A stretch of 34,213 bases of DNA, taken from NCBI GenBank assembly GCA_021162205.1, contig JAGGZE010000017.1:1-34213 (forward strand). Direction: 5' to 3'. Both the position numbers and the translations under genes were made by a program. Source of the stretch: a bacterium. Lineage in GTDB: Bacteria > UBP14 > UBA6098 > B30-G16. Positions 1 to 34,213 of this stretch are shown here, one piece after another. The notes under the pieces were generated by a model that worked only from the letters and a program-made list of their open reading frames with translations, did not search any database and was not told the DNA's origin. How positions within the stretch are numbered: position 1 is the first letter of the stretch; each line of letters begins with the position of its first letter.

Positions 1-53
1 ATTTGAATGATATAGCGGTATCTATCACATTTTACCTTTGGAATTAAAATTTC

Positions 54-81
54 TTGACCTATTCGAAAATCTAATTATAAT
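54..81 (+). promoter_or_regulatory. Sigma-70-type promoter of tRNA-Leu
   Basis: A TTGACC box at 54-59 and a perfect TATAAT box at 76-81 are separated by 16 bp and sit about 20 bp upstream of the tRNA. This is a near-consensus housekeeping promoter, which fits a stable RNA gene. The assignment rests on pattern and position only. Confidence 0.75.
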
Positions 82-100
82 TTTCATTTATAAATCGAAT

Positions 101-182
101 GCGGGAGTGGCGGAATTGGCAGACGCGCTGGACTTAGGATCCAGTGGTATATACCGTGTGGGTTCAAGTCCCTCCTCCCGCA
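101..182 (+). tRNA. tRNA-Leu (UAG anticodon)
   Basis: The 82-nt sequence folds as a class II tRNA. The acceptor GCGGGAG at 101-107 pairs with CTCCCGC at 175-181, followed by discriminator A182. The anticodon stem CTGGA/TCCAG encloses loop CTTAGGA with anticodon TAG. A long variable arm and a GGTTCAAGTCC T-arm are present. CCA is not encoded. The promoter is directly upstream and the ABC-type permease gene begins 25 bp downstream. Confidence 0.97.
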
Positions 183-206
183 CTTTTATCGAAATAGAAC
201 AAAACT

Positions 207-1889
207 ATGTGGCATTTACTATTAAAAACCAAACCGAAACTTATCTGGCGGCTTATCGCAAGGAAAGGGCTCGAACACTGGGCAAAAATAATCGTTGCAA
301 TTATTGTAATCGGACTGTTTTTCACGGGAGCGTATGAACTATTCTATCGTGTTTTCGCATATTTGAAAGATGTTAGCGACATCGGTCCTATCCTAATCGA
401 CAGATTGATTTCAATCGGTTTCCTCGCATTTTTTGCGATGCTTATCATAAGCAATCTCGTGAGTTCGATTTCGACATTATTTCGCTCCACCGAAACGAAG
501 TATTTGATGGCTACACCACTTTCACACAGCGATGTTTTCTGGTCGCGATTTTTGGACAATTTTTTCTATTCATCCTGGGCAACAGCTATTATCGGTTTGC
601 CGATGGTGCTTGCGTATGTCGTCGTGAACCGATTGCCAATCTGGCAAACATTATGGGCTGGCATTCTTCTATTACTATTTTTGCTAATTCCAGCATTTAT
701 TGGAACGATATCCTCTATGATTCTATTTCTCATCGCAAAAAAAATCAGTATGAAAAAAACTGTCGCAATTTTAGTGCTTTTATCGCTCGGCATTATTTAT
801 TTTTATTTGAAATCCAATCTCGCCGGTGGAATGATGTTCAATGTTATGGGCGACTTATCGATGTTGAATTATTATCTTCGACAACTTGGAAGTTATAGAA
901 ATCCATATTTCCCGCATATCTGGTTTTCCGAGGCATTGAGAACTATACGGCTCGAAAACTGGCACAGTGTGATGCTTTTCTCATCGGCGATGTTTTCGAG
1001 TGCGATTTTCGGATTTTTCATCACAGATTTATTTGCAAAATGGCTTTATTTCCCATCATTCGAGGCAGCTCTCTCAATTTCGGGGCAGAAAAAAACAAAA
1101 CGACGCTCGATTTTCAAATCGAAATTGTGGAAATTATTCGCTCCATTTCCCAGGGATATGCGTGCTATGATGGTTAAGGATACCAAACTTTTTATTCGCG
1201 ACCCAAATCAATGGTCACAATTTGCAGTGCTTCTTGTGCTGCTTGCGGTATATCTTGCAAATTTACGGTTCGTGCCATCGCGAATCGACAGCTTGTTATG
1301 GCAAACTATCATATCGTTCGTCAATTTCGGTTTTAGCGGATATATCCTTGCAACACTATCGGTTAGATTTGTCTATCCTGCTATCAGTATGGAGGGCAAA
1401 AGTTTCTGGTCGATAATATCGTCGCCGCTTTCGGTGAAAACATTGTTTTGGGAAAAATTTACGATGGCATTTGTGGTATTTTTTATTCTCGCCGAAATTG
1501 TCGCCGTGATTTCTAATGGAATACTTTCGCAAAGCACACAAATGATTATACTCACCGCTTTCGGTATCCTTTTGATGAGCATTTCTCTCGTCGGTCTCAA
1601 TGTTGGACTCGGAATAATATTCCCGAATTTCGAGGAATTGAATCCTATGCGGATTGCATCGTCTGGCGGTGGAATGATTGCCGCACTTTTATCGTTGATA
1701 TATGTGGGAATTGTAGTGGCGATAATCGCTTTGCCGACATATAGATACACATCCTATTTGACACTCGGCGATAGTTTTTCAAATTGGGAGATATTCGCAG
1801 CAGTTGTCGCATTGATAATCGTCAATGTTGCCGCAACACTTATTCCGCTTAAACTCGGACTTAAATCTATTGTAAAACGAGAATTCTGA
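207..1889 (+). CDS. ABC-2-type exporter permease-like membrane protein
   Basis: This is a 560-residue polytopic membrane protein with about a dozen hydrophobic segments spread over its length. Near residues 75-100 there is a cytoplasmic motif of the kind RSTETKYLMATPLSHSDVFWS, which resembles the loop after the first helices of large bacterial ABC-2 exporter permeases. A second similar half starts after a charged stretch around residue 295. The family assignment is by general resemblance, and the substrate is unknown. No ATPase gene lies beside it: upstream is tRNA-Leu, and downstream the stop TGA overlaps the ATG of the GtrA-like gene, so the two are translationally coupled. No clear ribosome binding site precedes the chosen ATG. 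Confidence 0.7.
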   Translation: MWHLLLKTKPKLIWRLIARKGLEHWAKIIVAIIVIGLFFTGAYELFYRVFAYLKDVSDIGPILIDRLISIGFLAFFAMLIISNLVSSISTLFRSTETKYLMATPLSHSDVFWSRFLDNFFYSSWATAIIGLPMVLAYVVVNRLPIWQTLWAGILLLLFLLIPAFIGTISSMILFLIAKKISMKKTVAILVLLSLGIIYFYLKSNLAGGMMFNVMGDLSMLNYYLRQLGSYRNPYFPHIWFSEALRTIRLENWHSVMLFSSAMFSSAIFGFFITDLFAKWLYFPSFEAALSISGQKKTKRRSIFKSKLWKLFAPFPRDMRAMMVKDTKLFIRDPNQWSQFAVLLVLLAVYLANLRFVPSRIDSLLWQTIISFVNFGFSGYILATLSVRFVYPAISMEGKSFWSIISSPLSVKTLFWEKFTMAFVVFFILAEIVAVISNGILSQSTQMIILTAFGILLMSISLVGLNVGLGIIFPNFEELNPMRIASSGGGMIAALLSLIYVGIVVAIIALPTYRYTSYLTLGDSFSNWEIFAAVVALIIVNVAATLIPLKLGLKSIVKREF

Positions 1890-2302
1890 TGAAATTCGAT
1901 AAAAAATTTTTAATTCGATTTATTAAATTCTCACTCGTTGGGCTCACCGGTATTATGGTCAATGAGGGATTTTTGGCGTTATTCAAAGAAACATTCGGTA
2001 TTCCTATTTGGCTTGCGAGTGTTTTCGCTATCGAACTATCGATATTGAGCAATTTCGCACTGAACGATTTGTGGACCTGGCGAGATAAACATCATCGAAA
2101 TTTTTTCGGGAGAATTTGGCGATACCATTTTTCTGTCGGATTGACGGCTTATGGATTAAATTATCCCGTTTTACTTTTGCTCACTTATATCGCAAATATC
2201 CAATATCTATGGGCAAATCTTGTTGGAATCGCATTGGCATCGATAGTGAATTTCCTAATAAATCATTTCTGGACTTATGGGAAAAATAGATTTTTAATTT
2301 GA
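1889..2302 (+). CDS. GtrA-like family membrane protein
   Basis: This 137-residue protein has four predicted transmembrane helices and the usual GtrA length and pattern. It has an N-terminal FxxVG-like helix (FIKFSLVGLTGIMVNEG, about residues 9-25), then a SNFALNDLWTWRD segment around residues 50-62, and a C-terminal NFLINHFWTYG. The N..WTW and F..N..WTYG repeats are typical of the family. Members usually help move lipid-linked sugars across the inner membrane for glycosylation of surface polymers. The start codon overlaps the stop of the upstream permease (ATGA), which indicates an operon and perhaps a shared role in envelope export. Confidence 0.88.
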   Translation: MKFDKKFLIRFIKFSLVGLTGIMVNEGFLALFKETFGIPIWLASVFAIELSILSNFALNDLWTWRDKHHRNFFGRIWRYHFSVGLTAYGLNYPVLLLLTYIANIQYLWANLVGIALASIVNFLINHFWTYGKNRFLI

Positions 2303-2326
2303 CAAAATTTTATATGAATATAAATT
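2299..2326 (+). promoter_or_regulatory. Possible promoter of the GcvH-like gene
   Basis: A perfect TTGACA at 2299-2304 overlaps the stop codon of the GtrA-like gene. It is followed by an AT-rich stretch with TATAAATT at 2319-2326, giving a 14-16 bp spacing depending on the -10 hexamer chosen. The spacing is a little short, so the call is tentative. A strong ribosome binding site (AAGGAGG) stands before the ATG at 2364. Confidence 0.45.
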
Positions 2327-2363
2327 TCATTCAATAACTATTCAAATTTCAAGGAGGAAAAAA

Positions 2364-2777
2364 ATGGATGTAAAAGGTTACGACCATCGTGAAGATTTGC
2401 TTTACCACAAGGAATTTTGCTGGGTGAAAACTGAAAGTGACGATACTGTTACAATCGGATTGAATGATTTCTACTGCAAGCTTGCGGGTGAAATTTCTTA
2501 TGTCGATATGCCCGATGAGGAAGAAGAAATTAGCAAGGATGAGCGAATCGGCACAGTCGAAACAGGAAAATGGGTTGGAAAACTTATCGCTCCACTAAGC
2601 GGTGAAATTACCGAGATAAATGAGATTATCGAGGACGACCCGGCTCAAATAAATGAAAAACCTTATGATACATGGCTTTTCAAAATGAAGCTATCCAATC
2701 CCTCCGAATTAGACGAATTAATGAAGGGTGATGATGCTGTTAAATGGCTCGAACAAGAAATCAAAGAACACAAATAG
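2364..2777 (+). CDS. GcvH-like lipoyl-carrier protein
   Basis: This is a 137-residue protein of the glycine cleavage H family, about the usual length. The lipoyl hairpin is clear: IGTVETGKWVGKLIAPLSGE at residues 62-81, with the candidate lipoylated lysine at K69, followed by EITEINE. In canonical GcvH the attachment loop reads ESVKA; here it is ETGKW, and the N-terminus is shorter and more acidic (DEEEE). No gcvT, gcvP or lipoate ligase gene is in the window. It may therefore be one of the GcvH-like carriers that work outside glycine cleavage, or the rest of the system may be elsewhere. It begins with AAGGAGG and stands alone between a possible promoter and a long non-coding stretch. Confidence 0.85.
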   Translation: MDVKGYDHREDLLYHKEFCWVKTESDDTVTIGLNDFYCKLAGEISYVDMPDEEEEISKDERIGTVETGKWVGKLIAPLSGEITEINEIIEDDPAQINEKPYDTWLFKMKLSNPSELDELMKGDDAVKWLEQEIKEHK

Positions 2778-2888
2778 GTGTGTTGTCCTGAAATAGCTTT
2801 ACATAACTCGGCAAATACAATCCGTTTGTCGAAATTATGAAGAATGTCCGCGACAGTATGGCTCACGAGGCGGCTCGCGGACCGAGGG

Positions 2889-3034
2889 AAGGATAAGGCA
2901 AAAGGCAAAAATGATAAGGCAAAAATGATAAGGCAAAAGGCAAAAATACCCCGCACTTCCGCCCTTCCGGTGGGAAGGGAAGGGCACTTTTTACTTTTGC
3001 CTTTTGCTCTTTGCCTTTTATCCTTTGCCTTCGG
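2889..3034. repeat. Long imperfect inverted repeat built of AAGGCAAAA units
   Basis: The left arm (2889-2947) is a run of AAGGCAAAA and AAAATGATAAGG units. The right arm (2988-3034) carries the complementary TTTTGCCTTTT type units. The inner 11 bp pair perfectly (2935-2945 with 2995-3005). Inside lies a second hairpin, CCCTTCC at 2962-2968 with GGAAGGG at 2973-2979. The arms differ in unit number, so the pairing is imperfect further out. Confidence 0.75.
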
Positions 3035-3046
3035 TTTTCATCTTTC

Positions 3047-3256
3047 GTTCATACGAACCGAGCAAAAGTCCATCGGGGCAAAAGAAAAGTCCACCTGGAC
3101 GAAGTTTCGGTTCATACGAACCAAAGAGAAGCCCCTGCGGACAAAGGCTTCGTTCATGTGGACCAAAGAGAAGTTCTTATGGACAAATCAAAAGTCCATC
3201 GGGACGAAGCTTCGGTTCATACGGACAAATGATGAGTCCGAAGGGTAGAAATGTTG
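3047..3256. repeat. Ten tandem 21-bp units with self-complementary cores
   Basis: Cores of the type GTTCATACGAAC or GTCCATCGGGAC begin at 3047, 3068, 3089, 3110, 3131, 3152, 3173, 3194, 3215 and (decayed) 3236. The spacing is exactly 21 bp. Each core can form a 4-bp stem with a 4-nt loop. In four of the units the two halves change together (GTTC/GAAC or GTCC/GGAC), and others keep pairing through G-U. A purine-rich AAAGAGAAG-like linker joins the cores. Confidence 0.85.
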
Positions 3257-3339
3257 TAAGTTGTTGAAATAATGAGAGATAGAGAGATTTTGCCCTAATA
3301 GTATTTATAGAAACATAACCATAAATATAAGGAAGTAAT

Positions 3340-4203
3340 ATGAATGATATCGCACATGAACTTCCTAATGAGGGGAAGATAGAAAAATGCAAGAGAAGAA
3401 AACCAATAATAGCCCTCTTACTTTCGTGGGGTGCACCGGGACTTGGTCAAGTCTATAATGGGCAGTTGAAAAAAGGAATTATCTTATTTTTGGCATTTAT
3501 TGTTACTTCAATCCTTTTCCTTGCCACAAGTTTGGTTTACGAATTCCAAGGTATGATTATAGGTCTTCTGATTTCAATTGCTTTTTTACTATATATTTGG
3601 GGTGATGCCTTATGGAATGCCCATAGAAGAAAGGAATTTAAACTTAAATCATATAATAAATGGTATATATATGTTGTCATAATAGTATCAATTTATCTTT
3701 TCAACTCGATATTAATATCTTGTAGTCATACTTTCATAAAAACATATATAATGCCCTCAGCCAGCATGCAGCCAACACTGCTGCCAGGAGATTTTTTGAT
3801 TGCTGATATGAGTTATTATAAGAAACATGAACCCAAGGCAGGCGACTTGGTTATCTTTTCTAATCCTAAAAATGATTCCGTAGATATAATTAAGAGGATT
3901 GTTGGGGTAGAGGGTCAAAAGATTGGAATATTGGAAAAACAGCTTTCCGTTGATGACATGCAGATTGAAGAACCATGGGCAATACATAACGATACAAGAA
4001 TCATTCCAAGAAGCTTTTCTCCGCGAGATAATTTTGGTCCAGTTATTGTTCCTGCGGGTTCGGTTTTTGTCATGGGCGACAACAGAGACAGAAGTGAGGA
4101 TAGTCGTTTCTTTGGGTTTGTTGATAAGAAACGAATCAAAGGGAAACCACTTTATATCTATTTTTCTAAGGATATGAATCGAATCGGACTTGAGTTACAA
4201 TAG
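3340..4203 (+). CDS. lepB: Signal peptidase I with N-terminal TM2-like membrane domain
   Basis: This 287-residue protein cleaves signal peptides at the membrane. Residues 1-120 hold a TM2/DUF5683-like domain (APGLGQVYNGQLKKG at 32-46) with several membrane helices. The S26 protease domain follows: PSASMQPTL with catalytic Ser142, the lysine box IIKRIVG with Lys185, and the late GDNRDRSEDSR box. All catalytic boxes are intact, so it should be active. It is longer at the N-terminus than LepB of Escherichia coli. Its codon use is unlike most of the window: arginine is mainly AGA and the CGA/TCGA signature is nearly absent, and the broken small genes behind it look the same. This suggests transfer. 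It may be an accessory copy rather than the main signal peptidase of the cell. Confidence 0.92.
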   Translation: MNDIAHELPNEGKIEKCKRRKPIIALLLSWGAPGLGQVYNGQLKKGIILFLAFIVTSILFLATSLVYEFQGMIIGLLISIAFLLYIWGDALWNAHRRKEFKLKSYNKWYIYVVIIVSIYLFNSILISCSHTFIKTYIMPSASMQPTLLPGDFLIADMSYYKKHEPKAGDLVIFSNPKNDSVDIIKRIVGVEGQKIGILEKQLSVDDMQIEEPWAIHNDTRIIPRSFSPRDNFGPVIVPAGSVFVMGDNRDRSEDSRFFGFVDKKRIKGKPLYIYFSKDMNRIGLELQ

Positions 4204-4261
4204 TTGCTAATCCAATTCTTCCCGTGTAGGAAGCAATTTTTAACTAAAAGCAGGAGGAAAC

Positions 4262-4651
4262 ATGAATACGGTTGAAATGCCTTCAAAGGTGAAAACCAAT
4301 AAGATAATCCTTCAGGTTCTCGGTTAGATTTATCTTATTTGCGGAATTCTTTTCGCGCTGCTTACTGTTTTTATTTTATTTGTTCCACATGAATATGGGG
4401 GTATAGGCAAATTTGGCTGGCTTCCCGGACTTATTGCGGGAAGCATTCTCATTATTGCCGGCATTTTATTTCTAATCGCGGCAAAAGGAATAAAGAACCA
4501 AAAATCATGGGCAAGAACTGTCTTTATTATTTCCGCAATTGTTTGTTTCTTCATCAATTTCCCGATTGGCGCATTACTTACATTATGGATGTTTCATAAT
4601 TTCTCAAGCGTGGAATCAAAAAAATGGTTCAAAGGTTTTTCACAAAACTAG
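4262..4651 (+). pseudogene. Small membrane protein gene interrupted by an in-frame TAG
   Basis: A well-placed start (AGGAGGAAAC before ATG at 4262) opens a frame of 130 codons that is broken only by TAG at 4325-4327 (codon 22). After the stop, the same frame continues with three convincing hydrophobic segments and ends at TAG 4649-4651, directly at the ribosome binding site of the next gene. TAG ends other genes here (for example at 2777 and 4203), so it is a real stop rather than a sense codon. Either this is a recent nonsense mutation or a sequencing error; readthrough cannot be excluded. No family is recognised. Confidence 0.7.
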
Positions 4652-4661
4652 GAGGAAAACT

Positions 4662-4918
4662 ATGGAGAAAGGAAAACTTTCAACAACAAGTAAAGCTGGA
4701 AGCTTGGTGTAGTCGTCGCTGTCATAGTGATGCTTTTGAGTATTAGTCCTATTCCATCGAGGGTACAACACATAGCTGACTACATACTTTTGGGAATCTT
4801 TCTTTCATTTGGTGTAATTGGATTGCCAAAGGAAAAGAAAGAAAGGAAAATCGCAATTATTGTTCATATAGTTGTTTGGTGCGCGTTTATTGTCGCGATT
4901 GTTAGTAAGTTTATCTGA
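4662..4918 (+). pseudogene. Small membrane protein gene with a frameshift
   Basis: AGGAGGAAAACT before ATG at 4662 marks the start. The first frame reads MEKGKLSTTSKAG and then runs into TAG at 4710-4712. From about 4700 the reading continues one frame over as KLGVVVAVIVMLLSISPIPS and so on to TGA at 4916-4918. Restoring one base near 4698-4702 would give a single protein of about 85 residues with two or three membrane helices. The broken frame follows another broken gene, so this short region is decaying or contains assembly errors. No family is recognised. Confidence 0.65.
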
Positions 4919-4931
4919 GGAGGAAGTAACA

Positions 4932-5150
4932 ATGTCGATTTTTTATTTAAAAGAACACGAGAGAGTTGTGGTGTTTCGCCTTGGTCGCATTCATAAGTTA
5001 GCCGGACCGGGGTTAGTCATTCTCTTTCCCATTATAGACAGGGGATTAAAAATAAATATAGATGAACATATACCTGGCTGGCAAGGTTTATCAGAAGATG
5101 TATTGCTTAAAGAAATTGAACGGTTGATTATAGATATGGAACTTTTTTAG
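4932..5150 (+). CDS. Very short SPFH/band-7 (slipin-like) protein
   Basis: The 72-residue product starts at the ATG behind GAGGAGGAAGTAAC. Residues 4-38 match the beginning of stomatin/slipin proteins: a hydrophobic YLKEHERVVVFRLGRIHKLAGPG stretch followed by LVILFPIIDRGLKINID. The rest (HIPGWQGLSEDVLLKEIERL) is not the usual band-7 core; it looks like a short helical tail. It may be a genuine mini-protein or a slipin that lost its core by deletion. Two disrupted genes just upstream make a decayed remnant plausible. Confidence 0.55.
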   Translation: MSIFYLKEHERVVVFRLGRIHKLAGPGLVILFPIIDRGLKINIDEHIPGWQGLSEDVLLKEIERLIIDMELF

Positions 5151-5346
5151 GAGCAAGGAATTCCGACCAGTGCGCACAATCATGAGAAGAGCAATCAGGG
5201 AATGCTATGCCTTTATAGGATGGCAATCGCCCATTCATCTGGACGCCCGCTCAAACAAGCGCATCGGGGCTCTATTTTGTGAAAGCATCATCGGAAGGAC
5301 AAACAATTGTCAAACGAATCATATATCTCAAATAGGATTGAATGAA
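5151..5346. other. Non-coding gap with no recognisable gene
   Basis: Between the short slipin-like gene and the first structured repeat there are about 200 bp with no supported gene. A plus-strand frame is open from 5170 through the repeat into the 3' end of the convergent GH57 gene, but it lacks a ribosome binding site and recognisable motifs, so I do not call it. It may hold remnants of the accessory patch. Confidence 0.5.
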
Positions 5347-5348
5347 AA

Positions 5349-5456
5349 CAGGCGAATGCCTGCTGTTGCAGGGAATTGTCGATTCTATCCCGATTTTATC
5401 GGGACTTCATCGGGATTAAGAAAAAAGCAATGCGAAGAAAACACCCGAAGGGTGTT
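5349..5456 (+). repeat. Structured repeat, copy A (convergent gap, overlaps GH57 stop)
   Basis: It begins with a hairpin CAGGC-GAAT-GCCTG (5349-5362). The core from about 5366 has GTTGCAGGGAATT, an inner hairpin TCCCGA..TCGGGA (5388-5404) and an AGAAAAAAGCAATGCGAAGAAAA linker. It ends in distal hairpin AACACCC-GAA-GGGTGTT (5440-5456). The core and linker closely match the copy inside the gene at 8363-9724. The element lies between convergent genes. Confidence 0.85.
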
Positions 5457-5457
5457 A
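5434..5457 (-). terminator. Intrinsic terminator of the GH57 gene, supplied by the repeat
   Basis: On the minus strand the sequence reads stop codon TAA, then stem AACACCC, loop TTC, stem GGGTGTT and a TTTTCTTC run. The stop codon (5455-5457) shares bases with the stem. The stem is 7 bp and perfect. Confidence 0.7.
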
Positions 5458-7581
5458 AAGGTGGGCGATTTTCCACATTATTTCGGTTGTGAATTTTTCA
5501 TTCCGACCGAGATTGAATCTGAAAAGATGAATTACCGCAGTTTCTTGATATACACGCTCGAAACCCGATTCAGAATTCGACACGGTTTCGACTGGAAATA
5601 ACCATAGTTCATCGAAATGTCCTCGACAGCTTACCCGAAATTTTCTCGATTCATCGACAATTTCATAGCCATCGGTATCTATAAATGTTTTTCTATCACC
5701 CGGTCGAATTTGAATTAACGATTCGTGCGGAAATTTAAAATATCTTTGCGGGTCGTCTCGCGAAAGAAGCGAAAAATTAGTTTCCACACCGAACAGGAAT
5801 TCACGCCATTCACTTTTGTTCTCGATTTCATAAGAAATCACGAGTCGATTGCCCGGGGACTGCAGTGCAATTCTTTTCTCGATTGTCAATGGGAAATTTT
5901 TCTCCTCGAAATGAATACCGCCATCTCGTCGAAGTAGAACCTGTGTGTTTTCTTTTTTGGAATACTTTTCGATTATATCGTATTTTTGATTTATAAAATC
6001 GCCGAGTTCGGTATAATCGGTGTGTTCAAATCTTTCGCAATCTGTAAATGTCAGAAGGAAATGTTCCTGTGCGAATCGTCTCGTGTGCCAATCATAATGT
6101 ATTATATCCTCGAGCCCGCTTTCTTTAACTGTTATATGGTCGTGAATCGATGAATGCTCATCCCGAGTAGCTTTTTCGTGCTGAGCCTCCCACAAAAGCT
6201 TATGATAACCTTCTTTATAGCGAGAAAGTGTGTTTATTAAATTAACTTTGCCGGGCAGAAATGAAATTTCCTCTATATGCCCGCCGCAACTCGGTTTAAT
6301 CCAAAGACTAAGCTCGCCATTTGAAAGACGAATTTCATCCTGTCCATCGGCATCGATATCTGCTGTTGTCAATGGCTTGATGGGTGAATAATTTTCGATA
6401 ATATTCTCTGCATCTAAAATATTTGTCCATATTCCTTCGCGAAGATGCGGTAGATAAAGTCCACCGAAAACACCGTGCCAGTATGCACAGTTGCATTGCG
6501 AACGATAAAGAGACTTCATTGCATCTGAAGTATGTTCTTTCAATTTTCTTTTGCGTGAGTGAATTTGTTCCGATATCCAAAGCATACGCTTGTGCATCCA
6601 GTTCGATTCTTCGTATTTTGCAAGAAATTCGCGCCAGAATCCGCCCTTAACGAAGGGTTTAATCCTTTCCAATTCACCTGTTTCTTTGAGATGATGAACG
6701 AATTTATGAAAATCGTATGAAAGTTCTGCTGGCAATGTCCATTCGCTCATCTCGAAATACGAACCTGTCGGCATATACACTCGTCCCGATGGAACAAGTT
6801 TTTCGAGGACATCTGAGAAATTTATAAGGTTTATCCAATCGCTGTTGCTTTCGAGTTCGGTCAGCATTTTTTCCATCCAGCCCTTATCCCAAACCCATTT
6901 TTTTGTTCCTGGCCATAGTCCGAATTTTTCGCCATCGTCGGCAAACACAACGAGCCGTTTTCCACTATCATCGGCAATCGAGCGAAGATATGCCATCGTT
7001 TCCTCGACAGGAGCGAAAGGCATAGTATATCGCAATGTTTCGCTGATTGGGAAAATTGCCAAATTTTTGCCATTATTCTCGGTGATAAAATATCCAAGAA
7101 GTTTTTCACCCTCGATACCGACAGCTTTTAAGTGATAATCATCGACAGCTAAAAATTTCACATCGGCATCGTGAAGCAACGATGGCAAATGCGGTTCCCA
7201 AATGCGCTCGGTCAACCAAATGCCTTTGGGGATTACACCGAATTTATTGTAAATATAATCGGACATCATTTCGAGTTGTCCACGAGCATCATCGGGCGGA
7301 ATAACGGCGAGAATCGGTTCGTAGAAACCACCGCCGAGTATTTCACATTGTCCACGCTCGACCATAGATGAAATTGTGTCGAAAATTTGCGGGTATTCTT
7401 TCTCGAAATATTCCCATACAGGTCCGCTGATATGCAGTGCGAATGGAATCGATGGATGACTGCAAAGTGCTTCGATTAACGGCTTATATGAATCCTTCAC
7501 AGCTTGTTCGAATACGGATTCAAAATTGCCGACAGGTTGATGGATATGAAATCCGAGTGCGAAATTTATTCTATTAGACAT
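5455..7581 (-). CDS. GH57 4-alpha-glucanotransferase / alpha-amylase-like enzyme
   Basis: This 708-residue cytoplasmic enzyme acts on alpha-1,4-glucans. All five GH57 conserved regions are visible. They are HIHQP at 12-16, the GQCEILGG segment near 77-84, WLTER with the expected catalytic nucleophile Glu125, FADDGEKFG near 213-221 with the acid/base Asp, and SQCNCAYWHG around residue 360. The long C-terminal beta-rich part (after about residue 420) fits the DUF1925/DUF1926 domains of Thermococcus-type 4-alpha-glucanotransferase. Length and architecture favour glucanotransferase over plain amylase. There is no signal peptide. AGGAGGG precedes the ATG. The gene is monocistronic and its stop codon lies at the edge of a repeat hairpin. 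Confidence 0.92.
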   Translation of the reverse strand: MSNRINFALGFHIHQPVGNFESVFEQAVKDSYKPLIEALCSHPSIPFALHISGPVWEYFEKEYPQIFDTISSMVERGQCEILGGGFYEPILAVIPPDDARGQLEMMSDYIYNKFGVIPKGIWLTERIWEPHLPSLLHDADVKFLAVDDYHLKAVGIEGEKLLGYFITENNGKNLAIFPISETLRYTMPFAPVEETMAYLRSIADDSGKRLVVFADDGEKFGLWPGTKKWVWDKGWMEKMLTELESNSDWINLINFSDVLEKLVPSGRVYMPTGSYFEMSEWTLPAELSYDFHKFVHHLKETGELERIKPFVKGGFWREFLAKYEESNWMHKRMLWISEQIHSRKRKLKEHTSDAMKSLYRSQCNCAYWHGVFGGLYLPHLREGIWTNILDAENIIENYSPIKPLTTADIDADGQDEIRLSNGELSLWIKPSCGGHIEEISFLPGKVNLINTLSRYKEGYHKLLWEAQHEKATRDEHSSIHDHITVKESGLEDIIHYDWHTRRFAQEHFLLTFTDCERFEHTDYTELGDFINQKYDIIEKYSKKENTQVLLRRDGGIHFEEKNFPLTIEKRIALQSPGNRLVISYEIENKSEWREFLFGVETNFSLLSRDDPQRYFKFPHESLIQIRPGDRKTFIDTDGYEIVDESRKFRVSCRGHFDELWLFPVETVSNSESGFERVYQETAVIHLFRFNLGRNEKFTTEIMWKIAHL

Positions 7582-7727
7582 TTTTGCCCTCCTGAAAATT
7601 TTCCAAAATTACACTATAATAATTAAACATATAATTTTCAAATACGCAATCATAAAAATTTTCTTTGATACTAAATAGTTCATGTTAATTTTATTTCGAT
7701 TATATTAAAAAAATCGCTTGGAGCATA

Positions 7728-8291
7728 ATGTATCGAACAATCGTTCTTCTATACCTTTTTGTCTCGCTTTTATCGGCGAGTTGGGTGCAGGATTTCGACA
7801 ATAGTGTCTATAAGCAAATCAATTCACGCTGGCAATGTGGATTTTCCGATGCATATTTTCCTGTTGTCAGCAGAATCGGTGGCGGCGAAATATATATTGC
7901 CACCGATGCTGGATTTTTCTTTTTCGGCAATGAAAAAATGAAAAATTCTGCAAAGTTATCGACAGTTGGGCTCGCACTAACAATGCTCACCACGCAGGGT
8001 TTGAAATATGCTGTCGGTCGTCAGAGACCCGAAAATTCGAATTCTTCGCGATGGGATTCATCGTTTCCATCGGGGCATACCGCCGCTGCATTCACGATGG
8101 CTTATATTTATGGTTCGCAATATCCAAAATCTCGGATTCCACTATATGCTTTTGCGGTTTCTGTGGGACTTGCAAGAATTTATCTCGGCGAACACTATCC
8201 AACAGATGTAATCGCAGGTGCAGCAATAGGAACTATCGGTGGAATTGTGGTAATGAAAAATAAAAAATTTGTGCTATCGATTGGATTATAG
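7728..8291 (+). CDS. PAP2-family membrane/exported phosphatase
   Basis: The 187-residue protein has an N-terminal hydrophobic signal segment (residues 4-17) and the full PAP2 signature. The motifs are K93 to R100-P101 (KYAVGRQRP), PSGH at 114-117 and RIYLGEHYPTD with R150, H156 and D160. Enzymes of this family remove phosphate from phosphatidic acid, undecaprenyl diphosphate or related lipids outside the cytoplasmic membrane. The substrate cannot be told from sequence. It is short for the family, with only a few membrane segments. It is divergent from the GH57 gene across a 146-bp AT-rich spacer and followed 71 bp later by a secreted protein. Confidence 0.9.
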   Translation: MYRTIVLLYLFVSLLSASWVQDFDNSVYKQINSRWQCGFSDAYFPVVSRIGGGEIYIATDAGFFFFGNEKMKNSAKLSTVGLALTMLTTQGLKYAVGRQRPENSNSSRWDSSFPSGHTAAAFTMAYIYGSQYPKSRIPLYAFAVSVGLARIYLGEHYPTDVIAGAAIGTIGGIVVMKNKKFVLSIGL

Positions 8292-8362
8292 ATGAAACCA
8301 TAATCGACTTGATTTTTTGATTATCATCCACTATTTTATAGAAAATATTAGGGAGTATTTTA

Positions 8363-9724
8363 ATGAAATTCAAATTTTCTGTCACAATATTGTTTATTCT
8401 TGCAACATCTTGCTTAGCGATGAGGTATTTGCATTCGACAAACACTGTTGCACTTCGTGTCGATGATGTATATCCCGCCGGATTTGTGGAATTTTTATAT
8501 TATCCGATGGATAGCAGCGATGTGCTGTGGCGAGCTTTTTTAGGTCTCGATTTCAACAACGATGTCGAAATTTATCATGGTAGAGCGAACGATGAAGGCG
8601 ACCTTTCCGATGTTACTTTTATGTCGATTGCAGAACTCGAACTTACAGAGGATACACTGCTCGACTCGACGATGGTTATCGATTCGACAGACTCGGCGAT
8701 TTACGATACGACATACACTGTCGATACCATAATAACCTATGCGGAAACGAGATGTTCATTTCAATCCACCGATTTCAGACTTCGATTAGACCAGATTGTA
8801 ACATCGAATTACAATGGCGAACCGTATATCGAAATTGTGTGGATATTGACAAATATCGGCAGCGAAGACCTCGATGATGGCAATGTAGTTTTTCATTTCG
8901 ATGGAGATGTCCCCGACGATTTCTGGGATGACGATGTCCCTATCGAATTTCCATCGAAATCGAGTGCCTGTCAGATGGCATCGTCCAGCGATTCTAACTG
9001 CGCAGGTTTTATATGGCTTTCGGGCGGCGAGAATCATCGACTCGAAAATACACTCGATTGGGCATCTTATGGAATTTCTGTCGATTCGCTTATTTCATTT
9101 ATAAATGGTGATTTCTGGCTCGATTCAGAACATTTCGATGTCGATTCATCGGGAGATACTACATATCCATCCTGGGCAGACAGCATTTATGGCGATGCCG
9201 GTGTGGGACTGTTATTTTCACTGCCAGATATGTCCACAGGCGATATCGAGACATTATCCTTTTATTTTGCTGCGGCACCGACACCGGATAGTTTCGCTGT
9301 TTTAGTGGATTCATTTGCGAAAATCGACGAACCCAAATACACAAGCAATTTGCCCGAACAAATTCGCATCGATGCATATCCGAACCCTTTTAATTCATCC
9401 TGCAAAATCACAATTTCGTATAATGGAAATTCCGCTGGTGTTGCAAGGAATTTCGACTTTGTCGGCAAGGTCCCGACTTCATCGGGATTCAGAAAAAAGC
9501 AATGCGAAGAAAAGAGCCGAAGGGCTCAAAATACCTTAAAGGTGTTCGATTTGCGGGGGAATATCGTTGGTTCGACAAGCTCACCAACCGACAATGGTTC
9601 AACGAATAGTGCCCGCACATTTATCTGGCACCCGAAAAAATCTACACCCAGCGGGGTATATCTCGTGCATATTGTTATGGATAATGGGCAAACTGCTGTT
9701 AAGAAAATCGTATATATCGAGTAA
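8363..9724 (+). CDS. Secreted protein with type IX-like C-terminal sorting domain and an in-frame repeat insertion
   Basis: The 453-residue protein starts with a signal peptide (MKFKFSVTILFILATSCLA) behind AGGGAGT. The body (about 20-330) is rich in Asp, Ser and Thr and looks like a beta-rich surface domain with no recognised enzyme motif. The C-terminus has the sorting signature YPNPFNSS near 338-345 and ends in SGVYLVHIVMDNGQTAVKKIVYIE-like strands. Residues about 360-390 (VARNFDFVGKVPTSSGFRKK onward) are encoded by a copy of the dispersed structured repeat, lying between the strand CKITISYNG and the strand TLKVFDLRG. The insertion keeps the frame. Function of the body is unknown. The mnmE gene begins 3 bp after its stop. 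Confidence 0.85.
   Translation: MKFKFSVTILFILATSCLAMRYLHSTNTVALRVDDVYPAGFVEFLYYPMDSSDVLWRAFLGLDFNNDVEIYHGRANDEGDLSDVTFMSIAELELTEDTLLDSTMVIDSTDSAIYDTTYTVDTIITYAETRCSFQSTDFRLRLDQIVTSNYNGEPYIEIVWILTNIGSEDLDDGNVVFHFDGDVPDDFWDDDVPIEFPSKSSACQMASSSDSNCAGFIWLSGGENHRLENTLDWASYGISVDSLISFINGDFWLDSEHFDVDSSGDTTYPSWADSIYGDAGVGLLFSLPDMSTGDIETLSFYFAAAPTPDSFAVLVDSFAKIDEPKYTSNLPEQIRIDAYPNPFNSSCKITISYNGNSAGVARNFDFVGKVPTSSGFRKKQCEEKSRRAQNTLKVFDLRGNIVGSTSSPTDNGSTNSARTFIWHPKKSTPSGVYLVHIVMDNGQTAVKKIVYIE
9440..9531 (+). repeat. Structured repeat, copy B, in frame inside a coding sequence
   Basis: It starts GTTGCAAGGAATT, then hairpin CGAC-TTT-GTCG (9454-9464), hairpin TCCCGA..TCGGGA (9471-9487), the linker TTCAGAAAAAAGCAATGCGA and the distal hairpin GAGCC..GGCTC (9514-9527). 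The core and linker are nearly identical to copy A at 5366-5440. In this sense orientation the A-rich linker comes before the hairpin, so no T-run follows it and it should not terminate the host gene. Confidence 0.88.
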
Positions 9725-9727
9725 GCG

Positions 9728-11071
9728 ATGAATGAAACTGCTCAAAATTTTGCTTCTGTGGTTTCAGGTGAACCGATTGTCGCTCCATCGACTCCACGAG
9801 GACGCTCGGCTATCGCGGTAATCCGAGGCAGTGGAAATAATATAATCGAAATTTTCCAAAATGCTGTATCGCCATCGAAAGATATTCGCAAAATCGAATC
9901 GAACTATACCACTGTGGTTCAAATAAAAATCGACAATGTTGTCGATAAATCAATGATAACGATATTTCGTTCGCCTCGAAGTTACACCGGTGAGGATATG
10001 GTAGAATTGTCGGTTCACGGCAATCCAGTATTGGTCGATAAAATTGTGAAATCCGCTATCGAACAGGGTGCGAGGTTGGCACTCCCTGGCGAATTCACTC
10101 TACGAGCGGTTATTCACGATAAAATGTCGTTAATCGATGCCGAATCTGTCGAGGCGACTGTCGAAGCACAAACCGAACGAGCATTGAGCGCTGCGCGACA
10201 AGCCACACAGTTTTCAAAAGAACTCGCCGACATAAAAGAAAAACTATGGAATATACTGGTAGAAATGTCTGCGGTTCTCGAATTCCCCGATGATGAAATT
10301 CCCGATACAAATGTAATAAATTGGTTGAAAAATTTCGCCGATATCGATTCATATTTGCATAATTTTCTTGAGAAAGCGAAAAAATCGAAATTTCTCGATA
10401 TAGGATTGCAAATCGCAATCGCCGGCGATGTTAATGTCGGTAAATCTACTCTTTTCAATTGGATAGTCGGTGCGGAAAAAGCGATTGTAACGCCTCATCC
10501 GGGAACGACCAGAGATATAATCGAGACTACGGTCGAAATCGATGGCGTGCCGATAAAACTTATCGATACAGCAGGATTGCGTCGAAGTGAACATCCAATC
10601 GAAATCGAAGGAATCCGCAGGGCTAAAAATGTAATAGAAAATGCAGACATCGTTATATGGGTTATCGATGGTTCATCCGCTCTAATCGATGATAAACCCC
10701 CTAAAAATTCGATTGTCACAATTAACAAAGCGGATTTGGGAATTAGCGATACCATCTCTAAAAAATTCCCCGATGCTGCTATTATTTCAGCAAAAACCGG
10801 CACTGGAATGGATGAACTCGTGAAAAAAATCGAGAAACGATTCGCATTTATCCCCGCCGATGCCATTATGGTCTCCATCAGAACCGAAACACTTCTGCGT
10901 GAAGTCTGCAATGAAATAGAACAGGCAACCGATGCACTGAATAAAAATTTTTTCGATGTGGCACAGATTTTTGCCGAAAATGCCGATGATTCGATGGCAA
11001 AAATTTTAGGCATCGAAAATCGAACCGATATTTACGATGAAATATTTAGCAAATTCTGTATAGGAAAATAA
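9728..11071 (+). CDS. mnmE: tRNA modification GTPase MnmE
   Basis: This 447-residue GTPase, with MnmG, makes the 5-carboxymethylaminomethyl-type modification of wobble uridine. The N-terminal folate-binding region starts with IVAPSTPRGRSAIAVIRGSG (about 17-36). The central G domain shows the P-loop GDVNVGKST near 234-242, the GTTRD switch, DTAGLR near 281 and NKAD near 333. The C-terminus ends in the family hallmark FCIGK with the catalytic cysteine. Length is normal. No mnmG is in the window. The gene follows the secreted protein by only 3 bp. Its stop codon overlaps the stem of a terminator that belongs to a dispersed repeat. Confidence 0.97.
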   Translation: MNETAQNFASVVSGEPIVAPSTPRGRSAIAVIRGSGNNIIEIFQNAVSPSKDIRKIESNYTTVVQIKIDNVVDKSMITIFRSPRSYTGEDMVELSVHGNPVLVDKIVKSAIEQGARLALPGEFTLRAVIHDKMSLIDAESVEATVEAQTERALSAARQATQFSKELADIKEKLWNILVEMSAVLEFPDDEIPDTNVINWLKNFADIDSYLHNFLEKAKKSKFLDIGLQIAIAGDVNVGKSTLFNWIVGAEKAIVTPHPGTTRDIIETTVEIDGVPIKLIDTAGLRRSEHPIEIEGIRRAKNVIENADIVIWVIDGSSALIDDKPPKNSIVTINKADLGISDTISKKFPDAAIISAKTGTGMDELVKKIEKRFAFIPADAIMVSIRTETLLREVCNEIEQATDALNKNFFDVAQIFAENADDSMAKILGIENRTDIYDEIFSKFCIGK

Positions 11072-11090
11072 CAGGCATTCGCCTGTTTTT
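11070..11090 (+). terminator. Intrinsic terminator of mnmE, part of repeat copy C1
   Basis: Stem AACAGGC (11070-11076), loop ATTC and stem GCCTGTT (11081-11087) are followed by further T residues. Two bases of the mnmE stop codon (TAA, 11069-11071) are within the stem. Confidence 0.8.
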
Positions 11091-11160
11091 ATCGTGCAAC
11101 TTTTTTCTGAATCCCGATGAAATCGGGGTCTGACAACCGAGTTGTCATTCATTGTTGCAC
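11070..11160 (-). repeat. Structured repeat, copy C1
   Basis: The outer stem GTGCAAC (11094-11100) pairs perfectly with GTTGCAC (11154-11160). Inside are two hairpins: CCCGAT-GAA-ATCGGG (11113-11127) and TGACAAC-CGA-GTTGTCA (11131-11147). Outside lies the distal hairpin that serves mnmE. The element reads in the minus orientation and lies between convergent mnmE and the initiator tRNA. Confidence 0.9.
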
Positions 11161-11221
11161 TTGATTAATAAATAAATTTTGAAACGACTTAATTAAAAAG
11201 AAACAAAGGTTCAAAAAGAGC

Positions 11222-11291
11222 TGCACCCTTCGGGTGTTTTCTTTGTGCAACCTTTCTCCCCTCGACTTTGTGGGGAGATTTATTGTCGCAC
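11222..11291 (-). repeat. Structured repeat, copy C2
   Basis: The distal hairpin CACCC-TTC-GGGTG (11224-11236) is followed on the plus strand by TTTTCTTT. The outer stem GTGCAAC (11245-11251) pairs with GTCGCAC (11285-11291) with one mismatch. The inner hairpin TCTCCCC (11255-11261) pairs with GGGGAGA (11272-11278). The inner stem sequence is unrelated to that of copy C1 although the architecture is the same. Between C1 and C2 there are about 60 bp of AT-rich DNA with nothing recognisable. Confidence 0.85.
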
Positions 11292-11342
11292 CGCGAAACT
11301 ATAGTAAGTGTAATGATTGGTAAATTTAAATTGAAAGTAAAA

Positions 11343-11416
11343 TGGCGGGGGAAGGATTTGAACCTTCGACCTCCGGGTTATGAGCCCGGCGAGCTACCTG
11401 TCTGCTCCACCCCGCA
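11343..11416 (-). tRNA. Initiator tRNA-fMet (CAU anticodon)
   Basis: The 74-nt tRNA has anticodon loop CTCATAA. Initiator hallmarks are visible: three consecutive G-C pairs at the base of the anticodon stem (GGG...CCC), an A11:T24 pair in the D-stem and no Watson-Crick pair at 1-72. Positions 2-7 GCGGGG pair with 66-71 CCCCGC, while position 1 is T and position 72 is C, with discriminator A73. The usual bacterial initiator has C1 and A72, so this is a variant of the same hallmark. CCA is not encoded. Confidence 0.93.
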
Positions 11417-11425
11417 ATTAATCGA

Positions 11426-11454
11426 ATAAAATATAATTTAATTCTTTTTGTCAA
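11426..11454 (-). promoter_or_regulatory. Promoter of the initiator tRNA
   Basis: On the minus strand a perfect TTGACA (11449-11454) lies 33 bp before the tRNA. It is followed by an AT-rich stretch containing TATATTTTAT, in which the -10 box must lie; its exact register is unclear. Confidence 0.6.
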
Positions 11455-11549
11455 GAAATATATTCATTAAAATATTTATATTTTTTTATTTGCGTAATTC
11501 GATAAAAAATGAATATTTATAAATGAAATTAAAATCGGAGGGATAATTT

Positions 11550-12104
11550 ATGGAAAAAACTATAGCCGACACAGAAAAGAAGATGGAAAAGACAATCGAA
11601 TCGATTTCTCACCAGTTGGCAAGATTGAGGACAGGTAAGGCATCGACAGCATTATTGGATGGTATAAAAGTCGATTATTACGGCACGCCGACACCGATAA
11701 ATCAATTAGCCTCGATTTCGGTTCCCGAACCGCGATTGATAGTAATTCATCCCTGGGATAAAACAGCGGTGTCAGCGGTCGAACGAGCGATTCAATCATC
11801 CGACCTCGGATTAAATCCCAGTTCCGATGGCACTGTTGTGAGAATTCCAATTCCTGTGCTTAGCGAGGAACGCAGAAAAGAACTTGTAAAGATTGCCAAA
11901 GGAATCGCCGAGGACAGCAAGGTAGCTATCCGTAATATCCGAAGGGATATTATCGAGGATACAAAACAAAAGCAAAAAGATGGTGATATTCCCGAAGATG
12001 ATTCATATAGACTTCAAGAGAAAATTCAGGAACTCACCGAAAAATTTTCTAAGGAAATCGATGAAATTTTCAAATCTAAGGAAGATGAAATTCTGACAGT
12101 GTAA
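11550..12104 (+). CDS. frr: Ribosome recycling factor
   Basis: The 184-residue cytoplasmic protein splits post-termination ribosomes together with EF-G. It aligns with the family from end to end: LARLRTGKASTALLDGIKVD near residues 23-42, the YYGTPTPINQLASISVPEPR segment, IHPWDK, and the helix with RKELVKIAKGIAEDSKVAIRN around 108-128. The length is standard. It has GGAGGG before the ATG and stands alone, as there is no tsf or pyrH upstream as in many bacteria. A perfect AT-only palindrome begins at its stop codon. Confidence 0.97.
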   Translation: MEKTIADTEKKMEKTIESISHQLARLRTGKASTALLDGIKVDYYGTPTPINQLASISVPEPRLIVIHPWDKTAVSAVERAIQSSDLGLNPSSDGTVVRIPIPVLSEERRKELVKIAKGIAEDSKVAIRNIRRDIIEDTKQKQKDGDIPEDDSYRLQEKIQELTEKFSKEIDEIFKSKEDEILTV

Positions 12105-12123
12105 ATAAATTCAAATTTATTTA
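12102..12123. repeat. AT-only hairpin beginning at the frr stop codon
   Basis: TAAATAAAT (12102-12110), loop TCAA, then ATTTATTTA (12115-12123) form a perfect 9-bp stem whose first triplet is the frr stop. It lacks G-C pairs, so it would be a weak terminator at best. The rest of the gap to 12331 is AT-rich and holds one further small hairpin (ACATCT/AGATGT, 12146-12161) and presumably the promoter of the next operon, which I could not place. Confidence 0.6.
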
Positions 12124-12331
12124 TATAAGGATTTCAAAAATGGAAACATCTTTACAGATGTAAATGTATTTGTCATAGGATTTAGATTTTTTATAAATAT
12201 TCTCGTTATTTAAATCGATATTTTTTGATGCTCGATGAATTATTTTCGCAGAAAAATCTTGCGCACATTAAAATTAGCGATTTATTTGTTTCGATTATGT
12301 TTTCAATCGGTTTTTCTTAAGGAGGAAAACA

Positions 12332-13459
12332 ATGGGTCATGTTTATATACCTGGATTAAAAGTAACCGAATTTGAACTCGTTCAAAAAGAAAGGATTCTT
12401 CCATTAAAGGGAGATGTAATAGTTTCCATCGGCGATAGGGTCCAACCCGATACAACAGTTGCTCGAACTTTTCTTCCGGGTAAAATCGAATCCAAAAATA
12501 TAGCAGGACTTCTCTCTATCGACCCTGAAGACATCGAATTATATCTATTGAAAAAAGTTGGAGATAGTTTCAAAAAAGACGAGATTATCGCTCAAAATAA
12601 AGGTTTTTTCGGATTATTTAAGACTCAAGTAAAGACCTCGTTTATTGGAACTTTAGAAACTGTTTCAAAAGTGACAGGGCAAGCGATTTTACGAGCCGAA
12701 CCCGTTCCTCTCGAGGTTAAAGCTTATATACCCGGTATCGTGAAAGAAATATATCCCGACGAGGGCGTGCTTATCGAAACCTGGGCATCGTTTGTGCAGG
12801 GAATTTTTGGTATAGGGGGCGAAAGATTCGGCACGATTAAATTTCTCGCAGATTCTCCCGATAGCATTTTAGATGAGAATAAAATAGATGAAACTTGCCG
12901 AGACCATATTTTAATCGGCGGCGGAATGGTTACCGCAAAAGCTATTAAAAAAGCTGAATCGGTCGGTGTTAATGGAATCGTTACCGGCGGAATCGAAGCT
13001 TTGGATGTAGCAGATTATCTAGGATACGACATCGGTGTCGCTATAACAGGTTCCGAGGATATAGATTTATCACTGATGATTACAGAAGGTTTTGGACATA
13101 TCCCGATGGCACAAAAAACATTCGAACTACTGAGAAAATACGATGGTATGGAAGCATCGATAAACGGTGCTACTCAGATTCGTGCTGGTGTTATTCGTCC
13201 CGAAATTGTGATTAAGCAAAATGAACCATCGAATGAGATTAAAGAAAAAATGATGGCGAAAATGCAAGGTATCGAAACAGGTTCTATTGTGCGAGTGATA
13301 CGAGTTCCATATTTTGGCAGAATCGGCAAAATTGTGGGACTGCCATCGGAATTAAAACAACTCGAAAGTGAAACTTATGCTCGTGTTTGTGAAATAGAAT
13401 TCGATGATGGCACGCAGGCAACTGTGCCTCGAGCCAATCTCGAGATGATTGAAGACTAA
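12332..13459 (+). CDS. Conserved protein of the DUF6754 cluster with barrel-like and KOW-like domains
   Basis: This 375-residue soluble protein has AAGGAGGAAAAC before the ATG. No signal peptide or membrane helix is seen. The N-terminal part (1-130) contains two beta-rich segments of the barrel-sandwich kind (GDVIVSIGDRVQPD near 28-41 and KKVGDSFKKDEIIAQNKG near 73-90). The middle (about 185-285) has a Gly-rich alpha/beta stretch, DHILIGGGMVTAKAIKKAES and GIVTGGIEALDVADYLGYD. The C-terminus (about 320-375) looks like a KOW/SH3-like barrel (GSIVRVIRVPYFGRIGKIVG). It is the first gene of a tight plus-strand run with a DUF6754 protein 10 bp behind. Its function is unknown; I infer a cytoplasmic partner of the membrane proteins. 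Confidence 0.65.
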   Translation: MGHVYIPGLKVTEFELVQKERILPLKGDVIVSIGDRVQPDTTVARTFLPGKIESKNIAGLLSIDPEDIELYLLKKVGDSFKKDEIIAQNKGFFGLFKTQVKTSFIGTLETVSKVTGQAILRAEPVPLEVKAYIPGIVKEIYPDEGVLIETWASFVQGIFGIGGERFGTIKFLADSPDSILDENKIDETCRDHILIGGGMVTAKAIKKAESVGVNGIVTGGIEALDVADYLGYDIGVAITGSEDIDLSLMITEGFGHIPMAQKTFELLRKYDGMEASINGATQIRAGVIRPEIVIKQNEPSNEIKEKMMAKMQGIETGSIVRVIRVPYFGRIGKIVGLPSELKQLESETYARVCEIEFDDGTQATVPRANLEMIED

Positions 13460-13469
13460 AGGAGGCATA

Positions 13470-16193
13470 GTGAAATATTTTATATTTTCCGTTTTGATTT
13501 TCAGCTTAATTTTGGGCATCCCGAGTTTCGCTCAAAATCCACCCAAACCATTAACTCCAATTATCACAGATATTTCCGGCGATGGTGGAAATAATTTGAT
13601 TTTGAAATGGAAACATTTTGAAACCGTCCCCGGAATATTGTATGAAATATATCGAAGTGAAAATGGGAAGGATTTCGAGTTGCTTTCACCGCTTCAGCTT
13701 AAAACGATGACACCTGTTTGGGAAACCGAAAAGAGAAACGATGTTTCCAATTGGGGTTTTTATGTGATTCCGCAAAAAAGCGAAGATACACGAATTATAA
13801 ATATTCAAATTGTTAAACCTACACCCGATAATTTGGATTCTTTTGTTTCGCTTGGAGCTGAAAAGATTGTTCGAGTCGAATTCGAGGTGCCTCCTGCAAA
13901 AAAACTTGCAGAAATTCCTAATCAGTTCGCTAATGGCACATTTTATCAGATTATCCCTGATGATGAAATCGCTCATCGTCCTCAACCATCGGCATCGACT
14001 GCGGGATTATTTAAGCCATTTGGAATTTCTTTGCCTGTCGATGGCAAAGTTGGGCTCGAGGTTTCCGCTAAAAATAGTGAATTTGAATTTGTCGATAAGG
14101 GGAAACGAATTGCTTCCGCCGAGGGAGAAATCCCGGCACTTTTGGCAAAATATGGCAAAAAAATAATCTCCATTGTTACCGAAAAAACACGATATACTGT
14201 AAAATATGATGATTTTGCATTCCCCGATAGAAAAACAGAACCGGAAAAGAAATATACTTATAAATTGAGACTTTATCAGGTTAAAAAACCGATTAAGAAA
14301 GTTTATGGCGAAAGCGATACCATATCTATAATTCCGAAAAATGAAGTGCCATTTGCACCGACAAAAACCGTCGCATTGCTCGATACCGTTTCAAATAATG
14401 TCGTTCTTCATTTTGCTTACGACCCTTCTGTTGCAGGATTGAAATCATATTTCGACGATTCGATTTTCGTTATTTATAAAACAAAAATCGGCGATACACT
14501 TTGCGAGAATGGAACGAAAATCAATACGATTAATTCGAGTTGGAAATTTTTCACAATCGATAAAATTGAACTCGACGATGTTTTTTATGTCGAGGTTTTC
14601 GATAAGAGCGGACTAAGCGCTAAAACTTCTCTTATCGAACATACGATAGCCGAATTTAAAGAACCACCGATACCACCTAATTTAAGGACAGTCGATTATG
14701 AAAACGACGAGGGTAAAAAAATCGCTGTTCGATGGAATCCTCCAACTCTTGCGGTTGGATACAATATCGACGATGTAATTCCTAATACTAAGGTCGAGGA
14801 TATTTCGGATAAAAATCTTTATCTCGTGCATACTGAAAAAGGTGATACCGTAATGCAAATAACCGATACAACATCGATACCCGATGGTGCACAGAAAATA
14901 TCGACTTTATCTTATTCTATTCCGGGAAATCAAAAAGTTCTCAAAATCGAATATAATATGATAGTAAATCCAGATGACGATGTCTTGTATCCCAAATTTT
15001 CGCTCGATGAAATTAACAAAGTGGATATCGATGTTACGGGGGAAATTAAATTCGACGATATCGAGGATAAAAAATATACACTCGAAGGCTGGATGATTTC
15101 GAAAACCGGTGGGAAATTGGAAAATCCCGAAGCTCGAGTTGAAATGACTATCGATGCTACTTATATCAACAATGTTCCAATCGATATTCCTCCGTATACT
15201 TATTTCATATATCGTGGCACCGATGCTAAGGATTTTTCCACTTTTAAGTTTGTTGGAACAGTCGGTGCAGATTCGCGGGAATTTGTGGATGGTTTCACCG
15301 AACTTCCCAAGAAAGTGCTTCCCGAAGGTGAATTCTATTATTTTGTTCAAGTTCTCGGTCCCGATGGCTCTGTTAAAACATCGGATATAATGGGACCTAT
15401 CGCTCCGAAAGGGAATTTATTCAATTGGAATAAAGTAGCCGTATTTCTCGCCACATTGATTCTTGTTATTGCCGCACTTTTTTTCTTTTATCATGCGAAA
15501 AAAGGGAAGAAATTTTACATTCGTCCGATAGCCGGTGTAGTTCATATCGATGAGGCACTTGGGCGAGCTACCGAGATGGGCAGACCGATTATCTATGTTA
15601 CAGGACTCGGTGTTATTTCGGAACTCGCTACACTTGCTTCTATTACTATACTCGGGCGTGTCGCTCAAAAATGTGCCGAATATCAAAATAAACTTATTTT
15701 GCCTTGTTATGACCCTATAGTTATGATTGTAGCTCAGGAGACAGTGAAAAATGCTTATTCCGATGAAGGTCGTCCCGACCTTTACCGTGAGGAAAATATC
15801 TATTACATCGCCGCTCAGCAATTCGCTTATGCAGCAGCTGTTTCTGGACTTATGATTAGAGAAAAAAGCGCAGCTAATTTCTTTATCGGGAAATTTTTCG
15901 CAGAATCTCTTATACTCGCTGAAACTGGGGCATCTACAGGCGCTATTCAGGTTGCAGGCACCGATGATATGACTCAATTGCCGTTTTTCATTACCGCATG
16001 CGATTATACGATTATCGGTGAGGAACTTTATGCAGCATCTGCGTATCTATCCGATGACCCGATGCAGAAAGGTTCACTTAAAGCGCAGGATTTTCTAAAA
16101 TTGCTCGAAATGATTGTTATAATTGGTGGAACTGTCGCCGCAACCACCGGACTTTGGTGGATTGTGCATTGGTTCCAGGTTTTAGGAGAATAA
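13470..16193 (+). CDS. Large exported fibronectin-type/DUF6754 membrane protein
   Basis: The chosen start is GTG 13470 behind AAAGGAGG; an ATG at 13449 is in frame but overlaps the preceding gene and lacks a binding site. The product of 907 residues begins with a signal peptide (MKYFIFSVLIFSLILG..SFAQ). Residues about 25-650 are beta-rich with fibronectin-type-III-like segments (GNNLILKWKHFE, KKIAVRWNPPT) and should lie outside the cytoplasm. A membrane helix follows (VAVFLATLILVIAALFFFYH, about 655-675). Then comes a DUF6754-like domain of about 200 residues (HIDEALGRATEMGRPIIYVT, ETGASTGAIQVAGTDD), ending with a second hydrophobic segment near 875-895. The biochemical role is not known. It is the central member of the cluster. 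Confidence 0.8.
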   Translation: MKYFIFSVLIFSLILGIPSFAQNPPKPLTPIITDISGDGGNNLILKWKHFETVPGILYEIYRSENGKDFELLSPLQLKTMTPVWETEKRNDVSNWGFYVIPQKSEDTRIINIQIVKPTPDNLDSFVSLGAEKIVRVEFEVPPAKKLAEIPNQFANGTFYQIIPDDEIAHRPQPSASTAGLFKPFGISLPVDGKVGLEVSAKNSEFEFVDKGKRIASAEGEIPALLAKYGKKIISIVTEKTRYTVKYDDFAFPDRKTEPEKKYTYKLRLYQVKKPIKKVYGESDTISIIPKNEVPFAPTKTVALLDTVSNNVVLHFAYDPSVAGLKSYFDDSIFVIYKTKIGDTLCENGTKINTINSSWKFFTIDKIELDDVFYVEVFDKSGLSAKTSLIEHTIAEFKEPPIPPNLRTVDYENDEGKKIAVRWNPPTLAVGYNIDDVIPNTKVEDISDKNLYLVHTEKGDTVMQITDTTSIPDGAQKISTLSYSIPGNQKVLKIEYNMIVNPDDDVLYPKFSLDEINKVDIDVTGEIKFDDIEDKKYTLEGWMISKTGGKLENPEARVEMTIDATYINNVPIDIPPYTYFIYRGTDAKDFSTFKFVGTVGADSREFVDGFTELPKKVLPEGEFYYFVQVLGPDGSVKTSDIMGPIAPKGNLFNWNKVAVFLATLILVIAALFFFYHAKKGKKFYIRPIAGVVHIDEALGRATEMGRPIIYVTGLGVISELATLASITILGRVAQKCAEYQNKLILPCYDPIVMIVAQETVKNAYSDEGRPDLYREENIYYIAAQQFAYAAAVSGLMIREKSAANFFIGKFFAESLILAETGASTGAIQVAGTDDMTQLPFFITACDYTIIGEELYAASAYLSDDPMQKGSLKAQDFLKLLEMIVIIGGTVAATTGLWWIVHWFQVLGE

Positions 16194-16220
16194 TTTCGTT
16201 TTTTATCATAGGAGGATATA

Positions 16221-16868
16221 ATGTTTTGGAAAAAGCAATTGCCGATTATTATCGTATTTTTAAGTGGTGTGATTATGACAGTTCAATATTTCGTTCCACT
16301 TCACGCTTCCGAATTTGTATTCGATAACTATATAAAATGGGGTATCTCCATCGGTATTTTTGCTGCTATTCTTGGATATTTCAGTTTTATTCGAGTTCAT
16401 ATTATGAAAATTACCAAAAAAGCGCCGAATTGGGGATATTCGATTGTGGCTCTTGCCGGTGTTGTCCTTATGATTGTCGCTGCTCTTATCGATGGCACAG
16501 ATACAAATGGTTATTATATGAAGTTTTATTTATACATTTGTGCGTCGATTAATGCTACTGTTTTTTCACTGCTTGCATTTTACATTTCATCTGCGGCATA
16601 TCGAGCGTTCAGGGCTCGTTCGTCTCAAGCTGTGGCGCTGCTGCTCGCTGCGACTATCGTTATGCTCGGTCGTGTGCCGATTGGCGATTATTTCAGTTTC
16701 TGGACACATTGGGGATTACCATCGTTTTATGATATGGCACAATGGATTCTCAATGTTCCAAATATGGCGGCGAAAAGAGCTATCGCACTCGGTGTCGGTC
16801 TCGGCTCCTTGTTGATGACATTAAAGTTAATTCTTGGCATTGAGAGAACTTATCTCGGTGGCGAATAA
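16221..16868 (+). CDS. Multi-pass membrane protein of the DUF6754 cluster
   Basis: The 215-residue protein has a TAGGAGGATATA ribosome binding site and about six hydrophobic segments: 5-22, 35-52, 68-86, 92-118, 127-143 and 195-210. A basic loop (RVHIMKITKKAPN) lies around residue 55-67. I do not recognise a family. It sits 27 bp after the large DUF6754 gene and 17 bp before the next membrane gene, so it is almost certainly co-transcribed and probably part of the same membrane assembly. Confidence 0.75.
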   Translation: MFWKKQLPIIIVFLSGVIMTVQYFVPLHASEFVFDNYIKWGISIGIFAAILGYFSFIRVHIMKITKKAPNWGYSIVALAGVVLMIVAALIDGTDTNGYYMKFYLYICASINATVFSLLAFYISSAAYRAFRARSSQAVALLLAATIVMLGRVPIGDYFSFWTHWGLPSFYDMAQWILNVPNMAAKRAIALGVGLGSLLMTLKLILGIERTYLGGE

Positions 16869-16885
16869 AATAAGGGGGTATATCG

Positions 16886-17707
16886 ATGAATTTCTGGGAA
16901 AAACTCGAAAAACTCGACCGTAGGATAATTTATATTATAATTACACTTGCGGTTGTTTTGCCTTTTTTCTTTAGGATGGGGTTACCTATTAAGATTTCAC
17001 CCGAAACTAAAGCGATTTATGATTACATTCAAAATCTTTCTCCCACCGATGTAGTTTTCATATCGGGAGATTATGACCCTCAGGTCGATGCCGAGCTTAC
17101 GCCTATGTTCGAGGCGATTGTGCGACACTGTTTTGAAAGAAATGTCAAAATTGTCGTATCGAATGTATATAATCCGCAAGGTGTAGGACTTGTGGAACCG
17201 AGATTGAAAAAACTCGCTCAAGAATATAAAAAAGTATATGGTGTGGACTATGTGTTTCTCGGATGGAAATATGGTTATTCGCTACTTATAATGGGTATGG
17301 GACGAGACTTTAAGGGAACCTGGCAGACCGATTATTACAATACTAGTCTCGAGGATTTGCCATTGACGAGCAAGATAAATAACTATAACGACATCGCACT
17401 CGTTATTTCGCTGACTGGAAGTGGAGCTTATGTTGCCTGGATTTATTATGCTTATGTTCAGTTCAAAGCAAAGATTGCTGCTGGGATTACCGCTGTTATG
17501 GCTGCGGATTCGTATCCATATCTTCAGGCGGGTCAACTTATCGGACTTCTCGGTGGTTTGCGAGGTGCCGCCGAATATGAGCAACTTATTCATCATCCTT
17601 CACTCGGTTCTGCCGGAATGGAGGCTCAATCGTGGTCGCATATAGCCATTATTTTGTTTATAATACTCGGAAATCTTGGATATTTTATGTCGAGAAAGAA
17701 GAAATAA
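16886..17707 (+). CDS. Membrane-anchored alpha/beta protein of the DUF6754 cluster
   Basis: This 273-residue protein has AGGGGG before the ATG. One helix near 15-33 is followed by a soluble domain (about 35-215) with alternating strands and helices: DVVFISGDYDPQVDAE, VKIVVSNVYNP, VDYVFLGWKYG, ALVISLTGSG. A Gly-rich stretch AGQLIGLLGGLRGAAEYEQL lies near 215-234. A C-terminal helix (about 250-268) and KKK tail close the protein. The pattern recalls ClpP/SppA-like folds, but I see no certain catalytic serine set, so no enzyme activity is claimed. Its position between the other membrane genes suggests it is a subunit of the same complex. Confidence 0.72.
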   Translation: MNFWEKLEKLDRRIIYIIITLAVVLPFFFRMGLPIKISPETKAIYDYIQNLSPTDVVFISGDYDPQVDAELTPMFEAIVRHCFERNVKIVVSNVYNPQGVGLVEPRLKKLAQEYKKVYGVDYVFLGWKYGYSLLIMGMGRDFKGTWQTDYYNTSLEDLPLTSKINNYNDIALVISLTGSGAYVAWIYYAYVQFKAKIAAGITAVMAADSYPYLQAGQLIGLLGGLRGAAEYEQLIHHPSLGSAGMEAQSWSHIAIILFIILGNLGYFMSRKKK

Positions 17708-17741
17708 TAATTTTTGATAATATCCTCAAGGAGGTTGTAAT

Positions 17742-18374
17742 ATGCATTTAAGCACAGATCCGTGGGTATGGATAGCATTTTTCTTCACGCTTTCTATTTT
17801 CACTTTTTTATGGAAAGATAATTTTCTATACAAATTGGCTGAAAATGTTACGGTGGGAATCGGTATGGGTTTCTGGATAGTTCTCTGGTGGAATCAAACT
17901 GTTGTCGGTCAGTTCTGGACACCATTAAGCACCGATTTCGGCTCAAATTTTCATCTTATTATTCCCGCTATTATGGGTTTATTTATGATTACGAGAATTA
18001 TCCCGAAATATGCCTGGATGTCGCGGTATGCACTGGCATTCACTATCGGTTCGGGAGCTGGTTTCGGACTGCCGCGTGTTATTCAAGGCGGTGTTCTGCA
18101 ACAGCTATATGCAACTTTGCTCCCGATAAATTTTACTTCGGTCGGTCTGGGATATAATTTAATTATTATTATTGGAACACTTTCGAGTTTAATTTATTTC
18201 TTCTTCTCCAAAGAACACAAAGGTGCGATAGGTGGAGTTGCCAAACTCGGAATTTGGTTTCTTATGATAGGTTTTGGAGCTACTTTCGGATATACTGTGA
18301 TGGCTCGTCTTTCGCTTTTCATCGGGCGTGTGCTGTTCATCCTTAAAGATGTATTCGGTATGCATTTATTCTGA
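17742..18374 (+). CDS. Multi-pass membrane protein of the DUF6754 cluster
   Basis: The 210-residue protein is preceded by AAGGAGG. Hydrophobic segments fall at about 9-25, 33-48, 68-84, 95-115, 128-150 and 165-185, with a conserved-looking WWNQT segment near residue 50. No family is recognised. It follows the preceding membrane gene by 34 bp and is the last clear membrane component of the run. Confidence 0.72.
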   Translation: MHLSTDPWVWIAFFFTLSIFTFLWKDNFLYKLAENVTVGIGMGFWIVLWWNQTVVGQFWTPLSTDFGSNFHLIIPAIMGLFMITRIIPKYAWMSRYALAFTIGSGAGFGLPRVIQGGVLQQLYATLLPINFTSVGLGYNLIIIIGTLSSLIYFFFSKEHKGAIGGVAKLGIWFLMIGFGATFGYTVMARLSLFIGRVLFILKDVFGMHLF

Positions 18375-18394
18375 TAGAATAATTTTGCAATATT

Positions 18395-19201
18395 ATGAAA
18401 ATTCAATTTTTCACACATTGCATAGTTCTTATTGCTCTCGGGATAGGGGGGATAGGGCTTGTTTATGCCTATGACGCTCCTCTCGAATCCGATGAAATTA
18501 AATCTATATTACTTAAAAAACTCGTTCCAGATATCGATTCCGATACTATACCCGAATTATTCGGTGAATCGTCGATTCGTTTTGCACTTATCGATACACC
18601 TATTATGGCTATATCATCGTGGAAATTTTCCTATGACCCGAAAAGAATCTGGAAAGTGAAAAAACTCGAAATCAAGCGGATTTCAATCTATTCTGCCGAT
18701 AATGGCAAATGGTTCCCCACAACTATCGACGATGTCATTTCGCAAGCCACATTCGATAGCATTTCTCGACTGCTATTATATCCATTTTCGATAGTTGCCA
18801 AAAGATTTAGGGGATATTCATTCAAAGCTCAAAAGAAACGAGTCGAGGTCGATGGCAACGATTGTATTAAAATTTCGGTTCGACCGCTCAAAGAGGATAA
18901 TGATGAGGAATCTCCATTTTATGGCTATATCTATATCACAGACGATGACAATTCCCGACCGATAAGGTTCGAGCATAGAAAAGAAAGCACCACCGGGACA
19001 ATTATTGTCCGTTGGGAATTTAAAAATATAGATAAATTAAATTGCGTTTTTCCATACAAGTTTAAAATAACGACTCAAAATAAATTGTGTAATTTTAAGC
19101 TTATTTCGCAGATAAAAATATTTTTTGGAGATTTTGAAGTGCGTGGAAAATCGAATTCACAAGAAAATAATGTAAATGAGAATAAGAGGAGTATAAAATG
19201 A
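18395..19201 (+). CDS. Exported protein of unknown function
   Basis: The 268-residue product has an N-terminal hydrophobic signal (MKIQFFTHCIVLIALGIGGIGLVYA). The mature part is beta-rich with charged residues (WKVKKLEIKRISIYSAD, KKRVEVDGNDCIKISVRPL, GYIYITDDDNSRPIRFEH). This vaguely resembles LolA/RseB-like periplasmic lipid-binding folds, but not strongly enough for a call. It lies 20 bp after the last membrane gene of the DUF6754 cluster, and its final codons overlap the ATG of the class-V aminotransferase gene by four bases. That suggests it belongs to the same operon. Confidence 0.65.
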   Translation: MKIQFFTHCIVLIALGIGGIGLVYAYDAPLESDEIKSILLKKLVPDIDSDTIPELFGESSIRFALIDTPIMAISSWKFSYDPKRIWKVKKLEIKRISIYSADNGKWFPTTIDDVISQATFDSISRLLLYPFSIVAKRFRGYSFKAQKKRVEVDGNDCIKISVRPLKEDNDEESPFYGYIYITDDDNSRPIRFEHRKESTTGTIIVRWEFKNIDKLNCVFPYKFKITTQNKLCNFKLISQIKIFFGDFEVRGKSNSQENNVNENKRSIK

Positions 19202-20373
19202 AAATCAGAGATAAAATGACCTATCTCGATAACGGTGCGACCAGTTTTCCAAAACCTGCGGGAGTTATCGAGGCATTTGTGGATTTTGCAAAAAATATCG
19301 GAGCGAGTCCTGGTAGAGGCGCTTACGAACCTGCACAGATTGCCGAGGATAAAATCGACAGAACTCGTCAGCTCATAACAAAATTAATCGGTGCCAATGA
19401 CCCCAACAGAGTTGTTTTCACAAGCAATGCTTCGGAGGCATTGAATCTCGCTATTTTTGGATTGCTCGAACAAGGAGATAAAGTTGTTACCACGAGGATG
19501 GAACATAATGCTGTCATTCGTCCATTGCTCGAACTCGACCGAAGAGGAGTTATCGATATATTATGGACCGAGGTTAGGGATAATGGCAGACTCGATATCG
19601 AACAATTCTATGAACTTTTGGAAACTCCCGGTGTCGCTCTCGCAGTAACGACTGGAATAGCAAATTCCACAGGTGTAATCGTTCCATTCTGGCAAATCGG
19701 TGAATTCTGCCATAAACGCGGGATAACATATCTTGTCGATGGTGCACAGCTTTGCGGTGTATATCCTGTCAATGTTCTCGAGGATAATATCGATTTGCTT
19801 GCATTTACGGGACATAAGGGACTTTATGGACTTCCAGGAACGGGTGGATTGTATATTGGCAAAGGAATGGAGAAAAAACTTCGCCCGCTTATCTACGGTG
19901 GAACAGGGGGACATTCCGACCTGCCATCGATGCCGGACGAATTACCTGAAAAATACGAGCCTGGAACACCGAATACACCGGGTATTGTCGCACTCGGCGA
20001 GGGCGTAAGTTGGGTTCTCGAAAAAACTGTCGAGAAAATTCATCAGCATAAGCAAAAACTACTTTCGATGATGCTCGATATACTACGAGATGTCGATGGT
20101 ATCCAACTTTTCGGACCAAAAGACGACATCGACCGAACAGCAATAGTTCCTATTATTATTCCCGGTATCGAGCCTAAAATAGTGGCGGATATTTTATGGG
20201 AAGAATATAAAATCGCTGTGCGAGCGGGTTGCCATTGCGCTCCGCAAATTCATTTCGACATCGGAGCTCCGCAGGGAACGGTGCGATTTTCATTCGGTGC
20301 ATTCAACACTGTCGAGGATGTCGAATATGCTGCCGAGGCAGTCATCGAAATAGTAAAAAATTATGCTAAATAA
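19198..20373 (+). CDS. Class-V aminotransferase / cysteine desulfurase family protein
   Basis: This 391-residue PLP enzyme has the cysteine-desulfurase fold. TYLDNGATSFPKP (8-20) opens the protein. EHNAV holds His103, which stacks on PLP; DGAQ has Asp181; and TGHKG has the Schiff-base Lys207. Near the C-terminus RAGCHCAP contains Cys345 and Cys347, one of which should be the active cysteine that takes the persulfide. The sequence fits the subfamily of short cysteine-desulfurase-like proteins rather than classical IscS or SufS, and no isc/suf scaffold gene is nearby. It overlaps the exported-protein gene (ATGA), so it is probably the distal gene of that operon. Sulfur transfer is likely but the acceptor is unknown. 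Confidence 0.88.
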   Translation: MKIRDKMTYLDNGATSFPKPAGVIEAFVDFAKNIGASPGRGAYEPAQIAEDKIDRTRQLITKLIGANDPNRVVFTSNASEALNLAIFGLLEQGDKVVTTRMEHNAVIRPLLELDRRGVIDILWTEVRDNGRLDIEQFYELLETPGVALAVTTGIANSTGVIVPFWQIGEFCHKRGITYLVDGAQLCGVYPVNVLEDNIDLLAFTGHKGLYGLPGTGGLYIGKGMEKKLRPLIYGGTGGHSDLPSMPDELPEKYEPGTPNTPGIVALGEGVSWVLEKTVEKIHQHKQKLLSMMLDILRDVDGIQLFGPKDDIDRTAIVPIIIPGIEPKIVADILWEEYKIAVRAGCHCAPQIHFDIGAPQGTVRFSFGAFNTVEDVEYAAEAVIEIVKNYAK

Positions 20374-20508
20374 TTTGAAATAATTCTATGTCGAACGGGC
20401 GATTTCGACCGCGGGCAAAAAACGATTGCTATGAGTGATTTATCTATGGGAATGAATGTTCCGTCGGCATAAAATAAGAAAATGAATGGCAAAAAACAAG
20501 GAGATAAT

Positions 20509-22293
20509 ATGAGTGAAAAAGTTCTTTTGTCTGGTAATGAAGCTATAGCTCGTGGTGCTTACGAAGCTGGTGTTCACTTTGCATCGGCATATCCGGGCAC
20601 ACCATCGACCGAAATTCTCGAGAATGTCGCGAAGCATTACAGCGATGTAATCAAATGCCAATGGTCGACAAATGAGAAGGTCGCTGTCGAGGTCGCTATC
20701 GGTGCGTCATTCGGCGGTGCGAGAACATTGGTTACGATGAAACATGTCGGTGTGAATGTCGCTGCCGACCCGCTGTTCACACTATCAGAAACGGGTGTCA
20801 ATGGCGGATTTGTCATCGTTTCAGCAGACGACCCCGGTATGCACTCATCGCAAAACGAGCAAGATAATCGAAGATATGCAAAATTCGCTAAGATGGCATT
20901 GGTCGAACCATCGGATTCCAATGAGGCAAAAGAGTTTGTGGATTATGCTATGTCTCTTTCCGAAAAGTTCGATATACCGGTGATGATGAGAATCGGGACG
21001 CGAATCGCACATTCTAAAAGCATTGTCGGAATCGGCACGCGAAAAGATATTCCAATCAAAGATTATATTCCCGACATTCCCAAGCGGGTTGTCATCCCGG
21101 CGAATGCGAGAGTGCTTCATAAGAAACTCGAGGAAAGACTCGCCGAGCTGAAAGAATTTGCGAACAGTTCGCCGCTTAATAAAATCGAGCGAGGAGATTG
21201 GACTCGCGATGGTAAGAAAATCGGTATTATCACGAGCGGAATTTCATATCAGTATGCGAAAGAAGTGTTTCCCGATGCATCTATATTGAAACTCGGTTCG
21301 AGTTTCCCATTTCCCGATAAACTCGCTAAAACATTTTGCGATTCGGTCGATGAAATATGGATTATCGAAGAAAATGAGCCGTTTCTCGAGGAAGAATTGA
21401 AACTTGCAGGTCTCGGTGATAAAATCACAATCGGTAAAAACAAAATCCCAATTTGCGGGGAACTGAATCAGCAAATTATCAGAGAATCAATATTGGGTGA
21501 AAAATCCCGCACTCCGAATATAGATTTGTCCGAACTTCCCGCAAGACCGCCGGTATTGTGTCCCGGTTGCCCGCATCGAGGACTATTCTATATCGCACAG
21601 AAAATGAAACTTCACGGGACAACAGATATCGGCTGCTATACGCTCGGCGTAATTCCACCATTGAATCAGGGCGAAACCTGCATCTGTATGGGCGCATCCA
21701 TCGGTGTCGCATTCGGTATCGGTATCGCTCAGGGCAAAGAGGTCGGCAAAAAGTTTTTGTCATATATCGGCGACTCGACATTTCTACACAGCGGGATGAC
21801 CGAACTTGCAAATCTCGTATATAACAAGGGCAATGGTGTCGTCTGCATAATGGATAATTCCACGACAGCGATGACAGGACATCAGCCTCATCCTGGGACA
21901 GGCAGAACAATCACAGGTGAAGCGACATTCAAAGTGGATTATGCGGAAATCGCCAAAGCATTGGGTATCAAAAAAATCGTGCAAACGAATGCTTACGATT
22001 TGAAAGAAATCGAGGAAGCGTTGAAAGAAACGACATCCATAGATGAACCAGCGGTTATAATCAATCGAGGGCGATGTATTCTTTTGGATTGGAAAAAATT
22101 GGACATTACGCCGTTCCGTGTGGACACTGAAAAATGCACCGGCTGCGGATTATGTCTTAAAGTCGGCTGCCCATCGCTCTCGAAAGACCCCGACACAGGC
22201 AAAGCCGTCATCGATGAATTATTATGTGCGGGAAATCACTGCACAATTTGCGCGCAGGTTTGCCCATTCGATGCGATTGTTCCAGCAGAATAA
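20509..22293 (+). CDS. iorA: Indolepyruvate:ferredoxin oxidoreductase, alpha subunit
   Basis: The 594-residue subunit oxidises aryl-2-oxoacids from aromatic amino acids to acyl-CoA with reduction of ferredoxin. I start at ATG 20509 behind AAGGAGATA; an ATG nine codons earlier lacks a good site. Visible parts are the N-terminal pyrimidine-binding region (LLSGNEAIARGAYEAGVHFA), the TPP-binding half with DIGCYTLG and GDSTFLHSGM...NSTTAMTGHQPHPGTG, and a C-terminal pair of [4Fe-4S] motifs (CTGCGLCLKVGCPSL near 543-557 and CTICAQVCPFDAI near the end). All cofactor motifs look complete. The beta subunit gene iorB is not adjacent; it may lie elsewhere. The gene stands alone. Confidence 0.95.
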   Translation: MSEKVLLSGNEAIARGAYEAGVHFASAYPGTPSTEILENVAKHYSDVIKCQWSTNEKVAVEVAIGASFGGARTLVTMKHVGVNVAADPLFTLSETGVNGGFVIVSADDPGMHSSQNEQDNRRYAKFAKMALVEPSDSNEAKEFVDYAMSLSEKFDIPVMMRIGTRIAHSKSIVGIGTRKDIPIKDYIPDIPKRVVIPANARVLHKKLEERLAELKEFANSSPLNKIERGDWTRDGKKIGIITSGISYQYAKEVFPDASILKLGSSFPFPDKLAKTFCDSVDEIWIIEENEPFLEEELKLAGLGDKITIGKNKIPICGELNQQIIRESILGEKSRTPNIDLSELPARPPVLCPGCPHRGLFYIAQKMKLHGTTDIGCYTLGVIPPLNQGETCICMGASIGVAFGIGIAQGKEVGKKFLSYIGDSTFLHSGMTELANLVYNKGNGVVCIMDNSTTAMTGHQPHPGTGRTITGEATFKVDYAEIAKALGIKKIVQTNAYDLKEIEEALKETTSIDEPAVIINRGRCILLDWKKLDITPFRVDTEKCTGCGLCLKVGCPSLSKDPDTGKAVIDELLCAGNHCTICAQVCPFDAIVPAE

Positions 22294-22294
22294 A

Positions 22295-22424
22295 GTAGAG
22301 ATGTCCCGCCGTTGCGGGATGTGTCCAATAAATACAAATGCAAACAACATACAAGAGCAGACAAATGGGAGCTGTCCCTACATTTATATATATCGGTAGA
22401 GACGCAAGATTTTGCATCTCTACC
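22295..22424. repeat. Cluster of three small palindromes, GTAGAGA-type
   Basis: Three hairpins stand in the gap after iorA: TCCCGC-CGTT-GCGGGA (22304-22319, preceded by GTAGAGATG), GGGA..TCCC (22367-22378, followed by TAC) and a 30-bp palindrome GGTAGAGACGCAA..TTGCATCTCTACC (22395-22424) with one mismatch. They share a GTAGRGAY end and are not related to the GTGCAAC family. None has a clear T-run, so terminator activity is uncertain. Confidence 0.65.
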
Positions 22425-22488
22425 TAATATAAATCGATGAATTGTAATGGAATAACACAATAAGGTATTTGAATTGGGCACGAATGAT

Positions 22489-24963
22489 ATGAAATGGATT
22501 TTTATAATTTTTCTCGGGATTTCGATTTTGTCTGCGATACCGCCGGAAAGCCATCCTTCGCTTTTCTTTGACTATGAAGATATTCCCGCGCTTCGCGAGC
22601 GAATTTTACGAGAACCATATAGTGAATGGTATTCTCGATTATTATCCCTCGCCGATGGGGCTATCGGCAGAGATTACTCCGATGCAATCGAATATACAAA
22701 ATCTTTCGATGCCCTAAGCTGTGGGTTCGCATATATTGTCGAGGATGATACTTCATATATAGAACAGGCATTGCAGGCGATATATGCAATCGATGACAGC
22801 GGATATTGGGGCGAAGAAGATGTCGACCACGCTGCTGTCGCGATGCAATACGCTATTGCTTACGATATAATTGCAGGCACGGGTATTCTCGATACTTTGT
22901 CCGAAATCGACCTGTATATAAGAAACGAAATCGCTTACAAATGCCATGAATTCTTTTTCAATCCATTTGTTCTTTTTATCCCGAACAATCACCAGACGAG
23001 ATATTACAGTGCTTTGGGGATGATGGCTTTGACAATCGCAGACTATATCGGCGATGCTGGCAGTCCCGATGATTGGTATTCGTTCGCAATCGAAAAAGTA
23101 AATGCGATGTTTAGAGGTTTTCAGGTCGATTCGGATTATGGCTATGCCGAGGGTCCAACTTATTTGAGATATGGTAATGAAATTTTTTTACCGTTCTCGT
23201 GGACTGTTTCTCATCTCGCTCCTGCCGATGACTTTTTCAGCGATGGTTTCTTCGAGCAGGTATTTATTACAAACCTTGCTCTCGTTATGCCGGATGGCAC
23301 TTTCCCCACACTCGATGATTCTTGGCGACAGAAAAGTCTATCGCTTTTATATCTGTCATCACTCGATAATGCACCGCTATTTTATTGGCAATGGTGGATG
23401 AACTACGATGAACTCGAAAGCGAAGGATTAAGTATGTTATCGAATATGCTGCTGATTCCCGCTATTTGCATTTACGACGATTCGATAGTTCCTCGAATGC
23501 CCGATTTCGGTCCCGATATATTCTTTCCCGAGGCCGGTTATGTAGTTTTCCGCACGAATTGGACAACCGATGCGGATTATATTCTTATGATGTGCGAACA
23601 CGGTATAGCTCGAAACGCTGGTTTGATGCACGAACATCCCGACCAAACAAGCATAATCGCAGCATCGGATGGCGAAATGGGGATTATATCGGGCGGCTAT
23701 CCAGGTTGGGACAGGAGAGATATTTCAAATCGAGCGGAAGACCACAATCTTATTCTTGTCGATGGTGAGGGACCGCCTATTGCAACAACGTTCACCCGTG
23801 CAGGTGTCGATGGATGGCTTTATGGATGGACAGATTTGGAAAATATCGGTGCGATAGCATGTTCATGCTCGTATTGCGAATGCAATTTCCAGCGAAGACT
23901 TATAAATATTCCGAATCTTTGCTGGTTCATCGCCGATAAGGTTATCGGTTCGGATTCGCACACTTTCGACCATCTCGTTCACGCAATCGGCAGTGTAGAT
24001 TACGGTGAAATCTTGCCGGATACAGCAGGGATGATAATAAATCTCGCAGGAACGCAGATGAAATCCTTTATATATTCCACAAACGATTCGGTTTCTTATT
24101 CGTTCGAACCCGATTCTTTTGCGATGAACTGGCACCATCTCGTGCCATCGACCGTTCTCAATACCGAAACCGCAGGAACAACCGCATTGTTCCTTTGGCA
24201 TTTGATTCCACGCTCCGATAGAGAAATCGAATATAATCTATGGCAGTGCGATGGTGCAATCGTAAGGGCTATAATTGCCGATGACGATACTGTAATCGCT
24301 GCGATAATCGAACCCGACGATACGCTTCCGACAAGTCCCGATGAATTTAATTTCGACACCGATGGCTGGTTTGCACTTTTCATTCCCGATGGCGATAGTT
24401 CTTTGACAATCCATATCGCCGACGGAACTTATGCAAATTTAAGGGAAAATGAGATATTTAACGCCGATACATCGGTTACGATTACGATTTCATTCGATTT
24501 CGGAAATTTTTTGATACGAGGTCATTGCGAAAACGATGCGGAAATAATATTGTCATATCTCGATAATTACAGTGTCGATTCTGTGGTTGTCGATAGCACG
24601 ACAGTTGATTTTTCGTATGATAATGTGAGTGTTTCATTCGATATTGCACAAGAAAGCGATTTCATAGTATATCTTTCCCCTATGGAAATCACCGAGCATT
24701 CTGCTCAAGTGAAATCCTATATAGAATTTTTTCCAAATCCATTTTCGAATATTTGTAAAATCCATATTCCTGCAGGAATGAATATTAAAATTTATAATAT
24801 TTCAGGCAAATGTGTATTCAGTCGTTCATTTCAAAATCGAGCGGGAAAAGATGTTATCTGGCAACCGAAAATCGATTTGCCACAAGGAATATACCTTCTC
24901 GTCGCAAACGATGAAAAAACCAAAAAACACATATCGAAAAAAATAATACACCTCCATCCTTAA
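22489..24963 (+). CDS. Exported heparinase II/III-like protein with C-terminal sorting domain
   Basis: I start at ATG 22489, which gives 824 residues and a clean signal peptide (MKWIFIIFLGISILSA); the frame also contains a TTG 15 bp earlier. An alpha-helical toroid-like part (about 25-330) is followed by a beta-sheet part with MHEHPDQTSII near 378-388 and RAEDHNLILVDGEGP near 412-426. This matches the pattern of heparinase II/III and alginate-lyase polysaccharide lyases. The last 80 residues (EFFPNPFSN onward, IKIYNISGK, LPQGIYLLVAND) are a type IX-like sorting domain. It probably degrades uronic-acid-containing polysaccharide at the cell surface. The substrate is not determinable. Confidence 0.85.
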   Translation: MKWIFIIFLGISILSAIPPESHPSLFFDYEDIPALRERILREPYSEWYSRLLSLADGAIGRDYSDAIEYTKSFDALSCGFAYIVEDDTSYIEQALQAIYAIDDSGYWGEEDVDHAAVAMQYAIAYDIIAGTGILDTLSEIDLYIRNEIAYKCHEFFFNPFVLFIPNNHQTRYYSALGMMALTIADYIGDAGSPDDWYSFAIEKVNAMFRGFQVDSDYGYAEGPTYLRYGNEIFLPFSWTVSHLAPADDFFSDGFFEQVFITNLALVMPDGTFPTLDDSWRQKSLSLLYLSSLDNAPLFYWQWWMNYDELESEGLSMLSNMLLIPAICIYDDSIVPRMPDFGPDIFFPEAGYVVFRTNWTTDADYILMMCEHGIARNAGLMHEHPDQTSIIAASDGEMGIISGGYPGWDRRDISNRAEDHNLILVDGEGPPIATTFTRAGVDGWLYGWTDLENIGAIACSCSYCECNFQRRLINIPNLCWFIADKVIGSDSHTFDHLVHAIGSVDYGEILPDTAGMIINLAGTQMKSFIYSTNDSVSYSFEPDSFAMNWHHLVPSTVLNTETAGTTALFLWHLIPRSDREIEYNLWQCDGAIVRAIIADDDTVIAAIIEPDDTLPTSPDEFNFDTDGWFALFIPDGDSSLTIHIADGTYANLRENEIFNADTSVTITISFDFGNFLIRGHCENDAEIILSYLDNYSVDSVVVDSTTVDFSYDNVSVSFDIAQESDFIVYLSPMEITEHSAQVKSYIEFFPNPFSNICKIHIPAGMNIKIYNISGKCVFSRSFQNRAGKDVIWQPKIDLPQGIYLLVANDEKTKKHISKKIIHLHP

Positions 24964-25136
24964 CACCCGAATGGATACGAAACGGATTGTGTATCCGAGA
25001 TGAATTCTGAACCGGTGATGTGAATGTCTCTGGATCCCGCACCGTAGGTCGGGAATTAAATGATTGGGCATGATAATTGGTGCGCAATCTATCATGTTTC
25101 ATCATAGGTATCACTGGTTCAAAAGGATACGATAAA
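24964..25136. other. Intergenic stretch before repeat copy E
   Basis: About 170 bp without a gene in the convergent gap between the heparinase-like gene and the NlpC/P60 gene. It holds a hairpin GGATAC (24973-24978) with GTATCC (24991-24996) shortly after the heparinase-like stop codon. No T-run follows. Nothing else is recognised. Confidence 0.5.
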
Positions 25137-25264
25137 AACACCCGAATGGGTGTTGAAATGTTATTTTGCTCGAGCAGGTGCAACAGGGAATTTCACTCTA
25201 ATGAAAGGTCCCGACTTCATCGGGATTCAGAAAAAAGTTGCACACTAAAAACAGGCGAAGCCTG
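25137..25264 (+). repeat. Structured repeat, copy E
   Basis: A leading hairpin AACACCC-GAAT-GGGTGTT (about 25138-25155) comes first. The outer stem GTGCAAC (25178-25184) pairs perfectly with GTTGCAC (25237-25243). Inside are TTTCA..TGAAA and CCCGA..TCGGG hairpins, and the distal hairpin CAGGC-GAA-GCCTG (25252-25264) lies outside. It is placed between convergent genes. Confidence 0.88.
25244..25264 (-). terminator. Intrinsic terminator of the NlpC/P60 gene, from repeat copy E
   Basis: On the minus strand CAGGC-TTC-GCCTG is followed by TTTTTAG. It begins 14 bp after the TGA stop codon at 25278-25280. Confidence 0.75.
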
Positions 25265-25277
25265 CCTGAAGGGGTGT

Positions 25278-25808
25278 TCATCGTTTGATTACTCGTCTTG
25301 CACCGATATATCTTTTCGACCAGTAAGAATCGGTCATCGGTGTTATTGTTACACCGAGCGAGCTCGATGCGTGAGCGAATTTATTTCCGCCGATATATAT
25401 TCCGATATGCGATGGAGTTTTTTTTCTTGTGGTTCGGAAAAATACGAGGTCGCTGAATGCGAGTTCATCGTTGCCTATTGCTCGACCGAATTTCCATTGT
25501 TGTGCTACTGTGCGAGGAAGATTTATATCTAATGCTTCGCTGAAAACTTTTTGGACAAAACCCGAACAATCGATTCCTTTTTTGCCTGTGCCGCCGTATT
25601 TATATGGTGTCCCGAGATATAGATTGATTGTTCCATAAAGACTTCCATCTGTGGGAATTTTTTGAGCGCTTATTGTAGATTTTTCTGATACTTTCTTCTT
25701 TTTTGCAATTTGAATAGCTCTGCCTCTCGGCAAATACCTCGGCGATGGCGCACAACCGACAAATACTATTCCTGCTATTAAAAAGAATGTGTAAATAATC
25801 TTTTGCAT
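25278..25808 (-). CDS. NlpC/P60 family lipoprotein, cell-wall endopeptidase
   Basis: The 176-residue protein has a lipoprotein signal with the acylated Cys19 (IVFVGC). The NlpC/P60 domain occupies about 55-176 with catalytic Cys81 in GIDCSGFV, His134 in SHIGIYIG and a second polar residue at His146 (FAHASS). The enzyme should cut peptide cross-links or stems of peptidoglycan in the periplasm, like Spr/MepS. It stands alone, divergent from the large lectin gene, and its 3' end abuts a dispersed repeat that provides its terminator. Confidence 0.93.
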   Translation of the reverse strand: MQKIIYTFFLIAGIVFVGCAPSPRYLPRGRAIQIAKKKKVSEKSTISAQKIPTDGSLYGTINLYLGTPYKYGGTGKKGIDCSGFVQKVFSEALDINLPRTVAQQWKFGRAIGNDELAFSDLVFFRTTRKKTPSHIGIYIGGNKFAHASSSLGVTITPMTDSYWSKRYIGARRVIKR

Positions 25809-25905
25809 ATTTCCCTAAAAAACATATTGATTAAATTTATGATGAAGATTGCTGAATATTTTGCTTGGCTATTATTTTTAACCTCGAAGATTAAATTAAC
25901 TTTTA

Positions 25906-25933
25906 TTGACAGGTAGAAAATAATGATTATCTT
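25906..25933 (+). promoter_or_regulatory. Possible promoter of the lectin-domain gene
   Basis: A perfect TTGACA (25906-25911) is followed after 16 bp by TATCTT (25928-25933), about 60 bp upstream of the ATG at 25994. The -10 box matches only four of six positions. Confidence 0.4.
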
Positions 25934-25993
25934 AAAAATACAAAAGAGAAAATCAGCAAACTCATAATTATAAATAAAATTTAAAATTTTTCT

Positions 25994-28864
25994 ATGAGGC
26001 ATTATTTAGAACATTTTCTATTTATACTTTTCGTTTTATTTTTATCTATCGAATTTTCTTTCTGTCAGGAACTTCTCGTTCCAGAATTGCGAGTAGTATA
26101 TTGGCAGAGCGGAGTTTTGGATAGTTTTATATATCAGCCATGCGATAGCGGGATTGAAGATGTTTTTATTTGCCACAATGGGAATTGGCCTACAGATGGA
26201 ATTTACTGCGATAGTATAAATTACGGCAGTCATTGCAGCATTACACTTAAAGAAGATTGGCACTGGACACGGCGATTTTTTATTCGTTTCGATACCCTCG
26301 TTACCACTTACGATTCTCTATCAGAATGTCAACTGCGGATTTACAAGTATAGCACCGCAACTAATGCAAACTGGATACAGGCATATCTCGTTACGAGTGC
26401 ATGGAACGAAAATACGGTGAACTGGCTGACCGCACCTGCGGTTAATACGACAATCGCCTCCGACCAATTCACTCCGCCGTTTCCAAATTGGGAAGGATGG
26501 GTTATATTGAATATAGACACGATTTACGAGAACTGGGTTTCGGGAACGAATTATGGACTTCAGGTTCGCCAGCAAGACCTCGATTCTGACGATGGACAGG
26601 ATTTTTATTCATCGGAAGCATGCATTCCTGTCGACCCGTATTTTGTTATTCCTCCTGAAAGTTCCTTCACATCTTGCACCGACCAAAACATCGTTATCGA
26701 CTTCGATAATTTCTGCGCACCTGCCGATAGTTCCAGAATTATTCTCTGGGTCGATGGAACTCCATATACAATCGATTCCACCCAACTTACGCTCATTAGA
26801 GAAACGAGCACAGATACATTACGATTTGTGCCATCTCCGTTATTCTCTGACGGAGATACTGTGAATGTTATTCTCGATAGTATTTTTACCGAAACGGGAA
26901 TGTTTTCGCCATTTACTCCGATGACGCACATTTTTTTCGTCGATATACTGCCACCATTGCTCGAAAGCGTAAGTATCGCACCGGGCGATACTATCGGTTA
27001 TTTAATGGATTCGATTTGTTTCACTGTTTCCGACGATATGTCGGGCGTGGATATTTCACTGTTGAATATTACAATGAACGGTTCGCCTGTGAGTTTTTCC
27101 TATTCGGGAGGAACAGCGCTCTATGATATTTGCGCTCCCCTTTCATCGATTTTAGATTCCAACTATGTCTGCCTTCATCTCGAAGATATGGCACAATTTT
27201 GCGGTGCAAATACTGCAGATACCTGCTGGTCGTTTTACTTAATCGAACCGACTATCGATTCGGTATGGTTTTGGGAGGAAACCGACTGCAACGATAGCAA
27301 CATAGTCCATATCTGCTACATTTTAAGTGGCAATTCGGCAAATATCACAATCAGCATCAGTGCAGACAGCGGCGCTACTCTACACGAATCGGGAACCGAT
27401 TGGTTCGTTACTTTTATCGATTCTGCGGGAGATTTCGGTTCTGTCGCTCCCGATACTCATTGTTTCGATTGGATTATGAGCACAGATTTTCCCGATACCG
27501 AGGGATACGATTGGATGGTTGTGGTTAGTGCATTGCATCCGCTGTTTGCAGATTCGTTTTCAACTCTCGATTTCACACTCTATCAAATCAATGGCAACGA
27601 TGGCTTTGTGGCAGCCGATAGCGAATATTTTGTCCTGACTCAAAATACAACCTGGCGCAATGGCAGACTTATGACTGTCGATACATTTTTTTGCGATACA
27701 TTGGATATCGAGTTCATATTTAAGTTTGTTCCTGGCTGGTGCGATGTTTCCGATGATTCCACCGGTGCCGATGGAATTTCTTTGATATTTTCGCCATTGC
27801 TCGACCCACCGCTGTCTCCCGGTGGAAGTATCGGAATTATAGGCAGTGCGGGCTGGGGTGTCGAATTCGATACATATAATAATTTCTGTGGCAGTTCGCA
27901 ATCGGATATTAGCGGGAATCATACCGCCGTAAGTATCGATTCGGTCGCCTGCCTTTTTGTCGGAACCGATAGTGTTCCTGTCTCGCTGGAACAGGTAGAT
28001 ATTCCATTCGATATGGTGGACAATAACTGGCACAATGTCAGAGTTATAGTCGAATACCCACACTGTCGGGTGATTTTGGATGGTGTAAGCTATATCGATT
28101 CGGATTTCCCCGATTTGCCTGCACCATTCTGGGCTCATATCGGTTTTTCCGCATCGACAGGCGATTGCTATAGCGAACACATCATAGATAATATAGTGGT
28201 GAACAACCCGAGAATTATAGATACTTTGCATAGTGCGGATACGGCGTATGCTCCATTGGATTCGCACGAGCCGATTATCTCTATAGTATGCCCTGAAAGT
28301 TTTATCTATTCAGCCGGTGATTCGGTTTCGATACACTGGTCTATCGATGACCTTTTTTGGCGAAACGACCCCGGAACATTGTATATAGATTACGATACGG
28401 TTCATCTCGAATTATCGGTTTCGGATACAATCGCGGGAATCGAGATTCCTGCAACCTGTGAAAGTATTTCTGTTGCTGTTGCGGTGCGAGATTCATTCTG
28501 CAATTGGGGATACGATAGCTGTTCGTTCGGAATATGTTCGCAATTTTTCGCTCGGTTGCAATGTCCACCGCTCGATATTTTCACATCTTGCCAGAACCAA
28601 ACGATAGATTTTTTGGCTTTGGATACTGCTTGCCATTCATCTATCGACAGTGTTTATTTTACAATGTATATCATAGATTCTACAGGTGATACGAATTCGA
28701 TGAATTTGATAGGACCATCATCGAATGTGAATTTTGGGATTTTAGGCGATACGATTCAAATTTCCATCCACAATATCGATTTTTTCGATAAAGATAGTGT
28801 TGCAGCAACTCTCGATTCTATTCGAGATATAAATGGTTGCGTATCAGTTCCAGTTGAATTTTAA
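25994..28864 (+). CDS. Large secreted protein with DNRLRE-like, Ig-like and L-type lectin domains
   Basis: The 956-residue protein begins with a signal peptide (HFLFILFVLFLSIEFSFCQ). Residues about 30-200 fit a DNRLRE domain (RRFFIRFDTL, AYLVTSAWNENTVNWLTAP, YGLQVRQQD). Ig-like repeats follow (about 215-540), then an L-type lectin-like domain (about 546-735; FVLTQNTTWRNGR, GADGISLIFSPL, GWGVEFDTYNN, NWHNVRVIVEY), then another Ig-like part. It is probably a surface carbohydrate-binding protein. Unlike the other two exported giants, it has no sorting domain. The last unit, which parallels residues about 225-320, stops abruptly at VSVPVEF, just before a dispersed repeat. The 3' end therefore looks truncated. 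Confidence 0.8.
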   Translation: MRHYLEHFLFILFVLFLSIEFSFCQELLVPELRVVYWQSGVLDSFIYQPCDSGIEDVFICHNGNWPTDGIYCDSINYGSHCSITLKEDWHWTRRFFIRFDTLVTTYDSLSECQLRIYKYSTATNANWIQAYLVTSAWNENTVNWLTAPAVNTTIASDQFTPPFPNWEGWVILNIDTIYENWVSGTNYGLQVRQQDLDSDDGQDFYSSEACIPVDPYFVIPPESSFTSCTDQNIVIDFDNFCAPADSSRIILWVDGTPYTIDSTQLTLIRETSTDTLRFVPSPLFSDGDTVNVILDSIFTETGMFSPFTPMTHIFFVDILPPLLESVSIAPGDTIGYLMDSICFTVSDDMSGVDISLLNITMNGSPVSFSYSGGTALYDICAPLSSILDSNYVCLHLEDMAQFCGANTADTCWSFYLIEPTIDSVWFWEETDCNDSNIVHICYILSGNSANITISISADSGATLHESGTDWFVTFIDSAGDFGSVAPDTHCFDWIMSTDFPDTEGYDWMVVVSALHPLFADSFSTLDFTLYQINGNDGFVAADSEYFVLTQNTTWRNGRLMTVDTFFCDTLDIEFIFKFVPGWCDVSDDSTGADGISLIFSPLLDPPLSPGGSIGIIGSAGWGVEFDTYNNFCGSSQSDISGNHTAVSIDSVACLFVGTDSVPVSLEQVDIPFDMVDNNWHNVRVIVEYPHCRVILDGVSYIDSDFPDLPAPFWAHIGFSASTGDCYSEHIIDNIVVNNPRIIDTLHSADTAYAPLDSHEPIISIVCPESFIYSAGDSVSIHWSIDDLFWRNDPGTLYIDYDTVHLELSVSDTIAGIEIPATCESISVAVAVRDSFCNWGYDSCSFGICSQFFARLQCPPLDIFTSCQNQTIDFLALDTACHSSIDSVYFTMYIIDSTGDTNSMNLIGPSSNVNFGILGDTIQISIHNIDFFDKDSVAATLDSIRDINGCVSVPVEF

Positions 28865-28886
28865 ATATAAGATATAATTCCGATGT

Positions 28887-28975
28887 TGTTGCAAGGAATT
28901 CCCGGTTCTATTGGGAATGTTCCGACTTATTTGGATTCAGAAAGAAACAATGCACAAAAGACGGGCGAATGCCTA
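28887..28975 (+). repeat. Structured repeat, copy D1 (degenerate)
   Basis: GTTGTTGCAAGGAATTCCC, a weak inner hairpin and GATTCAGAAAGAAACAATGCACAAAAG match copies A and B with many changes. The frame that encodes GFRKKQC in copies A and B is also open here. The distal hairpin (CGGGCGAATGCC) has decayed. Confidence 0.7.
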
Positions 28976-28986
28976 TCCGAATGGGT

Positions 28987-29005
28987 GAGTCCTTCGGCTC
29001 TTTTT
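28987..29005 (+). terminator. Likely intrinsic terminator of the lectin-domain gene
   Basis: GAGTC-CTTC-GGCTC with one T-G pair is followed by TTTTT (29001-29005). It lies about 120 bp after the stop codon, in the convergent gap. Confidence 0.6.
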
Positions 29006-29017
29006 AAATGTGAAAAG

Positions 29018-29112
29018 TTATTTTGACTAATCTAATGCAACAATGAATGACAACTCGGTTGTCAGAAAAGTTGCGCACAAAAAACACCCGAATGGGTGCA
29101 GGCGAACGCCTG
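29018..29112 (+). repeat. Structured repeat, copy D2
   Basis: The outer stem TGCAAC (29036-29041) pairs with GTTGCGCA (29070-29077). The inner hairpin is TGACAAC-TCG-GTTGTCA (29048-29064). Two distal hairpins follow: CACCC-GAAT-GGGTG (29085-29098) and CAGGC-GAAC-GCCTG (29099-29112). About 70 bp from 29018 recur with few changes at 29423. Confidence 0.9.
29078..29112 (-). terminator. Double terminator downstream of tRNA-Ser (CGA), from repeat D2
   Basis: On the minus strand two hairpins in series, CAGGC-GTTC-GCCTG and CACCC-ATTC-GGGTG, are followed by TTTTTTG. They start 14 bp after the 3' end of the tRNA. Confidence 0.7.
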
Positions 29113-29126
29113 CCCGAAAGGTAATG

Positions 29127-29216
29127 CGGAGGGGGGGGGATTCGAACCCCCGGTCCCGAATAAACGGGACAACGGTTTTCGAGACCGCCCCGTTCGACCA
29201 GCTCCGGCACCCCTCC
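29127..29216 (-). tRNA. tRNA-Ser (CGA anticodon)
   Basis: The 90-nt class II tRNA has acceptor GGAGGGG paired with CCCCTCC and discriminator G. The anticodon stem GCGGT/ACCGT encloses loop CTCGAAA with anticodon CGA. A long variable arm (TGTCCCGTTTATTCGGGACC region) and a GGTTCGAATCC T-arm are clear. CCA is not encoded. A weak promoter-like TTGTCC and ATAAAT pair with 17-bp spacing lies upstream on the minus strand. Confidence 0.96.
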
Positions 29217-29326
29217 GAAAATATTAGTTGAAATTTATCAGTTAGCAAACAGTATGGACAAAGCCTTCCATTTGTGAATTTCAAGGCATTGCAGGGAATC
29301 TTGCATATGCGGGATTTCCTATCGCC

Positions 29327-29406
29327 GAACCCTTCGGTTCTTTTTGAGTTTTCAGCTCTTTTTAGGGACGACTTTTTTTTCACAAGAGTGAAATTCATTG
29401 TCGCCC
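29327..29406 (-). repeat. Structured repeat, copy F0
   Basis: The distal hairpin GAACC-CTTC-GGTTC (29327-29340) is followed by TTTTT on the plus strand. The outer stem GGGACGAC (29365-29372) pairs with GTCGCCC (29400-29406) with one bulged base. The inner hairpin is TTTCAC-AAGA-GTGAAA (29378-29393). The architecture is kept although none of the stems shares its sequence with copy F1. Confidence 0.75.
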
Positions 29407-29422
29407 AGACATTTTGATATAG

Positions 29423-29503
29423 TTATTTTGATTAATCTGGTGCAACAATGAATGACAACTCGGTTGTCAGAAAAGTTGCGCACAAAAAACACCCAAATTG
29501 GTG
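29423..29503 (+). repeat. Structured repeat, copy F1
   Basis: The outer stem GTGCAAC (29440-29446) pairs with GTTGCGCAC (29475-29483), with inner hairpin TGACAAC/GTTGTCA. The distal hairpin is CACC-CAAATT-GGTG (29490-29503). The first 70 bp are almost identical to copy D2. It runs directly into copy F2. Confidence 0.9.
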
Positions 29504-29567
29504 GCGTTGCAAAGGAATTCCGACTTTGTCGGAAGGGACGCAACGCAAAGAAAACACCCGAAGGGTG
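29504..29567 (+). repeat. Structured repeat, copy F2
   Basis: The outer stem GCGTTGC (29504-29510) pairs perfectly with GCAACGC (29540-29546). The inner stem TTCCGAC (29518-29524) pairs perfectly with GTCGGAA (29528-29534). The distal hairpin is CACCC-GAA-GGGTG (29555-29567). The outer stem has changed on both sides relative to GTGCAAC/GTTGCAC, which is strong evidence for selection on pairing. Confidence 0.92.
29549..29567 (-). terminator. Terminator of tRNA-Ser (GGA), from repeat F2
   Basis: On the minus strand CACCC-TTC-GGGTG is followed by TTTTCTTTG. The stem begins three bases after the tRNA discriminator. Confidence 0.7.
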
Positions 29568-29570
29568 ATG

Positions 29571-29661
29571 CGGAGAGGGAGGGATTTGAACCCTCGGACC
29601 CGATTTCTCGGGTCACACGATTTCCAATCGTGACCCTTAAGCCAGGCTCGGACACCTCTCC
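29571..29661 (-). tRNA. tRNA-Ser (GGA anticodon)
   Basis: The 91-nt class II tRNA has acceptor GGAGAGG paired with CCTCTCC and discriminator G. The anticodon stem CACGA/TCGTG encloses loop TTGGAAA with anticodon GGA. A long variable arm (GACCCGAGAAATCGGGTC) and GGTTCAAATCC T-arm are present. CCA is not encoded. It is the second serine tRNA on the minus strand within 550 bp. Confidence 0.96.
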
Positions 29662-29727
29662 GTAAAAAATATCAACTATAATTTATAGACTTTTTGAAAG
29701 AGCGAAAGAATTTATTATACATCGAAA

Positions 29728-30918
29728 TTATTTTTTAACAAGAGCTTCCTTAAAAACATCGGCGAGTCGTTTGATACCCTCTCCTATTTCGCTTTCGGTC
29801 GGTTTGGAATAGTTCAGCCGCATCGAATTTCTTCCGCCGCCATCGGGATAAAATGCTGTGCCGGGGATATATGCAACATTTTTTTCAACCGCTTTATGCA
29901 AAAGTTCGGAGGTATCTACTTTTCCGGGAAGTTCCACCCATAAAAATAGTCCGCCATTCGGTCTGGTGAATTTAACTTCCGCAGGAAAATAATGTTCCAT
30001 AGCTTCTATCATAATCTTTAAGCGCTTTGCATAAAGTTTTTTAATTTTTGCGATATGGACATCGAATTTTCCCGCATTAAGAAATTCATATACTACATAT
30101 TGAGCGAAAGTATTGGTATGCAGGTCGGCTCCCTGTTTCATTCTAATGAATTTATCGATTACACCTGGAGGTGCGATTAACCATGCGATTCGCAATCCAG
30201 GTGCAAGAAGTTTCGAGAATGTCCCGAGCATAATAACTGTATCGGAGTCCATAGCTTTCATCGGCGATGGTATCGTGCCTTTATATACGAGTTCGCTATA
30301 TGGGTCGTCCTCGATAACAGGGACACCATAAGTTTTTGCGAGTTCGAGAATTCTTTGCCTGCGGTGTGCAGGTATCGTTCTGCCATCGGGATTCTGGAAT
30401 GTCGGAACGAGATATATCATACGAGGATTGTTCGTTTCGAGAATTTCTTTGAGACCATCGACTGTCATACCATCATCGTCGGATGGAAGTGTTACATATT
30501 TAGGAAAATAAGCGTTGAAAGCTTGAATAGCACCGAGATAAGTCGGTCTCGGTGAAACGACGACATCGCCCCAATCGAGCAAAACCCGTCCGCACATATC
30601 GAGTCCCTGCTGAGAACCGCCTGTAATCATTATTTCATCTGGAGATACCTCAACACCGAAATTTTCCATTCTTTTCGCCAAAAATTCTCTCAATGGCGGA
30701 TAGCCCTCGGTGGTGGCGTATTGAAGCGCATTTTCGCCCTGTTCTGTAAGCACTTTATGGGCGGCTTCATCGAGGTCTTTGATCGGGAAAAGTTCTGGTG
30801 CTGGAAGTCCTCCGCCGAATGAAATAACACCTGGTTTTTTCGTCAATTTCAGTGTTTCTCTGATTATCGACGATTTCATCATCAGTGCGCGACGAGAGTA
30901 ATGCCACATCTCGCTCAT
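29728..30918 (-). CDS. PLP-dependent aminotransferase (fold type I, 2-aminoadipate transaminase-like)
   Basis: This 396-residue class I/II aminotransferase has Asn176 (FQNPDGRT), Asp204 and Tyr207 (EDDPYSEL), the PLP lysine Lys236 in GTFSKLLAPGLR and the C-terminal substrate-binding Arg in RNSMRLNYS. The N-terminus ISFGGGLPAPELFP and GGSQQGLDM are typical of the LysN/2-aminoadipate and MocR-related group. The preferred amino acid cannot be fixed from sequence; aromatic amino acids, branched-chain amino acids or 2-aminoadipate are all possible. There is no DNA-binding domain, so it is not a MocR regulator. AAGGGGGC precedes the ATG. The gene is upstream of the serine tRNAs on the same strand and stands alone. 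Confidence 0.9.
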   Translation of the reverse strand: MSEMWHYSRRALMMKSSIIRETLKLTKKPGVISFGGGLPAPELFPIKDLDEAAHKVLTEQGENALQYATTEGYPPLREFLAKRMENFGVEVSPDEIMITGGSQQGLDMCGRVLLDWGDVVVSPRPTYLGAIQAFNAYFPKYVTLPSDDDGMTVDGLKEILETNNPRMIYLVPTFQNPDGRTIPAHRRQRILELAKTYGVPVIEDDPYSELVYKGTIPSPMKAMDSDTVIMLGTFSKLLAPGLRIAWLIAPPGVIDKFIRMKQGADLHTNTFAQYVVYEFLNAGKFDVHIAKIKKLYAKRLKIMIEAMEHYFPAEVKFTRPNGGLFLWVELPGKVDTSELLHKAVEKNVAYIPGTAFYPDGGGRNSMRLNYSKPTESEIGEGIKRLADVFKEALVKK

Positions 30919-31182
30919 TTTTGCCCCCTTGCTTAATTATTAAAGTTATCGAATTTTCATAAATAAATCTAATATCATAAATGGTTGCAATAAAAATCTT
31001 TAAGAATTTATAAAGAAATTCGATTATTAAAATTTTAAAAAAACTTTGCATTTTTGGTTAATGAATGTTTTTTTATAAAAAAATGAGATTTGAAAAATTA
31101 ACAGTTGTCATATCCTAAATCTGATATGAGCAAATTCCCTAATCTTATCTTGACCCGTCGGGATTAAAGAAACACCGGTTTT
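30919..31182. other. AT-rich gap without a gene
   Basis: About 260 bp upstream of the minus-strand aminotransferase. It must contain that gene's promoter, but no hexamer pair is convincing. No conserved frame or strong hairpin is visible up to the left edge of the DUF559 cassette. Confidence 0.5.
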
Positions 31183-31775
31183 CCTTCTCCCTCACCAAGG
31201 GAGAAGGTGGCTCGACAAAGTCGAGACGAATGAGGGAGCAATGACCAATAACGAAAAAATTACATGGATGGTAGAAAAAAAGGAAAGGAATCGTGCACAA
31301 AACAACAGATGAATTGAAAATTGCAAGGAGAAATCTCCGAAAAGATATGACTCGAGCAGAGAAAAATTTGTGGGAGCGTCTTCGTGATAGGCAATTTATG
31401 GGGCACAAGTTCCGTAGGCAGCATCCGATAGCGAAGCGTTTCATTGTGGATTTCTACTGTGCAAAAGCAAAGTTGGCAATCGAACTCGATGGCGCAATTC
31501 ATATCGGTCGAGAAGAAATGGACAAGGACCGCGAGACTTACATCAAGGCACACGGAATTCGAATCATCAGATTCAAGAATAATGAAGTAGAAAAAGGTAT
31601 AAATTCTGTGTTGGAAAGAATAAGTAAAGAATTGGAAAGAATTCCCTCATCCTAAATCCTTCTCCCAATAAATGGGAGAAGGACTTTAAGAAATGCATGC
31701 ACCGGTTTCACCAAGGGAGAAGGTGGCTCGACAAAGTCGAGACGAATGAGGGAGCAATGACGAATAACGAAAAAA
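31183..31775. mobile_element. DUF559 cassette bounded by hairpins and 67-bp direct repeats
   Basis: A 67-bp sequence at 31193-31259 recurs with one mismatch at 31709-31775, and CACCGGTTT also lies near both copies. The direct repeats enclose a small endonuclease-like gene. Hairpin CCTTCTCCCT..AGGGAGAAGG (31183-31207) stands at the left copy and a near-identical CCTTCTCCCA..TGGGAGAAGG (31658-31682) just after the gene. Each direct repeat also holds CTCGAC-AAA-GTCGAG. There is no transposase. I infer a non-autonomous mobile or duplicated unit. Confidence 0.7.
31293..31655 (+). CDS. DUF559 (Vsr-like endonuclease fold) protein
   Basis: The 120-residue protein starts at GTG 31293 behind AAGGAAAGG. 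It matches the DUF559 family from end to end: ARRNLRKDMTRAEKNLWERL near 11-30, then GHKFRRQHPIAKRFIVDFYC with the DFYC motif near 42-56 and IELDGAIH near 63-70, and a terminal RIIRFKNNEV. The D..C/E.D..H pattern fits the PD-(D/E)XK/Vsr-like nuclease fold of the family. The family has no settled cellular role. The gene sits alone inside a repeat-bounded cassette, and its last codons run into the right-hand repeat sequence. Confidence 0.9.
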   Translation: MHKTTDELKIARRNLRKDMTRAEKNLWERLRDRQFMGHKFRRQHPIAKRFIVDFYCAKAKLAIELDGAIHIGREEMDKDRETYIKAHGIRIIRFKNNEVEKGINSVLERISKELERIPSS

Positions 31776-31837
31776 GATTATTTAAAAATCTATAAATTAT
31801 GAATTTTAAAAAAATTAAAAAATTATGGAGGTTCCCA

Positions 31838-32956
31838 ATGAAAAAAGTATGGCTTCTTTCTATGACAGTGCTTTTTGTCAGTATTGTTTTAATCGGTATA
31901 GGTTGTCAATCTGCCGAGATGACATCGGCAAAGGTTTATATCAATCAGAAAGATTATTCGCAGGCATTGGTCCATCTGAAAAATGAGATTAAAAACAATC
32001 CCGCCAATGCCGAGGCATATTTTATGTCCGGGCAAATATACGGTGAGATGGACAGTCTCGACCAGATGGTAAAAATGTTCGATAAAACTCAGCAACTCGA
32101 TACAACCTACATTTCAGAAATAACCAAATGGCGTAAAAGCAAAAGCGGTAAGGCATTCAATAAAGGTCTGAACCTGTGGAAGAAGAAAAAGGATTTGGAT
32201 GGCTCTATCGAATGGACATTAACATCTATCGAGATAGATTCGACAAATATTAGTGCCTGGAAAAACTTGGGCTATTTGTATCAACAAAAAATGATAAAAT
32301 TCGATAAGGATAACAAACAGGATAGTTTGAAATATTATACGGAACTTCGCATTAAAACATATAAAAAAGCATATAGTCTCGATAAAAAAGATGAGGGTCT
32401 TGTCGCAATTATGGCTGGATTATACACACTCGACAGCAAAGCCGATTCCGCTATCGTAATATTGACGCCGTTTTTTGAATCCAAAAATCCAAAAATATTT
32501 TCTGCGGCTGCCGATGCTTACGATGCTCTCGACAAAAAGGACGAGGCACTTAAAATGTTGACCAAAATGGAGCGTTTGAATCCGAACGATGCTGGAGTTC
32601 TTTTCGATATCGGTATCAGATATTACAATATGGAAGATTACGATAACGCAGCAGGATATTTCGATAAGGTTATTAAAATAAATCCCAATGACCTCAAAGC
32701 TTTGAATAATAAAGGTCTTGCACTTCTAAATGCGGGGAAACTCGAAGAAGCGGAAAGTGCATTATTTCAAGTTGTGAAAAGCAATCCTGCCAACCCCGAT
32801 GTCTGGGACCAGATAGGTATTGTCTGGGCGAAACTCGAGAAAGGCAAGAACGCTACAACAGCTATGGCTATTAAAAAAGCTCTCATAGCCGATAATATGG
32901 ATGAAGCCAAAAAATTAGCGAAAGAATTGGGTGTGGAAATCGAAAACGATAAATAG
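31838..32956 (+). CDS. TPR-repeat lipoprotein
   Basis: I start at ATG 31838 behind GGAGG, which gives 372 residues; the frame extends 13 codons upstream without a binding site. A hydrophobic signal ends at Cys23 (LIGIGC), a probable lipid attachment although the -3 residue is unusual. Several tetratricopeptide repeats follow: AEAYFMSGQIYGEMDSLDQM near 55-75, SAWKNLGYLYQQK near 130, then PNDAGVLFDIGIRYYNMEDY and PNDLKALNNKGLALLNAGKL in the second half. It is likely a periplasmic or outer-membrane scaffold protein. hflX follows 6 bp later, so the pair may be co-transcribed. Confidence 0.88.
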   Translation: MKKVWLLSMTVLFVSIVLIGIGCQSAEMTSAKVYINQKDYSQALVHLKNEIKNNPANAEAYFMSGQIYGEMDSLDQMVKMFDKTQQLDTTYISEITKWRKSKSGKAFNKGLNLWKKKKDLDGSIEWTLTSIEIDSTNISAWKNLGYLYQQKMIKFDKDNKQDSLKYYTELRIKTYKKAYSLDKKDEGLVAIMAGLYTLDSKADSAIVILTPFFESKNPKIFSAAADAYDALDKKDEALKMLTKMERLNPNDAGVLFDIGIRYYNMEDYDNAAGYFDKVIKINPNDLKALNNKGLALLNAGKLEEAESALFQVVKSNPANPDVWDQIGIVWAKLEKGKNATTAMAIKKALIADNMDEAKKLAKELGVEIENDK

Positions 32957-32962
32957 TGAAAT

Positions 32963-34153
32963 ATGGAAAACCGATATATCGATTATACAAAATGGAAAAT
33001 GAGAAAAAATAATAATTCAAAAGAAAAGTTCGGATATCAAACGGATAAACCTATCGAGCGAGTGATTTTGTTCGGTCTTATTCTTCCAACAAACGATATT
33101 CGAACAGTCGAGGAGGATATCGAGGAGCTTGCACTTCTTGTGAAAACCGCTGGCGGTATCGTTGTCGGGAAAATGATGCAGAAAAAAGATAAACCCGATT
33201 CTGCATATTTTATCGGTAAAGGCAAGGTTATCGAACTCAAAGAATTGGTTCAGCAAACCGATTCTCACACTGTAATCTGCGATGACGAACTTCGTCCCGC
33301 GCAAATCCGCAATATCTCGAAAATTCTCGGCGAGGATATTAAAATTCTCGATAGAAGTGGGCTTATACTCGATATATTCGTCACGCATGCGAGAACACTC
33401 GAGTCGAAAATTCAGGTCGAACTCGCTCAACTCGAATACTTGCTGCCGAGACTTTCCGGGATGTGGAAACATCTCGAACGGCAATATGGAGCAATCGGAG
33501 TGCGTGGTCCCGGTGAAAAACAGCTCGAAAAAGACAAACGAGTGATAAACCGTCAAATTTCCACGCTGAAAAAGAAACTCGATAATATCGAGCGTGAACG
33601 AAAAATTCAACGGAAACGACGAACTAATCTATTTCGTGTGGCGCTTGTCGGATACACTAATGCCGGGAAATCATCACTGCTCAATAGTTTAACTAATGCG
33701 GGTGTTTTAGTCGAAAATAAGCTTTTTGCTACACTCGATGCCACAACCCGCAGATTTAGCAATGGCAATGTGAAAGTTCTAATCACCGATACTGTCGGGT
33801 TTATAAAGAAACTTCCGCACAATTTGATAAAATCTTTCCGAAGCACGCTTGCAGAATCGAGAGAAGCAAATCTTTTGACTATCGTTGCCGATGGTTCACA
33901 TCCTGCGATAGAGGAACATATAAAAATTGTCGATAGCGAACTTAACGAGATAAATGCATCTGAAAATCGTGTCCTTATAGTGAATAAAATCGACTTGATT
34001 TCGAAGGAACGGTTGGCTCAAATAAGAAGAATATTTCCCGATGCATATTTTACATCGACTGTCGATGGCGCAGGAATCGAATCATTGAAATCATTTATTT
34101 TCGAGGAATGCGAAAAAAATAGTAACGATAATTCTGTCGGGTTTAATATTTGA
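32963..34153 (+). CDS. hflX: GTPase HflX
   Basis: This 396-residue ribosome-associated GTPase has the HflX N-terminal domain (about 25-210; GKGKVIELKELV, DDELRPAQIRNI, RSGLILDIFVTHARTLESK, GVRGPGEKQLEKDKR) and a coiled stretch near 190-220. The GTPase domain has P-loop GYTNAGKSSLLN near 230-241, ATLDATTR, DTVGFIKKLPH and NKID. HflX splits stalled or heat-damaged 70S ribosomes. The gene begins 6 bp after the TPR gene without a strong ribosome binding site. An in-frame ATG at 33000 is an alternative start. Confidence 0.95.
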   Translation: MENRYIDYTKWKMRKNNNSKEKFGYQTDKPIERVILFGLILPTNDIRTVEEDIEELALLVKTAGGIVVGKMMQKKDKPDSAYFIGKGKVIELKELVQQTDSHTVICDDELRPAQIRNISKILGEDIKILDRSGLILDIFVTHARTLESKIQVELAQLEYLLPRLSGMWKHLERQYGAIGVRGPGEKQLEKDKRVINRQISTLKKKLDNIERERKIQRKRRTNLFRVALVGYTNAGKSSLLNSLTNAGVLVENKLFATLDATTRRFSNGNVKVLITDTVGFIKKLPHNLIKSFRSTLAESREANLLTIVADGSHPAIEEHIKIVDSELNEINASENRVLIVNKIDLISKERLAQIRRIFPDAYFTSTVDGAGIESLKSFIFEECEKNSNDNSVGFNI

Positions 34154-34213
34154 TAGCGATGCATCGATTCTTCCGTTTTTTATCGCTAATAGATTATTTC
34201 GTCACTCCTAGGA

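Follow-up and report, generated by a model that had tools for sequence, protein, structure and literature searches.

Repeat copies in the window

The window (the whole stretch of 34,213 nucleotides that was analysed, contig JAGGZE010000017.1) carries protein-coding genes, two tRNA-Ser genes and ten copies of a palindromic repeat (Table 1). The repeat consists of an outer stem around one or two inner hairpins, followed by an A-rich linker and a distal hairpin with a GAA or GAAN loop, which is exactly the architecture described in an earlier reading of the letters of this stretch (the sequence-only reading). A covariance model (R1) was built from 30 copies, and a second model (R2) was also run on the window. 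These models recover nine of the ten copies listed by the earlier reading, with E-values of about 2e-4 or better; for the first copy and the copy at 29031 the matches span 5359-5455 and 29031-29098, slightly less than the extents in Table 1. The remaining copy, 29504-29567, is below threshold for both (E<=1), yet it folds into the same layout, with GCGTTGC/GCAACGC around TTCCGAC/GTCGGAA, plus CACCC-GAA-GGGTG. The positions proposed earlier were off by no more than tens of bases. The orientation of the copies had gone unnoted, and three of them (11072, 11223 and 29345) lie on the minus strand.

Table 1. Repeat copies in the window, with the basis of each assignment
Feature	Position	Strand	Basis
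Full copy, two inner hairpins	5359..5456	+	Covariance model matches
Full copy, in frame within the type IX secretion sorting domain of ORF 8363-9724	9434..9527	+	Covariance models, Pfam
Full copy	11072..11164	-	Covariance models, sequence
Compact copy, one inner hairpin	11223..11295	-	Covariance models, fold
Full copy	25174..25265	+	Covariance models, filled/empty comparison
Degenerate full copy	28882..28975	+	Covariance models
Compact copy with an extra arm hairpin	29031..29115	+	Covariance models
Compact copy, GGCGAC/GTCGCC class	29345..29410	-	Covariance models
Compact copy	29436..29503	+	Covariance models
Compact copy, GCGTTGC/GCAACGC class	29504..29567	+	Fold

Several of the copies touch the ends of genes. 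The distal hairpin of the first abuts the stop codon of a glycosyl hydrolase family 57 gene (5455-7581, minus strand; Pfam and ORF call), and a terminator-like arm of the copy at 11072 lies directly 3' of the stop codon of a plus-strand mnmE-like gene (9728-11071; Pfam). Both tRNA-Ser genes, identified by ARAGORN, have an arm directly downstream: the copy at 29031 follows tRNA-Ser(CGA) (29126-29216, minus strand), and the arm CACCCTTCGGGTG-TTTT of the last copy follows tRNA-Ser(GGA) (29570-29661, minus strand). The copies at 29345 and 29436 are head to head, and the latter shares 94% identity with the copy at 29031 across an 83-nt repeat (29421-29503). It is worth adding that the window also holds imperfect tandem repeats of the GGTTCATACGAACC/AAGTCC type at 3044-3239, inside ORF 2844-3248.

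Copy number and distribution

With one 87-nt copy as query, blastn gave 43 matches in the same genome, and the covariance model found at least 146 copies there at an E-value threshold of 1e-3. In 364 kb of stretches, sampled mostly around copies and amounting to about 14% of the 2.57-Mb genome, there are 246 model matches, of which about 240 are unique once five duplicate loci and one copy from another genome are removed. The genome thus has at least about 240 copies, in line with the hundreds that the sequence-only reading had named as support for a real family. Arrays and head-to-head pairs are common among them.

The distribution outside this genome is narrow. Among 40 relatives searched with the covariance model, 39 have no copies; the exception (G005), from a different genus within the same bacterial family, has three copies by the model and a fourth (L233) by eye. 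The only record matched by an exact-pattern search of genome contigs is from the same relative (JAGHAI010000121.1, a metagenome-assembled genome, 'bacterium isolate AUK226'). A wide distribution was accordingly rejected, as was an origin from a phage or plasmid, there being no match among phages, plasmids and viral contigs. An integron attC site was also considered. The attC consensus is GTTRRRY/RYYYAAC, which GTTGCAC/GTGCAAC does not fit, nor are the neighbouring genes cassettes; this candidate was rejected too.

Covariation of the stems

Covariation was scored on 146 distinct copies against shuffled and slid controls, in an alignment that was fitted to the structure. Across the outer stem and inner hairpins, 91.6% of cells are paired, and there are 328 double-change cells, whereas shuffles give 102 +/- 8.6 and slid controls no more than 43; these cell counts overstate the number of independent events, since most of the double changes belong to a small number of discrete stem classes that copying has multiplied. 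The distal stem, scored separately, has 170 double-change cells out of 700, compared with a mean of 53 and a maximum of 70 when the arms are shuffled. The outer stem is paired in 93% of cells and has double changes at six of its seven pairs, inner hairpin 1 has them at four of five, and inner hairpin 2 (TCCCGA...TCGGGA) is nearly invariant. There are 63 outer stems of the class GTGCAAC/GTTGCAC, 15 of GCGTTGC/GCAACGC and seven of CGGCGAC/GTCGCC, and there are also hybrids, in which the left arm of one class faces the right arm of another and is mismatched to it.

That the stems change on both sides, as the sequence-only reading proposed, is therefore confirmed by double changes (counted by cells) far above both sets of controls. 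Its stronger statement, that pairing and not sequence is kept, holds for these double-sided changes but goes too far for hairpin 2 and the linkers, which are conserved in sequence, and for the outer stem, which falls into few classes. Neither of the two outcomes that would have spoken against its proposal was seen: the covariation exceeds that of shuffles, as counted by cells rather than over a tree, and no Rfam family matches.

In the orientation of that reading, G-U and A-C oppositions number 36 and 34 in the outer stem, and 18 and 41, and 9 and 37, in the inner stems. Since G-U is no commoner than A-C, folding of RNA on this strand is not visibly maintained, and the integrity of the palindromes may instead be kept at the level of DNA. 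The excess of A-C in the inner stems would fit folding of the opposite strand, though it may go back to a small number of events. If our reading of the repeat is right, there is also a general caution here: covariation inside a repeat family does not necessarily imply selection at the RNA level.

Exchangeable hairpin modules

In the genome as a whole the core of the repeat has one to three exchangeable inner hairpins within the outer stem. Between GTGCAAC and GTTGCAC, inclusive of both, the copy at 25174 differs from one on another contig (C105:5785) only by one exact 25-nt hairpin-2 module, TCCCGACTTCATCGGGATTCAGAAA. Hairpin 1 occurs in many whole alternatives (TTTCACTCTGGTGAAA, TTCAGACTTTGTCTGAA, TGACAACTCGGTTGTCA and others), some of its variants being linked by true compensating changes, such as TTTCAC..GTGAAA and TTCCAC..GTGGAA. 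The inner hairpins are discrete modules, and the one of 25 nt has been gained or lost exactly. In some copies a palindrome of the GTAGGGGCGTATCGAATACGCCCCTA type stands beside the left arm or replaces it (for example C168:40334).

Copies within protein genes

Most copies are intergenic, and those found in frame within genes mostly occupy loops of type IX sorting domains. Counting gave 108 of these domains, which would suggest that the organism belongs to the FCB group. The Por_Secre_tail domain of ORF 8363-9724 (residues 339-450) is 112 residues long, and the excess is filled in frame by the copy that begins at 9434 (Pfam and reading frame). The same loop holds compact copies at six other loci (L203, L204, L206, L207, L031 and, weakly by the model, L210), while paralogous domains at four loci (L211, L212, L215 and L219) have no copy there; at L216 a copy occupies a second loop of the domain. 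Several of the in-frame copies may be descended from duplicated domains. One arm variant, CACCTTAAAGGTG, is nearly the same as the codon sequence for TLKV found just after the insertion in these sorting domains and, to judge from this likeness, one might speculate that some arms were picked up from sorting domains. If the mechanism proposed below is right, the in-frame copies show repeats lengthening the loops of secreted proteins. Another in-frame palindromic repeat, with a peptide of the type WERSPDxDxRxREVSP, occurs in two sorting-domain loops (loci L204, L205, L206, L208, L209, L212, L213, L214 and L217).

Terminator-like arms at the 3' ends of genes

The structure of the distal hairpin is as the sequence-only reading had it, but its resemblance to a terminator pointing into the element was missed. 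Read on the opposite strand, the distal hairpin and linker form a hairpin followed by a T run, facing inward, in 122 of 140 copies; the outward sense gives 16 of 140, and shuffles give 8.2. On the left side, 76 of 136 copies have a terminator-like signal no more than 130 nt away, compared with 12.4 in shuffled sequence.

Thirty tRNA loci were picked irrespective of repeats. At 12 of these 30 genes an arm starts 0-12 nt past the 3' end of the tRNA, always as a hairpin and then a T run, for which the chance under uniform placement is about 2e-31; none of the 30 has an arm in the 30 nt upstream. As judged by sequence, the 122 right arms and the arms at these 12 genes have the form of intrinsic terminators at gene ends, with a GC-rich hairpin and then a T run in the sense of transcription. 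Viewed by eye, most of the tRNA genes that have no repeat (among loci L143-L172) lack an obvious hairpin-T terminator immediately downstream.

For protein genes the figures are rough, as they rest on simple ORF calls in stretches chosen around copies: an arm lies -1 to 10 nt from the stop codon in 12 of 78 gene-end neighbours, against none of 47 start-codon neighbours (p 0.003), and arms are present in 29 of 44 convergent spacers compared with 8 of 30 divergent ones (p 0.002). The putative terminators would often be bidirectional, and termination itself is our inference. The enrichment at 3' ends could also stem from purging of copies elsewhere.

Nesting in a second repeat family and the search for a mobiliser

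A second palindromic repeat, family B (CCCTCATCC..GGGAGAAGG..GAATGAGGG), is present in the window at 31182-31260 and 31698-31775; of the eight genomes in the bacterial family, seven have it, this one included. Copies of the main repeat occur beside or inside it. In G005 they are located between the two halves of the family B palindrome, where the filled sites lack an 11-nt spacer, AGAACAAAATT, that the empty family B copies have. By this comparison of sequences, these sites show replacement rather than clean insertion. No target-site duplication is seen at the three G005 family B sites that hold a copy, the genomic comparisons gave no unoccupied site showing a clean target duplication, and the sampled part of the genome (about 14%) yielded no autonomous parent element with the same ends.

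There are three Y1_Tnp loci; at one of them a copy lies 45 bp away on the 5' side, with none on the other. A REPtron, in which a RAYT gene is flanked by repeats, was set aside, the adjacency being one-sided and at a single locus of the three. Separately, an apparent type IIG restriction-methylase gene (positions 1-3303 of L032, contig C114), its methylase motif read by eye, contains an in-frame Y1 (IS200-like) transposase domain; the in-frame repeat peptides RRLKSSVQG and NGGLQSTA surround the Y1 domain.

Proposed mechanism

The dispersal, modularity and covariation of the repeat, its directionally consistent terminator-like arms, its placement at 3' ends and its in-frame copies are directly observed. 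We consider it probable that the repeat is a non-autonomous mobile mosaic palindromic element, similar to MITEs and REPs, whose arms act as terminators. Its core, the outer stem with its exchangeable hairpins, would be flanked by arm hairpins and AT-rich linkers, such that transcription entering from outside would meet a hairpin and then a T run. Copies would have been inserted throughout the genome, including within protein genes and beside other palindromic repeats, and would have persisted chiefly at the 3' ends of genes, both tRNA and protein-coding; there the arms would serve as intrinsic terminators, often in both directions. Movement would have depended on a transposase, for which a single-strand Y1/HUH enzyme is our guess.

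The most serious competitor, though an unlikely one, is a purely selfish palindrome, with the 3'-end placement reflecting tolerance and the look of a terminator being a by-product of AT-rich linkers beside stems. REP and pneumococcal repeats are likewise located near 3' ends (PMC3733652, PMC3049150), tolerance has already been proposed for the pneumococcal ones (PMC3049150), and the in-frame and clustered copies do look parasitic; however, the close contact with tRNA 3' ends and the constant order of hairpin and T run exceed what tolerance would give. It is improbable that the repeat is a structured RNA family, transcribed in the orientation of the sequence-only reading and selected as a folded RNA (a regulator, stability element or small RNA). 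The strong covariation and the stable predicted folds are what such a family would have, but G-U is no commoner than A-C in the outer stem and is rarer in the inner ones, copies lie within coding frames and in both orientations relative to genes, and there is no match in Rfam. We give slightly less credence still to the idea that there is no transposable element at all, and that terminators have been spread and homogenised by recombination, gene conversion or template switching between palindromes. This would account for the hybrid outer stems, the swapped hairpin modules and the lack of target duplications at the G005 family B sites, and no partner transposase was found; but copies are present in coding sequence and between the halves of an unrelated repeat, and so some insertion step is needed.

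If the element is indeed mobile with terminator arms, it provides a clear example from nature of a small mobile repeat that was taken into service as the stop signal of tRNA genes, with copies dense enough for the gain, loss and swapping of palindrome hairpins to be studied. A further proposal, which we put forward tentatively and regard as rather doubtful, is that this mobile family is the main supplier of terminators for the tRNA genes and many protein genes of the lineage, with whole hairpins being swapped in and out and new terminators arising through insertion, not point mutation.

Comparison with known repeat systems

At the gathering threshold Rfam finds only tRNAs in the window, no repeat copy in 25100-29570 reaching the gathering score, and membership of an Rfam family was rejected. 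The earlier statement that no described family has this exact layout thus stands for the databases searched, but the kind of repeat is well described, in the form of REP/BIME, BOX/SPRITE and the Rickettsia palindromic elements.

MITEs are short, non-coding, high-copy elements with inverted ends (PMC10969869). The present repeat resembles them in its terminal inverted repeats (the outer stem of 7-8 bp), high copy number and absence of coding capacity, but its outer stem is shorter than typical MITE ends, and it shows neither a target-site duplication (three G005 family B sites) nor a parent insertion sequence (genome sampled). Rickettsia palindromic elements, according to PMC10969869, are inserted in frame in protein genes. 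The habit is alike, except that here in-frame copies are the minority and favour type IX sorting-domain loops.

REP/BIME sequences of the GTAG and CGTC super-families are high-copy palindromes, found in pairs of opposite orientation, mostly in convergent or unidirectional spacers close to 3' ends, and some are in frame inside genes (PMC3733652). Placement at 3' ends and in convergent spacers, with occasional in-frame copies, is shared by the present repeat, which is however about 65-100 nt long with nested hairpins, compared with 20-40 nt for REP. A tagged REP was rejected, since in none of 139 copies do the 15 nt scanned at the outer stem's left foot contain a GTAG, GGAG or CGTC tag.

BOX and SPRITE of Streptococcus pneumoniae are modular structured repeats with optional inner modules, found in clusters and also inserted one within another; of the two, SPRITE resembles a terminator and is overrepresented near the 3' ends of coding sequences, and target duplications are known for BOX (PMC3049150). 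Like them, the present repeat combines a terminator-like arm with optional inner modules, a likeness of description, as sequences were compared only with Rfam. It differs in its unrelated host, in uniting core and terminator arms in one element, in exchanging whole hairpins as modules, and in that no target duplication like those of BOX was found (three G005 family B sites). The repeat is a new and unusually modular family, but its general category is already known, since it shares its placement and in-frame habit with REP, its modularity with BOX/SPRITE, and its in-frame habit also with the Rickettsia elements.

Follow-up and report, generated by a model that had tools for sequence, protein, structure and literature searches.

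How a repeat that is scattered through a genome came to be translated inside a secreted protein is the question raised by positions 9432 to 9531 of the window, a stretch of 34,213 nucleotides that is one entire contig (C55) of a 2.57-Mb draft genome in 185 contigs. The host gene (8363 to 9724, plus strand) encodes a secreted protein of 453 amino acids, recognized by profile matches and by a syntenic orthologue in a sister genus (genome G001). Its open reading frame (ORF) is intact and continues through the repeat. The C-terminal domain of the protein (about residues 339 to 450) is a type A sorting domain (CTD) of the T9SS, and in a profile search both PF18962 and TIGR04183 exceeded their curated cut-offs. 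The genome encodes SprA, at 622 bits, together with nine C25 peptidases, and we therefore take the CTD to be a genuine T9SS tag. The CTD of T9SS cargo is normally cleaved during export by a PorU-like enzyme. Since this CTD is expected to be removed on export, its loops are a likely tolerant place for additional sequence. A search with the domain gave 99 matches across the genome, that is, about 100 paralogous copies. Two loops of the CTD, loop 1 and loop 2, matter in what follows; an AlphaFold model, itself of low confidence (mean pLDDT of 53), places both in low-confidence stretches between strands.

The repeat, which we call R1, lies in frame in loop 1 of the host CTD (9432 to 9531, plus strand) and scored 95.1 bits with a covariance model of the family (E value near 1e-19 for a search of the entire genome). 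The closing stem is formed by a 5' arm, GTGTTGC (9438 to 9444; supported by the fold, the model and pair counts), and a 3' arm, GCAATGC (9499 to 9505; supported by the fold and pair counts). The arms enclose two inner hairpins on the plus strand, P2 (9454 to 9464, CGACTTTGTCG), which varies among copies with compensatory changes, and P3 (9471 to 9487, TCCCGACTTCATCGGGA), which is nearly invariant. A 3' hairpin, P4 (9514 to 9527, plus strand, GAGCCGAAGGGCTC), is evident from the sequence, and a second 3' palindrome, AATACCTTAAAGGTGTT (9530 to 9546, plus strand), encodes N-T-L-K-V-F, displacing native strand residues. The preliminary description of this DNA had placed the insert at V360 to N390, and these coordinates are correct: position 9440 is the first base of the V360 codon, and N390 is encoded by 9530 to 9532. 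Its estimate of about 31 added residues gave the position well and the size less so. Loop 1 has 47 residues in the window protein versus 12 in insert-free CTDs, an excess of about 35 codons; the figure is higher than 31 because native strand residues give way to the AATACCTTAAAGGTGTT palindrome. As had been described, the corresponding site in the window's heparinase-like protein is no more than a short turn.

An alignment of orthologues had been proposed as the way to recognize an insertion. In the orthologues from G001, G002, G003 and G005, the segment is absent and its flanks are intact, the sequence running from PNPFNS..I.. directly into the next strand. The G001 orthologue has mnmE directly downstream, the same order as in the window. 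In the G007 orthologue, the loop instead holds a palindromic insert that is different and shorter. These results confirm the earlier claim of a repeat copy in frame inside a secreted protein, which now has behind it an intact ORF, a 95-bit match and the absence of the segment from orthologues. The empty syntenic orthologue, together with about 147 or more other copies in the genome, supports the conclusion that 9432 to 9531 is an in-frame insertion of a dispersed repeat.

We drew the general plan of R1 from an alignment of 30 genomic copies. The unit is about 98 to 100 bp long and has several hairpins, two of them inside a closing stem and another on the 3' side. The closing stem (GCGTTGC...GCAACGC, GTGCAAC...GTTGCAC or GCATTGC...GCAATGC in different variants) is followed by AAGGAATT, the variable P2, AAGG, P3 (TCCCGACTTCATCGGGA), TTCAGAAAAAA and P4 (for example, ACACCCGAAGGGTGT). 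Individual copies form a three-way junction, the lowest z-score being -6, and the fold of the window copy differs slightly from it (z-score of -2.8). Two-sided changes in the stems occurred in 52 cells versus 20 in shuffled alignments and at most 23 in slid controls, and the covariation score was 0.26 versus 0.12 for shuffles and at most 0.10 for slid controls. Shortened variants, with one of the two inner hairpins missing, are common. The covariance model found at least 147 copies in the genome (the best 150 candidates were scored), and BLAST with the window copy found 46 places. In contrast, 16 relatives, seven of them from the same family, gave 1 match in total, in 1 genome. The R1 core was absent from 84,980 named genomes in a DNA pattern scan, and a protein scan likewise gave no confirmed relative. 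R1 as a known RNA family was ruled out, as the repeats of the window had no match in Rfam 15 at E values up to 1, apart from matches overlapping tRNA genes. Several contigs terminate near an R1 copy, which is usual where repeats interrupt an assembly. On contig C43 (L168), positions 17618 to 17986 hold four R1 variants head to tail with a 98-bp period, about 95% alike to one query variant.

The other R1 copies of the window lie outside the host gene. One is intergenic and directly 3' of mnmE (11068 to 11166, minus strand, 90.9 bits), another is intergenic, 254 bp past the CTD of the heparinase-like protein (25172 to 25268, plus strand, 94.4 bits), and a third is at 28880 to 28978 (plus strand, 43.6 bits). 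A short variant adjoins a tRNA gene (29498 to 29571, plus strand, 46.5 bits) in a region, 29029 to 29571, where two tRNA genes have R1-like copies between and beside them. Copy A (5357 to 5458, plus strand, 53.7 bits) is intergenic and sits just 3' of a decayed CTD remnant (FIWTPAQTSASGLYFVKASSEGQTIVKRIIYLK, 5219 to 5337). Similar CTD remnants, with inserts of families B or E (see below), occur on contigs C21, C80, C83, C91 and C164. The preliminary description had counted the stop-free frame of copy A as evidence that the element is suited to coding DNA. That argument is not supported, given that copy A is intergenic and open frames are common across R1 copies. Of 147 copies, 83 are stop-free in the frame used by the window copy, and 67 and 51 in the remaining forward frames; little can therefore be concluded from an open frame. 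A 143-amino-acid ORF spanning copy A overlaps a gene on the opposite strand, and copy A is coding in no supported sense.

Only two of the 147 R1 copies fall in long plausible ORFs, the window copy (C55:9432) and one at C31:20334; nearly all the others are intergenic. Shorter variants occupy loop 1 in the CTDs of C153, C9, C26, C149, C129 and C121 (21 to 42 bits with the covariance model), and the CTD of C29 has a variant in loop 2 (30.6 bits). Loop 2 of C9 also looks R1-like by eye. R1 is thus in frame in nine CTDs, in loop 1 of eight and in loop 2 of one (C29), and no convincing in-frame copy was found outside a CTD among the best 150 candidates scored, a set in which weak copies could be missed. 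R1 was also found shortly downstream of CTD genes at 12 of 88 CTD ends versus 2.5 expected, where the expectation assumes a uniform spread over the genome and not an intergenic one, and we give this excess no weight.

This distribution bears on the proposal that R1 spreads through coding DNA as Rickettsia palindromic elements (RPEs) do. The in-frame insertion on which that proposal was built stands; its generality does not, in-frame R1 being restricted to two CTD loops, and spread through coding DNA generally is too broad a claim. A general in-frame entry of R1 into coding sequences of many unrelated kinds would fit the differing passenger domains of the R1-bearing proteins, among them an S15 peptidase (C31 and C9) and GH18 (C153), and it would fit an F-type palindrome that lies in frame within a restriction-methylase ORF. 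With none of the 147 scored copies (from the best 150 candidates) in a plausible ORF other than that of a CTD protein, we hold such entry to be very improbable indeed.

R1 is not the only insert in these loops; the preliminary description had overlooked several other palindromic families in the same places. We read 51 CTDs, a nonrandom sample chosen around R1 copies and the best CTD matches, and found an extended loop 1 in about 24 of them and an extended loop 2 in most. The loop DNA folds well: mean z-scores were -3.0 and -2.9 for loops 1 and 2, respectively, versus -0.3 and +0.4 in control parts of the CTD; scans for exact-stem hairpins were less telling than folding. Family B has the DNA unit GTGGGAACGGTCTCCCGACCGTGATAATCGACATCGGGAGATGTCTCCTAC and the protein sequence WERSPDRDNRHREMSPTS, family C encodes SDGRGLARQT, and family D encodes EQGVTTPCS. 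Family E is marked by GTAGGGGCGACCC...CATCGCCCCTAC and GATRWVAQEKGDASHRPY, family F by TPYS...FVPLNKGDRGDA, and family K/L by GGGCGTATGGCATACGCCC. CTDs of G001 and G007 carry inserts of like kind, families F and K included, and the CTDs read from G002 to G006, also a nonrandom sample, are mostly without them.

The inserts are far more alike than the domains that hold them. Loop inserts are 92 to 98% identical and the remainder of the CTD 55 to 75%; for family B in loop 2, identity between genes is 95% versus 63% in the following part of the domain. Family B is in loop 1 in some CTDs and in loop 2 in others, three CTDs combine a short R1 variant in loop 1 with family B in loop 2, and the combinations among CTDs form a mosaic. 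The CTDs of C31 and C153 carry a different R1 variant from that of the window at the same site, preceded by an identical 5' flank (TCGTATAATGGAAATTCCGCTGG; 9417 to 9438, plus strand, in the window). The shared flank and the three CTDs with the same pair of inserts are what would be expected if a single ancestral CTD had acquired the elements and had then been multiplied by gene or domain duplication, with no further insertion or loop exchange. We consider domain shuffling alone to be quite unlikely in view of the identity of the inserts compared with that of the remaining domain, the presence of B and R1 each in either loop and the mosaic combinations. R1 in loop 1 of eight CTDs and in loop 2 of C29 occupies two nonhomologous positions, which demonstrates at least two independent insertions, and there may have been more. 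The identical 5' flank in three CTDs could reflect one insertion followed by exchange, and so independence is established for the two positions only.

Whole B and E units were found genome-wide only in CTDs or CTD remnants, with short partial matches elsewhere, which points to copying between paralogous CTDs over repeated transposition. The many intergenic copies of R1, on the other hand, make R1 look mobile in its own right. We therefore favor a model, to which we give a probability of roughly three in four, in which REP/MITE-like elements land in the permissive loops of CTDs and recombination between paralogous CTDs then spreads some of them. R1 would be a nonautonomous, REP/MITE-like multi-hairpin repeat that multiplied after this lineage split from related genera, and it may have moved as single-stranded hairpin DNA. 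A few copies would have landed, stop-free and in frame, in either of the two surface loops of a CTD. In an exposed loop of a domain that is expected to be cut off, a translated insert should be nearly harmless, and this tolerance is probably the reason for the site. Some loop inserts may then have been carried over to other genes by recombination among the roughly 100 paralogous CTDs, and R1 variants could have replaced one another inside the loop, the window copy being one such insert.

Two further explanations give the loops a more active part. The two CTD loops might be a dedicated exchange site, with palindromes copied from CTD to CTD by hairpin-directed recombination; if so, the export-tag surface of a whole group of secreted proteins is being rewritten continuously. 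We regard this possibility as doubtful. Alternatively, loop hairpins might be selected, either for an effect on mRNA or DNA close to the 3' ends of secreted-protein genes (on stability or recombination) or for diversification of the tag surface, and the two fixed positions, the many families and the recurrence in the sister genera G001 and G007 are compatible with such selection. It seems very unlikely, as short loops with no hairpin are found in many other CTDs of this genome and in most of those read from relatives, and the inserts share no single conserved sequence or structure.

The model of landing followed by recombination leads to the enzyme that would mobilize R1, and no R1-mobilizing transposase is proven. 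Among three Y1_Tnp loci, one (C129) has R1 on its 5' side, just upstream of the Y1 transposase gene. Orthologues of this gene in relatives without R1 have no element at that place, and a RAYT is accordingly a weak candidate for the partner of R1. No target site duplication could be read for R1, there being no closely related empty site at the DNA level, and no insertion sequence with R1-like ends was noticed in the loci read. MITEs are small, nonautonomous elements with inverted-repeat ends that are sometimes in frame. R1 resembles them in that its closing stem, with compensatory changes, amounts to terminal inverted repeats, and differs from them in that no parent transposon or target duplication was seen in the loci read.

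In-frame palindromes were already known from RPEs and intragenic REPs; their concentration in CTD loops appears to be a new variation on these. Many Rickettsia genes contain RPEs as palindromic inserts that keep the reading frame (Ogata et al. 2000, 2002, cited in PMC10969869). Like them, R1 is a palindrome translated in frame as an extra segment that orthologues do not have, but it is mostly intergenic and in frame only in two loops of one export domain. The likeness therefore holds for the outcome, a translated palindromic repeat, but does not extend to insertion at many unrelated places in genes. GTAG and CGTC REPs occur inside ORFs as singles and dimers in several species, encoding 20 to 30 amino acids, at scattered sites that are often in DNA repair genes; these families are mostly intergenic, and the GTAG type is linked to RAYTs (PMC3733652). 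R1 is like REPs in copy number (at least 147). Unlike them, it has neither a GTAG nor a CGTC tag in its consensus, its unit has three or four hairpins in about 98 bp instead of a single hairpin of 20 to 40 bp, and its in-frame sites are the loops of one domain. With REPINs and BIMEs (PMC3116915, PMC8266576), R1 shares hairpin pairs and high copy number. The likeness extends to a vertical RAYT-like gene in the family, to GTAG-type ends in loop families E and K and to a B-like pair with GTAG ends that precedes a Y1 gene; R1 differs in that no cognate RAYT is established. The literature covered, with most subscription journals outside it, gave no account of palindromes concentrated in T9SS sorting-domain loops.

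A single genome here offers about 100 paralogous CTDs with or without inserts, several repeat families and two fixed loops, and one of the insert families, R1, also has well over 100 intergenic copies. Whether the inserts owe their presence to transposition, to recombination between paralogues or to selection can thus be asked directly. The answer bears on how selfish DNA turns into protein sequence, in-frame palindromes having previously been scattered curiosities.

Several other loci deserve mention. On contig C149 (L053), the Y1_Tnp gene at C149:9543-9779 has immediately upstream of it a GTAG-tagged REP pair that resembles loop family B. On contig C114 (L201), a 1,238-amino-acid ORF (605 to 4318, minus strand) encodes an Eco57I-type restriction methylase in which an IS200-like Y1 transposase domain is nested in frame (residues 595 to 699), just before the GGFDAVIGNPPY motif. 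This ORF also holds an F-type palindrome and RRLKSSVQ/NGGLQST repeats, all in frame. In the window, short degenerate tandem repeats at 3044 to 3239 within an ORF (2844 to 3248) give a repetitive peptide, and a 68-nucleotide direct repeat, 99% identical (31192 to 31259 and 31708 to 31775), lies on either side of a small ORF (31293 to 31655) that resembles a DUF559 endonuclease by inspection.

Follow-up and report, generated by a model that had tools for sequence, protein, structure and literature searches.

Five adjacent genes, g1–g5, together with a gene for a MutL-like ATPase, almost certainly specify one functional system that is conserved over many bacterial phyla. The five genes occupy positions 12,332–18,374 of the window, the 34,213-nucleotide stretch of DNA analysed here, which is contig C55 of a 2.57 Mb UBP14 genome (95% complete). 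We tentatively propose that their products form the core of an ATP-driven complex of the inner membrane whose outside domains can be exchanged. Conservation of the genes, their operon structure, their co-inheritance, the topology given by the charge rule and the motifs of the ATPase are all directly supported.

Seven ORFs, all on the forward strand, can be read from the sequence at 12,332–20,373. The original prediction took them to encode a soluble barrel/KOW-like protein, a 907-residue protein with DUF6754, three membrane proteins without a known family, an exported protein and a cysteine-desulfurase-like enzyme; these descriptions all stand, as do the common direction and every spacing, both confirmed by ORF calls and sequence reading. 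The first gene, g1 (12,332–13,459), encodes a soluble protein of 375 residues with no transmembrane (TM) segment by hydropathy, comprising a barrel-like N-terminal region, an RraA-like swivelling domain and a KOW/SH3 domain. It is followed after 10 bp by g2 (13,470–16,193), which starts with a GTG codon at 13,470, preceded by AAAGGAGG, and encodes the 907-residue membrane protein (a signal peptide plus two TM segments). Gaps of 27, 17 and 34 bp then precede g3 (16,221–16,868; 215 residues, six TM segments), g4 (16,886–17,707; 273 residues, two TM segments) and g5 (17,742–18,374; 210 residues, at least four TM segments), all counted by hydropathy; g3 is kept 3′ of g2, and none of the three proteins matches a Pfam or NCBIfam family. 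A further 20 bp on lies g6 (18,395–19,201), whose 268-residue product has a signal peptide by hydropathy and whose last 4 bp (19,198–19,201) are shared with g7 (19,198–20,373), a member of the class-V aminotransferase/cysteine desulfurase family. The score of g7 against TIGR01977 (377.5 bits) is barely above the cut-off of 377, and its activity is putative. In a scan for promoters and terminators, terminators were no commoner than in shuffled background and promoters were slightly above it.

The tight spacing and the 4-bp overlap of g6 and g7 would suit a single seven-gene pathway with the desulfurase and the exported protein as working parts, but neither gene lies 3′ of g5 in other UBP14 families or in the loci of other phyla, and we regard such a pathway as most improbable. 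Matches to g6 were found only in three loci (L021, L024 and L031), all of the window's own family, and among UBP14 neighbourhoods g7 stands behind the core only in that same family; other UBP14 families have different exported proteins 3′ of g5. Because the relatives of g6 and the position of g7 are confined in this way, the conserved unit in the window is 12,332–18,374 and not 12,332–20,373. The idea that all seven genes build one membrane machine thus holds for g1–g5, given their conservation across phyla, their co-occurrence when unlinked and, more weakly, the finding of no match to a known transporter family, and is not supported for g6 and g7, which are local neighbours outside the conserved core.

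The neighbourhood of g1–g5 proved to be conserved across genera, families and phyla. Within UBP14, DUF6754 is encoded in 16 of 17 genomes, including all nine of good quality, and the order g1-g2-g3-g4-g5 is kept wherever contigs suffice; one UBP14 genome has a second copy of g2 inserted within this order. With one genome taken per species, confirmed relatives of DUF6754 occur on at least 562 contig stretches from at least 13 phyla. The best 80 of these at least 562 come from Zixibacteria, Cloacimonadota, Poribacteria, Fermentibacteria, Coatesbacteria, Eisenbacteria, Latescibacteria, WOR-3/Stahlbacteria/TA06, CSSED10-310, Mcinerneyibacteria, Effluviviacota, UBP7, UBP14 and Planctomycetota, and g2-g3-g4-g5 are consecutive in about 58 of the 80, from at least 13 phyla, as counted by reading; the remaining loci mostly meet contig edges or have genes masked by antisense frames in ORF picking. 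DUF6754 was found in none of 14 well-known control genomes. The flanking genes, named by eye from sequence, vary from one phylum to the next, suggest no shared pathway and offer no clue to a substrate. Those noted include PPDK-like and ADP-forming-ligase-like neighbours in Zixibacteria, a 3-phosphoglycerate-dehydrogenase-like gene in Fermentibacteria, shikimate-kinase-like and 3-dehydroquinate-synthase-like genes in Poribacteria and a glycine-cleavage-like gene in Eisenbacteria.

At some fifteen loci, most of them from Zixibacteria, the g2-g3-g4-g5 cassette is repeated in tandem, with two or three copies. A tree of DUF6754 domains sorts these copies by position, so that across Zixibacteria the first, the second and the third each have a clade of their own (10 rows with support 98, 10 rows with 99 and 14 rows with 93). 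The triplication is thus old, with every copy kept, and the copies should either differ in their job or share one hetero-oligomer.

Co-inheritance is seen most clearly among 294 Planctomycetota genomes, where DUF6754 was detected in 76, g1 in 71, g5 in 73 and the ATPase, above cut-off, in 80; all four are present in 64 genomes and none in 208. DUF6754 and g5 are found together in 72 genomes with 5 discordant (Fisher p 1e-62), DUF6754 and g1 in 68 with 11 discordant (p 2e-53), and DUF6754 and the ATPase in 70 with 16 discordant (p 4e-49); pairwise values range overall from 1e-47 to 1e-62, in tests that ignore relatedness. A stronger argument than these p-values is retention when the genes are unlinked: in several genomes (G334, G076, G268, G139 and G156) the parts lie far apart yet are all retained. 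The gene g1 adjoins that of the ATPase in 56 of 66 genomes, and in 49 of 67 its distance from DUF6754 is no more than 8 kb. A few genomes have DUF6754 with no detected g1 or MutL. In a set of 36 DUF6754 genomes, g1 was present in all and the MutL-like ATPase in 34.

The partner ATPase is a 600-residue protein of Pfam family PF13941 (MutL), encoded directly upstream of g1 in many phyla; in the window's genome it is found on a separate contig (G000 C23). This family takes its name from the ASKHA-type MutL of glutamate mutase, and not from the mismatch-repair MutL. Two small proteins, F7 and F10, are also encoded upstream of g1 in other phyla; neither was detected beside the ATPase in the window's genome. 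The order F10-F7-MutL-g1-g2-g3-g4-g5 is seen in CSSED10-310 (L162), a planctomycete (L211) has the same full operon, and F7-MutL-g1-g2-g3-g4-g5 occurs in several complete planctomycete chromosomes.

Three motifs, DCGSTTTK, GVDIGGATTD and GSGGVLSHAP, are at least 90% conserved across 18 members of the MutL-like family, and we take these to be the phosphate-1, phosphate-2 and adenosine motifs of the ASKHA (actin/Hsp70/acetate-kinase) superfamily. The partner therefore has the motif set expected of an ASKHA protein and is a predicted ATPase. Some of the same genomes also encode ATPase paralogues fused to a g1-like region that lacks the KOW domain, and these fusions support a physical pairing of ATPase and g1. 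The earlier statement that no activity could be assigned to the locus is narrowed by these motifs, and also by the absence of the clients known for related ATPases.

Those relatives, among them GlmL and Or-4, serve as accessory proteins in pathways of amino-acid mutases. The ATPase matches the GlmL and Or-4 models at E 1e-72 to 1e-59, so that it could be imagined to reactivate a cobalamin mutase, with the membrane complex in charge of cobalamin or of the substrate of the mutase. All tested ATPases, however, fall far below the GlmL and Or-4 cut-offs: two stand-alone ATPases score 245 and 224 bits against NF040745 (GlmL; cut-off 475) and 176.5 and 167.6 bits against TIGR01319 (GlmL family; cut-off 204), the copy in the window's genome having been assigned by Pfam alone. 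The ATPase thus shares with GlmL/MutL the broad PF13941 family and the ASKHA motifs, but differs in lying under every NCBIfam equivalog or subfamily cut-off, in its linkage to membrane genes and in carrying ∼100 or more additional residues at the C-terminus. Moreover, glutamate mutase (PF06368) was found in none of 17 UBP14 genomes, methylmalonyl-CoA mutase in none of eight genomes of the window's family (including the window's own, G000), and lysine aminomutase is missing from 27 of 30 carriers. Because these mutases are wholly or mostly absent, help to a B12 enzyme is a poor fit for the ATPase; we rejected this role, and the reading is very unlikely and largely refuted. Searches of open-licence papers on GlmL and on the signature proteins returned nothing relevant.

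The protein g2 comprises, in order, a signal peptide, an Ig/fibronectin-like outside region of ∼630 residues, a TM segment, DUF6754 and a second TM segment. DUF6754 covers residues 647–901 and is complete (PF20539, E 2e-111, 371.6 bits with the cut-off at 27, positions 2–256 of 257). The outside region is variable between phyla, and homologues have from 8 to 906 residues before the first TM segment (median 170). In DUF6754 itself, column identity within the window's phylum averages 77%, and motifs are kept between phyla. The charge rule places the domain in the cytosol, a positive flank following the first TM segment in all ∼105 homologues. In Pfam, PF20539 is a lone domain of unknown function, and among open-licence papers we found none on DUF6754; what is new beyond the Pfam entry is its set of fixed partners, namely g3, g4, g5, g1 and the MutL-like ATPase.

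In a joint model of the membrane proteins, described below, DUF6754 is an alternating β/α domain. It matches best a range of Rossmann folds, including Sir2, TrkA/RCK, dehydrogenases and glycosyltransferases (Z 7–11.5, where values below 8 may reflect a common arrangement alone), and is thus a Rossmann-like domain, located in the cytosol by the charge rule. The presence among these matches of the RCK domains of TrkA and MthK (Z 8.3–9.2, rmsd 3.0–4.1) raises the idea of a gated ion or solute channel, with DUF6754 as the gate on a multi-subunit channel of g3 and g5; like the RCK/TrkA domains of potassium transporters, DUF6754 would be a Rossmann-like cytosolic domain on a membrane complex. Sir2, however, outscores these RCK domains (Z 11.5), and dehydrogenases and glycosyltransferases reach similar values, so that the match indicates a Rossmann-like fold only. 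The GxGxxG loop is not conserved in DUF6754, being GLxxI in the alignment (A1), no TrkA/RCK or channel Pfam family matches it at E 0.1, and the membrane subunits are different from those of the potassium transporters. A channel would also leave the ATPase without explanation, and we consider this reading improbable.

The AlphaFold2 model of g1 (pLDDT 84.5) has a β-rich region in its N-terminal 120 residues, followed at residues ∼130–300 by the RraA-like swivelling domain (VIA-align Z 8.6–9.0 over 126–130 residues, rmsd 3.1–4.8). Residues 313–375 form the KOW/SH3 domain, which is evident by fold (Z 9.3, 1.1 Å over 51 residues), whereas by sequence it is below threshold (13 bits in Pfam). The middle and C-terminal domains of g1 thus have the folds of RraA and of the KOW/SH3 domains of NusG/Spt5, but sequence identity is only ∼12–24% and the same combination of domains is absent among the matches. 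No match to RnfC or NqrA was obtained, and scans of Pfam and NCBIfam gave the sub-threshold KOW alone. We infer that g1 is an adaptor and the partner of the MutL-like ATPase.

The resemblance of these g1 domains to RNA- or RNA-polymerase-associated proteins, together with a variable ectodomain joined to a constant cytosolic domain in g2, gives some weight to a complex with a sensory or regulatory role. In that case g2 and g4 would sense through their outside domains, DUF6754 would change state, and the ATPase and adaptor would act on RNA, ribosomes or a cytosolic enzyme. KOW-like SH3 folds are common, however, and are no proof of RNA binding; the neighbourhood contains no conserved kinase, cyclase or DNA-binding partner; and retention of g5, a membrane protein, is as strict as that of g2, seemingly beyond what a sensor needs. 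Sensing is the main rival to an ATP-driven machine, but we think it rather unlikely.

The remaining membrane proteins have distinctive features of their own. Conserved motifs are seen in g3 (AFRA and G.ER) and in g5 (YFFFS and FG..FG.TVM.R.SL). The g4 protein has a TM segment with its N-terminus inside, an α/β domain of ∼210 residues outside and a second TM segment with its C-terminus inside; by the charge rule the N-terminus is net positive in 96% of members and the C-terminus in 84%, placing the domain outside. In one locus (L086) g4 and g5 are naturally fused into one protein. Searches with PDB sequence profiles of g1, g3, g4, g5 and DUF6754 revealed no believable relative, and profile–profile comparison among the core proteins, including the g4 domain and DUF6754, whose kinship had been suspected, found no homology. 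A joint model of the C-terminal part of g2 with g3, g4 and g5 (A8) was obtained from L077, where the four genes lie in one frame, the stops being read as glycine. Its mean pLDDT is 74, with confidence lowest mainly at the artificial linkers, and its pTM of 0.71, which is no true interface score, is compatible with a complex. A Foldseek search with this joined model of 1093 residues, a weak query, gave no match at E ≤0.001, known transporters included; Rossmann folds and chance matches of helices make up most of the Foldseek and VIA-align listings.

Taken with the multiplied membrane cassettes, the constancy of the ATPase, adaptor and membrane block and the variability of the outside parts would suit an ATP-driven trans-membrane machine of exchangeable specificity. 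We infer a physical complex, coupled to ATP through g1 and acting in transport or at the envelope. The MutL-like ATPase would bind and hydrolyse ATP in the cytosol, and g1 would relay its cycle to g2 through DUF6754 on the cytosolic side. The membrane block of g2, g3, g4 and g5 would transmit the movement across the membrane to two outside parts, namely the g4 domain and the ectodomain of g2, which is variable; these could handle a cargo or partner during uptake, export or envelope assembly. On this scheme g2–g5 would be a specificity cassette that can be triplicated and served by few copies of the ATPase and adaptor. In ECF-type importers, which are modular and ATP-driven, one energy module is common to several membrane components, and an ATPase module that serves several exchangeable cassettes in the membrane would be analogous to this. 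The system described here is not a member of that family, however, having an ASKHA ATPase and no ABC ATPase, EcfT or S-component family.

The system appears to be undescribed, although more than 12 phyla, mostly uncultured, keep the set with a dedicated ATP-using protein. It is strongly conserved in hundreds of bacterial species, including anammox planctomycetes (Scalindua), Cloacimonadota and Zixibacteria, and membrane systems that are large, conserved and equipped with an ATPase of their own usually have a central role, in transport, envelope building or energy conversion. The finding defines a fixed set of genes and is hence testable. Our proposal, which we put forward with some reserve, is that a non-ABC, ASKHA-type ATPase and a dedicated adaptor power a membrane complex of four subunits whose outside domains are exchangeable, and that the whole would represent a new type of trans-membrane machine. 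With equal caution, we suggest that this machine may extend through much of the bacterial tree, from the candidate phyla around Zixibacteria and Cloacimonadota to the Planctomycetota. If true, the driving of membrane work by an ASKHA ATPase would be an unfamiliar coupling of ATP.

Downstream of the operon in the window lies iorA (20482–22293), whose product is identified as indolepyruvate ferredoxin oxidoreductase alpha by a score of 691 bits against a cut-off of 651. A DUF6754 cassette of a planctomycete locus, L208, is adjoined by genes resembling another 2-oxoacid:ferredoxin oxidoreductase, and the occurrence of such genes beside both loci is possibly a coincidence. Upstream of the operon, mnmE and frr flank a tRNA-Met gene (11342–11417); the window also encodes tRNA-Leu (101–183) and two tRNA-Ser (29126–29216 and 29570–29661).

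Two window proteins, a heparinase-like protein of 829 residues (22474–24963) and a protein of 453 residues (8363–9724), carry a C-terminal type IX secretion sorting domain (Por_Secre_tail), so that the organism probably possesses a type IX secretion system.

Among homologues of the membrane protein g4, that at L094:4075–6009 has HEAT-like repeats inserted at residues ∼150–460, which the topology assigns to its outside domain.

In other UBP14 families (L019, L023 and L029), a protein combining TPR and periplasmic-binding-fold (Peripla_BP_6) domains is encoded upstream of the MutL-like ATPase gene, recurrently beside F10-F7-MutL, F10 and F7 being small proteins; one of these proteins matches LppC (LpoA family). 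A MutL-like ATPase domain and a region resembling the soluble protein g1, lacking KOW, are joined in single proteins of ∼880–1050 residues (L155, L156, L157, L158, L159, L160, L161 and L195), the L195 gene adjoining one for a DUF2085 membrane protein. These fusions represent a second, undescribed use of the putative ATPase-adaptor pair.
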